NCBI GenBank assembly: GCA_905160935.1
Contig: CAJHZI010000190.1
Location: 1,333,501-1,397,500 of the forward strand
Direction: 5' to 3'
Source of the DNA: Enchytraeus crypticus
Taxonomy: Eukaryota > Annelida > Clitellata > Enchytraeida > Enchytraeidae
DNA length: 64,000 nucleotides
The notes under the pieces are model-generated. The model saw nothing but the letters and a program-made list of their open reading frames with translations, was not told the DNA's origin and made no database searches. Shown here piece after piece: positions 1-64,000 of the stretch. Every line of letters starts with the position of its first letter. Position 1 is the stretch's first letter. The position numbers and the translations under genes are program-made.

Positions 1-359
1 TGGGTTGATATAACATATTGGTTAAATTATACATCAGTGTTCAATTATTGAGTTCTCTTTTTCGAGTAGTACACTTTTGCAGTTGCTAAAAAACACCCAG
101 TTTAGAAATTTTTAATACAAAATTCAGAGCTTTTTGTTGCATAGTTTAATATCATTTTTCCAAGTTACTATTTCGCTATAAAACCACGAAAAACTTCAAT
201 AATTTACCTTCCTTCTTTAACAATTAAGCAATGTGTTTCTTTATCTCTATATGGTAGCTCGAGTGTGCTTAGTTCGTGAAAAGAATTAGTGCTTCTGAAC
301 CTTGACGCAAGCAGGTTACATCCAAGGAAATGAAAAACGATTCTTAGTTAAAGTGTATA

Positions 360-545
360 TACAACAATACTGACGAAGGCAACGGGAAGCCACCTCAGAA
401 GCCATACTTTCCCAAGCTATAGGCTACATAAGGTATGGATAAGGCATAGACTTTGTGAAGGGATTAACTTTTTAATCTAAGGAGTGCTCTTATGGAGCAA
501 GAAACCAGACTTTGAGTACGAATATGTACCTACAATATGTCGGAT
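360..545 (+). mobile_element. SINE-A fragment (3' part)
   Basis: It matches the 3' two thirds of the fullest SINE-A copy at 45650-46015: the gaaggcaacggg block, the cctcagaagcc block, the taggctacat block and the gtgaagggattaac block, in the same order. The terminal hairpin is degenerate here. Confidence 0.65.
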
Positions 546-810
546 CCAAAGAATAAATTCCTATGAACAGTTACAACTACTTTCCTCCTTCAGGAGGATC
601 TCAAAGAGTCAATGCGTCCTGTTATGAGTCAGGTTAATGTGAGACTAGAACAGCAGATAACTGAAAGTGATAGTTAGCAGCCGACTAACTGTTAATTAAA
701 TCTTTAATTAACTTTTTATAATTAGATAGAAGTAACTAAATAAAAATTACCATGAGATTATTCATATCATAACATAAATTATCAGCATATTACATAATTA
801 CATAGAGTAG

Positions 811-871
811 CAAGTACCAGCCTATAAAAGTGGCAAGTACCAGCCTATAAAAGTGGCAAGTACCAGCTTAT
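811..871 (+). repeat. 23-bp tandem repeat, about 2.7 copies
   Basis: Units start at 811, 834 and 857 with core caagtaccagcctataaaa. The last copy is partial. No link to a gene is visible. Confidence 0.85.
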
Positions 872-999
872 ACATCAGAAAAACTGATCAAAATTCAGAA
901 ATAGTAGAAAGTTATAAACTACCTTTATTAATTAGTACTAACCTTAAAACTAAAATTTGTAATTACTAAAAATTAACAAAACATTATTATTTCCAATTA

Positions 1000-1110
1000 T
1001 AATAATAATAATAATAATAAAAGGTTTAACGTCCGTTTCCTCATCCAAGGATCTCAGGAACGTCCCCAACAGCACACATCACTACAGATCATTCATCATT
1101 TAATCATTTA
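1000..1110 (-). mobile_element. SINE-E tail with (ATT)n end
   Basis: Read on the minus strand, this is the conserved tail (ggacgtt..tgag..ggaaacggacgttaaacc) followed by (ATT)n. On the plus strand it appears as (AAT)n at 1000-1022 followed by ggtttaacgtccg. The middle of the element is slightly deleted. Confidence 0.65.
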
Positions 1111-1454
1111 AAAAAACCAGCAAAATCATTGGCGTCTTTCTAGGCCCAGTATTTACCACAATTAATTAAAGGTACTTCATGATAGCAGTTGAATTACATC
1201 ATTAGATGATTAACAGTTTAATTACATATATAACTAGACAACTGAGGCTGAATTAAACCACCGCAATCACTTTGATATTGTAAAACTGTAAATCTTTTCA
1301 AATCACATCTCAATGAGGAACGTTGAATTTAAATTGTCGACACTAGTGCTGATTAGAGTGAACATATTTGTGCGCTGAAGTTGTTTCAGCTCATCATCAA
1401 GTGGAATCCGTTAACTGTCGGCTCTAACTAAATGGATTTGAAGAAAACAATTGC

Positions 1455-1765
1455 TGCTTTTATTTACAGTGTTTCCCGAGTTGTGTAGACCAAAACTGCA
1501 CGTGTTGTAAGAGGGGACAAAGCAAGAACTGAGGAGGGCAAAGGGAAACCAACGTAGAAGACATAATTATATTAACCAGCTTATGCGATACACTGAAAGG
1601 TGTAGGTAAGACCTTTTTGAAAGGATTAACTCACTAACAGCTGGAGTGCTCTTTACGAATTATGAAAGAAGAATGTGAATAGGAATGTGCCTTGAACCTG
1701 CCAAATGGCAGAACACTTCCGAAGAGAGAGAAAGAGAGAGAGATAGAGGGAGAGATTTACACTGA
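1455..1765 (+). mobile_element. SINE-A, diverged copy with (GA)n tail
   Basis: An older copy of SINE-A. It keeps the cgtgttgtaagagggga head, the block ending in ggattaactcac, and the terminal hairpin cctgccaaatggcag followed by (GA)n at about 1727-1755. Confidence 0.6.
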
Positions 1766-2544
1766 ATGATAAAAGCTTACACAGTTACGAATGCATCAAT
1801 GTTATTTTAGCACATTGGTTAGCTACCTAAGAGCATATAATAGTATTAGTTTTATACAGCCTCAGAATTAGATCTGGAGCAATTGTGAACATAAACAACA
1901 GAAAACTACAATTATTTGATAAGTATTGATAGTAATTATTGTTTTTCGTTTAGGCAAAAATGAAACATTTACATGAGAATACAATAATTCCGAAAGTTAT
2001 CTAAATTGCTAGCCCTAACGTAGCACCACCATCATACTGATTCAAAACTCAAATCATAATTTCTCTTCTACTTAGTTAAATCTACTGCTTTAAACAGGTA
2101 AAATCAACAAATTAAACAACAGTTCTATTACTCGCATAATGCTTCAGATCCTCTCAAACTGAGACGTAAAGATGTGTCAAACTGAACCGATAATATAAAT
2201 GTTGCTAATGGCAGATTAAAAATAATTATACTGAAACTAGAAAACAAAGCACGGACTTAATTTCTCCTCAATACTCAGGGAAGCCATCAGAACTAGGATC
2301 AGAACTTGGTAGCTAAATGGAGCAATCATGAGCGAGTCCTGACTAACTTCTTCAGAAGATGACCTGGAAACAACTAAAAATATGAATTAAAAGCAAATGA
2401 ATTTTTGCAGAAGCGGCCTCTAAGCGCAGTTAGTGTAGTTGTCGGTTTGTTATTATGAGGATTAAGACTATGATGGGAAAGGATGGGATCAGATGTAGTG
2501 AGGGTTAACATCCGGATCCGCCACATGTCAGAAAAGCTCTGTGA

Positions 2545-2690
2545 GTTGTAATAATAATAATAACAATAATAATAATAATAATAAAGGCTTAACGTCCATT
2601 TCCTCATACAAGGACGATGTCAGGGACGTCCCCCATCACATGTCATTACAAATCGATACACCCCAAACATCCGAAAATAAAACATGTGCA
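2545..2690 (-). mobile_element. SINE-E with (ATT)n tail, abutting the TRF-like stop codon
   Basis: The minus-strand tail reads ..ggaaatggacgttaagcc then (ATT)n, seen on the plus strand as (AAT)n at 2549-2585. The element ends about 15 bp from the stop codon of the minus-strand TRF-like gene, so it probably lies in that gene's 3' UTR or just beyond it. Confidence 0.6.
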
Positions 2691-2702
2691 GAAGTATTGA
2701 GA

Positions 2703-5700
2703 CTAGTTAGCGCCCCCTCGTGTAGACGAGAGATCATAGTACTGCACTCGTCCCTGCTTCAGCATCGTGCGCCACTTGTCCTTTATGTCGACGTTGGAGC
2801 GGAACGGAAGCCGATGTTGGAACTTGGCCCAGTTTCCTTCTCCGTACGTGCGCACCCCCTCGTAAACGAGCTGAACAACAACAACAACAACATCATGTTA
2901 TAATGCTGAGCAACAACAACATCATGTAGAGGCGATAAGAATAATATTAATATATCACAGTGTTGCCTGTATTAACTATTAACATATGTTATTATCATAG
3001 TTATATAATAACATATGTTAATAGTTAATATAGGCAACTATTAACATATGTTATTATCATAGTTATATAATAACATATGTTAATAGTTAATATAAGCAAC
3101 TATTAACATATGTTATTATCATAGTTATATAATAACATATGTTAATAGTTAATATAGGCAACTATTAACATATGTTATTATCATAGTTATATAATAACAT
3201 ATGTTAATAGTTAATATAGGCAACTATTAACATATGTTATTATCATAGTTATATAATAAAATATGTTAATAGTTAATATAGGCAACTATTAACATATGTT
3301 ATTATCATAGTTATATAATAACATATGTTAATAGTTAATATAGGCAACTATTAACATATGTTATTATCATAGTTATATAATAACATATGTTAATAGTTAA
3401 TATAGGCAACTATTAACATATGTTATTATCATAGTTATATAATAACATATGTTAATAGTTAATATAGGCAACTATTAACATATGTTATTATCATAGCTAT
3501 ATAATAACATATGTTAACAGTTAATATAGGCAACTATTAACATATGTTATTATCATAGTTATATAATAACATATGTTAATAGTTAATACAGGCAACAGTC
3601 AATCAACGTTAGGTCAAAGATTTACAGCCCCAGGCACTGGCTGGAGCCTGTGACGATGTCGGTAAGACACTCGACCGTGGATCAGTATGCGCGAGGTTCA
3701 AATCCTGGGTTCTCCCGTCACTGACATCGCTTTCGAGTGAGAAACTGACGTTAACATTAGCTTTACAGGGTTTATACAACAACCTAAACCTTTAACAACC
3801 TTAGAATGTCTTAATAGCATAGGGTAATGTCACAAAGTTATAAATGACAGATCCTGAGGTGAATTGAACCTTCATGGTTTCAAATCCCAGCCGCGCTGAT
3901 CTGAGAGTAAAATCTCGGACATTCACTGGACTGGTTACATAGAAAATGGTCTAAATATCAGAGCTACATTTTAACTAAAACATCAGTTTAACTAGTAGCT
4001 ATTAGCTATTCAACTAGCTTATGCCGGTCTCTACAAATAACCGATGGATAGCAACATAAAACAGCCAATAAATAGCAACCAATGGTTAACAATCTTCAAC
4101 AACCTATTAACAACAACTTTAAACAGCCAATAAATAGCAACCAATGGTAAACAATCTTCAACAACCTATTAACAACAACTTTAAACAGCCAATAAATAGC
4201 AACCAATGGTTAACAATCTTCAACAACCTATTAACAACAACTTAAAACAGCCAATAAATAGCAACCAATGGTAAACAATCTTCAACAACCTATTAACAAC
4301 AACTTTAAACAGCCAATAAATAGCAACCAATGGTAAACAATCTTCAACAACCTATTAACAACAACTTTAAACAGCCAATAAATAGCAACCAATGGTTAAC
4401 AATCTACAACAATCTATTAACAACAACATAAAACAGCCAATAAATAACAACCAATGGTTAACAATCTACAACAATCTATTAACAACAACATAAAACAGCC
4501 AATAAATAACAACCATTAGTTAACAATCTACAACAATCTATTACCAACAACTTTAAACAGCCAACAAATAACAACCAATAGTGAACAATCTTCAACAACC
4601 TATTAACAACAACCTACAACAATCTATTGAACACAACAAACCTTTTCTTCTGCCTCAGTCCATGGATACCTCTTTCTCCTGGAGCCCTTCTTTGTTTCTT
4701 TATTTCTTACTTTCCTCCATCCCACGTCAAAATCCTCTTCAGACGCCTGATCCGACACGTCCTTGACAAAACTCTGCTGTTGTTGTAGTCTCGTCAGTCT
4801 CTTATCATCGATATCATCTCCAGGACTGTTGATCCTGGTTGACATGGAAGGCTTAGCGCTGGTGGAGCAGGTGGAGGAATCATTTTCCATATCTGAGTGA
4901 CCTGACACGTTCTCTAAATCACTGTCAAGTGGACTGACCTTATCACTTAATCTTTCACTCACATCATTGCTGGACTCGATTCTATTCAACTCCTTGCAGA
5001 GTTTTTGATTACTTTTATTGCCTAATCCTTTGCTTCCCCTCAGAATAGGTCCTTTCTTACATCTATCTCTTTTTCCTTTATATTCGATAATCGAGGCAGA
5101 TGTATCTGAAGCCAACTTCTTTCCAGACGGCTCCATTACAGGATTTGTTTCCGAAGGATTTGTAACACTATGAAGTTTGACGATTTTAGTTCCATAATTA
5201 GAAGAAAGTATTTTTGGAGCTGGTTTGTTTCCCACACGATTCTCCTTAGACAGTTGTGCCTCAGAAGGCTGCACTTTCACACCCTTCACATCAAGCCCTA
5301 TTGTAGCTTCATTACTCAGCTCTTTGTCTGAGTTCCTTTTGCTAATTGAGCTGGATTTAGATGAACTCAGTTCATTATCTCCATGAGGTTTAGTTGTACT
5401 AGACTTTCGTTTAACTGAGAAAGACCTATCCGTAGAATTTTTTGAAGATTCAGTCCTTTCCGTGCTTCTCAGAACATTTTCTATTGTACCTAAAGAGAGT
5501 TCAGCCTGTAATTTATTTTTACTGTTATTCTCAGCCACCACAACTCTTTCCATTGATGAGGTGGCATTGGGTCGATTGCTGGAAGCTGGCAAAGCTTCTC
5601 TTGGTGTTACCACAGTAGACATTTTTCTTACATCAAAACTCTGTCCAGCCAAACTACACCCCACAGCATCTCTCTGCTCTCCATGCGCATCTGCTGGCGT

Positions 5701-7938
5701 ATTCAAACATTTCTCTGCCTCAGAAGTCTTTGGAAAAATCATAATGGTTCTCTTTTCAGCGGTCAGCGATGCTTTTAACGCGGCAGCACTAAAAGCGTAT
5801 TTGCTTCGTCTGCCAGAAGCAGATGCAGTATTACTTTCTTTTCTATATGCCGGAGGAATTCTTGATTCTTGCCTTGCAGACTTTTCTTTGGAATGTATTT
5901 CATCCAGACTTGAACTTCCATTCCTCAATGATTTATCAACTGAAGCACTCTTTCCAGCAGAAGTAGCAGAATGAATGTCTGAGTGGATCACTGATCTTTC
6001 CCCTGAGCTAGTCACGTTTGATTTATTTTCCACACACGTCACTTTATCCGTTTGACCATTTTTTACTGCAGGTATGGAATTTCTTACAGATACCGTTCTT
6101 TCAGAGTTATCCTCATATAAAACCAGCTGTCTATTGACTTTCCTTTTCATACTCATAGTGCCACATAATGGAACACTTTCTACAGCAGAAACAGAGTTGT
6201 TTACAGAAGAAGAGCAGGCACTTATACCAGACACTGGAGTGACTTCCTTTAACTGGACTGATAACTCTTCACTACCGGACAAAACTTTCTCACGACCCGC
6301 CTCAATCATAACAGAATCCCTATTCATAGCATCCACAGAAGTCGATAGAATACGTTCGGATTGTATTCCAGAATTTTCTTCGACAGCAACAGCTGCCACA
6401 TTAGTTTCTTCCCCTAGCAAAGCACTACGTCCTCCAGTGGTAGCAACAGTTGATCTCAATAGCAAGCGTTTCTTTGGTGAAAATTCCAAAGGAAGAGATG
6501 CGGATCGTTTCACAGGCCGAATAGATTCAGCTATCCGGCTCTTTGGAACTAATACTGGACTTTTCTGTACAGATCTCGAAAAGATCTTCTGTGCAGGAAC
6601 GGCTTTTGTGATTTCTGGCGACGTTTCTTCATCTGCCAAGACAATTATTTTACAGTCAGCCTGATGATTCGAATTATTGTGTTGTTGCTGCTTATTACCA
6701 TGAAGAACCATAGCTGCAATTCTGCTGTCCGCTATCTCTTTAAGCTTAGTATTGTCATTGGTATGAACAGGAGTATCCGTAATAATGTCGTCTTCATCAG
6801 CGCTATCATCAAATTCCAGGTTGAGACTATCCATGGATCCTAAATCAGCTGATTCAGACTGCAGTGAAATTATTCTATCCCTATCTTGCAGCAAGCTCTG
6901 AGAGTAGCTGTTCTGTGACTGTTGAGATGACTCGGGTTCTATTTCTGGTTCTATTTCTGGTTCAAATTCTGGTTCTATTTCTGGTTCTATTTCTGGTTCT
7001 CTTTCTGGTTCTATTTCTGGTTCTATTTCTGGTTCTATTTCTGGTTCTAATTCTTGTTCTATTTCTGGTTCAATTTCTGGTTCTATTTCCGGTTCTATTT
7101 CTGGTTCTATTTCTGGTTCAATTCCTGGTTCTATTTCTGGTTCTATTTCAGAGAGTTCTACAAGAGCAAGTTGACATTTCCCTCCTCCAGACATGATTTT
7201 CTCATCCAGCTCATCTCTCTGTGACAACACATCACTGTCAGGATTGTACCATGCCTCATCACCGCTCCCAGTAAAAATCAAATAAGTATCGTTACAGATA
7301 CGAGCACCACCAGCCTGTGAGGCATCCACAATCGTTAGACTAGATCTCTTAGGCGCAACATTACCTCTGGTTATTTCTGTCAATTTCAAATTTCGTACTT
7401 GATCAGTGTTGTATCGACTTTCATTACTGGTTTGTGAATTAGCATGCTCTACACTGGAAGCAGGTTCGCTATCAGATGACGTAATTCTTGTAGATAGAAT
7501 TACACCAGAAGACTGCTTGTGCTTGTCTGACTGAGCAATATTCTGACTCATCGATTTACTTCCACGGTTTATTTCCGATTCAGAATTATCAATAACAAAC
7601 TCTAAATCTCTAAAAACTGCAAAATTCATTTCCATATCATCACAAGGTACAATTCTCTTTGATCTAAAGTTATTGACAACAAATTGTCTGGCAAATCTCG
7701 TCTCAATTTGTCTAGGATTTTTTTCTGAGAGTATGATTCGCTCAGTGACTTGATGAGTTGTTGGACAGGGACACCCAGCAATGGTTTGAGAGGTAGATTT
7801 CTTAGACAGAGAGACGTCATGATGAGATATTTGAACTTCTTTTACACAATTTTCAGATCCTTCGGATAGCGAGTCCATTAAATTACAGCTTAATTCATTT
7901 CTATCCATTCTACTACCTGTAATAGTATTATTACTCAT
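2703..7938 (-). CDS. telomeric repeat-binding factor-like protein (Myb/telobox), two exons seen
   Basis: Exon 7938-4642 (1099 codons) and exon 2870-2703 (55 codons plus TAG) join in phase 0, giving 1154 residues. The donor is AAG|gtttgt and the acceptor is ttgttcag|CTC. The joined C-terminus is a Myb domain with tryptophans near residues 1093, 1113 and 1132, the block YGEGNW, and a telobox [10 protein letters not shown] (about 1126-1135). This is the signature by which vertebrate TRF1 and TRF2 bind TTAGGG repeats. The rest is low-complexity, Ser-rich and charged, with about 75 residues of EPEI-type repeats near 264-338. No TRFH dimerisation domain is visible after the chosen ATG. The frame is open for 13 codons above that ATG and then meets TAG, so earlier exons may exist to the right; 8988-9118 is a candidate. 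The Myb call is strong. Assignment to the TRF family rather than another telobox protein is inference. Confidence 0.78.
2965..3596. repeat. 62-bp tandem array of perfect hairpins, about 10 copies
   Basis: Each unit holds inverted arms ctattaacatatgttatta and taataacatatgttaatag around the 11-bp loop tcatagttata, plus a short linker ending ataggca. Units are nearly identical, with only a few substitutions across about ten copies, which points to recent expansion or homogenisation. Confidence 0.92.
3618..3772 (+). mobile_element. SINE-B (tRNA-headed)
   Basis: The tRNA-like head begins near gctggagcc and carries a B box, gaggttcaaatcctggg. It is followed by the conserved domain cactgacatcgctttcgag..gaaactgacgttaac and a short attagctttac tail. 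Confidence 0.75.
3800..3965 (+). mobile_element. SINE-C (tRNA-headed)
   Basis: The head is gaatgtcttaatagcatagg and the B-box region is ggtttcaaatcccagcc, followed by gctgatctgagagtaaaatc and cattcactggactggttac. Other copies lie at 31213, 37697, 50535, 58470 and 62015. Confidence 0.75.
4041..4635. repeat. 62-64-bp tandem array, about 9 copies
   Basis: The unit core is aacagccaataaatagcaac, then caatggttaacaatc and caacctattaacaac. It runs up to the donor of the TRF-like Myb exon at 4642. Copies diverge at the right end. Confidence 0.88.
6930..7152 (-). repeat. in-frame EPEI-type coding repeat
   Basis: A 12-bp unit (ggttctatttct on the plus strand) encodes Glu-Ile-Glu-Pro repeats for about 75 residues of the TRF-like protein. 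Rare units read [12 protein letters not shown] or EPEF, so the array is imperfect but fully open. Confidence 0.9.
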
Positions 7939-8089
7939 TTCAGTATATTCTCCGTTTATTTCACATGAAAATTCTTTCTATAGGTCACAGTTTAAAAGTT
8001 AACTGAAACTGCTGAATACAATAAAACAAAAAACAAATGGACATTAAATATAATAAAAGGTCCGGGTCACTGGAGAATAGACCAACCAT

Positions 8090-8310
8090 AAACCGCATGT
8101 GTCATACGAAGCTACTACCAAGCAAAACGGAGAAACAACCCCAGAAGCTGTATTATTCCCAAGCCAAAGCTACATTGAGATGTCGGTAAGGTACAGCCTT
8201 TTCTAAAGGTATTAACTCATTAATCTATGGAATGCTCTTATGACACGAGGAAGCAGAATGTGAGTAGTGCATAAATATGTACCTTGAACCTGCTATTTGG
8301 CAGAACACAA
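8090..8310 (+). mobile_element. SINE-A fragment
   Basis: It keeps the cagaagctgtattattcccaa block, the gtattaactcattaatctatgga block and the 3' hairpin cctgctatttggcagaacac of SINE-A. Confidence 0.6.
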
Positions 8311-8819
8311 GAAATAAAGATATTAAATAAATCATAAAAGAATATCTCTATCGGCCAACTTCTATCGGCCATACTCTAATAAAATCTTGCGAAACACAAG
8401 CACCCTCAAATAACAGGAATCCAAAATGTACCTCATACCCAGCTACTAGGCTGATGAAATGACGATTATTCTCCCGTAGAAATGAATAAGATCAAACACA
8501 CGATATGGTGAAATGATAATCTATATCAGACATATCTTAATTATGTGTGAAGCAATTGACAATAATTGCAGAAATACTTATGTGATTATATCTACTATTC
8601 ATATTTACTGATACAGAACAAGTCCAAATTTTGCTCCTACAGGCTTGAAAGAGATCGAGAACGCGGGACCTATGATTGACCTATTACACCTAGGAATTAA
8701 ATCATTTATTTTAATCAATTTAAATTCTCAAATTTCTTCATATTACTTATTGCAGCTAGCCATATATACGTGATCTATCTAGCTAGCCATCTAGATATAA
8801 ATTTAAACGTACTCTTAAT

Positions 8820-8940
8820 TTAGCCTATTATTATTATTATTATTATTAAACACTTTCAGTACAGTAGTCTCGAAGACCGATTTCGGCTATGACACAGCTA
8901 TATAAGTTTTCACTGTTAATAATAATAATAATAATAACAA
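8820..8940. mobile_element. SINE-G fragment with ATT-type tails
   Basis: It shares gtctcgaagaccga..ctatgacacagctata with fragments at 35720-35870 and 54760-54870. All three abut trinucleotide (TTA)n or (AAT)n runs. Too short for a family call. Confidence 0.45.
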
Positions 8941-8987
8941 GCCAATCGATTCGAAACTATATATTTCGACAAAATATCATTATCAAC

Positions 8988-9118
8988 CATATTCTTCAAT
9001 TGCGACGTTGTACAATTCAATGAACTTCATAATTTGTTTACGAAATGACAATAGTTTCAAAGAGCTCGCTGTCAACCTGAAAGATGATAACATTCTGACT
9101 TTAAAATATTTTTTAGAT
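8988..9118 (-). CDS. candidate upstream exon of the TRF-like gene
   Basis: A 131-bp minus-strand block open in one frame (43 codons). It is preceded by a good acceptor (tttatttattttcag) and followed by a weaker donor (ATG|gttgat). The peptide is helical in character (..LKLLSFRKQIMKFIELYN..), loosely like the last helices of TRFH domains, which are missing from the recognised exons. It has phase 2 in and phase 1 out, and I could not find the partner exons, so this may be chance. Confidence 0.22.
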
Positions 9119-9589
9119 CTGAAAATAAATAAAACCGCTTCAATATTTTGTTTACTAACAAACTAAAGGACGGAAGTTGACAGAATAATGTTGTGTAAAG
9201 TTAGATTAAATTCGCCATGATATCATCTATGATATCATCTAGCACCATCAGACCAAGTTGATTGATGCGGTTATTATTTTTTCTGCACATATAAATAAAT
9301 AACTCTTTAGTTATTTAGTCTATTTTTATTTTTATTTGTAGCCAGTCGAGTGAACATATTAAATTCTTAAAAATATTACATTATTACAATAATATTTTAT
9401 TAAAAAACAAGAGATTAATTTACAAGTTACAAATCTCCTGGCAAGAAATAGGCCTATAGGCCTGCTAAGGTGGATAGAGAGTTCAAAAAGCATGTAATTG
9501 CTCTCTGACTCAGTACATACTGGTAGGCCTTTATACATGTATTAATTTATTATGCTGTATAACGTTATGATATCTTGTGCTATATTATG

Positions 9590-12500
9590 TTAATAATAAT
9601 AACAACAATTAGAGTGCTACAGTCATCAATGACAACATTGAGCACTATTGAGACAAAATCAAGCCGGCGAGCAAAAAAGAAGGTCCAAAAACGGTGCAAA
9701 TTCCAAAAAATCCAGAAATTCAGTCCAAAGTAAAGGGAGTTAAAGAAAACGTGGATTAGGCGCAGGTCGCTGCTCATGCACTCTGGATGGAAAAGAGAGA
9801 TGGAAAAGATAGGTCTTCAACTTCCTATGGAACTGATCATAGCAAAGCAAAGGCTATTGTGATTCAAATGCGGATTTCCGAAGATTGGATGGAAGAGAAT
9901 TCCAGATCTGAGGTGCAGCATGTTGGAAAGAATGATTAGATAGCATAGAGCGTGAAGGTAAGCTAGGTCTCACAAGAGTAATTAACTTAGAAAACCGAGT
10001 AATGGCAGGCTGCATCACTTTAATCAAGTGAGACATACAAATTTGTCCAGGGATGGTGATGGACTTATAGGTTAAAAAAGCTATTTTGTAAATGATACGC
10101 TCTTTAATCTTTAACAAGTGTAAAGACTTCAAAATAGGCGTAACATGTGAGTACTTGGAACTACAAAAAATTGCTCGCGCAAGAGAATTCTGAACAAACT
10201 GCAACCGATCAATCTCAAAGCCAGGGAGATTTAAAAACAGGGAATTGCAGTAGTCCAATTTCGATTGCACAAGAGCAGCACCAATTGCAGCAGCTGTCTC
10301 ACGTGACTAAAATGGACGCATTCGACGAAGATCACGGATGTGGAAGAAACATGCTTGTGAAGTTTTAGTTATGTGTTCGTGGAAGGTTAGGTGTTTATCA
10401 AGGATAACACCGAGATTTCTCACAGAAGAAACAGGTGATATTTTAATACCCGAAGATAACGAAAGAATTTTCCCATTCAGCTTCAGAAGCTGTTGAGGTG
10501 GCCCGACCAACAAGAATTCAGTCTTAGATGGATTAAGTGCCAAGAAATTAGCAGACATCCAAGAGGATATAGACTGAAAACTTTGTTGCAGGAGGGTTTC
10601 AGCATTAGAATAAGTTAGGGGTGAAACAAGTGTACATTTGAGTGTCATCAGCATATAGTTCATGATCAAGAGTGCTTAGGGGTGTTGTATAGAGGTTAAA
10701 GAGGTTAGGATCAAGAACGGAGCCTTGAGGCACACCATACTTTAAGTGAGAAGGCGAAGAGATGTACTCCATCACTTTCACACTAAAAGAACGATCCGTC
10801 ATATAGGAAAACCAATCAAGAACAATTCCACGAACACCAAACCAGGAAGAAAGACGTTCCAGAAGAATATTGTGATCAATGGTATCAAAAGCGGCCGAAA
10901 GATCAAGCATACATAATCCAGTTAAGCGTTGTGTGCACATGCATTAACAATAGAATTGCACACAGATAGAAGCACCGTTTCAGTTGAACGATGCTTAGTA
11001 TAAGCAGCTTGATGCTTATTAAATAGATCACTGTAAGAGAGAAGAATAGAAAGCCTCTGAAGAACAATTCTTTCAGTGAGCTTAGATATGTATGACAGAT
11101 TAGATATAGGCCTGTAATTCGACAATAATTTCTTATCCAGTGTGGGCTTTTTAAGCAATGTAGTAATAACTGCACGCTTAAAAGCGCGAGGAATTTTGCC
11201 AGTAGAGAGAGAGAGAGAGGTTAACAATCAATGTTAATACTGGAGCAAGTATGTGAATACACTTCTTTAAAAGAGAGGTTGGGATAGGATCCAAGTCACA
11301 ATGTTTAGCTGGAGAGTCTAAAACTAATTTAGTAATCTCATCAATTGTAACTGGAGTGAAATTAGAAAGCTCATCTTTGGAATGATTCTCTACTGGAGTA
11401 TGAGGAGTAGAGTTAGGAGCTGGAGTGATAGATTCTCTAAGATTGCTTATCTTATCTGTAAAGTATTTGGAAAATTGTTCAGGCAGTGACTCCACAGGAG
11501 TAGAAGGAAGAGAAGGAGAAATAGATCTATGTAAAAGATCATTAACGGTTTTCCATAAACTCTTGACATTCACAGCCTTACTGACCAAAGAGGAGTAGTA
11601 CTCTTTCTTAGCATTAGCAATAGCAGTACGATAAATCTTGTGTTGCAAATTAGAAACAGTTTTCCAAAAATCTGAATGGGTATGACGCCACTTTCTTTCA
11701 GCTCTACAGCATGCAGCCTTTAGCTTTCTCAGACCAGAAGTATACCAAGGGTTAGATTTCTTAAGCTTCTTGGTAGTTAGAGGTGCATGCTTATCAAGTA
11801 GAGATGAAAGAGTAGTGTTATACTGTTTTACTAATTCATCAAGATCATTAGCAGGAGACTTAATCAAAGTCGAATTTTCAAGATGAGAACAAAAGAGATC
11901 AAGATCAACGTTATTTACACACCTAAATAAAACAGTAGGTGAATTTTTAATAGTATCTGGCTTAACATGATTATAAGTAAATACAACAGGAAAATGGTCT
12001 GACGGCGAGTGAGATAAAATAGTAACACTTAAAGGATCGGATCAATAGCAGAGAAACTTGGTGTAATAACAACATCAAGTGTATGATTGTCAATATGAGT
12101 AGCAACATTCACATGTTGAACAGCATTACAAGCGGACAGCAAAGTATTAAACTGCTGAGTTAAGGGATCAAGAGGATTATCAAGGTGAATGTTGAGGTCA
12201 CCTGTAATCACAAAGTCTGATTTAGAAGTAGTAAGGAAGGAGAGTAGGGTAGAAAACTCCGATAAAAAGAGAGAGAAAGGTTTGGCATAGGGGGAAGAAG
12301 ATGGTGGTCGATACACTGCAACAACATGCAGAGTACATGTGCTAAATTCACCAGTGACTGAAATTGCTTCAAATGAAGAAAATTTATGACAGTCATTGCT
12401 AAGAAGGGTAAAGGGCTTCCTTGATAGGAGAGCAACTCCACCACCCTTAGAACCAGATATCCTAGAGTCACGATTTGCAATAAACATATCATAACCTGGA

Positions 12501-12780
12501 GGAAGAATAGGCATCAGTTCAAAAGGAGTGGTTATAGAGGATAGCCAAGTTTCACTGATGGCAAAACAGTCAAACTTGTGAGTCTCAGCCAAATAATGAA
12601 AAGCAATGATATTGTCTGAGTTAGAGAGGGATCGGATGTTAAGAGAGCAAAGAGAAATATTGCTTTGAAGCGAATTAACCGGAATTCTCGATCGAAACCT
12701 GCTTACAAACTGGCAAATCAGTAATTGTAAACAATGCAGAAAGTACAATATACATTACAATATAGTTATACACAAATTAC
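9590..12780 (-). mobile_element. CR1/L2-type LINE, near full ORF2, decayed
   Basis: Reading down the minus strand: an APE-type endonuclease (12748-12029, with ITGDLNIHLDNP and TLDVVIT), a linker (11867-11178), RT fingers (11227-10922, YRPISNLSYISKL), the RT palm (10940-10605, DLSAAFDTIDH, GVPQGSV, YADDTQ), the thumb (10669-10307), a C-terminal domain (10270-9854) and a 3' UTR ending near a (TAA)n run at about 9590. The pieces lie in different frames, so ORF2 carries several frameshifts and is not active. No ORF1 is recognised upstream. DLSAAFDTIDH and YADDTQ are typical of the L2/CR1 side of the jockey superclade. It may lie in a 5' intron of the TRF-like gene or be intergenic. Confidence 0.9.
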
Positions 12781-13439
12781 ATAAAAATACAAATATGCAA
12801 TAATTAACTAACGATCAAAACGTAAACACTATAACTTTAACAATTTAAACACTAAAAGCAATATAAAATAACGTGTAACGGATCAACTATAACGGTAAAA
12901 TAACGGTCAAAACTGCAACTTGATTTTTCAACGAAATAATTATATAACAGATTAACAATATAACATAGAACTATGAACTAGGTTAAAAGTACGCCAATGA
13001 ACTTCCAACGTCAATGAAGTCTAAAACTATTCCCTAAAGACGCTAAATTTCACTAAAATTCTATTTATTTATTATAAATCAATAAATAGACAGTCCTGTC
13101 AACACATTACGCCACGACGAAAAGATGCTATGTTAATTATGTACGTTATGTTATGTTATGGTGCGGTATATGTTGCTATGTTATGTTATATGTTATGATA
13201 TGTATCAATAGATATAGATGTTAGCTATAACATCTATTGAAATAAACATGTATAAGTTGTTAAAACATTAACGTTATAATATCTATCATCTATCTATGTG
13301 TTATATACTTTTATAACATGTGTTATGTGTTATTTACACTTTTATATTATCTATGTGTTATATGTTTATAACATCTAGTTATAACAGCTATGTGTTACAA
13401 AAACAATGGGGCTTTATAACATTTATGTGTTATAACATC
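12781..13439. other. AT-rich spacer between two LINE copies
   Basis: Nothing is recognised between the 5' end of the LINE and about 13135. From there a degenerate array of gttataacatctatgtgtta-type units begins and continues on the far side of the truncated LINE (14285-14660). Confidence 0.5.
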
Positions 13440-14252
13440 TATGAGAAATCTCGGTGTTATCCTTGATAAAAACCTAACCTTCCACGAACACATAACTAAA
13501 CCTTCACAAGCATGTTTCTTTCATATCTGAGATCTTCGTCATATACGTCCATATTAGTCACGTGAGACAGCTGCTGCAATTGGTGCTGCTCTTGTGCAAT
13601 CGAAGTTGGACTACTGCAATTCCCTGTTTTTAAATCTCCCTGGCTGTGAGATTGATCGATTGTAGTTTGTTCAGAATTCTCTTGCGCGAGCAATTTTTTG
13701 TAGTTCCAAGTACTCACATGTTACGCCTATTTTAAAGTCTTTGCACTGGCTAAAGACTAAAGAGCGAATCATTTACAAAACAGCTTCGTTTACCTATAAG
13801 TCCATCACCATTCCTGGACAACCTTGTATGTCTCACTTGATTAAAGTGATGCAGCCTGATATTACTCGGTCTTCTAAATTAATTACTCTTGTGAGACCTA
13901 GCTTACCTTCACGCTCTAAGCTATCTAAGTCGTTCTTCCCAGCATGCTGCACCTCAGATCTGGAATTCTCTTCCATCTAATCTTCGAAAATCTTCATTTG
14001 AAGCACATCGGCCTTTGCTTTGCTATGATCAGTTCCATAGGCAGTTGAAGACCTATCTTTTCCATCTCTCCTTTCCATCCGGTGTCCATGAGCAGCGACC
14101 TGCGCCTAAACCTCTTTTTCTTTAATACCCTCTACTTTGGACTGATTATCTGGATTTTGGAATTTGCACCGTTTTGGACCATCTATTTGCTGGCCGGCTT
14201 GATTGTGTTTCAATAGTGCTCGATGTTGTCATTGATGACAGTAGCACTCTAA

Positions 14253-14283
<31 letters not shown>

Positions 14284-14285
14284 GT
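13440..14285 (+). mobile_element. 5'-truncated LINE, same family, opposite orientation
   Basis: It corresponds to the end of the RT and the C-terminal domain of the 9590-12780 LINE: NLGVILDKNLTFHEHIT near the start, then AAAIGAALVQSKLDYCNS, and SLPSRSKLS near 13910. It is followed by the same 3' UTR ending gtagcactctaattgttatt and a (TTA)n tail at 14255-14283. Several stops interrupt the frame. It inserted into the gttataacatctatg array, which flanks it on both sides. Confidence 0.88.
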
Positions 14286-14660
14286 TATAAAATCTGTGTA
14301 TTAAAACATCTATGTGTTATAAAATCTTCTTTAGTGCACTGCCAAGTGGCAGGTTCAAGGTACATAGTCATACTCAAAGTCTGCTTTTTCGCTCCAAAAG
14401 AGTACTCCTTAGATTAACAAGTTAATCCCTTCACAAAGTCTAAGCCTATCATAGATCTGCCTTATGTAGCCTATAGTTTGGGAAAAATATGGCTTCTGAG
14501 GTGGTTTCCCGTTGCCTGCCTCAGTTAGGTGGATTAATTACCATGTGCTATAACATCTATGTGCTATAAAATCTATGCATTATAACATCTATGTATTACA
14601 ACATCTATGTGTTACAACATCTAGGTATTACAACATCTATGTATTACAACATTTATAACA
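14285..14660. repeat. degenerate ~20-bp array, interrupted by SINE-A
   Basis: Units of the type taacatctatgtgttataa occur at 14285-14325 and 14540-14660, as on the other side of the LINE at 13135-13440. This indicates one older array split by two insertions. Confidence 0.7.
14330..14545 (-). mobile_element. SINE-A
   Basis: A minus-strand copy. The plus strand begins with the hairpin end (agtgcactgccaagtggcaggttc) and runs through gttaatcccttcacaaag and gcttctgaggtggtttcccg, to aggtggattaattacc. Confidence 0.8.
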
Positions 14661-15229
14661 ACAAATAGAGATCCGTTGCTCTATCCGGAAGCCCTTGACA
14701 TGACGGCATCCTACAAATCCCACAGGATTTGTGTGTCAATCCGCGCGCTCTGGACGTAGAAAACTGAGATTTGCCAAAAATATCGAGAGCTCAGTTAGGC
14801 TGCACAGAGTCGTATGTCAGCTGAGAGATGATAAACTATTAGTACATTTAGCGACTAAGAGAGAGAGAGGGAGAGAGAGAGATGGGCAGAGATAGAGAGA
14901 GATTGGGAGAGAGAGATAGTTAGAGAGAGAGAGAGAGACAGAGAGGGAGAGAGAGAGAGAGAGAAAGAGATCAGAGCTATAAAATTTAATACAGGCTTTA
15001 ACAACAGCCAAAATCATGAAATTAAATTTAGCTCAGAAATTTAATGTCTTGATTTTCGTTTTGATATTTTTGTAGATCAATGTGGTAATGAATATTGAAA
15101 TTGGTGACTTTAGCACTATATATAGCTAGGATTCTTGTTGCTGTAGTTGTTGATGTTGCGCTGAACTGTCAATACGTAGGCCTGCAGTCTCATTTCACGG
15201 CTAAATGGCCGCATCTGCCTCAAGATATT
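14661..15229. other. intergenic, mostly unassigned
   Basis: Apart from an interrupted (GA)n run at about 14859-14970 (preceded by cgactaagagag, so possibly a worn retroposon tail), I see nothing recognisable. Confidence 0.45.
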
Positions 15230-15835
15230 AAACGATAAAATCAGACAGAGAGCTGGAGAGAGCTGCTGCTGAGAGCTGTCATTCGTCGCAACAGCGGCAG
15301 CAGCTGCTGTACGTGCAGTATGTAACCGTGAACCAGCTGCAACAGCTTGATGACGCTGCTATGCTGGTCTCTCAGCAGCTGCGGCTGCTTGTGCGTCAGC
15401 TGCAGCAGCTCTCAAGAGAGCCGGCAGCTTTAAATCTCTTTCCTCATGCAAGCACATGTAGACTAAGAATTCTTTAGCATGGTAACTCTGTAACTCTGCG
15501 GCAGGTTTGAATTAAGAAGAATAATGTCCTATCTACGTTTATACGGCTAATTAAGCTGCTGCAGTAGCTAGAGGTAGCTCTCTGACACGCTGTAGAATCA
15601 GCTGCGCAGCTGCTGCAGCAGCTAGAGCAGATCACTATAAGCTGTAGCAGCTAGAGGCAGTTCTCTATGAGTTGTAGCAGCTAGAGGTAGATCTCTATAA
15701 GCTGTTACAGCTGGAGGCAGATTTTTGTTAGCTGTAGGATCAGCTGCGCAGCTGCTGTAGCAGCTAGAGGCAGATCTCTAGCAGCTGTAGGATCAGCTGC
15801 GCAGCTGCAGTGCCTATCACGTATCGAGCGGCTCA
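15230..15835. repeat. CAGCTG-rich imperfect array upstream of stonin
   Basis: Dozens of AGCTG or CAGCAGCT words lie here. Three copies of the 14-bp palindrome CAGCTGCGCAGCTG occur near 15600, 15735 and 15792, and a repeated block of about 37 bp reads gtagcagctagaggcaga. CAGCTG is a canonical bHLH E-box. It lies 0.7-1.3 kb upstream of the stonin ATG, between two divergent genes, so a regulatory role is possible but not shown. Confidence 0.6.
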
Positions 15836-16577
15836 GCTGCTCTATTGATGACTCTTCTGCATTGTATGCATGTTATTAGAGAGCCATGAGACTTAGATCT
15901 TAAAGGCGTTTATCATTGCTGCACGCAAGTGTGCAGATCTATAGCAAAATTGAGTTATAGACGCTTCATTTATGTTTACAAATCATCACATAGTGAGGGC
16001 TATACAATAGTACTATTCTCTTAAATTCAGTTATTTATTTAATTGCTTAATTTAGTTAATATCGTGAAATATCGCAAAGTCGCAATCACATCAGAAGCTG
16101 TATTTAGTAGGGTATGATGTAAAAGGAATATTAATAATTTAGATAAATATACAGCTATATAAGTCAGGACATGTGAAATAGGTTAGGCCTTCGTGTTAGG
16201 CTTAGCAGCTGGTTAATAATAATTGTAATAGATATTAATTGCTAGACCTTAACATAAAGTTACCAAAGCACCAAATTAGCTAATAGTAATTGACTTCAAT
16301 TTACAGTTTAGGATAGAAGTCATCAATATTCTTGATTAAGTATTGCTTGATTGATTGATGAATTGATTGATAGAAATATCTGATTGATAGATTAATTTAG
16401 CTAACTAACGTGCAGACATGGAGGATATTTTATTATTAACCGTGTAAACATTAATTTAACTGTTGTAGTCATCAGAGTCAGGCCTGTATCCACAGTGTTT
16501 AGTTCATAGAGTTGTTACCATCCAGACGTATCCTTCTTGAGGAGTCATTGAGGAAGTCAGTCCCAGGTTCAGGAGAT
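15836..16577. other. 5' flank and probable 5' UTR of the stonin gene
   Basis: AT-rich, with no repeat family recognised. The last 130 bp before the ATG are richer in GC and contain no splice acceptor I trust, so part of them is probably 5' UTR. No TATA box stands out. Confidence 0.4.
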
Positions 16578-25647
<9,070 letters not shown>

Positions 25648-25835
25648 AGGTGGAATTGAAGAGGAATCTAGTTCTTCTGAGGATTCGGATTAGAGGTGGG
25701 ATTGAAGATGAATCCAGTTCCTCGAAGGATTCGGATTAGAGGAAGAGTTAAAGAGGAGTCCAGTTCTTCTGAGGATTCGGATTAGAGGTGAGATTGAAGA
25801 GGGGTCCAGTTCCTCGAAGGATTCGGATTAGAGGT
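25648..25835 (+). repeat. four extra copies of the stonin C-terminal codons after the stop
   Basis: The end of the last exon (agttcttctgaggattcg, gattag) is repeated about every 44 bp downstream of its own stop, each copy again ending GGATTAG. Copies two and four share a variant (agttcctcgaaggattcg), so duplication went in two steps. Confidence 0.93.
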
Positions 25836-26029
25836 GGAGTTGGATTAGATGTGGAGAGATCCGGGAGTGGAATGTGATTGTGGAATGGAGTGGAGTGGAT
25901 TGGAATGTGAGGAAGCTTTATGTGCAGATGCCACTTCCGGCATACATTCCTGATGAATACAGCTGCAGTTGTGAGTTTATTCAGGTGAACAAAACATCCG
26001 ACATGGCTTGAAGGAACGTGGAAGTGATA

Positions 26030-26075
<46 letters not shown>

Positions 26076-26439
26076 ATGAATCAGAGAAAGTGACAGGGAA
26101 AGAGAGACTGTGTTTGAAAAAATAGAAAGAGAGAGAGAAAGAGAAAGTATTAAAGAGAGGGGGAATGATAAAACATATATAAAATTAAGATGATCTAGCG
26201 TGATGCAATAAAAGAAGAAAGACAGTAACGAAGCATTACACGAGATCTTTAAGCTCTACTAAGAAAAATTCACAGCTCAAGCTAGGATATAGAATGTAGA
26301 TCGGATAAGGTAACAACAACAACATCACCGCGAGTGTTTATTCAGAGAATTACTGTTTATAAGTCTGCGGCCCGACATGATATACTGCATGGTGTTTATC
26401 AGATCAGTGGAGGCGTTACGGGCCTCCACTGATCTGATC

Positions 26440-26473
26440 TGATCTTATCTGGACCTGCCAGTAGGCAGTGCAC

Positions 26474-26521
<48 letters not shown>
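26440..26521 (+). mobile_element. LINE-D 3' terminus with (GA)n tail
   Basis: The hairpin end ggacctgccagtaggcagtg followed by cactaagaga and a pure (GA)n run. Upstream coding sequence is lost. Confidence 0.7.
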
Positions 26522-26522
<1 letters not shown>

Positions 26523-28034
26523 AGATCCATGGGGCATATTAAACCTAGAAGATGTTTAGAGACTGATAGAGATCATCAATGCATAAGTAACAGCAATAGT
26601 GTGGCTAAAGTATTGAAGCATACGATCTCTTTCTAACACAAATAAAGCGACCAAGTGGCCTCGGCACTCTTAACTACTTTTATTAAATAGTTAACAATAA
26701 GTACGCCTACAGGATGATGTAAAACAAAGAAAAGTATAAATAAATGTGAGTTGTTGTAATGACAGTAGACTGTTAGTAGTAGTATTCAGTGCATTTAGTA
26801 TTCAAATATGTGTATTATTTGTATTAGAGATGTGTATTAATGTATTTGTTGGACACTTAGGAATGTATTTACAGTGTATTTATATTTTATAGTTTTGATA
26901 CGTTATTTCTTTATTTAATTTTACATGTGTTCGATCGGTATTTTGCGCATTTAAATCTCTACTGTAGGCCAATATGAGTTAAAGATGGCCGTAAACGCGT
27001 AGTAGTAGGCCTAAAGGCTTAGACAACACATCTACAGAACCCTTATTAATGCCTTGTCTTGTGCAATAGAAACAGGGTTATATTAATTCAAGCTATTGTT
27101 TGGTAGTCCTGCAAAAAACACTTTTAAATTCACTCTATCACGCTCTTCCGCAATGATCAATTCGCACGTATTTACAATTTAAATTTTAATCTTTTAAAAT
27201 TTCAGCTTTTAAAATGTGTTTACATGTAGAGCTTTTTAAAATTTAACGCTAAAGCAAAGTTTAACGTCCATCTAAAATCTCGTTGGATATCAGAGACGGG
27301 AGATGATAAGTTTTGAGACCTTACGTTCTGAAAGATCACAATTCACCGTCAACCAATCAATATACCACCGTAGGCCTATATATACGACGTTATAGTAGGC
27401 ACTGTCTCCCTTGGACCCGCCAATCATTTGTTGATAATATGTTGGTAAGGTAATACACTCGACTCGATTTGCTCGTAAGAAATGTTAAAATGTTATAAAT
27501 TAATTCAACTACGGTATTTAACTGAACGTGTGAAGTTGTGAGCGCACTGTGGCGCAGTAATACAAGATCTAATCATAGAGAAGGCAATACTTTTTATAAA
27601 TTATTACGAGCGATCACCTCTTCTTACAAGCAATCGTATGGCAATACCGAAGACGTCAAAATCTTACATGACGTCAAATCTTGGGGTGAGGGCATCCCCT
27701 GTCCCACGCTACGCAACAGTAAAGAACAAAATTTGTGTATTTAATAACTTGTGTGTAATTATGTAGCCGACGTAGCTTTCGTTCGTATTTTGAAAATATT
27801 AAAAAGTTTTGTAGTAAAATTGGCATTTTAAAGTCAATTGTGTTAGATATTTATAGACAGTTATTTGTTAGTTTGAACTGCCATGCATAGTATACATATT
27901 TACGGTTATAACCATAGGTACCTTCCAATCAACCTTGCAATATGTTATAACTGTAGACCATAGAATAAAGAATACATCTTTTCTATATCTTTGCTATACA
28001 CATGTGCACATATTTTCTAATCAAATCTCTCGTC

Positions 28035-28215
28035 TCTCTTAGTGCACTGCCTACTGGCAGGTCCATGGTGTGTTACGCCTTCACTCTTCTCTGTCTTCCG
28101 CCTTCCTCTTCATTTCCACATTTGAGTGGGTCTTTAAATCATATAACATTCCTAATCTCGGCCTGCCTCTGCCGCTTTCTCCTCTCATTCAAACTACAAA
28201 GGATAGATTGATAAC
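28035..28215 (-). mobile_element. LINE-D 3' end
   Basis: The reversed hairpin agtgcactgcctactggcag starts it. The minus strand then encodes a relic of the conserved C-terminal peptide seen best at 36805-37130. TTCTCT-rich DNA precedes it, as expected of a (GA)n tail read backwards. Confidence 0.7.
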
Positions 28216-29019
28216 TCTCTGACTAGCCTATACTTATTTATTCAGTTTAAATCGGAAATTTATGAATGATAAAGACAATTTTGTATTAGCTAGACCTCAA
28301 GCAAATTATTATAGCCCTTAGCCCTAACTCAATTTTGAATTTGAGGGTGACACTTAAAAATTGCAATACATTAAAGCAATGTTTTCAGTGTAGGCATATA
28401 CAGACTTTTATAGAAATTTGTTCTAGTAAATTTTAAATCAAATTAGGCCTAAATTAATTAAAGTTCATTAATTGTCAATTTAGGCCATAGAATAAAGATC
28501 TTTGATTTAGTCTATCGGTAATCTGACTCGAATGTCAGATTTTATTATGATCACCTGATCATCTGGTAATTCAATCAACGTAAGCTGAAAATTAATCTCG
28601 GGAGTTTTCATGAAATAACCTGGAACATACAGTATTAAATTTATAGAATCTATATATTTGATTATACTATTATTATCGTTTGTAGAGCATGTAATATCAG
28701 TGCCAGTTCAACAACTACCTGCGCAAGTCCTGCAACCCGCTGCATGGAAACATTTACATGCGCGGGTAAATATTGTCCTTAGTAACAGCAGAACCTACGG
28801 ATAGTGTACTAAAGAATTAGTTGGTATTACTTATATGTTATTTGCAAATTTTACTCAATTTCCACTATCTCAAAATTATTAGAAATTTATGAATTCTAAC
28901 GATTTAGAAATGTAGTAATATTCCTCTAAATAAACTTAAAATTAGTACATTAAAGCGCTTTTATTTGTGATTCTATGCTGTGCGGTTGTGAAAAATGTAA
29001 ACATTGGGCTTAAACGATC

Positions 29020-32000
29020 ATGGCAAATTCTAAGCAGTCGAATATTTTCTCCTATTTTAATAAAACACCGTCCGGTAAAAACTCACCGGCGTCTAACAGC
29101 GGCGATCGAAGCGGCAAAGAATCAATTTCTGTCACACCGAATACGAATAAAGCTGTTACGTCTTCAAATGGCACTCCTAAATCTGCTATTTCACAGAAAT
29201 CAACACCAAAATCTTGCAAGAGTAAAATTAAACCAGTTAAGATTAGTTCGAAGTTTGGATCTTCAGTGAATTCTAGCAAAATTGAAGCTGAGCAAGTCCC
29301 TGATGATGGTAAGTCTATCATTTATTTTGTAGTTATAGTAAAATTTAACATATTTGTATGTAAGGCGTTACTGGTGAATTTTTTTGTGCTTGCAGCCAAT
29401 TCCTCATTTCTGTTAATTCCTCTTCATTAGATGGAGTAACCATATTCCTATCGAGTGATTGACTTGTAAATCATCTGCCTGAGTGTGAAACTTGGTATGA
29501 AAAGTGAATAAATTGCAATAGTTGGATGGAATTACTGAGTAGGTTTCTGATGTAGGTAATATTGTATTATCAGCAATTGATAAGATTTGTAACATTGCGC
29601 TGTTGAGAGTTGGGGTTAACTTAACAGTAGATTTGTTTATAATCCATGCTGTATATGTAATTATTTATGATGAGGTGATGAGCTAGAATTACATACTTTG
29701 TTTATTGACAAAAAAGCAATAAATCATTCTCATAAGGGTAAATGTAAAGCACACAAGTTAAATTGTGTCAAATCAGGGAAAATATCCAGAATTGTACAGC
29801 TTAAACAGAGACCCTGAGAGTTGTAGTGCAATATAGAGCTGACCAGTGCATGATTGATTTGAATTAACTTTGAAAAGTACCTGCTACCATTTTGAAGAGT
29901 ATAAAACCTACATATTTTTTAACTTATAAACACTTATAAATTTCATAATAACCTAATTTAAATCTGGTAGAAGTTCGGAAAAAGTCTAGTACATGTCTAA
30001 TAGCTAATTATGATATATAGTTATATACAGTGATTTATGTAGGAATATAGAGCTAGGGGAACTCTCAGAATTTTTTAGGCCCCCTGTAATGTATTTACCT
30101 AGTATATAATATGGACCCTAGCAGGGGAATGCACCTCAAGGAATTTGAGCTAGGTGAACTGAGCTCTTCCCACTTTAACCACTGGTTGTATGTTAAGATT
30201 GTGATATTAGATTAAATGTGATATTATAATAGATTGACTGGTAGAGTAAACAGAATTGTTTTCTCAGGGAATGACGCCCTTGCTCAGTAAATGTTAGTCG
30301 AAGCTGAGAAAAGCCTAGGAGGCTCACCTCTTCCGAATCCCCAAGAATAATGGTATATCACGTTAGATGATTTAAAGATCCACTCATATGTGGACATGAA
30401 GAGAAAATGGAAGATAGAGAAAGTGGGCAGTGCACTAAGAGAGAGAGAGAGAGGGAGAGAGAGTGGAGGCATTATATACTATGGACCTGCCTGTTGGCAG
30501 TGCACTGAGAGCGTGAAACTGGTTGGTTGGTTGTTAGCGTGTGAGTTCCAGCCTGGTGACCTGGTGTGGGGGAGACTGGAAGGCTATCCCTGGTGGCCCT
30601 GCCTGGTGTGCAATCACCCCAAGGACTCGACTCATCTGAGACGCAGAGCCAAGCAGCTTCTCGTTCATGTTCAGTTCTTTGATAGTCCACCCACGCGCGG
30701 CTGGATTAAAATCAAGTGAGTTGTGTTTCGTTTCTGCCAAGTCATATTTCAGTTTAGTAGTAGTTGTAGTTACTATGTTTAATGACATTATCATCAAAGC
30801 ATGATATACTAAATTGCACATACAAATGGGTCATCAGAGAGGATGAATAAATGCTTGTTAGTTGACAGCCCACAATCATAAGCAAACATGCACAGACAAC
30901 TCATTATAATACGCCAATTAATGCAGATTACAACACAGCAGATTCTCATAAAGTTGCTGAAATACAGGAGAATTGTTTTAATGACTTATTTGATCTACTT
31001 CACTATCAATCATTGTAGTAATTAATTAATTAATTAATTAATTGTAGTTATCAGTTAGTTAATTAATTAGTAGTAGTTAGTTAATTAATTAGTTAGTAGT
31101 TATTAATTGCGTGATTAATCAGCTATCCACTAATCCAGCAATCAATCTAGTAATCAATCAAGTGTTGTAGTAATTAGCCGAGTGATAAATCAGTTATCCA
31201 TTCTATTAGTTAGAATGTCTTAATGGCATAGGGGTAACGTCATGAAGTTTTAAATGACAGATCCTGAGGTGAATTGAACCCTCGTGGGTACGAATCCCAG
31301 CCGCGCTGATTAGAGAGTAAAATCTCAGACATTCACTGGACTGGTTACACAGAAAATGGAATAAATTGCCTAACGGTTTAAACATGTGGTATTAAAAAGT
31401 GATAGATATCAACGTAGTTGATCATTTCACTATAGTGCGTGTTTACTTCTTTTTTTTCCACTAGTAATCAATTATTGTAGTAATAGATTGAATGATTAAA
31501 CAGTTAGTGTAGATTTAGACCCTGGTTCCCAACATATGTGAATGTCTTGGGCACTTCATATAAAATAGCACAAGTTTCTTTTAAGTATAGTTAGTATTTT
31601 AAGGTTAGAAAAATATACTTATGAAATATAGAAAATTTAGCTATTTAGTTTGCTATCTGCAGTAAAGATATTCCTCTTATATAGATTAATAATTGCCCTA
31701 TGCAATAGTGCGGGTATTTTATTTTATGCACAGGTTTCCCAACAAACGAACAACTTATGGTGATATTGAGTAATTATCTAACAGTGTGTAGTCAATGAGC
31801 CAGTGGCGACTTCGGTAAGATACTCGACTGCGGATCAGTATGTTGCGAGGTTCAAATCCTGGGCTCGACCGCCACTGACATCGCTTTCGAGCGAGGAAAC
31901 TGACGTTAACATTAGCTTTACCAGCTTTTCGTTTACTGAATTTTAAACTAGTCACAGACTTTTTGTTTATATTTTTTTCTCTGAACATTATCTTTTTTTT

Positions 32001-35000
32001 TCTGTTGTAGATATACAAAGTTATACGAGGGGTCAGACTGCAAGGAGTTCAAGCGAGGGGGTACGTTCTTCTCGGCTGACCCCGCTTGTCGTAAAGCTGT
32101 CGAGGAAGCGGATTTGGCGCTAGAGAGGTCGCCACAGGATAGGCTTGGCCTTGTGGTAGTTACCGACTCATCAGACGACGAAGATGAAGAGTATGCTGGT
32201 AATAAGAAGCTGCTGAAGTTTGTTAAGAGTGACGATGTAGAAGATAGTAACGGTGATAACGAAGGAGAAGATGATGATGCTGAGATGTTATCAGAAAAAA
32301 GTGAAAAGAAGAATGGAACTTCAGTTGGTAAAGTTAAGAAAAGCAAAATTGATCATGAAGAAGAAATGGAAGTTGATGGGGAAGAATCGCCGAAGTCTGA
32401 TGGAAAAGAAAATAGGGTAGGCTTTACGCTATTACGTTATGCAAATGTTTATTGCTTTTTAGAAATTATTTGTGCTAGACTTTCAGTGACTGGTGTAATT
32501 ACTTTAATATACTTATTTTAAATAAGTATACTGACCATATACCGTCACTGACATCGCCTTCGAGTGAGGAAACTGACGTTAACATTAGCTTTATAAGCTT
32601 TTTTAATACATTAAATAATCTGTTGTAGTTGGTTTTGCGCAGTATAGTCATATAAATTTTATTGACAGACACCGCCTGAAGATGGCGTTGACTCGATCAC
32701 TTCGAGGAAGTCAAAACGAGGTCCTGCGGAAAATAAAACTGGCTCCAAGTCGGCCAAGAGACGTAGAATAATAGTTGAGTCAGATGATGAGGAGACGAAG
32801 GATGAGAACCATGAGTCAGGTTGATTATTCAATCGATCAATCAATCAATAAGAATTTAACGTCCGGTTCCTCGCCATAAGGCAATGTAAGGGACGTCAAT
32901 ATTCCTGTAATTTATTTCTATATATTGTTTTAATTGTATATCTTTTTAATGTACTTTAAATGTAGGTAATTTTAAGGAAATTAGTTGTATATTTTTTCCA
33001 TTACATAGTCTTGACCTGTGCTTTGAAGCAATACGTTCTGAAGTATTTTAAGTTTTTAATTTTAGTTGATATTTCTTTATATTACTATGTACCTTAATTC
33101 TGATATATCACTGTGTATTTGCTAGACCATCAACCTGTAGCTTTGCTGTGCATTAAGGAAAGAGACTGTGGACTTTGTGTGGTTAGATAACTCACAGTCT
33201 GATGAAGAAGAATTCAAACCTTCTGGAAGTGAGAGTGAAGAGAGTGGGGAGAGTGAGGGAGAGGCAAGTGAAGAAAGTTCTCAGAGTTCTGATGAGCAGC
33301 TTTCACCTGCCAAGGTTTGTAGCAGAACTGTGAAGCTTTTATAATGATTTTTACTTTATAATAGTAATAGTAATAATGGTGTAGCGGCCATTTCCTCATC
33401 CAGGGATGATGTCAGGGACGTCCCCAACAGCATACATCACTACAGATCAGTTCACCCAAACGAATCTGCAAAAGATATGTGCTAAGGAGAAGTAAGGTCC
33501 TAAATGAAAGCCAGGCCGGTGATCAAAAAAGGGTCAGGGTTGATTGATGTCTATGGTGGGAAAAGGTAAGTTTTAAGCTTGCTAGAGAATGTTGAAAGAG
33601 AAAGACAGAGTTCAGTGTTTTTAACAGAGTTCTTAACTTCAGAGCTTCTCTACTTTAAAATAACCTTAACCAGTTGAGGATGAAGTCAATGTTCTGAGAT
33701 TAGAAGTGTAAATACCTTGTGATGTATTTTACATTTGGAAATTTCTTTTTGGTTTGTAACCTTGTACGTTTGTCATGATGACTGTATTTGTAAATTACTA
33801 CTGCTTGATAGTTTGACTGAGAATATTTGCTGACATTCTGCTAAAGTATGTAATTATTGCATACAATTGACCGACATCTAGTCTAGAATATAGAGTATTT
33901 CTTTTGACATAATGACCAGCATTGCTTTAACTTTTAGGTACCTTGTTCACTTAGGATACAAATGGACAAGGTACCTTGGAGCTAAGCTTAGTTTTTCCTT
34001 TGCTTCATGACGCTAATGTTTTGCCGAACACAGTCATGTTACTCATTCATTTAAAGGACATTGGAGTTGCTATTCAGGTGTATATGGTCTCTGTATATTT
34101 ATTTAGAGATATTTCTTGGTTAGTTAAATATCTAAAAATAAGTAATGAGATGCTATTTTCACATCAATTTAAATAACTCAGCTAGCGGATGATCATTTTT
34201 GGTGTTTTGTTAAATAAAAGAACTAATTTACTTACTAGCAAATGTTTTGTCCTATATTTAACTGAGAGAAGATTATGCTTGCTCACAATGCAGGCGAAAT
34301 CAAAGAAGAATGCGAAGAAAGAAGAAGAAAAGAGTTCACAGGGTGTTGTAAGGAAGTCTGCTTTTGCTGCTCTCAAATCTTCCGCAGTGTCTAAAAAATC
34401 TTCTGCATCATCCCCCAGCAGTGCTACCAAGACTAAACAATCAAAAGCTACTACTGCTGCTAATTCTGTGAGAATTGCTTATAAAACTAATTCGTCTTTG
34501 TTTATTTAATATAATTTTTTCTAATATGTCTTTAATCTAAACTAAAAATATTTTAGTAGATTATCTGTATACACATATTTTAATCTATAGTCCAATGTAT
34601 TTGTATAGAGCTGCAGTAGATTCATATGAATACTAAACTTAATTATTATCTTTTATAGCTTTAATTTTATGGTAGATTAACTTTTCTGTCTGTTTAATCT
34701 ATTTTACTATATTTTATTATTTATTCTACCGGATGATCATTATTTAAAAATACTTAATTACTAATCTGTAAACTGTGTAGAATATGATACTGACATTTGA
34801 CCTGCTAGTTCTGTTTATATTTTTTGCTGCTTTAGTTATTTTAATATCTAAATTATTTCCGGAGATTAATATTTAAAATTTTCACATTGGCATGTGAAAG
34901 ATGTTGTGTTGTTCCTATATTCTTTACGTGGTTTTGCATATTTTAGTCGTTTACGTCGGTAGAACCGGCTGAAACTGGTTCAGCACGAGGAGAAGGCGGG

Positions 35001-38000
35001 GCCATAGATGATAGGAATTTTTCGCATCTAACGGCAGATTTCTTGCAGCCCGATAAGATAAGAGACGCTGATAAGAGAAGACCGAGCGACCCTGACTACA
35101 ATCCCAGGACTCTTCACATTCCTGACAACTTCCTGGCTAAGCAGACTCCGGTGTGTATTCATGACAACATCATTCTTTGATTACTATTAAATTTCTATTG
35201 TTATTTTAATTGTGTAATTGTCTTTTTTCTAATTTAAACGTCTGTCAGTTTTTTAATTATTAAAATATATATTGTAATTCTCATTCTTTAAGTTATTATT
35301 TTGACATTTTTTACTTTAACCTTTAATATTTTTTATTAATTCAGTCTTCTATTTAAAGCCCAAATTTTAATTTATCAATAATGAGCTTTTCTTAAAATTT
35401 CGCAAGTGGTCAAAAGTTTGTAATTTATTTGATACGCCACAGATTATATTCATATACTAGGATTATTATACCGATTATATTGTATATTATTGATTTTATT
35501 ATATTATATTATTGATTAAACTTTATTATATTGTAGGCACATCATCAGTGGTGGCTGATGAAGAAAGACAATTTTGACACAATACTGTTCTTTAAGGTAC
35601 TTACTTCTCCCACCCTTCAACATCTTACAAAGCCTCCTGTTTAATATTCACGTGTGTTTACAGTGTTTTAATGATTGTGTGGTCTCAAATCATGTTACAC
35701 AATCAGTCTAGAGCTGATGTATATAATAATAATAATAATGATATTAATAGTAATAATAATAATAATATTAATAATTTAGTAATAATTACCTCTGACAATT
35801 TCTATAGCTGTGTCATAGCCGGTGTCTGGCCTTCGAGACCGCTTTACAGGTTCCTGTAAATGTATGCTGTAAATATATGCTCAATATTATGTAATGATAA
35901 TATTTTATAATAATGATTTATGGTATGAGATATTTGCCTGTTATGATCAGCAGTATTGCCAATTGCTGAATATTTCGACTAGAAATGTTTCCATTGCTAC
36001 TTTCTAGTACTTATAAATTCTGAAGAGGAATAGTCAATGGTTTAAGAAGTAGAAGCTTATTTACATCTCTACATAACCCAGTTGTTGTATTTAAATATTT
36101 CTCTAATGCTGTTCAGAGCTATTTAATCCGACGTCATAAATTAGGATTAGAATTGCTCTATTCACTACTACTGTGACATTGAGATATCTTTCTCACAATC
36201 AATGGCAATGCTTCAAATACTCAAAATTATATTTTCTGCTTTTTGGTATAATTTTATTAATTATTATTAATTATTAATTTAATTAAATTAATTATTATTA
36301 ATATTATTAATTTTTATAGCCTTTAATATTCCTTTTTTTTCATTTTTCATTTCCCTTCTCCAAACCCTAGTTAAACTGGGATTCAAGGGAAGGTGATAAT
36401 CTAATTATGATGACGATGTTACAGTCTTCTATTTTAATTTTATTTCAAAGGAGACTAGTGATTTTCTAATAGGCTGTAAGTCAGTGATAATAATCTATTT
36501 CAAATGAAGTGTTAAAAACACTGTTGCCGTCAGTATTTAAAAATTATGCATCTAGAGCTTAGACTTGTATTGCTGTACTAAATCTATTCTCAGATGGGGA
36601 AGTTCTATGAACTCTTTCACATGGATGCCGTCATTGCGGTCAATGAGTTGGGTCTTATATTCATGAAGGTTTGTTTTTAATCTCTGCTTGATATCTTCCT
36701 ATGAATGTGGAGGCCTAATTTGTAACCTAAAGTTTAAATAGTAAAATAAATATCTTCTCTGTGCGAGTATACGGCATCAGATATGATGATAAGATGTAAT
36801 AGATATCTCTCTCTCTCTTAGTGCACTGCCTACTGGCGGGTCCATGGTACATAACGCCTCCACTCTTCTCTGTCTTCCGCCTTCCTCTTCATTTCCACAT
36901 ACGAGTGGGTCTTTGAATCACCTAACATACCTAATCTCGGCCTGCCTCTGCCTTTTTTTCCTTCCATTCTACCTTCTATGACCTCTTTTAATCTCCCCTT
37001 AGAATGTGTCCTATCCATCTCTTCTTCCTATTTCTTAATACATTTATCAACTGTCTATCTGTGCCAACTCTCTCCAGAACTTCCTCATTTGTAACCTTTT
37101 GAGTCCAGCTAATCCTCTCCATTCTTCTCCAAATAGTTATTTTTAAGTATAGTTCATTTTTAACTATTTGTATTTAGGTGGAATTGGCACACTTTGGGTT
37201 ATTGTTGTGTATCTTAAGGGAGAATTTGACCACTCTTATTTTTATATTTAGGGGGAATTTGCCCACTGTGGTTTTCCTGAGATAGCGTATGGCAGATATG
37301 CAGACATGCTGATACAGAAGGGTTATAAGGTCGCAAGAATAGAGCAGACTGAGACGCCTGAAATGATGACCGAGAGATGTAAACAGAGTGAGTATTTACT
37401 GCGTGAACGTGTAGGCTTTATAAATTGTACACCTGTCCTAAATCTTCTAATCCATGACTGTATCTTACACTTTACCTTCTTTACTTTTACTTTTATTTAA
37501 TGAAGAAAGTTAAGCTTAACTTTCTTCATTTAAATATTACATTTATTGTAATTAAAATAAAATATAGTTGTTACAATTAAATCATTAAATTTAATCTTAA
37601 ATACTAATGTACAAGATATTTTCTTAGCAATTTGATTTCTCCTTTATATTATAATATATTATATATTTGTATAGTGAAACTACTTTCTAATTCTTTAGAA
37701 TGTCTTAATAGCGTAGGGGTAACGTCATGAAATTTTAAATGAGAGATCCTGAGGTGAATTGCACCCTCGTGGGTTCGAATCCCGGCCGCGCTGATCTGAG
37801 AGTAAAATCTAGGACATTCACTGGACTGGTTACACGGAAAATGGAATAAATTGCCTAACGGTTTAAACATGTGGTATTAAAAAGTGACAGATATCAACAT
37901 AGTTGATCATTTCACTATAATGTGTGTTTACTTTCTCTAAACAGCTTCTACTATTCTCTGAACTCTTAATTTAATCTACTACTTTAATTGTAAAGTTATA

Positions 38001-41000
38001 CAGGGTAATTACTATAGAGGTTCTTTAGGTGTAGTGTGTCTATTTCTTAAATTGCTTTTATTTTTTTTATTGAATTTCCTTTTAGATAATTTTCATTACA
38101 TTGAGATTGACTGACTGATTGAGTTATCGTGAATATTATTAAATACATATTCTACTGAATGAAGAATGATTTTGCAAGTAGTTTTTACCTCATGTATTGT
38201 ATTGATTTATTTGAATAGGCTGCTTTTAATTTTTTTCACTGATCGATTGATCAATTGATCAATTGATTGATCGATCGATTGAGTGATTGATTGATTGACT
38301 GAAAGATTGATTGATTGATTGCCGTTCAGTGGGACTGGGCAGTACAAGTATCTATTGATTGATTGATTGCCATTCAGTGGGACGAGGCAGTACAAAGCTA
38401 GACAAGGTTGTGAGGAGAGAGATCTGCTCTGTACAGACGAGGGGCACGAGGAGGTTCAGCTTCTTTGATGGAGACCTCGGCGACGGAGGAAGTACCTACC
38501 TCCTAGCTCTCTGCGAAAAGGTTTCTCCGTCGTCTTTAACATCATTATCATCATCATCTTCATCAGCATCATCATCGTCTTCATCAGCATCATCATCATC
38601 ATCATCAACTTCATCATCATCAGCATCATCATTATCATCATCGTCATCTTCCCCTGAATCCCAGTTTAACCAGGGTCGTGATACGAATAGACTGTCTCGA
38701 ATCCTCTCTGTCCTACATCATATTATCAGTCAATCCCCTATTTGAGATTTTTCCATTCGTTTAAATTTTTCTCCATCTTTAACGCAGTAGTTTAAGTCGA
38801 TGATGTTCTATTATTATATGATGTATTATTATTACCATTTTTTATTCTCTAATATGATGCCCTATTCTATATTAAAAAATACTAGTAAAACAATTTGAAT
38901 AATATTTATAATTATTATTGTTGCTATTATTGGTGTTAATATTAGTATTTGAGTTAGTAGTCATTAGTAAAACAGTGTGTTTTTATTTAGTAATTATAAT
39001 AAATCAACTAAACAAATACCGCCATACCTTAGCTACTTTAGTTAGTCCTCTGTTGTGATGTTTCTACTATTTATTTATTTATTTATTATTTATTTGGATT
39101 TTTGAGAGACTGTTTTTTATATTGGTCCTCATTTTGTTTCTTCATAAGGATTTGTCCTATAAATCCTTATGTCAAGGTCTCTAGTGTTCATTAAATTATT
39201 TTACTCCTAAAACATTGACCTCGGCCTCGAGAGCTGCTGAATTTAATCTAAAGGTTTTAATCACGAAGTCGTGTTTTGAAAAATGAAATTAAATTTATTA
39301 AATAAAACACAAATTAAATAGTACTTACAGTCAGTGTACAAAGAAACGAAAATATCCGATAGTTCTATCGCGCAAAATATAGTAACTCGAGATACAATCC
39401 GAAATAAAATATTGGATCAAAAATTTAACACATAGGCCTACGACTATATGCACAAATTATATATTAGTAATCCAATGTTTAAATTTAAATAACGACCACA
39501 AAACTGCTTTAGAAATTCTACCGTAAGAACCTTTGTATTCTACGTTAGCACCTTCAACAAAGCTATCTCTGTTCTCTTGCGTTTCCTTTTACCTCACTTA
39601 AGGTCTCCACCACGGTCCTATCTGCTCACAGATAAGCCACTATCGTCTATAACGTCTAGACGAGAAAGACCTGTATCTTTTCTAATATCTTTCCAAACAC
39701 GTGTTCTCTCCTCTCAACCTTTTTCACGTGTCCTTGTAAACAATCCTTCACCTCTCAAATTCTCCTCTGACCAGGCTGACCACCAATCAGGAGCCCTGAA
39801 ACTATTTAAGTCCCGTCCACGACGGAGATCTGAACTGCTGACTCGTTTGATATTATCTTTACATATAATGTATTAGGCTAGAAATTAACATTATACATTA
39901 TCAATTACAAAACATATATACACTAATTAATACAGCAAATATGTGATCCTGACACCTTGTAAGATATATAAAGCTCCTTATGCAAAGGAGCTGTTAAAAC
40001 TACAAGCTTTGGAAAGGGCTACAAGGGCATTAATTTTATGGAAGACCTTTTGTCCTGTGAAGGGCTTCTATAAATGAGGTATCTTCTATATTGTTTTATT
40101 TGTAGATAATTTATGTTTCTTTTATTGTAGCAGCTTTACTGAACCCTCTCTTTCACACTTATAAAGTTTGAGTGTGAGGTCCTAGGCTTAAAATGCTGAT
40201 TGATATGTTGTAGCAGGCGGCTGGTGAGGTGGGTGGAGGCAGTGTGTATGGAGTCTGTTTTGTGGAGACGTCAGTCAGCAAGTTCTACGTATGTGTGTGT
40301 GTGTGTGAGTTTGAGTGGGTGTGAGTTTGAGTGTGTGTGAGTATGTTAGGTTTACTTGTGTATGTGTGCGTGTGTGCGTGCGTGTGTGGCAATAAATGTG
40401 AAAAATGTGTGCGCGCCATAAGTATTTCTTTAAAGTTTTGATTGTTTTGTGTAGTTAACGTGATGAAAACGCCGTCTTTGTCTAATGTCTGGTTAATGAT
40501 ACTTAATCATTTTAAATTTTTAAAATTTATTTATTAGATTATTTTATTTTATATTTAATTATCAGTTTCATTCATGTATTGTAGTCCCATACATTTCGAA
40601 TGCTTAAATGCACAATTGCAGGTGTATATGATTTTTGCATCTATCGTTATTTGAATGTTTCTATGTTTGCTTGTAGGCAGTAGAAACTGCATTATTATGT
40701 TTGTATCTAATGCTTATGAATGTTTTTATAATGAGCTTATGTTTGTGTCTATTATATACTTGCATGTAGCTATATCTGGGTATAGGTTTATGTGTTTGCA
40801 GTTATGCACGTTTGTGTGTTTGTAGCTGTGAATATTTGTCTAGCTGTAGCTGTGCAAGTTTGTGTGCTTATGGCTGTGTATGTTTGTCTATTTGTAGCTA
40901 TGTAAGTTTGTGTGTTTGTAGCTATGTACGTTTGTGTGTTTGTAGCTGTGTATTTTTTTTAATTTATAGCTATGTAAGTTTATGTGTTTGTAGCTGTGTA

Positions 41001-44000
41001 TATTTGTCTATTTGTGGCTATGTAAGTTTGTGTGCTTGTAGCCGTATATGTTTGTATATTAGTGGCTGTGTAAGCTTGTAGCTGTGTATGTTTGTCTATT
41101 TGTAGCTATGTAAGTTTGTCTATTTGTAGTTATGTAAGTTTGTCTATTTGTAGCTATGTACGTTTATGTGTTTGTAGCTGGGACAGTTCACAGATGATCG
41201 ACATTGTTCTAGACTCAGAACTCTAATCTCTCACTACCCTCCCGCCCAGGTATTTCATTTATTACAATTTCTTTCCATGTCATCCCCACCGACCGTTGTC
41301 GGGGACTCATCTGCTGAACTAGTTGTCTGCTGCAACTATCTGGTAAAGCTAAGGTTAACGTCAGTTTCCTCGCTCGAAAGCGATGTCAGTGACGGGCAAG
41401 CCCATCACTGACATCACTAACTAGCCGTCACTAAATAGCGTGCAATTGTGGGAGAGGCAACATGTAACTCTTGTGACAATAATGGCTTGGTTTGTCAACG
41501 CCTTTTTACCTCTTCAAAGCTCTTGTAAGATAATTGACGTCCCTGACATTGCCTTATGGCGAGGAACCGGACGTTGAATGATGATAATTAATTGAATGAT
41601 TGATTAATTAATCGACTGATTGTTTGATGGATTGATTGATGATGTAGGTGTTGTACGAGAGAGGTAAGCTATCTGACTCAATGCGCTCTGTTCTTGATGG
41701 AAACCTGTCCAGTGCTCTCAAGGAAGGGCTCAAGAGCGGTGTTGAGTTTTGGGATGCTGTCAAGACTCTGAAGACTCTTGCTGAAGCCGAATATTTTGTG
41801 CCTGAGGACTGCAATATTGAAGATAGAAAAGTTTTGTGGCCGGAAGCCCTGAAGGAGATGATTCTAGAAGGTTCTGAGTTAAATTAATCATTTATTAAAA
41901 TTGTAAAAGAAAATTTAATGTTTTATTTCTCTCTTGTTTTCTGCTATTTGTTAATTGAACTCCTTGTATCTGCTATAGGGTCTGTTCTATTCTTGTTGGG
42001 TTCTCTGTAATTATTTATTCTGCATAAGACGTCCCTGATGTTGCCTTTGGCTGAGAAACTTATGTCTTTACAGATTTGACATCTTTCTGGGGATTCTCTT
42101 TTGACTCTTTGATTTTCTCTCATTTCTAATTTTTCCAGTTCTTAAGAAGTTTTCTGCTAATATATTAATAATTTTAAACGCTAACGTTGGTCCTGTAGAT
42201 CCTATGCACCTGTGTATCAATTTACGCTATGTTTATCAGTTTTGTATTTCTCAGTTGATAAGCCATAGAGTTTGCAGTCTATAGCAGTAAGACTTTCAGT
42301 GTAATTGCATCATATATTATCTCTAATCACATCATATATTCTCAATTATATTATTAATTATATTCTCAGTTATATTATTAATTATATTATTAATTGTATT
42401 ATTAATGATATTATTAATGATATTATTAATTATATTATTAATTATATTACTAATTCTAGTCTACTCCTAAGTCTTGTCTTCGGTCAGTGAATTTGCTAGT
42501 TCTTTCCGGTGGCGTATAACAGAACTTCCTATGGCTGTATGTTTTGCTTGAGACGTCCCTGACATCATCCTCGGGTGAAGAACCAGACGTTAAATCTACT
42601 GTATTGTATTGCCCAGGTGACAGCCTCATGCAGAAGCCTGCAGTAGACTGCGACCTGGCCCTCAGTTCGCTGGGGGCAGTACTCTGGTACCTGCGCCTCT
42701 GTTTACTCGATGAGGAACTTCTGACGATGAAGAACTTTGAGCGCTACATCCCAGTGGATGAGTTACACTGTAGTAGCAGCGATTCCAAGTCAGTCGATGC
42801 ATCTCAGGGGTCAACAGGTGCATCTCAGGGGTCAACAGGTGCTTCTCAGGGGGTAACAGGAGCATCTCAGGGGTCAGTCAGTGCAGAGGAGGGGTCATTC
42901 AGTGCAACTCCTGCTAAGTCACGTGCCATTGATAGGCCTCACATGGTCAGTTATATTCCCATATTAATAATAATAATAATAAAGGTTTAACACTGTTTCT
43001 TACAAGGACAATGTCAGGGACTTCCCTATATGACATGTCACTACAAATCGAATCACTAAGATCCAAACCAACGTCAGAAAGGGCATGTGCTTGGTGAGCA
43101 CCTAGGCTCCAGAAATTGCTACAAAATTTTCTAAAACGAATGGAAGAGACTTTGATATGGTATGGAATGAAATGGAGTGGAGAAGGTCTATTCTTATCCC
43201 GACCCTATTTAAACTGGAATTTTAAAGGGAAGAAGGAGAAGTTATCTTATATGTCTCTGTTGTTATTTATTTTATATTTCAGTTGATTGATTGCATAGGT
43301 TCTGGACAGCATAACGATGTCTAACCTAGAGTTGCTGTGTAACAGCTCAAACGGGGGTCTAAATGGAACGCTGCTTGAGAAGCTACAGCATTGCAGCACT
43401 CCATTCGGTAAGTAGGCAATTTCACTGAAAATAGATCTCCCGTAACGAACTTATTACCTCCTGGGTCGTACATATAAACAACTGCCAAGGTTATAAAAGT
43501 TTGGTTGGAGCTAAGACTTAATTGTAAATGGATTGTATAAGAGGTATGCCACAGATTTAGAGACTTGTTGTATAGAAGTAAAACAAAATGCAGGTGTTTT
43601 AGTAACATTTAGATGTATCTTATTGTCGATACTTTTCTATGTTATCCTATCACATTTATATCATAATTTTCTATAGAAATAAATTTCATTTCGTTGACAG
43701 CAAAATTTGAAACCTTTGAGGAATAATGACATACCTTCCCCGTGTTGTGTCTGGGATGTTTGAAGAGTAGACCAACCGTGTAAATATGTACGTGTAGTAG
43801 AAGGCGACATAAAAACTAGATCCAAACCAACATCAGAAAGGGCATTCAGTTGGTGAGCGTGTAGGCTCCCGAAATTGCTACAAAATTACGAGTGTATGTG
43901 CGTGTGTTTGTGCGTGGGTGTATTTTCGTGTGTGTGTGTGTATGTAGGTAAGAGACTGTTGAAGCAGTGGCTCTGTGCTCCGCTATGTAATGTGGGCGGG

Positions 44001-44832
44001 ATTAACTCTCGTCTAGACGCTGTGGACGATTTGATTGGCTGCAGCTCTGACCTACTTTCTGGAGTCACTGAACTGCTGCGCAAACTTCCTGATCTTGAGA
44101 GGCTACTCAGCAAGTATGTCAATAAATTAATTAATGACTGAATGAATAAATAATAATAATAATAATAACAATTAGAGTGCTACAGTCATCAATGACAACA
44201 TCGAGCACTACTGAGACAAAATCAAGCGAGCAAAAAGAAGGTCCAAAAACGGTGCAAATTCCAAAATCCAGAAAATCAGTCCTAAGTGAATGACTGAATG
44301 AATTCATGACTGAGTAAACTAATGCCTGAACGAATGAATGACTAAAAGAATGAATGACTGAATGAATGAATGACCAAATGAATTAATGATTGAGTGAACT
44401 AATGGCTGAAAAAAAAAGTCTGAGTAATTAATTTTTGAATGAATTAAAGACTGAATGAATTGGTGTTGCAGGATTCACACTTTGGGTCTGTCTCGCAGAA
44501 GTCTAAGTCATCCGGACAGCAGAGCCATTCTGTTTGAAGACTCAGTCTATAGGTATGTGTGACTTTATTCATGCTCAAGTCATTCATTCGTTCATTCATT
44601 CAATCATGCAGTGACTCATCTATATGCTCCGATTCAATCTCTCATCTATCCATTCGTTCTTCCATTGACTTCTACAATTCTCTTAATTTTTCAGTCTGCC
44701 ACAGATTGCAGTACTACTTTCAAACTTTCAATACTAGATATATTTGTATTGGTGAACTGACAAGCAACGTATTTATTTTAGTTCCTGTTACAATTTCGTA
44801 ACGTTTATCGTAATATTACGATATTATTATAA

Positions 44833-44879
<47 letters not shown>

Positions 44880-47800
44880 TAATTTAATAATTATAACGTA
44901 ATATTGACGTCACCTCTTTCCAGGGGCACTCTTTTGTCCTTTTGATGTTTGTCTTCATAACCATATTTCAATGCCGCATCAGTAAGATTATTCCGCAGTC
45001 CGTTCTCGTGTCCCACTATCAGTCCTTGATCATCCACAAATCTCACATCTTGAAACAATGTACCTCATATTTTTATTCATTCTTCAAGTCTACTGTGGCC
45101 TACATCATTGCTTCGACTTAAATATACATAATTATTACAACACTGGTAGTAATGATTATGTATATTTTGTGTACTTAGTATACTTTGGATTGATTTTCCG
45201 GATTTTGGAATTTGCACCGCTTTTGGACCTTCTTTTTGCACGCCTGCTGATTTTGTCTCAATAGTGCTCGATGTTGTCATTGATGACTGTAGCATTCTAA
45301 TTGTTGTTATTATTACTATTATTATTGTATTGAAATTATTAATTAGATTATTCGTTATAATTGGAGTTTGGTCTTTTGTCTTACTATCTAATGAACAATT
45401 TCTTGTTTGTGTGACTCATACAGCAAGCGTAAGATTGAGGATCTGCTCATTACGCTCGATGGGTTTAAAACAGCGAGTACCGTTGTATCGATGATGTCGA
45501 AACACTTGGCTGATTTCAAGTAAGATCATTTCTTTTTTAATGATATTTATCGCTTTATTTCATTCCAATTTGCTCGTTTATCAACAAGGAAATGGTCGTA
45601 ACCATGTGTCTCGTTTTGTATTTAATTCATTATAATATCAGTTCCCCGTGTTGTGCTCGGGTGTGGTTGGACCACTGCAGAATTGGGCAACCGCAAGCAA
45701 TCTGCCCCCGTGTACGTAAGAGGCGACTAAAGGCAGGAGCTGAGGATGGCAAGAGGTGACCCACCTCACCATGAAATATTTTCCCCCAGGATTAAATGGT
45801 AATTAATCCACCTAACTGAGGAAGGCAACGGGAAACCACCTCAGAAGCCAAATTTTTCCCATGCTATAGGCTACATATGGTATGGATAAGGCATAGCCTT
45901 TGTGAAGGGATTAACTTGTTGATCTATGGAGTGCTCTAATGGAGCGAGAAAACAGACTTTGAGTGTGAATGTGTACCTTGAACCTGCCACTTGGCAGTGC
46001 ACTGAAGAGAATATCAGTAAATCGTAAAGTTTGAATATATTTGAGCCAGCAGATCTGCTGCTTGAAATCAGTTTTGCTTAGGAAATCATGCAATTATAAC
46101 CGAGACGTGACTTGTTGCAAGCACTATATCTTAACCAGTCGCTAAACTATCCTTTATTTTGAGGACAGATCATTTTCTGTTGTGTTTTTCGGTATCCATA
46201 TTAGATATATATCTTATTACGTTTGTTTAGTAGGCATGGAAACATGTTGGTTTTCTGGCTCATTTATTCTCAATTTATAGAATTTTACGCAAAACTCTAA
46301 ATAGGAATCAAAATTATGCAAATCATTGAATATTGTTAGGGAGTAAGATACATATAAGGTAAAATGACAAATAGCATGTTTTATATTGTATTTACTGTAA
46401 ACAGATCTAAGCTATTGTTAAGATGTTTGAGAACAACCAATGACGACAAGGGATTTCCAGATCTAGATTCAGAGCTTGCATTCTTTGATGTAAGTTTTTT
46501 CAAAATTCATTCTAGTTTTATTTAGAAATTCTTCGCAATGTTAGAAGTTGTTACTGGCTTTTTTGTTACTGTGAATTTAGTTACTATGGCAAATGAAAGG
46601 TTGAATATGTGTAATAGAAACAAATAGCTATATGTTGAATATGTGTAATAGAAATAAATTGCTTTTTTAAAAAAAATCTTTACACAAGTCATCACATTTC
46701 ATCGGCTTAGTGCATGACTATGAATTATATCAGTGAGCCCATTAGAATAGTTAAAGCTGGTAAAGCTAATGTTAACGTCAGTTTCCTCACTCGAAAACAA
46801 TGTCAGTGGTGGGAGAGCCCAGGATTTGTACCCCGCACATATTGATCCGCAGTCGAGTGTCTTACCGACTTCGCCACTGGCTCCATCCTGTGAATTATTT
46901 TGAAATAGAAATATTCTGGCTTTAGATCAGTGAAAGTATCGTGTAATAAAAGTCGTACTGAATTTAGTGTAATATTAAATGCATGACAGCAAATTAAGCA
47001 ACTAAAAGTTCTAAGAGAATTTGTAATTTTAATGCACTTTTTGCTTCTATTCTGTTGTAGAACGCCTTTGATCATCAGAAAGCTAAGAAGGACGGAGTAA
47101 TTAAGCCTTCTAAAGGTAACTAGCTATTTCACTTGTCCATACTTACAGTAGAGCTCTCTGTTGTAGACTCGTTTGACTTGTCTGGTGATTGATAGACTGA
47201 TTAAAGAGTGATTGATTGATGGACAGATGATAGGTTAAATAATAAATTTATATAAACTAATGCATTTTTAACCTCTTTATTTAATTGTAAATTAATTAAC
47301 AAGATACTTGTTCTTAACTCGCTGTCCTAGCACTCTGAAGGTTTGACAGTTGCTCGCTAAAAGGTATTTTCGGGAATTGACAAGTTGCAATCAAGTCTTG
47401 TAATTTTTTCTATTGCATGATTTACTTGCATTGGTGAATTCTATATGATTACATGATTACCTCACAGGGATCAATCCTATATGATTGCATGATTACCTCT
47501 CAGGGATCAATCCTATATGATTACATGATTACCTCTCAGGATCAATCCTATATGATTACATGATTACCTCTCAGGGATCAATCCTATTTGATTACATGAT
47601 TACCTCTCAGGGATCAATCCTATATGATTACATGATTTACTCTCAGGAGTAAATAATATATGATTATATGATTTACTCACAGAACGTCAGAAAGGGGATT
47701 CGGTTGGTGAGCGCCAAGGCTCCAGAAATTGCTACAAATATTTAAACGAATGGAAAAGTCTCAAATAGGGGATTGGCTGGTGGTGTGGTGTAGGACAGAG

Positions 47801-50800
47801 AGGATTTGAGACGGTCTATTTGTAACCCGACCCTGGTTAAACTGGGATTGAAGTGAGGATGATAATGATGATGATGATGATGGTATGTATGATTTACTCA
47901 CAGGGATTAATCCTATATGATTACATGATTTACTAGCAGGGATCAAGCCTATATTATTATATGATCTATTCGCAAGAGTTAATCCTTATGATTACATGAT
48001 ATACTCTCAGGTGTGAATCCTAACTATGACAGAGCTGTGAGTGACATGGATTCAATCAATCAAGAACTGAGTCATTACCTGGAAGAACAGAAAAAACTTC
48101 TCAAGTGTAAAGTAAGACAATTTGTTAATTCCTATTGTTATATTACTAATATTTATCATATTATTTTCTAGCTTCCTCTTTCTTCTGGATTATGTGGTAT
48201 TTTGTTTCTTTAAATACTTATATCTTAAAAATACTTATATCATATACAACTGAAAGTAGCTTAATTTTTATTTTTCTTAACGATTAATGGTCATCCAATA
48301 TTTTTTGAAATGAAAGTGACTTTTTATTATCAATCAGTAAAAAGCTAAAAGCTAATGTTAACGGCAGTTTCCTCACTCGAAGGGCGAGACCAGGATTTGA
48401 ACCCCGCACATACTGATCCGCTGTCGAATATCTTACCGACATCACCGCTGGCTCCAGCCACATCGCCAGTATTACAGCGAAATAAATATAATTGATCTGC
48501 AGAACATAGCGTACTGGGGAACCGGTCGTAACCGGTTTCAGATGGAGGTGCCGGACAGTGCGCTGAAGGCAGTACCGGATGAGTATGAGGTGACGTCACA
48601 GCGGAAGGGTTTCCGTAGATACCACACTGAGGACATCAAGGACATGCTGGCACGCCTGTCCAACGCTGAAGATAGGAGAGACTCCGCCCAGAAAGACACG
48701 ATGAGATGTGTCTTCAACCAGTTTGACAAGCAGTTAGTTTATTAGCTTAATTAGTCCTCAACCAGTTTGACAAGCAGTTAGTTTATTAGCTTACTTCATC
48801 ATCATCATCATCATCATCTTCTCTTAAATCCCAGTTGAACTAGGGTCGGGATACGAATAGACCTTCTTTATTAGCTTATTAGTTATTAGTTATTCTTTAA
48901 TAGTTTATTAGCTTACTTACGCTTTCATTTTCCAGTGATTTTCTGTATGAAGGAAGGGTTAAAGCTACCTTCGTGATATGAGAAATTTCATAGAATAAAC
49001 GTAGCAATTCCTCTTACATTTTATTAGCTATTGATTGCACAGCCCCACAGAGATTAAGTTTTACTGAAGTAACCTTGACGACTAAGTTACAACATTAACT
49101 TACTCTGTTATATTTGTAACTTTAGCCGTTTATTTGTATACCCCACAGATCTTGTACGAACTAAAAGCTTAGACTTTAGACTCAAATTAAGTACCTATTA
49201 GCTCTCTTAAGTTAAATGCTCTATGGTTGACTTGGCTTTGTTTTGTTTTTGCAAGAAACGACTATCAATACTAACAATAATGCATAGCACTGTAGTGATT
49301 GCTGGCTTGATTGATGAATTGATTGATTTATTGATGAATTGAGTAGTCGATTGATTGATGAATTGAGTGCTTTATTGATGAATTGATTGTTTGATGAATT
49401 GATTGATATGTGAATTGATTTACTGATGAATTGATTGATTCAATAATGAATAGAGTAATCGATTGATTGATGAATTGATTGATTTATTGATGAATTGATT
49501 GATTGATGAATTGATTGATTGTGATAGCTATGAGCTATGGAGCAGAGCTATACAGTGTCTATCAGTGATGGATGTGCTACTCTCTCTCGCCTACTACTCT
49601 AGAAATGCAGAAGGGGTCATGTGCAGACCTGTGTTTGTCCAATCGGATCAGGTTTCTTATTCTACTCTAATGATGTTTAAGACTCGTATTGATTCAATAA
49701 TTGTTCATTCTGAGAGTGTTTAACGTCAACTTCGTATGCTCGTCTTTTCAGAGACCTCAATTACCTGCGCAAATAACTTCAATTATAATTAATTATCTGT
49801 GCTTTTAACAGATAATGGGAGTTAATTGCACAGATAATTGGAGTTAATTGAACAGATAATTAGAATCTGCTCAATTAACTCCTATTTTCTGCGCAATTAA
49901 CTCCCACTATCTGCTCAACTCCTATAATTATCTACGCAATTAACTCCAATTATAATTATAATTGTCTGTGCTTTTAACTCTAATTATCTGCGCAACTAAC
50001 TTCCATTATATGCGCTATGCAGGTTCACGAGTTGCGACCCTCTTGTAAACTTCCTTTCCTTAAATTTCTTATCTTTGGACTGGTTTAGCTGAAATTTAAT
50101 TTACAGAAATTTCGTTTATTTTTTGTTTGTCAGCCTGGAATTAATTCCCTAGTGCTCGTTGCTATTACGGACAATGGCAGCAATCTAGTTGTTGTTGGTG
50201 TTGTTCTTGTGCTGCAGCTGAATCTTGTGGTTTATTATGGCGTCTAAATTATTGATGTCAAGCGGTGTTTACATATACTTAGCCTATTAAAGAGATTTAA
50301 ACTTTCTCGCCAAGATTGATATATTTTCTCGTAGTAAAGCTTAAATAGACTCTATGCGATATTACATGATGACACATTAAGATGATGAAACTTGACAACT
50401 AGATGTGGTATGACAGTAGCAAAGTGATTGATACTATTATAATTATTAGAAGTTCTTTACATGTATTTTGAATAAGTTAAAAAATACAGACCGTAACAGT
50501 GGTGTTTCAAATAATTCAGTTAATAATAACACACATTATAGTGAAATGATCAACTATGATGATATCTATCACTTTTAATATCACATGATTAAACCGTTTG
50601 GCAATTTGTCCATTATCCATGTAACCAGTCCGGTGAATGTCCCAGATTTTACTCTCAGATCAACGCGGCTGGGATTCGAACCCACAAGGGTTCCATTATT
50701 ATTATTATTATTATTGTTATTATAATTAGAAAATATTATTAGTTAATAATATTTATTTATTTAATATTAGTTAATAATTACATCAGTTGTTTTTGATGTA

Positions 50801-53800
50801 TCCTAGAAAAGATTCTATGATTGATGAATGTAGTTTTAAGCTTTTTAATTATTTTGTTTTTTTTGCCATGAAATAAACTATGATATAAAATCATGTTGAC
50901 TATCTGCTAGACTATCGATCTAATGAGTCAAGTTTGAATGGATTAACTTGATCGATAGAGTGTGATAACAGATTCTGTAAAGGAATACTTGCAGTGGACC
51001 TGCCATGTGGCAGAACACTAAAGAGTTATAAAGAAAGTAATGATTGTTACAATTAAGGTTTCTGTTGGTAACTTTATCTTTACAATTTTTAAGTCATGGC
51101 TTAATTTATTTCTCATTTAATTGATTGATTGTTGTTCAGCCGTTCATAGAGATTAAGGATGGACGACACCCTTGCATTGCCCGAACATTTGCTGGCGGAG
51201 ATTTTATTCCTAATGATTCAATCATTGGTCTCTCTGAGGTATAGAATGATTCAATCATTGGTCTTTCTGAGGTATAGAATGATTCAATCATTGATCTCTC
51301 TGAGGTATAGAATGATTCAATCATTGGTCTCTCTGAGGTATAGAATGATTCAATCATTGGTCTCTCTGAGGTATAGAATGATTCAATTATTGGTCTCTCT
51401 GAAGTATAGAATTACATCAGAGTAATGTTACATTTGTTAATATTGTTGATATTGAACATTGCCTATTTAACAATTTGTAACCCATTATTTTACCTTAGCC
51501 TGGCTATTATATTGCTAAAATGGCTTTTATTGTGTAGATTAGAACACATCACCGTCAATAATTTAAATTATTTAGTTTGCAATATAACAAAATATACTGG
51601 TAAATCATACAAGTAATATAACAGATTGGGCTTGGTAGTGGTGAGCTGATCAAGTAGATTGATATCTTAGATATAATTAAGTAGATATCTTTGGAGTAAT
51701 TTTCTGATTTTAGCAGTTTCCATTATTTTGGACCTTCTTTTTACTTGCCAGCTTGGATTTGTCTCTATAGTGCTCAATGTTGTCATTGATGACTGTAGCA
51801 CTCTATTTGTTACTATTATTAGTATTTTATTGTAAAGTTAGATGATTTAAAGATCCACTCATATGTGGACATTAAGAGGAAAGCGGAAGACAGAGAAGCG
51901 TGGAGGCATTATATACCATGGACCTGCCAGTAGGCAGTGCATTAAGGGAGAGAGATTGTAATGAGTCTAGATTATTTCTACTACATTTTCTCAGGCCGGT
52001 GATGATTCGGAGGAGGCGGCGGCTCGTATTGTGATAGTGACAGGACCCAACATGGGGGGCAAGTCCACCCTGATGAGGCAGGTGGGGCTGCTGGTGGTGC
52101 TGGCCCAGCTGGTGAGTTCTTATATGGGCAGGAACTCTGCCTACACCGTGTGGCACTTAGATCTAAAAATAGATATCAGTTCTAAAAATAGATATCAGTT
52201 CTAAAAATAGATTTCAGTTCCAAAAATAAATATCAGTTCTAAAAATAGATATCAGTTCTAAAAATAGATATCAGTGGTGGGCGTGGCTTGGATTTGAACT
52301 CTGCCCCTCCAGATCTTCACCAGCATAATCAGCTGCGCCATCTGCGAATCATTTGAGAAAAATGTTTTATAATTAACTATATAATGAGTATGTTTTATTA
52401 TGATGATTTGTGGTAGTTTAAGTAGTAGTATATGTTAATTTTATTTACTATTTCTCTTAATTATTTTCAAAATTTGAATAATAATTTCTAAGAATATGTT
52501 ATTGTTAATCAACCGTGAGTCATATTCTATTCTAATATGTCGGAATAGTTAGCATAAGTAGCTCTTTCTGATCATGATCATCAGATTTATTTAAAGGGTT
52601 AATTGTTTTATACTTTATTATCCTTTCTTTATACTATTTCACCAGATCTGTTGTGTGCCTATCTCTCTGGCAAATGATACAATTTATTACTCTATCATTT
52701 ATTTATTATCATTTTCTATCTCTATTATCATTTACTGTCTCTAGTGTTCTGCATAGGGCAGGTCCGAGGTACATAGTCATATTTCCTAGTCACCTCTTAC
52801 AACACGTGCAGTTAGCGGTTGGTCTATTCTTCAGTGTTTCGGTCACAACACTGGAATTCATTTACTTTTCTATTAATGTTAATGCATAGATTAAGGTTAA
52901 TAAGATTAAGTCTGCCACATACAAGACGATTAACATTGCTCTAGTTACATTAGAGGTCTCTAAGCATCATCTGTGCTGCATACAGGATATAGAGAATGCT
53001 TGTATTTGTGCGTAACTGTTTTTACTAACCTAACATACTTTTTACGAAGATCATAATTATAAATATAAACTTATTTCAATATTGAACGTTCTTTAGTTGT
53101 TGTTGTTGTTGGTTTGCAGGGTTGCCATGTGCCGGCGGAAAGTTGCCACCTGACTCTTGTCGACAGAATATTTACTCGACTTGGGGCTACCGATCGGATT
53201 ATGTCTGGTAATATTTCTACTACAGTTCTTAAATCTACGACATTTTCATTTGCAAACTTTTTCTCTTATGACAACTTTTTTGATTTACTTTAATTGTTTT
53301 TTGCAATGCAGCTGCATGAATAGTAGTTGACAAATGAAAGCGATGAAAGAGTCATTTTTCGGATGAATTTAAATTCTCTCTCTCTTAGTGCACTGCCTAC
53401 TGGCAGGTCCATGGTATATAACGCCTCCACTCTTCTCTCTCTTCCGCTTTCCTCTTCATTTCCGCATATGAGTGGGTCTTTAAATCATCTAACATACCTA
53501 ATCTCGGCCTGCCTCTGCCTCTTATTCCTTCCATTCTACCTTCTATGACCTCTTTTAGTAGACCTTCCTTTTTAATTGACTATAAATTACAACAAATTAA
53601 CTTACGAGACAATGTGAATGATTGATTGACCAAGTGCTAATGACTGATTGACTGTTTCAGGAGAGAGCACGTTCTTTGTAGAGCTGAGTGAGACAGCCTC
53701 TATACTACAGCACGCTACTGAACACTCGCTAGTTCTACTGGACGAACTAGGTTAGAGGCGACACGTTTATTTCATATCTACTGCGTATATTTATGTTTAA

Positions 53801-56800
53801 TTTTAATTTTATTTCGTTCTTGTTTTCATTATATTTCATTCTTGTTTCATGCTTTCTTACATCCATTCGTACATATTATTCTTTCTTAGTTTCCTATTTG
53901 CATAGAACTGTTTCTTTAAATTTATTTTTTAGGCAACACGCTTATTTCATATTTACTACATTTATTAACGTTTATTATTGTTACATTTTCATTTTATTTC
54001 ATTCTTGTTTCACTCATCCATTCGTACATGTAATTCGTTCTTAGTTTCTTATTTGCCTAAAACTCTTGTTTTTTTAATGTATATTTTTAGTTCGCAAAGC
54101 TCAGGTAGCTGTAGGAACAAACGAGTTTCGAACATTTATCTTCAATTTCATTTCTTGATTAGCAATGACTGTGGATTCCTGGTAGCGGAGATAATTTAGC
54201 TGATTGATTAATTGACTGACTCAGGCGACTGTAGGAACAAACAAGTTCCGAACATTTATCTTCAGTTCCACTTCTTGATCAGCAATGAACACTGTTTCCT
54301 GGTAGCGAAGATAATTTAGATGATTGATTAATTGACTGGCTGATTGTTGATTGAGTGTGATATTTCGTAAATGAGCGATCGATTGAATGATAAATTTACC
54401 AATCAATCAATTGATTGATAAATCAATTGATCTTTGATCAATCAATTGATTGATTGATCAATCGATTGATTGACTGAAGGTCGTGGTACGGCAACGTACG
54501 ATGGCAACGCTATAGCGTGTGCGGTTGTCAAGGAGCTGTCAGACAACATCCGTTGTCGCACTTTGTTCTCCACTCACTACCACTCTCTCGTGGAAGAGTT
54601 CTCATTGGATAAGAATGTCAGGCTGGGTCACATGGTTAGTCGCTTCATACTGACTTTCATAAAACCTCGGCATCGTAGTTAATCTTGTATCAGTTAGTCT
54701 TATATCGGAGCTTGCTGCTGATTGTCACTTTCAATTGCAAAGGTATGATTAACCATGGATAGGATTAATAATAACCTGCCCCAACTTGTAAAACTGTCTC
54801 GAAGACCGAAGACCGGCTGTGACATCGCTATAAAAATTGTCGGAGGTTATTATTATTATTATACTTGGATGAAAAAACGAACGTTAAGCCATTACTACTT
54901 ATTTTTATTGTTATTATTATTAATTTGTAATATTCTTCACTTCTGTAAATTTGTTATGATTCATATTGTGTTCAGTTAAAAAAAGCTAAACCTAAAGTTA
55001 ACGTCAGTTTCCTCACTCGAAAGCAATGTCAGTGACGGACGAGCACAGGCTTTGAACCCCGCACTTACTGATCCGCGGTCGAGTATCATACCGTCATCGC
55101 CACTGGCTCCAGCCAGTGGTTTTAATAGGGTATTAAGTTATAACAAATTAATACCCTTAATACCCTAATAACTTAATACCCTTAATAAAAGTGTATTAAA
55201 AACTTAATACCCTTCTGTTACGGCAGGAGTTTATATATAGGCCAAGTTGATGGCAATCTAGTTTCAATTGATTCTTCTGGTTAGGTCGGTGTAAATATTT
55301 AGTCTATTAAGTGATATTTGTTTTAAGTGTTGTTCAGTGTTACATTGTTAGTGGGTTTAGCCGTACCTGACTAAACCTGAGGATATTTCTCAGCGCTTCA
55401 TCATTTAGTGAAAATGTTGCAATCTCTATATTTCCATAATAATTAATTATTGTGCATGAAAAGATGGTTGCGCAGTGTTAGATAGCATCATGGATATGCA
55501 GTACTTATACAGATCTGTAAGGCTTATTAGACGTCTTTTTGGATATGTAATGCTTACAATACTGCATGGCTGTAAAGTGTTGAACATCGACATAGGCATG
55601 CAATGCTTACATTGCTACAGGCCTGTATGTTGTTAGATATTGTCATGTCTATACATAATACTACAAGCTTGTATTATGTTGTTAGATATTGTCATGTCTA
55701 TACATAATACTACAGGCCTGTATGTTGTTAGATATTGTCATGTCTATGCATAATACTACAAACCTGTATGTTGTTAGATATTGTCATGTCTATGCATAAT
55801 ACTACAGGCCGGTATGTTGTTAGATATTGTCATGTCTATGCATAATACTACAGGCCTGTATGTTGTTAGATATTGTCATGTCTATGCATAATACTACAAG
55901 CCTGTATTATGTTGTTAGATATTGTCATGTCTATGCATAATACTACAGGCCTGTATTATGTTGTTAGATATTGTCATGTCTATGCATAACACTACAGGCC
56001 TGTATGTTGTTAGATATTGTCATGTCTATGTATAATACTACAAGCCTGTATTATGTTGTTAGATATTGTCATGTCTATACATAATACTACAAGCCTGTAT
56101 TATGTTGTTAGATATTGTCATGTCTATACATAATACTACAAGCCTGTATTATGTTGTTAGATATTGTCATGTCTATGCATAATACTACAGGCCTGTATTA
56201 TGTTGTTAGATATTGTCATGTCTATGCATAACACTACAGGCCTGTATGTTGTTAGATATTGTCATGTCTATGTATAATACTACAAGCCTGTATTATGTTG
56301 TTAGATATTGTCATGTCTATGCATAATACTACAAGCCTGTATTATGTTGTTAGATATTGTCATGTCTATACATAATACTACAAGCCTGTATTATGTTGTT
56401 AGATATTGTCATGTCTATGCATAATACTACAGGCGTGTATGTTGTTAGATATTGTCGTGGATGTATATATTGCTACAGGCCTGCATGGTGGAGAACGAGA
56501 ACGACGCTGACCCTAGTCAGGAGATGATAACGTTTCTGTATAAGCTCAGCTCAGGGGCTTGTCCTAAGAGTTACGGGTTCAATGCTGCTAGGCTTGCTCT
56601 CATACCTGACGAGGTGTGCCGCTCATTCATTCATTCATTCGTTGTTCATTGGCTCGTTCATTTATTTATTTGTTCATTCATTTTTTCATTTGTTCATTCA
56701 GTCATTCATTTGTTTATTTGTTCATTCATTCATCCATTCATTCATTTGTTCATACATTCATCCATTCATTTATTGTTCAATTGTTCATTCATTTGTTCAT

Positions 56801-57599
56801 TCATTAATTTGTTTATTTATTTATTCATTTGTTCTTTCATTCATTTGTTCATTCATTCAATCATTTGATCATTCATTTGGTCATTCTTTCATTCAATTGT
56901 TCATTCATTCATTCATTCATTTGCTCATCCATTTATTTCTTTATTCATTCTCTCATTGATTCATTTGTTCAATGATACCAGACCACTGATACCTGATTTG
57001 TCATGTGAATTTGAAACAATTGAAAGAGACAGATGGTTATATTTTGTTGTACACAATAAAGTGTGAAGTATTATGTATGTAGATTATTTTGTTGTTATAA
57101 AATAAAGTATGAAGTGTTATTTTTATAGATTATTCGCGTGGCTCACTGCAAAGCTGCTGAGTTTGAAGAATCAGTGAAAGTTGTCAAGCTGTTTCGGTTA
57201 GTTCTTCTTCTTTATTCTGAAGTATCCATCTATATTTGTTCTATACTCTGCATTAATTAATTGAAACGCTTTCAAGGCTTATAGAATCACATTAATTAAT
57301 GATAACAATAATAGTAAAGGTTTAACGTCCGTTTCCTCATCCAAGGATGATGTCAGGGATGTTGAAAAGATGTTAATGGATTAGAGTATAATGATAAATA
57401 GATAATAGTAATGATTAATTAATATTGTTATTGATAAATAGTATTAGTTTCAAGAGCTCGTTAGTTGATTGATTTGATTGATTGATTGACTAAACATGTG
57501 TGTTAATGTGTTATGTGTTACAGAGATCTGTGGACTGGATGTGAAACTGACTCAACATTTGATGTGAACACATTACGTGAAGCTCTTAGCATATGTTAA
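29020..57599 (+). CDS. MSH6: DNA mismatch repair protein MSH6, 32 exons
   Basis: MSH6 pairs with MSH2 as MutS-alpha in the nucleus and recognises single mismatches and short loops. All 32 exons were placed by splice sites and phase; they sum to 4515 bp (1504 residues). Domain order: PCNA-binding PIP box (QSNIFSYF, residues 6-13); PWWP domain (about 99-155, [13 protein letters not shown]); an acidic and basic disordered region; MutS I with the mismatch-probing Phe-Tyr-Glu (residues 534-536, [10 protein letters not shown]); the connector, lever and clamp; the ATPase with Walker A GPNMGGKS (1279-1286), Walker B LVLLDE (1354-1359) and STHYHS (about 1391-1396); and a helix-turn-helix end. This matches the family throughout, and every catalytic motif is intact. 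The length exceeds human MSH6 (1360), mainly through the N-terminal region and a repeat insertion near 830-862. It stands in tandem behind stonin, with no shared regulation visible. Exon coordinates are in the three block entries. Confidence 0.97.
30345..30515 (+). mobile_element. LINE-D 3' ends, nested, abutting the MSH6 PWWP exon
   Basis: A LINE-D end (gtgggcagtgcactaagaga then (GA)n, 30425-30465) is interrupted and followed by a second hairpin end (ggacctgcctgttggcagtg at 30483). The second ends about 25 bp before the exon 2 acceptor at 30537. Confidence 0.7.
31213..31440 (+). mobile_element. SINE-C, full length
   Basis: The head gaatgtcttaatggcatagg, a B-box-like segment at cgaatcccagccgcg, gagagtaaaatctcagac, cattcactggactggttac, and the 3' end agatatcaacgtagttgatc plus tcactatagtg. 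Confidence 0.8.
31790..31935 (+). mobile_element. SINE-B, full length
   Basis: The best copy: gagccagtggcgacttcgg (A-box region), gaggttcaaatcctggg (B box), the shared domain cactgacatcgctttcgag..gaggaaactgacgttaac, and an attagctttaccagc tail. Confidence 0.8.
32536..32598 (+). mobile_element. SINE-B tail
   Basis: cgtcactgacatcgccttcg, agtgaggaaactgacgttaa and cattagctttat. The head is missing. Confidence 0.6.
32843..32905 (-). mobile_element. SINE-H tail, minus strand
   Basis: (ATCA)n, then aagaatttaacgtccggttc, ctcgccataaggcaatgt and agggacgtc. It begins about 20 bp after the MSH6 exon 4 donor. Confidence 0.6.
33370..33560 (-). mobile_element. SINE-E, long copy
   Basis: Read on the minus strand it ends in ..gaggaaatggccgctacacc and a short ATT-type tail. 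On the plus strand, cccaacagcatacatcacta and gtcctaaatgaaagcc mark its body, as in the copy at 61858-62005. Confidence 0.65.
35720..35870. mobile_element. SINE-G fragment with (AAT)n
   Basis: (AATAATAAT)-rich run, then ctgtgtcatagccggtgtct and cttcgagaccgctttacagg, shared with 8820-8940 and 54760-54870. Confidence 0.45.
36800..37135 (-). mobile_element. LINE-D 3' end with coding relic
   Basis: The longest copy. It begins on the plus strand with (CT)n, the hairpin agtgcactgcctactggcgg, then minus-strand coding for a C-terminal non-LTR peptide containing [40 protein letters not shown] and VPWTRQ. Such GRPR/W ends are usual in LINE ORF2 C-termini. No RT core is present. Confidence 0.8.
37697..37930 (+). 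mobile_element. SINE-C, full length
   Basis: Close to the 31213 copy over its whole length, with a good B box (gggttcgaatcccgg) and the 3' end acatagttgatcatttcac. Confidence 0.8.
38540..38652. repeat. (TCA/TCT)n microsatellite after the MSH6 exon 11 donor
   Basis: A TCATCATCATCTTCA-type run leading into SINE-F. It is open in the MSH6 frame as poly-Ser, but the exon 11 donor at 38521 precedes it and the family protein has no such stretch, so it is intronic. It is most simply the (GAT)n tail of the adjacent minus-strand SINE-F. Confidence 0.8.
38653..38765 (-). mobile_element. SINE-F, minus strand
   Basis: Plus strand: atcccagtttaaccagggtc, gaatagactgtctcgaatcc, cctatttgaga and ccattcgttt, the reverse of the copy at 47755-47885. 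Confidence 0.7.
38766..40200. other. unassigned part of MSH6 intron 11
   Basis: AT-rich. The segment 39540-39860 is noticeably less AT-rich (cctcacttaaggtctccacc to gaagtcccgtcc-like text) and looks like an inserted piece of foreign origin. I cannot assign it: no protein, no B box and no clear terminal repeats. Confidence 0.35.
40289..40400. repeat. (GT)n with GAGTTT variants at the MSH6 exon 12 donor
   Basis: The donor itself (gtatgtgtgtg) is the first part of the GT run. gtgagtttgagtgggt units follow. Confidence 0.85.
40800..41177 (+). repeat. ~24-bp array running into the MSH6 exon 13 acceptor
   Basis: Units alternate tttgtgtgtttgtagctgtg and tttgtctatttgtagctatg. Each carries a decoy ttgtag|ctg like the real acceptor tttgtag|CTGGGACAG at 41177. 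The number of copies is about fifteen. Confidence 0.8.
41345..41412 (-). mobile_element. SINE-B tail, minus strand
   Basis: aaagctaaggttaacgtcag, tttcctcgctcgaaagcgat and gtcagtgacgggc. The head is truncated. Confidence 0.6.
41535..41640 (+). mobile_element. SINE-H with (GATT)n tail before MSH6 exon 14
   Basis: gacgtccctgacattgcctt, atggcgaggaaccggacgtt, then ATTGATTG-type repeats that end 7 bp before the exon 14 start at 41648. Confidence 0.65.
42300..42465. repeat. (TTATAT/ATTATTAA) low-complexity array
   Basis: ttatattattaattatatta-type units, in an MSH6 intron. No coding sense. Confidence 0.85.
42545..42602 (+). mobile_element. shared SINE domain next to MSH6 exon 15
   Basis: gagacgtccctgacatcatc, ctcgggtgaagaaccagacg and ttaaatctac. 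The fragment ends about 14 bp before the exon 15 acceptor. Confidence 0.55.
42797..42890 (+). repeat. 21-bp coding minisatellite in MSH6 exon 15
   Basis: Four copies of a unit coding ASQGSTG (gcatctcaggggtcaacagg plus t), with a GVTG variant, at about residues 830-862 of MSH6. It lies after [10 protein letters not shown], where human MSH6 has a short linker, so it is an insertion tolerated in a loop. Confidence 0.92.
42960..43215. mobile_element. SINE-E tail joined to SINE-F body
   Basis: (AAT)n, aggtttaacactgtttct, gacaatgtcaggga (SINE-E, reversed), then aacgtcagaaagggcatgtg, cttggtgagcacctaggctc and aactggaattttaaaggga (SINE-F). A similar join recurs around 47680. Confidence 0.55.
43800..43890 (+). 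mobile_element. SINE-F 5' fragment
   Basis: gatccaaaccaacatcagaa, agggcattcagttggtgagc and ctcccgaaattgctacaaaa, as at 43060. Confidence 0.55.
44146..44285 (-). mobile_element. LINE 3' end fragment
   Basis: (AAT)n, caattagagtgctacagtca, gagcactactgagacaaaat and aaggtccaaaaacggtgcaa: the 3' UTR of the 9590 LINE, about 135 bp, very similar to it. Confidence 0.8.
44280..44460. repeat. (GAAT/GACT) tetranucleotide-type array
   Basis: gaatgaatgactgaatgaat-type units running up to the MSH6 exon 18 acceptor at 44471. Confidence 0.85.
44835..44882. repeat. (TA)n microsatellite
   Basis: Nearly pure TA run in MSH6 intron 18. Confidence 0.9.
45178..45330 (+). mobile_element. LINE 3' end fragment, plus strand
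   Basis: From tactttggattgattttccg through ggaatttgcaccgcttttgg and gatgttgtcattgatgactg to a (TTA)-type tail. Confidence 0.8.
45645..46015 (+). mobile_element. SINE-A, fullest copy
   Basis: The head ttccccgtgttgtgctcggg, then gcccccgtgtacgtaagagg, cgactaaaggc, gaaggcaacgggaaaccacc, cttgtgaagggattaac-like block, and the hairpin end cctgccacttggcagtgcac tgaagaga. About 370 bp. Its last 30 bp match the LINE-D terminus. Confidence 0.85.
46752..46888 (-). mobile_element. SINE-B, minus strand, full length
   Basis: ggtaaagctaatgttaacgt, tcctcactcgaaaacaatgt, ggatttgtaccccgcac, tgatccgcagtcgagtgtct, then cgccactggctcca. Confidence 0.8.
47440..48010 (+). repeat. ~36-bp array ending at the MSH6 exon 22 acceptor, split by SINE-F
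   Basis: Units of ctctcagggatcaatcctat, atgattacatgattac occur about six times at 47440-47665 and again at 47890-48010. The real junction is ctctcag|GTGTGAATCCTAACTATGA at 48010-48011, so each unit resembles acceptor plus exon start. Confidence 0.88.
47680..47885 (+). mobile_element. SINE-F with (GAT)n tail
   Basis: aacgtcagaaaggggattcg, gttggtgagcgccaaggctc, aaacgaatggaaaagtctca, ccctggttaaactgggattg, then (GATGAT)n. It lies inside the exon-22-acceptor array and is therefore younger than it. Confidence 0.75.
48350..48462 (-). mobile_element. SINE-B, minus strand
   Basis: aagctaatgttaacggcagt, ttcctcactcgaagggcgag (part of the shared domain deleted), gatttgaaccccgcac, gatccgctgtcgaat, ggctcca. 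Confidence 0.7.
48795..48870 (-). mobile_element. SINE-F tail, minus strand
   Basis: (CAT)n, then ttaaatcccagttgaactag, ggtcgggatacgaatagacc. Confidence 0.65.
49310..49525. repeat. (GATTGATGAATT)n array before MSH6 exon 24
   Basis: gattgatgaattgattgatt units running up to the acceptor gtgatag at 49527. Confidence 0.85.
49765..50025. repeat. inverted and direct copies of a ~25-bp unit
   Basis: ttaactccaattatctgcgc-type units appear on both strands (for instance cacagataattggagttaat at 49840 and aactcctattttctgcgcaa at 49887), so the stretch can fold on itself in several ways. Confidence 0.75.
50535..50695 (-). mobile_element. SINE-C, minus strand
   Basis: tatagtgaaatgatcaacta, ttaaaccgtttggcaatttg, agtccggtgaatgtcccaga, gctgggattcgaacccacaa. 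It stops at an (ATT)n run instead of the usual head. Confidence 0.75.
51213..51410 (+). repeat. MSH6: 33-bp array of the MSH6 exon 25 donor, six copies
   Basis: Copies of atgattcaatcattgg begin at 51213, 51246, 51279, 51312, 51345 and 51378. The first is coding (NDSIIGLSE) and ends at donor GAG|gtatag (51238/51239). Each later copy repeats the same donor. Confidence 0.96.
51715..51836 (+). mobile_element. LINE 3' end fragment, plus strand
   Basis: ttggaccttctttttacttg, ccagcttggatttgtctcta, gttgtcattgatgactgtag and an ATT-rich tail. Confidence 0.75.
51838..51958 (+). mobile_element. LINE-D 3' end before MSH6 exon 26
   Basis: gatgatttaaagatccactc, atatgtggacattaagagga, gaggcattatataccatgga and the hairpin cctgccagtaggcagtgcat, then gagagag. 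Confidence 0.75.
52162..52275 (+). repeat. 19-bp tandem repeat, six copies
   Basis: Unit tctaaaaatagatatcagt, six times with three substitutions, in MSH6 intron 26. Confidence 0.93.
52735..52850 (-). mobile_element. SINE-A fragment, minus strand
   Basis: tagtgttctgcatagggcag and gtccgaggtacatagtcata, then cacctcttacaacacgtgca and tgtttcggtcacaacac: the two ends of SINE-A with the middle deleted. Confidence 0.5.
53383..53568 (-). mobile_element. LINE-D 3' end, minus strand
   Basis: (CT)n, agtgcactgcctactggcag, gtccatggtatataacgcct, and the same C-terminal coding relic as at 36800-37135. Confidence 0.75.
53765..54070 (+). repeat. ~165-bp tandem duplication after the MSH6 exon 28 donor
   Basis: The blocks 53765-53930 and 53934-54070 both contain acacg(c/t)ttatttcatat, ttttatttc(g/a)ttcttgttt and catccattcgtaca in order. 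The copies have diverged by scattered changes and a small deletion. Confidence 0.8.
54104..54345 (+). repeat. ~122-bp tandem duplication in MSH6 intron 28
   Basis: Two copies starting tcaggtagctgtaggaacaa and tcaggcgactgtaggaacaa, both ending ataatttag(c/a)tgattgat. Confidence 0.88.
54760..54872 (+). mobile_element. SINE-G fragment with (ATT)n
   Basis: cctgccccaacttgtaaaac, tgtctcgaagaccgaagacc, ggctgtgacatcgctataaa, then (TTA)n. Confidence 0.5.
54985..55115 (-). mobile_element. SINE-B, minus strand, full length
   Basis: gctaaacctaaagttaacgt, cctcactcgaaagcaatgtc, gctttgaaccccgcac, tgatccgcggtcgagtatc, gccactggctcca. Confidence 0.8.
55610..56470 (+). repeat. ~44-51-bp minisatellite before MSH6 exon 30, about 18 copies
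   Basis: The unit is gttgttagatattgtcatgt, ctatgcataatactacag, gcctgtat(tat). Each contains tactacag|gcctg, nearly identical to the true acceptor and exon start (tgctacag|GCCTGCAT at 56478-56479). Confidence 0.93.
56625..56975. repeat. (CATTCATTTGTT)n array after the MSH6 exon 30 donor
   Basis: cattcattcattcatttgtt-type units begin 12 bp after the donor gtgtgc at 56614. Open frames here encode Phe-Ile-His-Ser repeats and are not genes. Confidence 0.9.
57312..57372 (-). mobile_element. SINE-E tail, minus strand
   Basis: aataatagtaaaggtttaac, gtccgtttcctcatccaagg, atgatgtcaggga. Confidence 0.65.
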
Positions 57600-57609
57600 T
57601 TTCTAACAC

Positions 57610-57765
57610 TTCACATGTATGTAAAACTGACTGAATATTTGATGTGAACACATTACGTGAATCTCCTATCTTCTATTGATCTCTAAACCTAACATTGATG
57701 TGAAACTGACTCGACTATGGATATGAACACATTATGTGAAGCTCTTTGCATGTGTTTTGCAACTT
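57610..57765 (+). repeat. two relic copies of MSH6 exon 32
   Basis: 57612-57680 and 57697-57765 repeat tgatgtgaacacattacgtg, aa(g/t)ctc and the preceding gtgaaactgactc of the last exon, with substitutions and a lost frame. They lie just after the MSH6 stop. Confidence 0.92.
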
Positions 57766-58469
57766 ATAGGCCGTAACCAAACATAAATCTGTAAAATCCA
57801 CCCTTAGACTGCTGAATGGATTATAAAACTCTCAAGTTATTGTACCAAATCATACACATAACACATGCATGATGTATTAATATACGTGTATGATCTAGTG
57901 CTATAGACACGTATAACTTTCACTTATTTGTTCACACTAATAAATTACCGTCAAAATTCTATTAGGCGATCTTATTTGACCTGCCTGCTATATGTATATA
58001 TATCTCGTCGCTTCTTTACATTCTTTACTTATAATATAAGGCTACTATAAGGTTTATCATTTAAGGCTCTGTTTGCTTATTAATCTATCGGGTCAAATGA
58101 ACATTTCCTCTATAGAACGTAGAAAGGATTTCTAACTGTTAAATTAAAATCTTCCAACAAAAAGAATACATTTAATGATAGTCGCTTCTGCTGTCCGCTC
58201 TCTGAGATCAAGTTACGCATTTCTCTCATATATTAAGAATACCTGAATCTTCGTGTTCATTTGTTTCAGTAAATCCTTGATTGAGTCGAATTAGTCTTTT
58301 CGTCGAAGTCTCATCCCATTTAATCTTCCTGATTAATTATTATTAATTATATCTACTGATTTAATTGGTGCTTATCATCTGTAGAATTAATCATCCTAAT
58401 TAATTAAAATTAATTACTGTTAGAATTATTTAGGACTATATTCATGGATGTAATTAACAAAACATTAAC

Positions 58470-58695
58470 ATGCATTATAGTGAAATGATAAACTATGTTG
58501 ATATCTATCACTTTTAATACCACATGTTTAAACCGTTAGGCAATGTTGTCCATTTTCCGCAAAACCAGTCCAGTGTATGTCCGTGATTTTAATCTCAGAT
58601 CAGCGCGGCTGGGATTCTAACCCACGAGAGCTAAATTCACCTCAGGATCTCTCATTTAAAAGTTCATAACGTAACCCCTATGCTATTAAGGCATT
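58470..58695 (-). mobile_element. SINE-C inserted in a duplicated flank
   Basis: tatagtgaaatgataaacta, ttaaaccgttaggcaatgtt, ccagtccagtgtatgtccgt, ggctgggattctaaccc, ctatgctattaaggcattct. It interrupts sequence that is continuous in the sister flank at 59746-59800. Confidence 0.8.
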
Positions 58696-58751
58696 CTAAA
58701 TTATATATTTATTATTAGTGCATATTATCCGCAGAAAGATCGAATTGCTCG

Positions 58752-59417
58752 CTATAAGCGTGCACGATTCGGATCAGTCAGTGTCTCCATGGCCTGACTG
58801 ATCGAGGGAAGTCTAGTGTGTACAATCAGTATATCAGTCCAGCCTGTCTTACTGTAGAGAATGGCACGAGGAATAACCCCAACAATATGGCTCATATTGT
58901 AGTTGGTAGTTTTGATGATGGGCAGAAAGGTAATTGCCATTGACCCCACATAATGTACGTACCCACACAGTGCCAGCAAATTATCTGCCATATGCGTAAC
59001 ATCTCTACCCAGCTTTCTATTGCGATGCTTCGCTACTACGACCATAGTACCATTGACGAGTAGTTTGTTCGTATGACAGCGAGTGTTGTACGATGGGGCT
59101 GCACTGAAGTACGCAACCACATCATTCGTTTCTTCTTCTTCAAACGCGAACACATAACTGTTGTGAGCCTCTATCTGCAGGAAAGCTTCATAAGTTGGAA
59201 TCTCGTCCTCTCCGAAACCTTGTCCTACCACTGAAGACAGCTCTGAGTAGAGTCGTGGCAGTTCATGGAGGTGGAGAGCTCTTATTCGTAGCCTCATGCC
59301 CGTGGAACAGCTGTAGCCGAGTGGAAGAGAGACTGGAGGCGGGAGTAGAGTGGGCCTGAAGTCAGGTGGAAGTGGAACTGGAGTGACGCGATCAAGTTTT
59401 AGCCTGCCGATCAGTGT
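58752..59417 (-). CDS. duplicated terminal exon of the GNAT-like gene
   Basis: Minus strand, acceptor tttcag at 59418-59419, 221 codons and stop. It is about 89% identical in protein to 59820-60485, with no frame change over 666 bp and mostly conservative replacements, so it looks kept by selection rather than dead. GNAT-like features are as in the other copy (GEDEIPTYEAFLQIEAHNSY, VVAKHRNRKLGRDV). Only about 70 bp of the preceding exon came with it (59673 to about 59745, ending in donor CTG|gtaggc), so it cannot be a full second gene here. It may serve as an alternative last exon of the gene at 59820-62582, or be a recent gene fragment. Confidence 0.55.
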   Translation of the reverse strand, partial: TLIGRLKLDRVTPVPLPPDFRPTLLPPPVSLPLGYSCSTGMRLRIRALHLHELPRLYSELSSVVGQGFGEDEIPTYEAFLQIEAHNSYVFAFEEEETNDVVAYFSAAPSYNTRCHTNKLLVNGTMVVVAKHRNRKLGRDVTHMADNLLALCGYVHYVGSMAITFLPIIKTTNYNMSHIVGVIPRAILYSKTGWTDILIVHTRLPSISQAMETLTDPNRARL

Positions 59418-59819
59418 CTGAAACAAATCTTACATTAAATTTGAAGTTTGATGGATTCTTAGTTACATAAGTATCACATAGAGATTTCTGTTATCAAATA
59501 TGCCATTCTCGGGCTACTAAGCTCTCAAATTAGTTTTAAAACAAGTTTCAGTAATACTACAACTTATCTGAGGATGATATCTCCGACCCTGATGCTGAAG
59601 GTTTCTAAAACGAAATGAACTAAAACTACTAATTAAATTAATGAAAATTAAATAATTAAAGGCCCTGCCTACCAGTGCAGTGTGCTTATAGACGGCGCTG
59701 ATCTCTCTGTACATGACATTACTCATTATTTATTCACTGCTAGAATTAATAGAATTATTTAGGCCTATATTTACTGATGCAATTAGCGCGTATTATCCGC
59801 AGAAAGATTGAATTGCTCG

Positions 59820-62582
59820 CTATAAGCGTGCACGATTCGGATCAGTCAGTATCTGCATGGCCTGACTGAGTGAGGGTAGTCTAGTGTGTACAATCAGTAT
59901 ATCAGTCCAGCCTGTCCTACTGAAGAGAATGGCTCGAGGAATAACCCCAACAATATGACTCTTCTCGTAGTTTGGGCTTCTTATGACGGGCAGAAAGGTA
60001 ATCGCCATTGACCCCACATAATGTACGTACCCACACAGTGCCAGCAAGTTATCTGCAATATGCACAACATCTCTACCCAGCTTTCTGTTGCGATGCTTCG
60101 CTACCACGACCATAGTGCCATTGGCGAGCAGCTTGTTCGTATGACAGCGAGTATTGTACGATGCGGCTGCACCGAAATACGCCACAACAACATTCGTTTC
60201 TTCCTCTTCAAACGCGAACATATAACTATTGTGAGCCTCTATCTGCAGGAAAGCTTCATAGGTTGGAATCTCGTCCTCTCCGAAACCCTGCCCTACCACT
60301 GAGGAAAGCTCTGCGTATAGACGTGGCAGTTCATCGAGGTGGAGAGCTCTTATTCGTAGCCCCATACCCGTGGAACAGGTGTAGCTGAGTGGAAGAGAGA
60401 CTGGAGGTGGGAGTAGAGTGGGCATGAAGTCAGGTGGAAGTGGAACTGGAGTGACGCGATCAAGTTTTAGATTGCCGATCAGTGTCTGAAACAAATCTTA
60501 GATTTAATGTTGAAGTTTGATAGATTCTTATTTACGGTTGGTGAGCGCCTAGGCTCCAGTAATTGCCTCAAAAACTTACACGAATGGATAAAACAAAGTC
60601 TATTCGTATCCCAACCCTGGTTAAACTGGGATTTAAGGGAAGAAGATGATGATGATGATAGATTCTTATTTACATAGTTACCCCATAGACATTTGTGTTA
60701 TCAAATATGCAATTCTCGGGCTAAGCAATTCTCAAAGTAGCTTTAAAACAAGTTTCTATAATACTAAAACGTATCTGAGATGATATATCAGACCCTGACA
60801 CTAGATACTACAACTTATCTGAGATGATATCTCATACCCTGAAACTATATACTACAACTTATCTGATGATGATATCTCAAATCCTGACACTAGATACTAC
60901 AACTTATCTAAGATTATATCTAAGACCCTGACACCAGATACTACAACTTATCTGAGATGATATCTCATACCCTGATACTAGATACTACAACTTATCTGAG
61001 ATGATATCTCAGACCCTGACACTAGATACTACAACTTATCTGATGATGATATCTCATACCTTGACAGTAGATACTACAACTTATCTGATGATGGTATCTC
61101 ATACCCTGACATTAGATACTACAACTTATCTGATAATGATATCTCAGACCCTGACACTGGATACTACAACTTATCTGAGGATGATATCTCAGACCCTGAC
61201 ACTAGATACTACAACTTATCTGAGGATGATATATCAGACCCTGACACTAGACACTACAACTCATCTGAGACGATATCTCAGAACCTGATTATTATAGGAT
61301 TATTAATCCTATAATTATAAACCTGCTTTAAAAAAATCAAATTTAGAGAACAAAGCTTATATTTTTGGTGTTCACTTACACAATATCAACACTGGAGAAA
61401 CCACTTAATTTTGCAATAACTTTCATTGCTAAAGTTTTCTAAAACGAAATTAACTAAAACTACTTATTAAACCAATTACACTAAAAAAATTGGTGAAGAA
61501 AGCTAAGGTTAACATCAGTTTCCTCACTCGAAGGCGATGTTCACGATTTTTAATTAAAATTAACGAACTGAATCAACAAATTAAAAGCCCTGTTTACCAG
61601 TTCAGTATTCCTAGAGACAGCGCTGATCTCTCTGTACATGACGTAACTCATAATATATTCACTGCTACCGGCCAGTTGACCAGCGAATGGAATCACACAG
61701 GTTGTATGGAACCCTTCCAGAGTGGCCGCTTGAATGTGTGGCAGACAGTAGGCAAACACTTCCAGGACAAACATCCTATACCCACCGCACTCCTCTCTCT
61801 GTCCCAGCTCACATGCCACTCGTATCAGGTGACGAAGATGCTCCACCTAATAATATAATAATAATAAAGGTTTAACGTCCGTTTCATCATCCAGGGATGA
61901 TGTTAGGGACGTCCCCCACAGCACACATCACTACAGATCAATTCACCCAGACCAATCTGCAAAAGAAATGTGCTGGAGAGAAGTAAAGTCCTAAATGAAA
62001 GCCATAACTCACATTAGATTGAAATGATCAACTACGTTGATATCTATCACTTTTAATATCACATGTTTAATCCGTAAGGCAATTTAGACTATTTTAATTG
62101 TAACCAGTCCATTGAATGTCCGAGATTTTACTCTCAGAGTCTCAGATCAGCGCGGCTGGGATTCGAACCCACGAGGGTTCACATCAGGGTCTATCATTTA
62201 AAACTTCATGACGTTATCTACACCTCTAACCATTGCGCTATTGAGACATTCAAACCTCTGAGGGATGATCTCTGGAGGCCAGAAGGATATGACCTAGGAC
62301 AGGTTTGACGTGACGTGCCACATGATAAGGCTTCACTATGACGAGATCTCGCAGGGTCTGGGTGTCGTCGTATAATCCCACAGCTACTGCTCTCTGCATG
62401 AGGCTGGTGAAGAACTGGAGTGATGGAATCTCACCGGTACCAATGTTGTCTCCTGATTTGGCAGTGAGTTGGATGAGATGGAATGCCTCTTCGTATTCGT
62501 TCTCCCTCACTTGTTTCATCCACGATTCTCTTCCTGTCACAGATCTGACTGGAGTAAAGTCATCGGTTACTTTATGAGCCAT
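59820..62582 (-). CDS. probable two-lobed GNAT N-acetyltransferase, three exons
   Basis: Exons (minus): 62582-62256 (109 codons), 61846-61598 (83 codons), 60485-59820 (221 codons plus stop), all phase 0; 413 residues. Two lobes resemble each other and the GNAT fold. Lobe 1 (exons 1-2) has GTGEIPSLQFF, then CLPHIQAATLEGF and a final strand YIMSYVMYREI. Lobe 2 (exon 3) has GQGFGEDEIPTYEAF, the acetyl-CoA loop region VVVAKHRNRKLGRDV, and GWTDILIVHTRL. In GNATs the R/Q-x-x-G-x-G/A loop binds the CoA pyrophosphate; HRNRKLGRD is a worn form of it, and lobe 1 shows none clearly, so activity is uncertain. The substrate is unknown. The gene is convergent with MSH6. The exon 1 donor (GAG|gtttga) lies at the edge of a SINE-C. 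Gene existence is well supported; the GNAT assignment is moderate. Confidence 0.72.
60536..60656 (+). mobile_element. SINE-F, complete, with 17-bp target-site duplication
   Basis: Flanked by gatagattcttatttac at 60519-60535 and 60657-60673. The element runs ggttggtgagcgcctaggct, ccagtaattgcctcaaaaac, ggataaaacaaagtctattc, ccctggttaaactgggattt, then (GAT)n. About 121 bp, inside the intron before the GNAT-like last exon. It is absent from the duplicated intron at 59430-59660. Confidence 0.9.
60780..61290 (+). repeat. ~44-bp minisatellite, about 12 copies, in a GNAT-like intron
   Basis: Unit gatactacaacttatctgag, atgatatctcagaccctgac, acta. The sister intron has a single copy near 59556-59600, so the array grew after the duplication. 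Confidence 0.93.
61495..61548 (-). mobile_element. SINE-B tail, minus strand
   Basis: gaaagctaaggttaacatca, gtttcctcactcgaaggcga and tgttcacg. It is absent from the sister intron. Confidence 0.55.
61858..62005 (-). mobile_element. SINE-E, long copy
   Basis: (AAT)n, aaggtttaacgtccgtttca, gggatgatgttagggacgtc, cacagcacacatcactacag, gtcctaaatgaaagcc. On the minus strand its (ATT)n tail ends just before the acceptor (tattag) of GNAT-like exon 2 at 61847. Confidence 0.75.
62012..62255 (-). mobile_element. SINE-C with the most tRNA-like head, at a splice donor
   Basis: Read on the minus strand it starts at the donor (gtttgaatgtctcaatagcg, caatggttagaggtg), giving a good A box and, at gggttcgaatcccag, a B box. 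It ends near ttgaaatgatcaactacgtt on the plus strand. Confidence 0.8.
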
Positions 62583-64000
62583 GGAAGCGTTTAAACCAAT
62601 ATGTTACGCTGATATAGCCTGCCCGTTTCTTCGTCAAGAGGGTAATAGGCCTATGACTGAGGAAGAAAATTTCATGCTCTGAAATGATCAGTTTATAATT
62701 TATAAATGAATCATTTCAGAGAATGAAATTTATGTATAGCACCTTAATATTTATTTTATAAATTGTAAAATAAATATTAATAGATAATTAATATGACCTC
62801 TATTAAAAGAGGTCATAGAAGGTAGAATGGAAGGAAAAAGAGGCAGGGGCAGGCCGAGATTAGGTATGTTAGGTGATTTAAAGACCCACTCATATGTGGA
62901 AATGAAGAGGAAGGCGGACGACAGAGAAGACTGGAGGCGTTATATACCTTGGACCTGCCATTAGTCAGTGCACTAAGAGATAAAATAAATATTAAGGTGC
63001 TTTATATAAAGAACGAATATTAATATATACTAGCTAATACTGTCATAATATTGAATACTAGCCTACTGCTAGTAGTATAATCTATCAAAGGCCTACTTTA
63101 TTGACATTGATGGTGAGATTTTAACGAAATAGTTGCAGTTACTCAAACAATTCAATTCAAATCTGGAGCTTTAACTACATTTACATTGTCTATCAGTTAG
63201 GAAAGTTTGCTCAAAAATAAGTCCTAGCTCACAGATGGCTATTATAAATATTAAGCCACGATTCAGTTACTGCTAACGCTATGAAATCGTTCAGCATTGT
63301 AATCTCAAATAGGGTTATATTTCTTATTTTTTAAAGGGGGTCGTTGGGAAGGGGGGGGGACGAAGGCTTGACAGAGGGGTAATCAGAGCTAATTGTCACG
63401 GTGGGTTAGAGATTTAGTCACGGAGATACGTCACAAATCTGCCAAAGGGGTGGAGTCGAACCCGCCCCCCAAAAAAATAATCCAACCTTAACATAAAGAC
63501 GTACGACTGTTAGCCTAGCTGCACTAAATACTGGTCTATATATAGTAATATACGCGTGTGTGACATTGCGTACTGCGTACTTGTAAATCAGAGTTCGCCT
63601 TAAGAGATAAACTAGTAAACACGCCATGCAGGCCTGTAGGTTGATTGAAAAAAGTAGAGTGTTGATTTGAGGAGTAGAATAGTAGAGTTGTAAACTTAAT
63701 TAATTTTAAAAGGCTGATTTTAAAAGGCGTATATTTATTTTTTGTCGGTGCTTATTTTTACAATTTAAGTATTTTTCTTTAAGAATTTATGGTAATTTCT
63801 GACTACTACAAAGCGATTCAACATTTCTATAGTTTAAAAAAAATTATATTGTGGCTACACACGTCGATACTAAGTCTAATTCTAATTTCTTATATTACGA
63901 TGAAAGGCTGGGACCCAATGTGAGTTTTTACCATTAGTGCCGTATAATTAGGCCTAGATAATTAGGCTGCTATTTAGATTGCAAGAGGTGACGATAAAGA
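62583..64000. other. 5' flank of the GNAT-like gene and unassigned DNA
   Basis: A LINE-D end lies at 62800-62985. Between 62690 and 63020 the words aaataaatatt and its complement recur in both orientations. A G-rich run occurs at 63335-63360. From 63020 on I see no gene, repeat family or RNA; open frames here are short and unlike protein. Confidence 0.45.
62800..62985 (+). mobile_element. LINE-D 3' end
   Basis: The plus strand encodes the C-terminal relic ([10 protein letters not shown].., [20 protein letters not shown]) and then the terminus ggacctgccattagtcagtg, cactaagaga. It sits between two copies of aaaataaatatta-type text, a possible target-site duplication. Confidence 0.75.

Follow-up and report, generated by a model that had tools for sequence, protein, structure and literature searches.

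The window analysed here, a stretch of 64,000 nucleotides of the Enchytraeus crypticus genome, contains three genes, each with an open frame once its exons are joined:

2703..7908, minus strand: TRF-like gene, two exons (7908-4642 and 2870-2703)
16578..25647, plus strand: stonin (stoned-B-like) gene, nine exons
29020..57599, plus strand: MSH6 gene, 32 exons, 1504 amino acids

The TRF-like protein has a C-terminal Myb domain (PF00249, E 7.9e-11). Stonin has homologues with PF00928, several of them called stoned-B; of its 229 hits 120 were listed, and in this list the closest named relative is from Capitella teleta (68% over 100%), the next named relatives reach 55% or less, and Branchiostoma does not occur. 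MSH6 was named after homologues called Msh6, all 31 of its introns are GT-AG, and the taxonomic signal among its relatives is less clear than that of stonin. The exon numbering of the first-pass annotation of this DNA agrees with the gene models built here.

Copies of exon edges in the window

That annotation had reported that exon edges are repeatedly copied into the adjacent introns, and the observation is mostly real. We took a splice-edge copy as confirmed when it spans the border with at least 8 exon and at least 4 intron bases. Ten of the 12 splice-edge cases listed earlier stood, with scores that shuffled sequences almost never attain; stonin exon 7 was marginal, and exon 2 of the TRF-like gene was unsupported. 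The repeats are as follows:

2870..2924, minus strand: TRF-like exon 2 acceptor, unsupported as an edge copy; CAA-rich match of 20 bp that includes a single exon base
4052..4613, minus strand: TRF-like intron, intron-internal array; 62-bp unit, 9.1 copies
19613..20008, plus strand: stonin intron-internal array without exon contact; 22-bp unit, 18 copies
20697..20883, plus strand: stonin exon 5 acceptor; 95-bp unit present twice, with 51 bases of exon, 88% over 92 bp, AG gone from the intron copy
20995..21263, plus strand: stonin exon 5 donor; 46 terminal exon and 11 intron bases, 96.5% over 57 bp, copy 212 bp downstream
21686..21970, plus strand: stonin exon 6 acceptor; 8.8 copies of a 32-bp unit, with 19 bases of exon, 98%, AG retained in 8/8 matches
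22411..22534, plus strand: stonin exon 7 acceptor, marginal; 19-bp partial copy (17 exon and 2 intron bases), 105 bp upstream
25612..25842, plus strand: stonin exon 9 (terminal); 46-bp unit that contains the stop codon, repeated 5.0 times into the 3' flank
37167..37275, plus strand: MSH6 exon 10 acceptor; two degenerate copies upstream, at distances of 74 and 33 bp (82% over 34 bp, 79% over 33 bp)
38306..38395, plus strand: MSH6 exon 11 acceptor; 42-bp copy, 93%, offset 48, 18 exon bases
40786..41188, plus strand: MSH6 exon 13 acceptor; minisatellite with 16.8 copies of a 24-bp unit, extending 3 to 11 bases into the exon (just 3 in the best match, 11 in a 73% match)
47437..48022, plus strand: MSH6 exon 22 acceptor; two blocks of a 36-bp unit, with 6.6 and 3.8 copies, extending 8 to 12 bases into the exon
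48710..48804, plus strand: MSH6 exon 23 donor; 44-bp unit present twice, with 23 bases of exon, 90% over 51 bp
51212..51412, plus strand: MSH6 exon 25 donor; 6.1 copies of a 33-bp unit, with 27 bases of exon, 96%, GT retained in 5/5 matches
55615..56490, plus strand: MSH6 exon 30 acceptor; minisatellite with 17.4 copies of a 49-bp unit, extending 8 to 12 bases into the exon
57055..57134, plus strand: MSH6 exon 31 acceptor; 46-bp unit present twice, with 6 bases of exon, 85% over 34 bp
57536..57756, plus strand: MSH6 exon 32 (terminal); 80-bp unit repeated 2.8 times into the 3' flank

Both types of border are affected in the window, with donors at stonin exon 5 and MSH6 exons 23 and 25 and with seven acceptors. 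The arrays reported at the terminal exons, stonin exon 9 and MSH6 exon 32, are both real and copy the stop-codon end of the coding sequence into the 3' flank, not a splice edge. Copy numbers had been given earlier as 2 to 18; the TRF tool puts these arrays at about 2 to 17.4. The duplication at the MSH6 exon 31 acceptor was absent from the earlier list.

The copies had also been described as ending exactly on exon borders, and this part of the description did not hold. Scoring ends by the furthest reach, and not by the top-scoring alignment per edge, we found ends at most 2 bases off the border in 3/52 acceptors and 3/23 donors. Counting intron positions as negative and exon positions as positive, the furthest reach ranged from -24 to +79 at acceptors and from -28 to +46 at donors. 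Ends clustered in the roughly ten intron bases next to the exon (-10 to 0; 14/52 acceptors, 13/23 donors), indicating that donor-side copies tend to halt just before the exon. Splice signals were largely preserved: the nearest copy kept AG at 26 of 27 acceptors (21.9 expected from other dinucleotides) and GT at 7/7 donors, and across all matches AG was kept in 82/91 and GT in 25/32. Offsets were a multiple of 3 in 10 of the 27 acceptor cases, which is the chance level and gives no sign of reading-frame selection on spare acceptors.

Splice edges compared with intron interiors

A blastn self-comparison placed pooled edges of the window at or below interiors and reported no cluster offset smaller than 51 bp; we therefore used a detector of ungapped local self-matches at all offsets (score at least 32, microsatellites masked). 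The window and nine CCT genes gave 834 local matches, whereas two Markov shuffles averaged 2.5, and 15.3% of the 30,198 intron bases of the window lie inside local copies. For 84 clusters, the middle half of strongest-pair offsets was 34-108 bp. Nine clean two-copy cases spoke neither for nor against microhomology at the junctions. At a duplicated exon of another gene the array unit is present about once beside one copy and 11.9 times beside the other, and array growth in this flank is independent of any splice-site need.

We assembled 260 splice edges of the same genome, 133 acceptors and 127 donors, from the window (40 and 40, respectively), CCT genes (48 and 41), adaptin genes (22 and 24), proteasome genes with C489 (11 and 10) and MSH2/4-like genes (12 and 12). 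Edges outside the window are predicted, not transcript-derived, and edges that were uncalled or had a splice score below 2.4 were discarded. For CCT we used 52 of 57 matches, omitting one long open copy (C373) as well as two long-frame pairs that are duplicates (C259, C400), and did not count last-exon donors. We took 26 of 36 adaptin, 11 of 27 proteasome and 0 of 81 myosin matches; pieces from these adaptin and proteasome matches come with some 300 bp of flanking sequence, so that longer offsets are missed. Of 12 MutS_V matches one exon (C489) was counted, its C721 twin and the window's own being omitted. The MSH2/4-like exons are 13 tblastn pieces of genes that we take to be MSH2 and MSH4. 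Interior tests cover the window, the CCT genes and the MSH2/4-like genes, where interiors may contain unannotated exons.

Edges as a whole were no more often duplicated than interiors. Without masking, 33/260 edges (12.7%) lay in a local duplication compared with 2587/20148 interior points (12.8%); with masking the counts were 30/260 and 1935/20148 (9.6%). An equal rate in interiors is the outcome that the first-pass annotation had named as refuting a tie to exon edges; for pooled edges the association is thus mainly ascertainment, and a process tied to splice junctions, one of two readings offered earlier, finds no support in them. The other, frequent local duplication made visible by a conserved copy, together with ascertainment accounts for most of the pattern, though not all: acceptors exceed both donors and interiors, and for spanning copies donors fall below interiors. 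Duplications spanned 26/133 acceptors and 7/127 donors (p=0.0007), with p between 1e-5 and 0.006 across 15 pairs of cut-offs. An exon-edge effect as such would treat both edges alike.

This split was first seen in the CCT genes and tested further afterwards, and it is carried mainly by them (acceptors 13/48, donors 1/41). Without them it was 13/85 vs 6/86 (p=0.09), and in genes fetched after its discovery 6/45 vs 3/46 (p=0.32). The window, adaptin and proteasome sets have the same direction; the MSH2/4-like genes reverse it (acceptors 0/12, donors 1/12).

Origin of the acceptor-donor split

The explanation we lean towards, and hold slightly likelier to be right than wrong, is frequent tandem duplication in non-coding DNA that is blind to exon borders, perhaps combined with selection against donor-spanning copies and tolerance of acceptor-spanning ones. 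The high rate of local duplication, the passage of copies through borders, the lack of a pooled excess at edges, the AG kept in spare acceptors and the split in the whole sample are direct observations. In this view a non-coding stretch is duplicated beside itself, some copies growing into minisatellites, with no regard to exon borders. Because the exon keeps one intact edge, a border-spanning event could survive, and the conserved exon copy would keep the pair recognisable. Copies across the 5' splice site (donor) would mostly be purged, and those across the 3' splice site (acceptor) would be tolerated and remain in the intron as spare acceptors, presumably mostly ignored by the spliceosome. 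Selection, not mutation, is probably behind the split. Acceptors exceed interiors as well, an excess not expected from a donor filter alone; the bootstrap ranges of the two overlap (12-29% and 9-17%). Also at odds with this explanation, intron-only copies are more frequent within 150 bp of either type of edge than in interiors. Slower divergence of exon-containing pairs may have raised the acceptor count.

Mutation itself might instead favour acceptors, which we consider unlikely. Intron 3' ends, with their branch point, TG- and T-rich tract and shift to the GC-richer exon, would then be duplication hot spots, for example through breaks and short-homology repair, and acceptors would be copied more at birth. 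Consistent with this, 150-bp stretches contained duplications at 41/132 acceptors vs 92/543 interiors (p=0.0006) and 23/126 donors, copies crossed the tested point at 19.5% of acceptors vs 8.5% of interiors, and GATT-type tracts occupied 15% of the final 25 bases before acceptors vs about 2% of interiors (window and CCT). However, duplication was associated with neither tracts nor microsatellites, whether at acceptors (p=0.81 and 1.0, respectively) or in interiors (p=0.40 and 0.88), and microsatellites were rejected as seeds of the acceptor excess for this lack of association. Intron-only copies within 150 bp of the edge, moreover, were found at 12.0% of acceptors, not above the 14.2% of donors (interiors 7.8%). 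A stronger form, in which a lineage-specific mutational process preferentially duplicates 3' splice sites with exon starts and leaves about one acceptor in five with AG-bearing upstream spares, seems distinctly improbable. If true, it would act as a ratchet lengthening introns at their 3' ends, and would provide both alternative acceptors ready for use and material from which new introns could form.

It is likewise doubtful that ascertainment is the whole story, with duplication spread evenly over non-coding DNA and the split arising by chance in the CCT genes. The equality of pooled edges and interiors fits such a view, as do the non-significant split outside CCT and the dominance of two CCT genes in the per-gene counts (C795, 4/6 acceptors; C368, 4/8). 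Against it stand the whole-sample p value, the direction shared by the window, adaptin and proteasome sets, and the ratio of intron-only to reaching copies (donors 18/6, acceptors 16/26, interiors 498/541), in which the reaching share of donors falls below that of interiors (p=0.012). Local copies created or misplaced by the assembler are a very remote explanation: a haplotype comparison found just two duplicate contig pairs, practically identical (100% and 99.9% over 3.2-3.3 kb) and neither at an affected window edge, but the nearest copies have diverged at 2 to 27% of their bases, exon frames in the window are unbroken, and many contigs show the pattern.

Relation to known systems

Minisatellites in annelid introns are described for earthworm metallothionein genes, where large arrays lie inside intron 1 and are not described in that account as crossing exon borders (PMC12783039). 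The tandem copying of splice signals resembles the Rogers model of intron gain by tandem genomic duplication, which, as outlined in PMC3443670 and PMC4974935, has an exonic AGGT segment duplicated to yield a new intron; here, in contrast, the copies lie inside introns that already have both splice sites.

The closest parallel is with the 'mirages' of amphioxus (lancelet), minisatellites at exon-intron borders described for Adh3 and also cited for troponin C and PGBD5 (PMC3087553, PMC3902484). As in those accounts, the repeat unit lies across the exon-intron border (10/12 noted cases; 26/133 acceptors, 7/127 donors), either border can be hit, many copies keep AG or GT, and units measure 10 to about 160 bp. 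The phylum differs, the nearest named relative of our stonin being the annelid Capitella (120 listed of 229 hits); cephalochordates are where mirages were reported, and the taxon is not part of the mechanism. Undisturbed splicing and somatic instability are reported for amphioxus mirages. The amphioxus account describes single genes, calls the origin of mirages unclear and proposes a role in intron gain (PMC3087553); here edges were counted against interiors, with acceptors and donors separated. At 26/133 acceptors and 7/127 donors spanned, border minisatellites become countable within one genome, and with them such questions as whether splice sites attract or filter duplication and whether spare acceptors feed alternative splicing. 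The acceptor-donor split is a prediction that can be checked in any well annotated annelid or amphioxus genome.

Local copies of exon edges

We rebuilt MSH6 as 32 exons with GT-AG borders in 31/31 introns and an open frame of 1504 aa, and stonin as nine exons (median length of the 39 introns of both genes, 756 bp); the TRF-like gene on the minus strand has two exons and a Myb domain. Among the 120 matches listed of 229, the closest named relative of stonin was Capitella teleta (68%, covering the full queried region), followed by chiton and Dimorphilus (at most 55%). For MSH6, Paralvinella palmiformis gave the top identity (67%, covering 54% of the region) and a brittle star the best named match by E-value (58%), with Capitella at 55% and a Branchiostoma entry at 54%. 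The affinity shown by MSH6 is less clear; mainly from stonin, we infer that the animal is an annelid.

Local tandem duplication is frequent in the non-coding DNA and runs through exon borders. Local self-matches over the cut-off numbered 834, whereas two shuffles averaged 2.5. The first-pass annotation had described exon edges copied into neighbouring introns in three genes, and we confirmed ten of its 12 splice-edge cases, with one marginal and one failing, as well as both terminal-exon arrays. Its further claim, that copies halt at exact borders, was not upheld: at the 52 acceptors and 23 donors where a copy reached the 30 intron bases nearest the exon or went further, it ended at most 2 bases from the border in 3/52 and 3/23 cases. 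Copy ends were denser just inside the intron (−10 to 0 in 14/52 acceptors and 13/23 donors), and copies entered the exon at 33/52 acceptors versus 7/23 donors.

Two in-frame coding repeats indicate that tandem duplication also occurs within exons if the frame is kept:
42798-42894, plus strand: MSH6 exon 15, 21-bp unit, 3.8 copies
6935-7149, minus strand: TRF-like exon 1, 12-bp unit, 17.9 copies, EIEP repeats

Exon edges and intron interiors

We compared 260 edges (133 acceptors, 127 donors) from this one genome assembly (802 contigs, 524 Mb) with intron interiors. The edges came from the window, nine CCT genes, 26 adaptin-domain exons on six contigs, 11 proteasome exons, one extra MutS exon and 13 exon pieces from two MutS relatives; for those beyond the window, prediction combined profile matches and frame with splice-site scores, for which 39 window introns served as the training set. 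Two contig pairs, C489 with C721 and C259 with C400, agree at 100% or 99.9% of bases across 3.2-3.3 kb; each pair represents a duplicated contig or two haplotypes within the assembly.

An edge was counted when a local copy (offset at most 450 bp) spanned at least 10 exon and at least 4 intron bases. Unmasked, 33/260 edges were spanned (acceptors 26/133, donors 7/127), against 2587/20148 interior tests (12.8%; gene bootstrap 8.7-16.6%). With masking, the counts were 30/260 (24/133 and 6/127) and 1935/20148 (9.6%; 6.0-12.3%). The first-pass annotation had itself taken equal rates at borders and interiors to signify ascertainment. Because the pooled edge rate is close to that of interiors, the association of duplication with exon edges in general is mostly a matter of ascertainment.

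A likely difference between acceptors and donors

With edges treated as independent in all tests of the split, acceptors were spanned more often than donors (p=0.0007), and the split appeared under all 15 cut-off pairs (p 1e-5 to 0.006). It was seen in the window plus pair-called CCT edges (18/62 vs 3/64) and without the window (20/93 vs 4/87), and was uneven between gene sets.

Spanned edges by gene set
Window: acceptors 7/40, donors 3/40, p=0.31
CCT: acceptors 13/48, donors 1/41, p=0.001
Adaptin: acceptors 4/22, donors 2/24
Proteasome: acceptors 2/11, donors 0/10
MSH2/4-like: acceptors 0/12, donors 1/12

Without CCT, the counts were 13/85 and 6/86 (p=0.09), and in sets added once the split had been noticed, 6/45 and 3/46 (p=0.32). 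We consider the split likely to be real, if unproven.

Neither microsatellites nor GATT-type tracts predicted duplication. GATT/TTGA tracts are strongly enriched directly upstream of the window and CCT acceptors: GATT-type tracts account for 15% of the sequence in the 25 bp leading up to an acceptor, versus about 2% in interiors and <1% in the 25 bp that follow a donor. They could act as repeated branch-point-like motifs. AG was retained in 26/27 nearest spare acceptors, the acceptor copies in introns (21.9 expected); these showed no reading-frame retention (offset in frame in 10/27).

Copies crossed or did not cross the edge in 26 and 16 cases at acceptors, 6 and 18 at donors, and 541 and 498 in interiors. 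The crossing share differed from interiors at donors (p=0.012) and did not differ significantly at acceptors (p=0.27). Donor-side copies are thus present yet mostly fall short of the exon, as expected from a filter on donor-spanning copies: selection would remove most of these and tolerate acceptor-spanning ones. A pure donor filter, however, does not account for the total beside acceptors, where 41/132 150-bp stretches held a duplication (donors 23/126, interiors 92/543), nor for intron-only copies being somewhat commoner beside both acceptors (12.0%) and donors (14.2%) than in interiors (7.8%). The main rival is that a mutational bias at acceptors yields the excess. Under selection, the conserved exon part would slow divergence of a copy pair, keeping it detectable longer, which may raise acceptors above interiors.

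Array growth and known border repeats

A minus-strand gene at 58.7-62.6 kb carries an exon tandemly duplicated with its flanks (754 bp, 91%); each copy holds a 225-aa open frame, and neither frame had a Pfam match:
58714-59466, minus strand: exon copy
59782-60535, minus strand: exon copy
59554-59572: matched part of a 45-bp unit, about single beside one exon copy
60761-61288: the 45-bp unit in 11.9 copies beside the other

This contrast indicates that arrays grow locally, presumably from the single unit to 11.9 copies.

By eye, we also noted short dispersed elements, both intronic and intergenic, whose promoter looks tRNA-like, and a long repeat resembling a non-LTR retroelement:
about 31210-31360, 37700-37850, 50560-50700, 58480-58690 and 62020-62230: short elements (examples)
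about 9600-12700, minus strand: retroelement-like repeat
about 13440-14230, plus strand: partial copy of that repeat

In searches of open-licence papers that were seldom directed at annelids, we found no report of border-spanning minisatellites in annelids or of an acceptor/donor asymmetry, which is weak evidence of absence. In amphioxus, minisatellites spanning exon-intron borders are known as 'mirages' (PMC3087553, PMC3902484).
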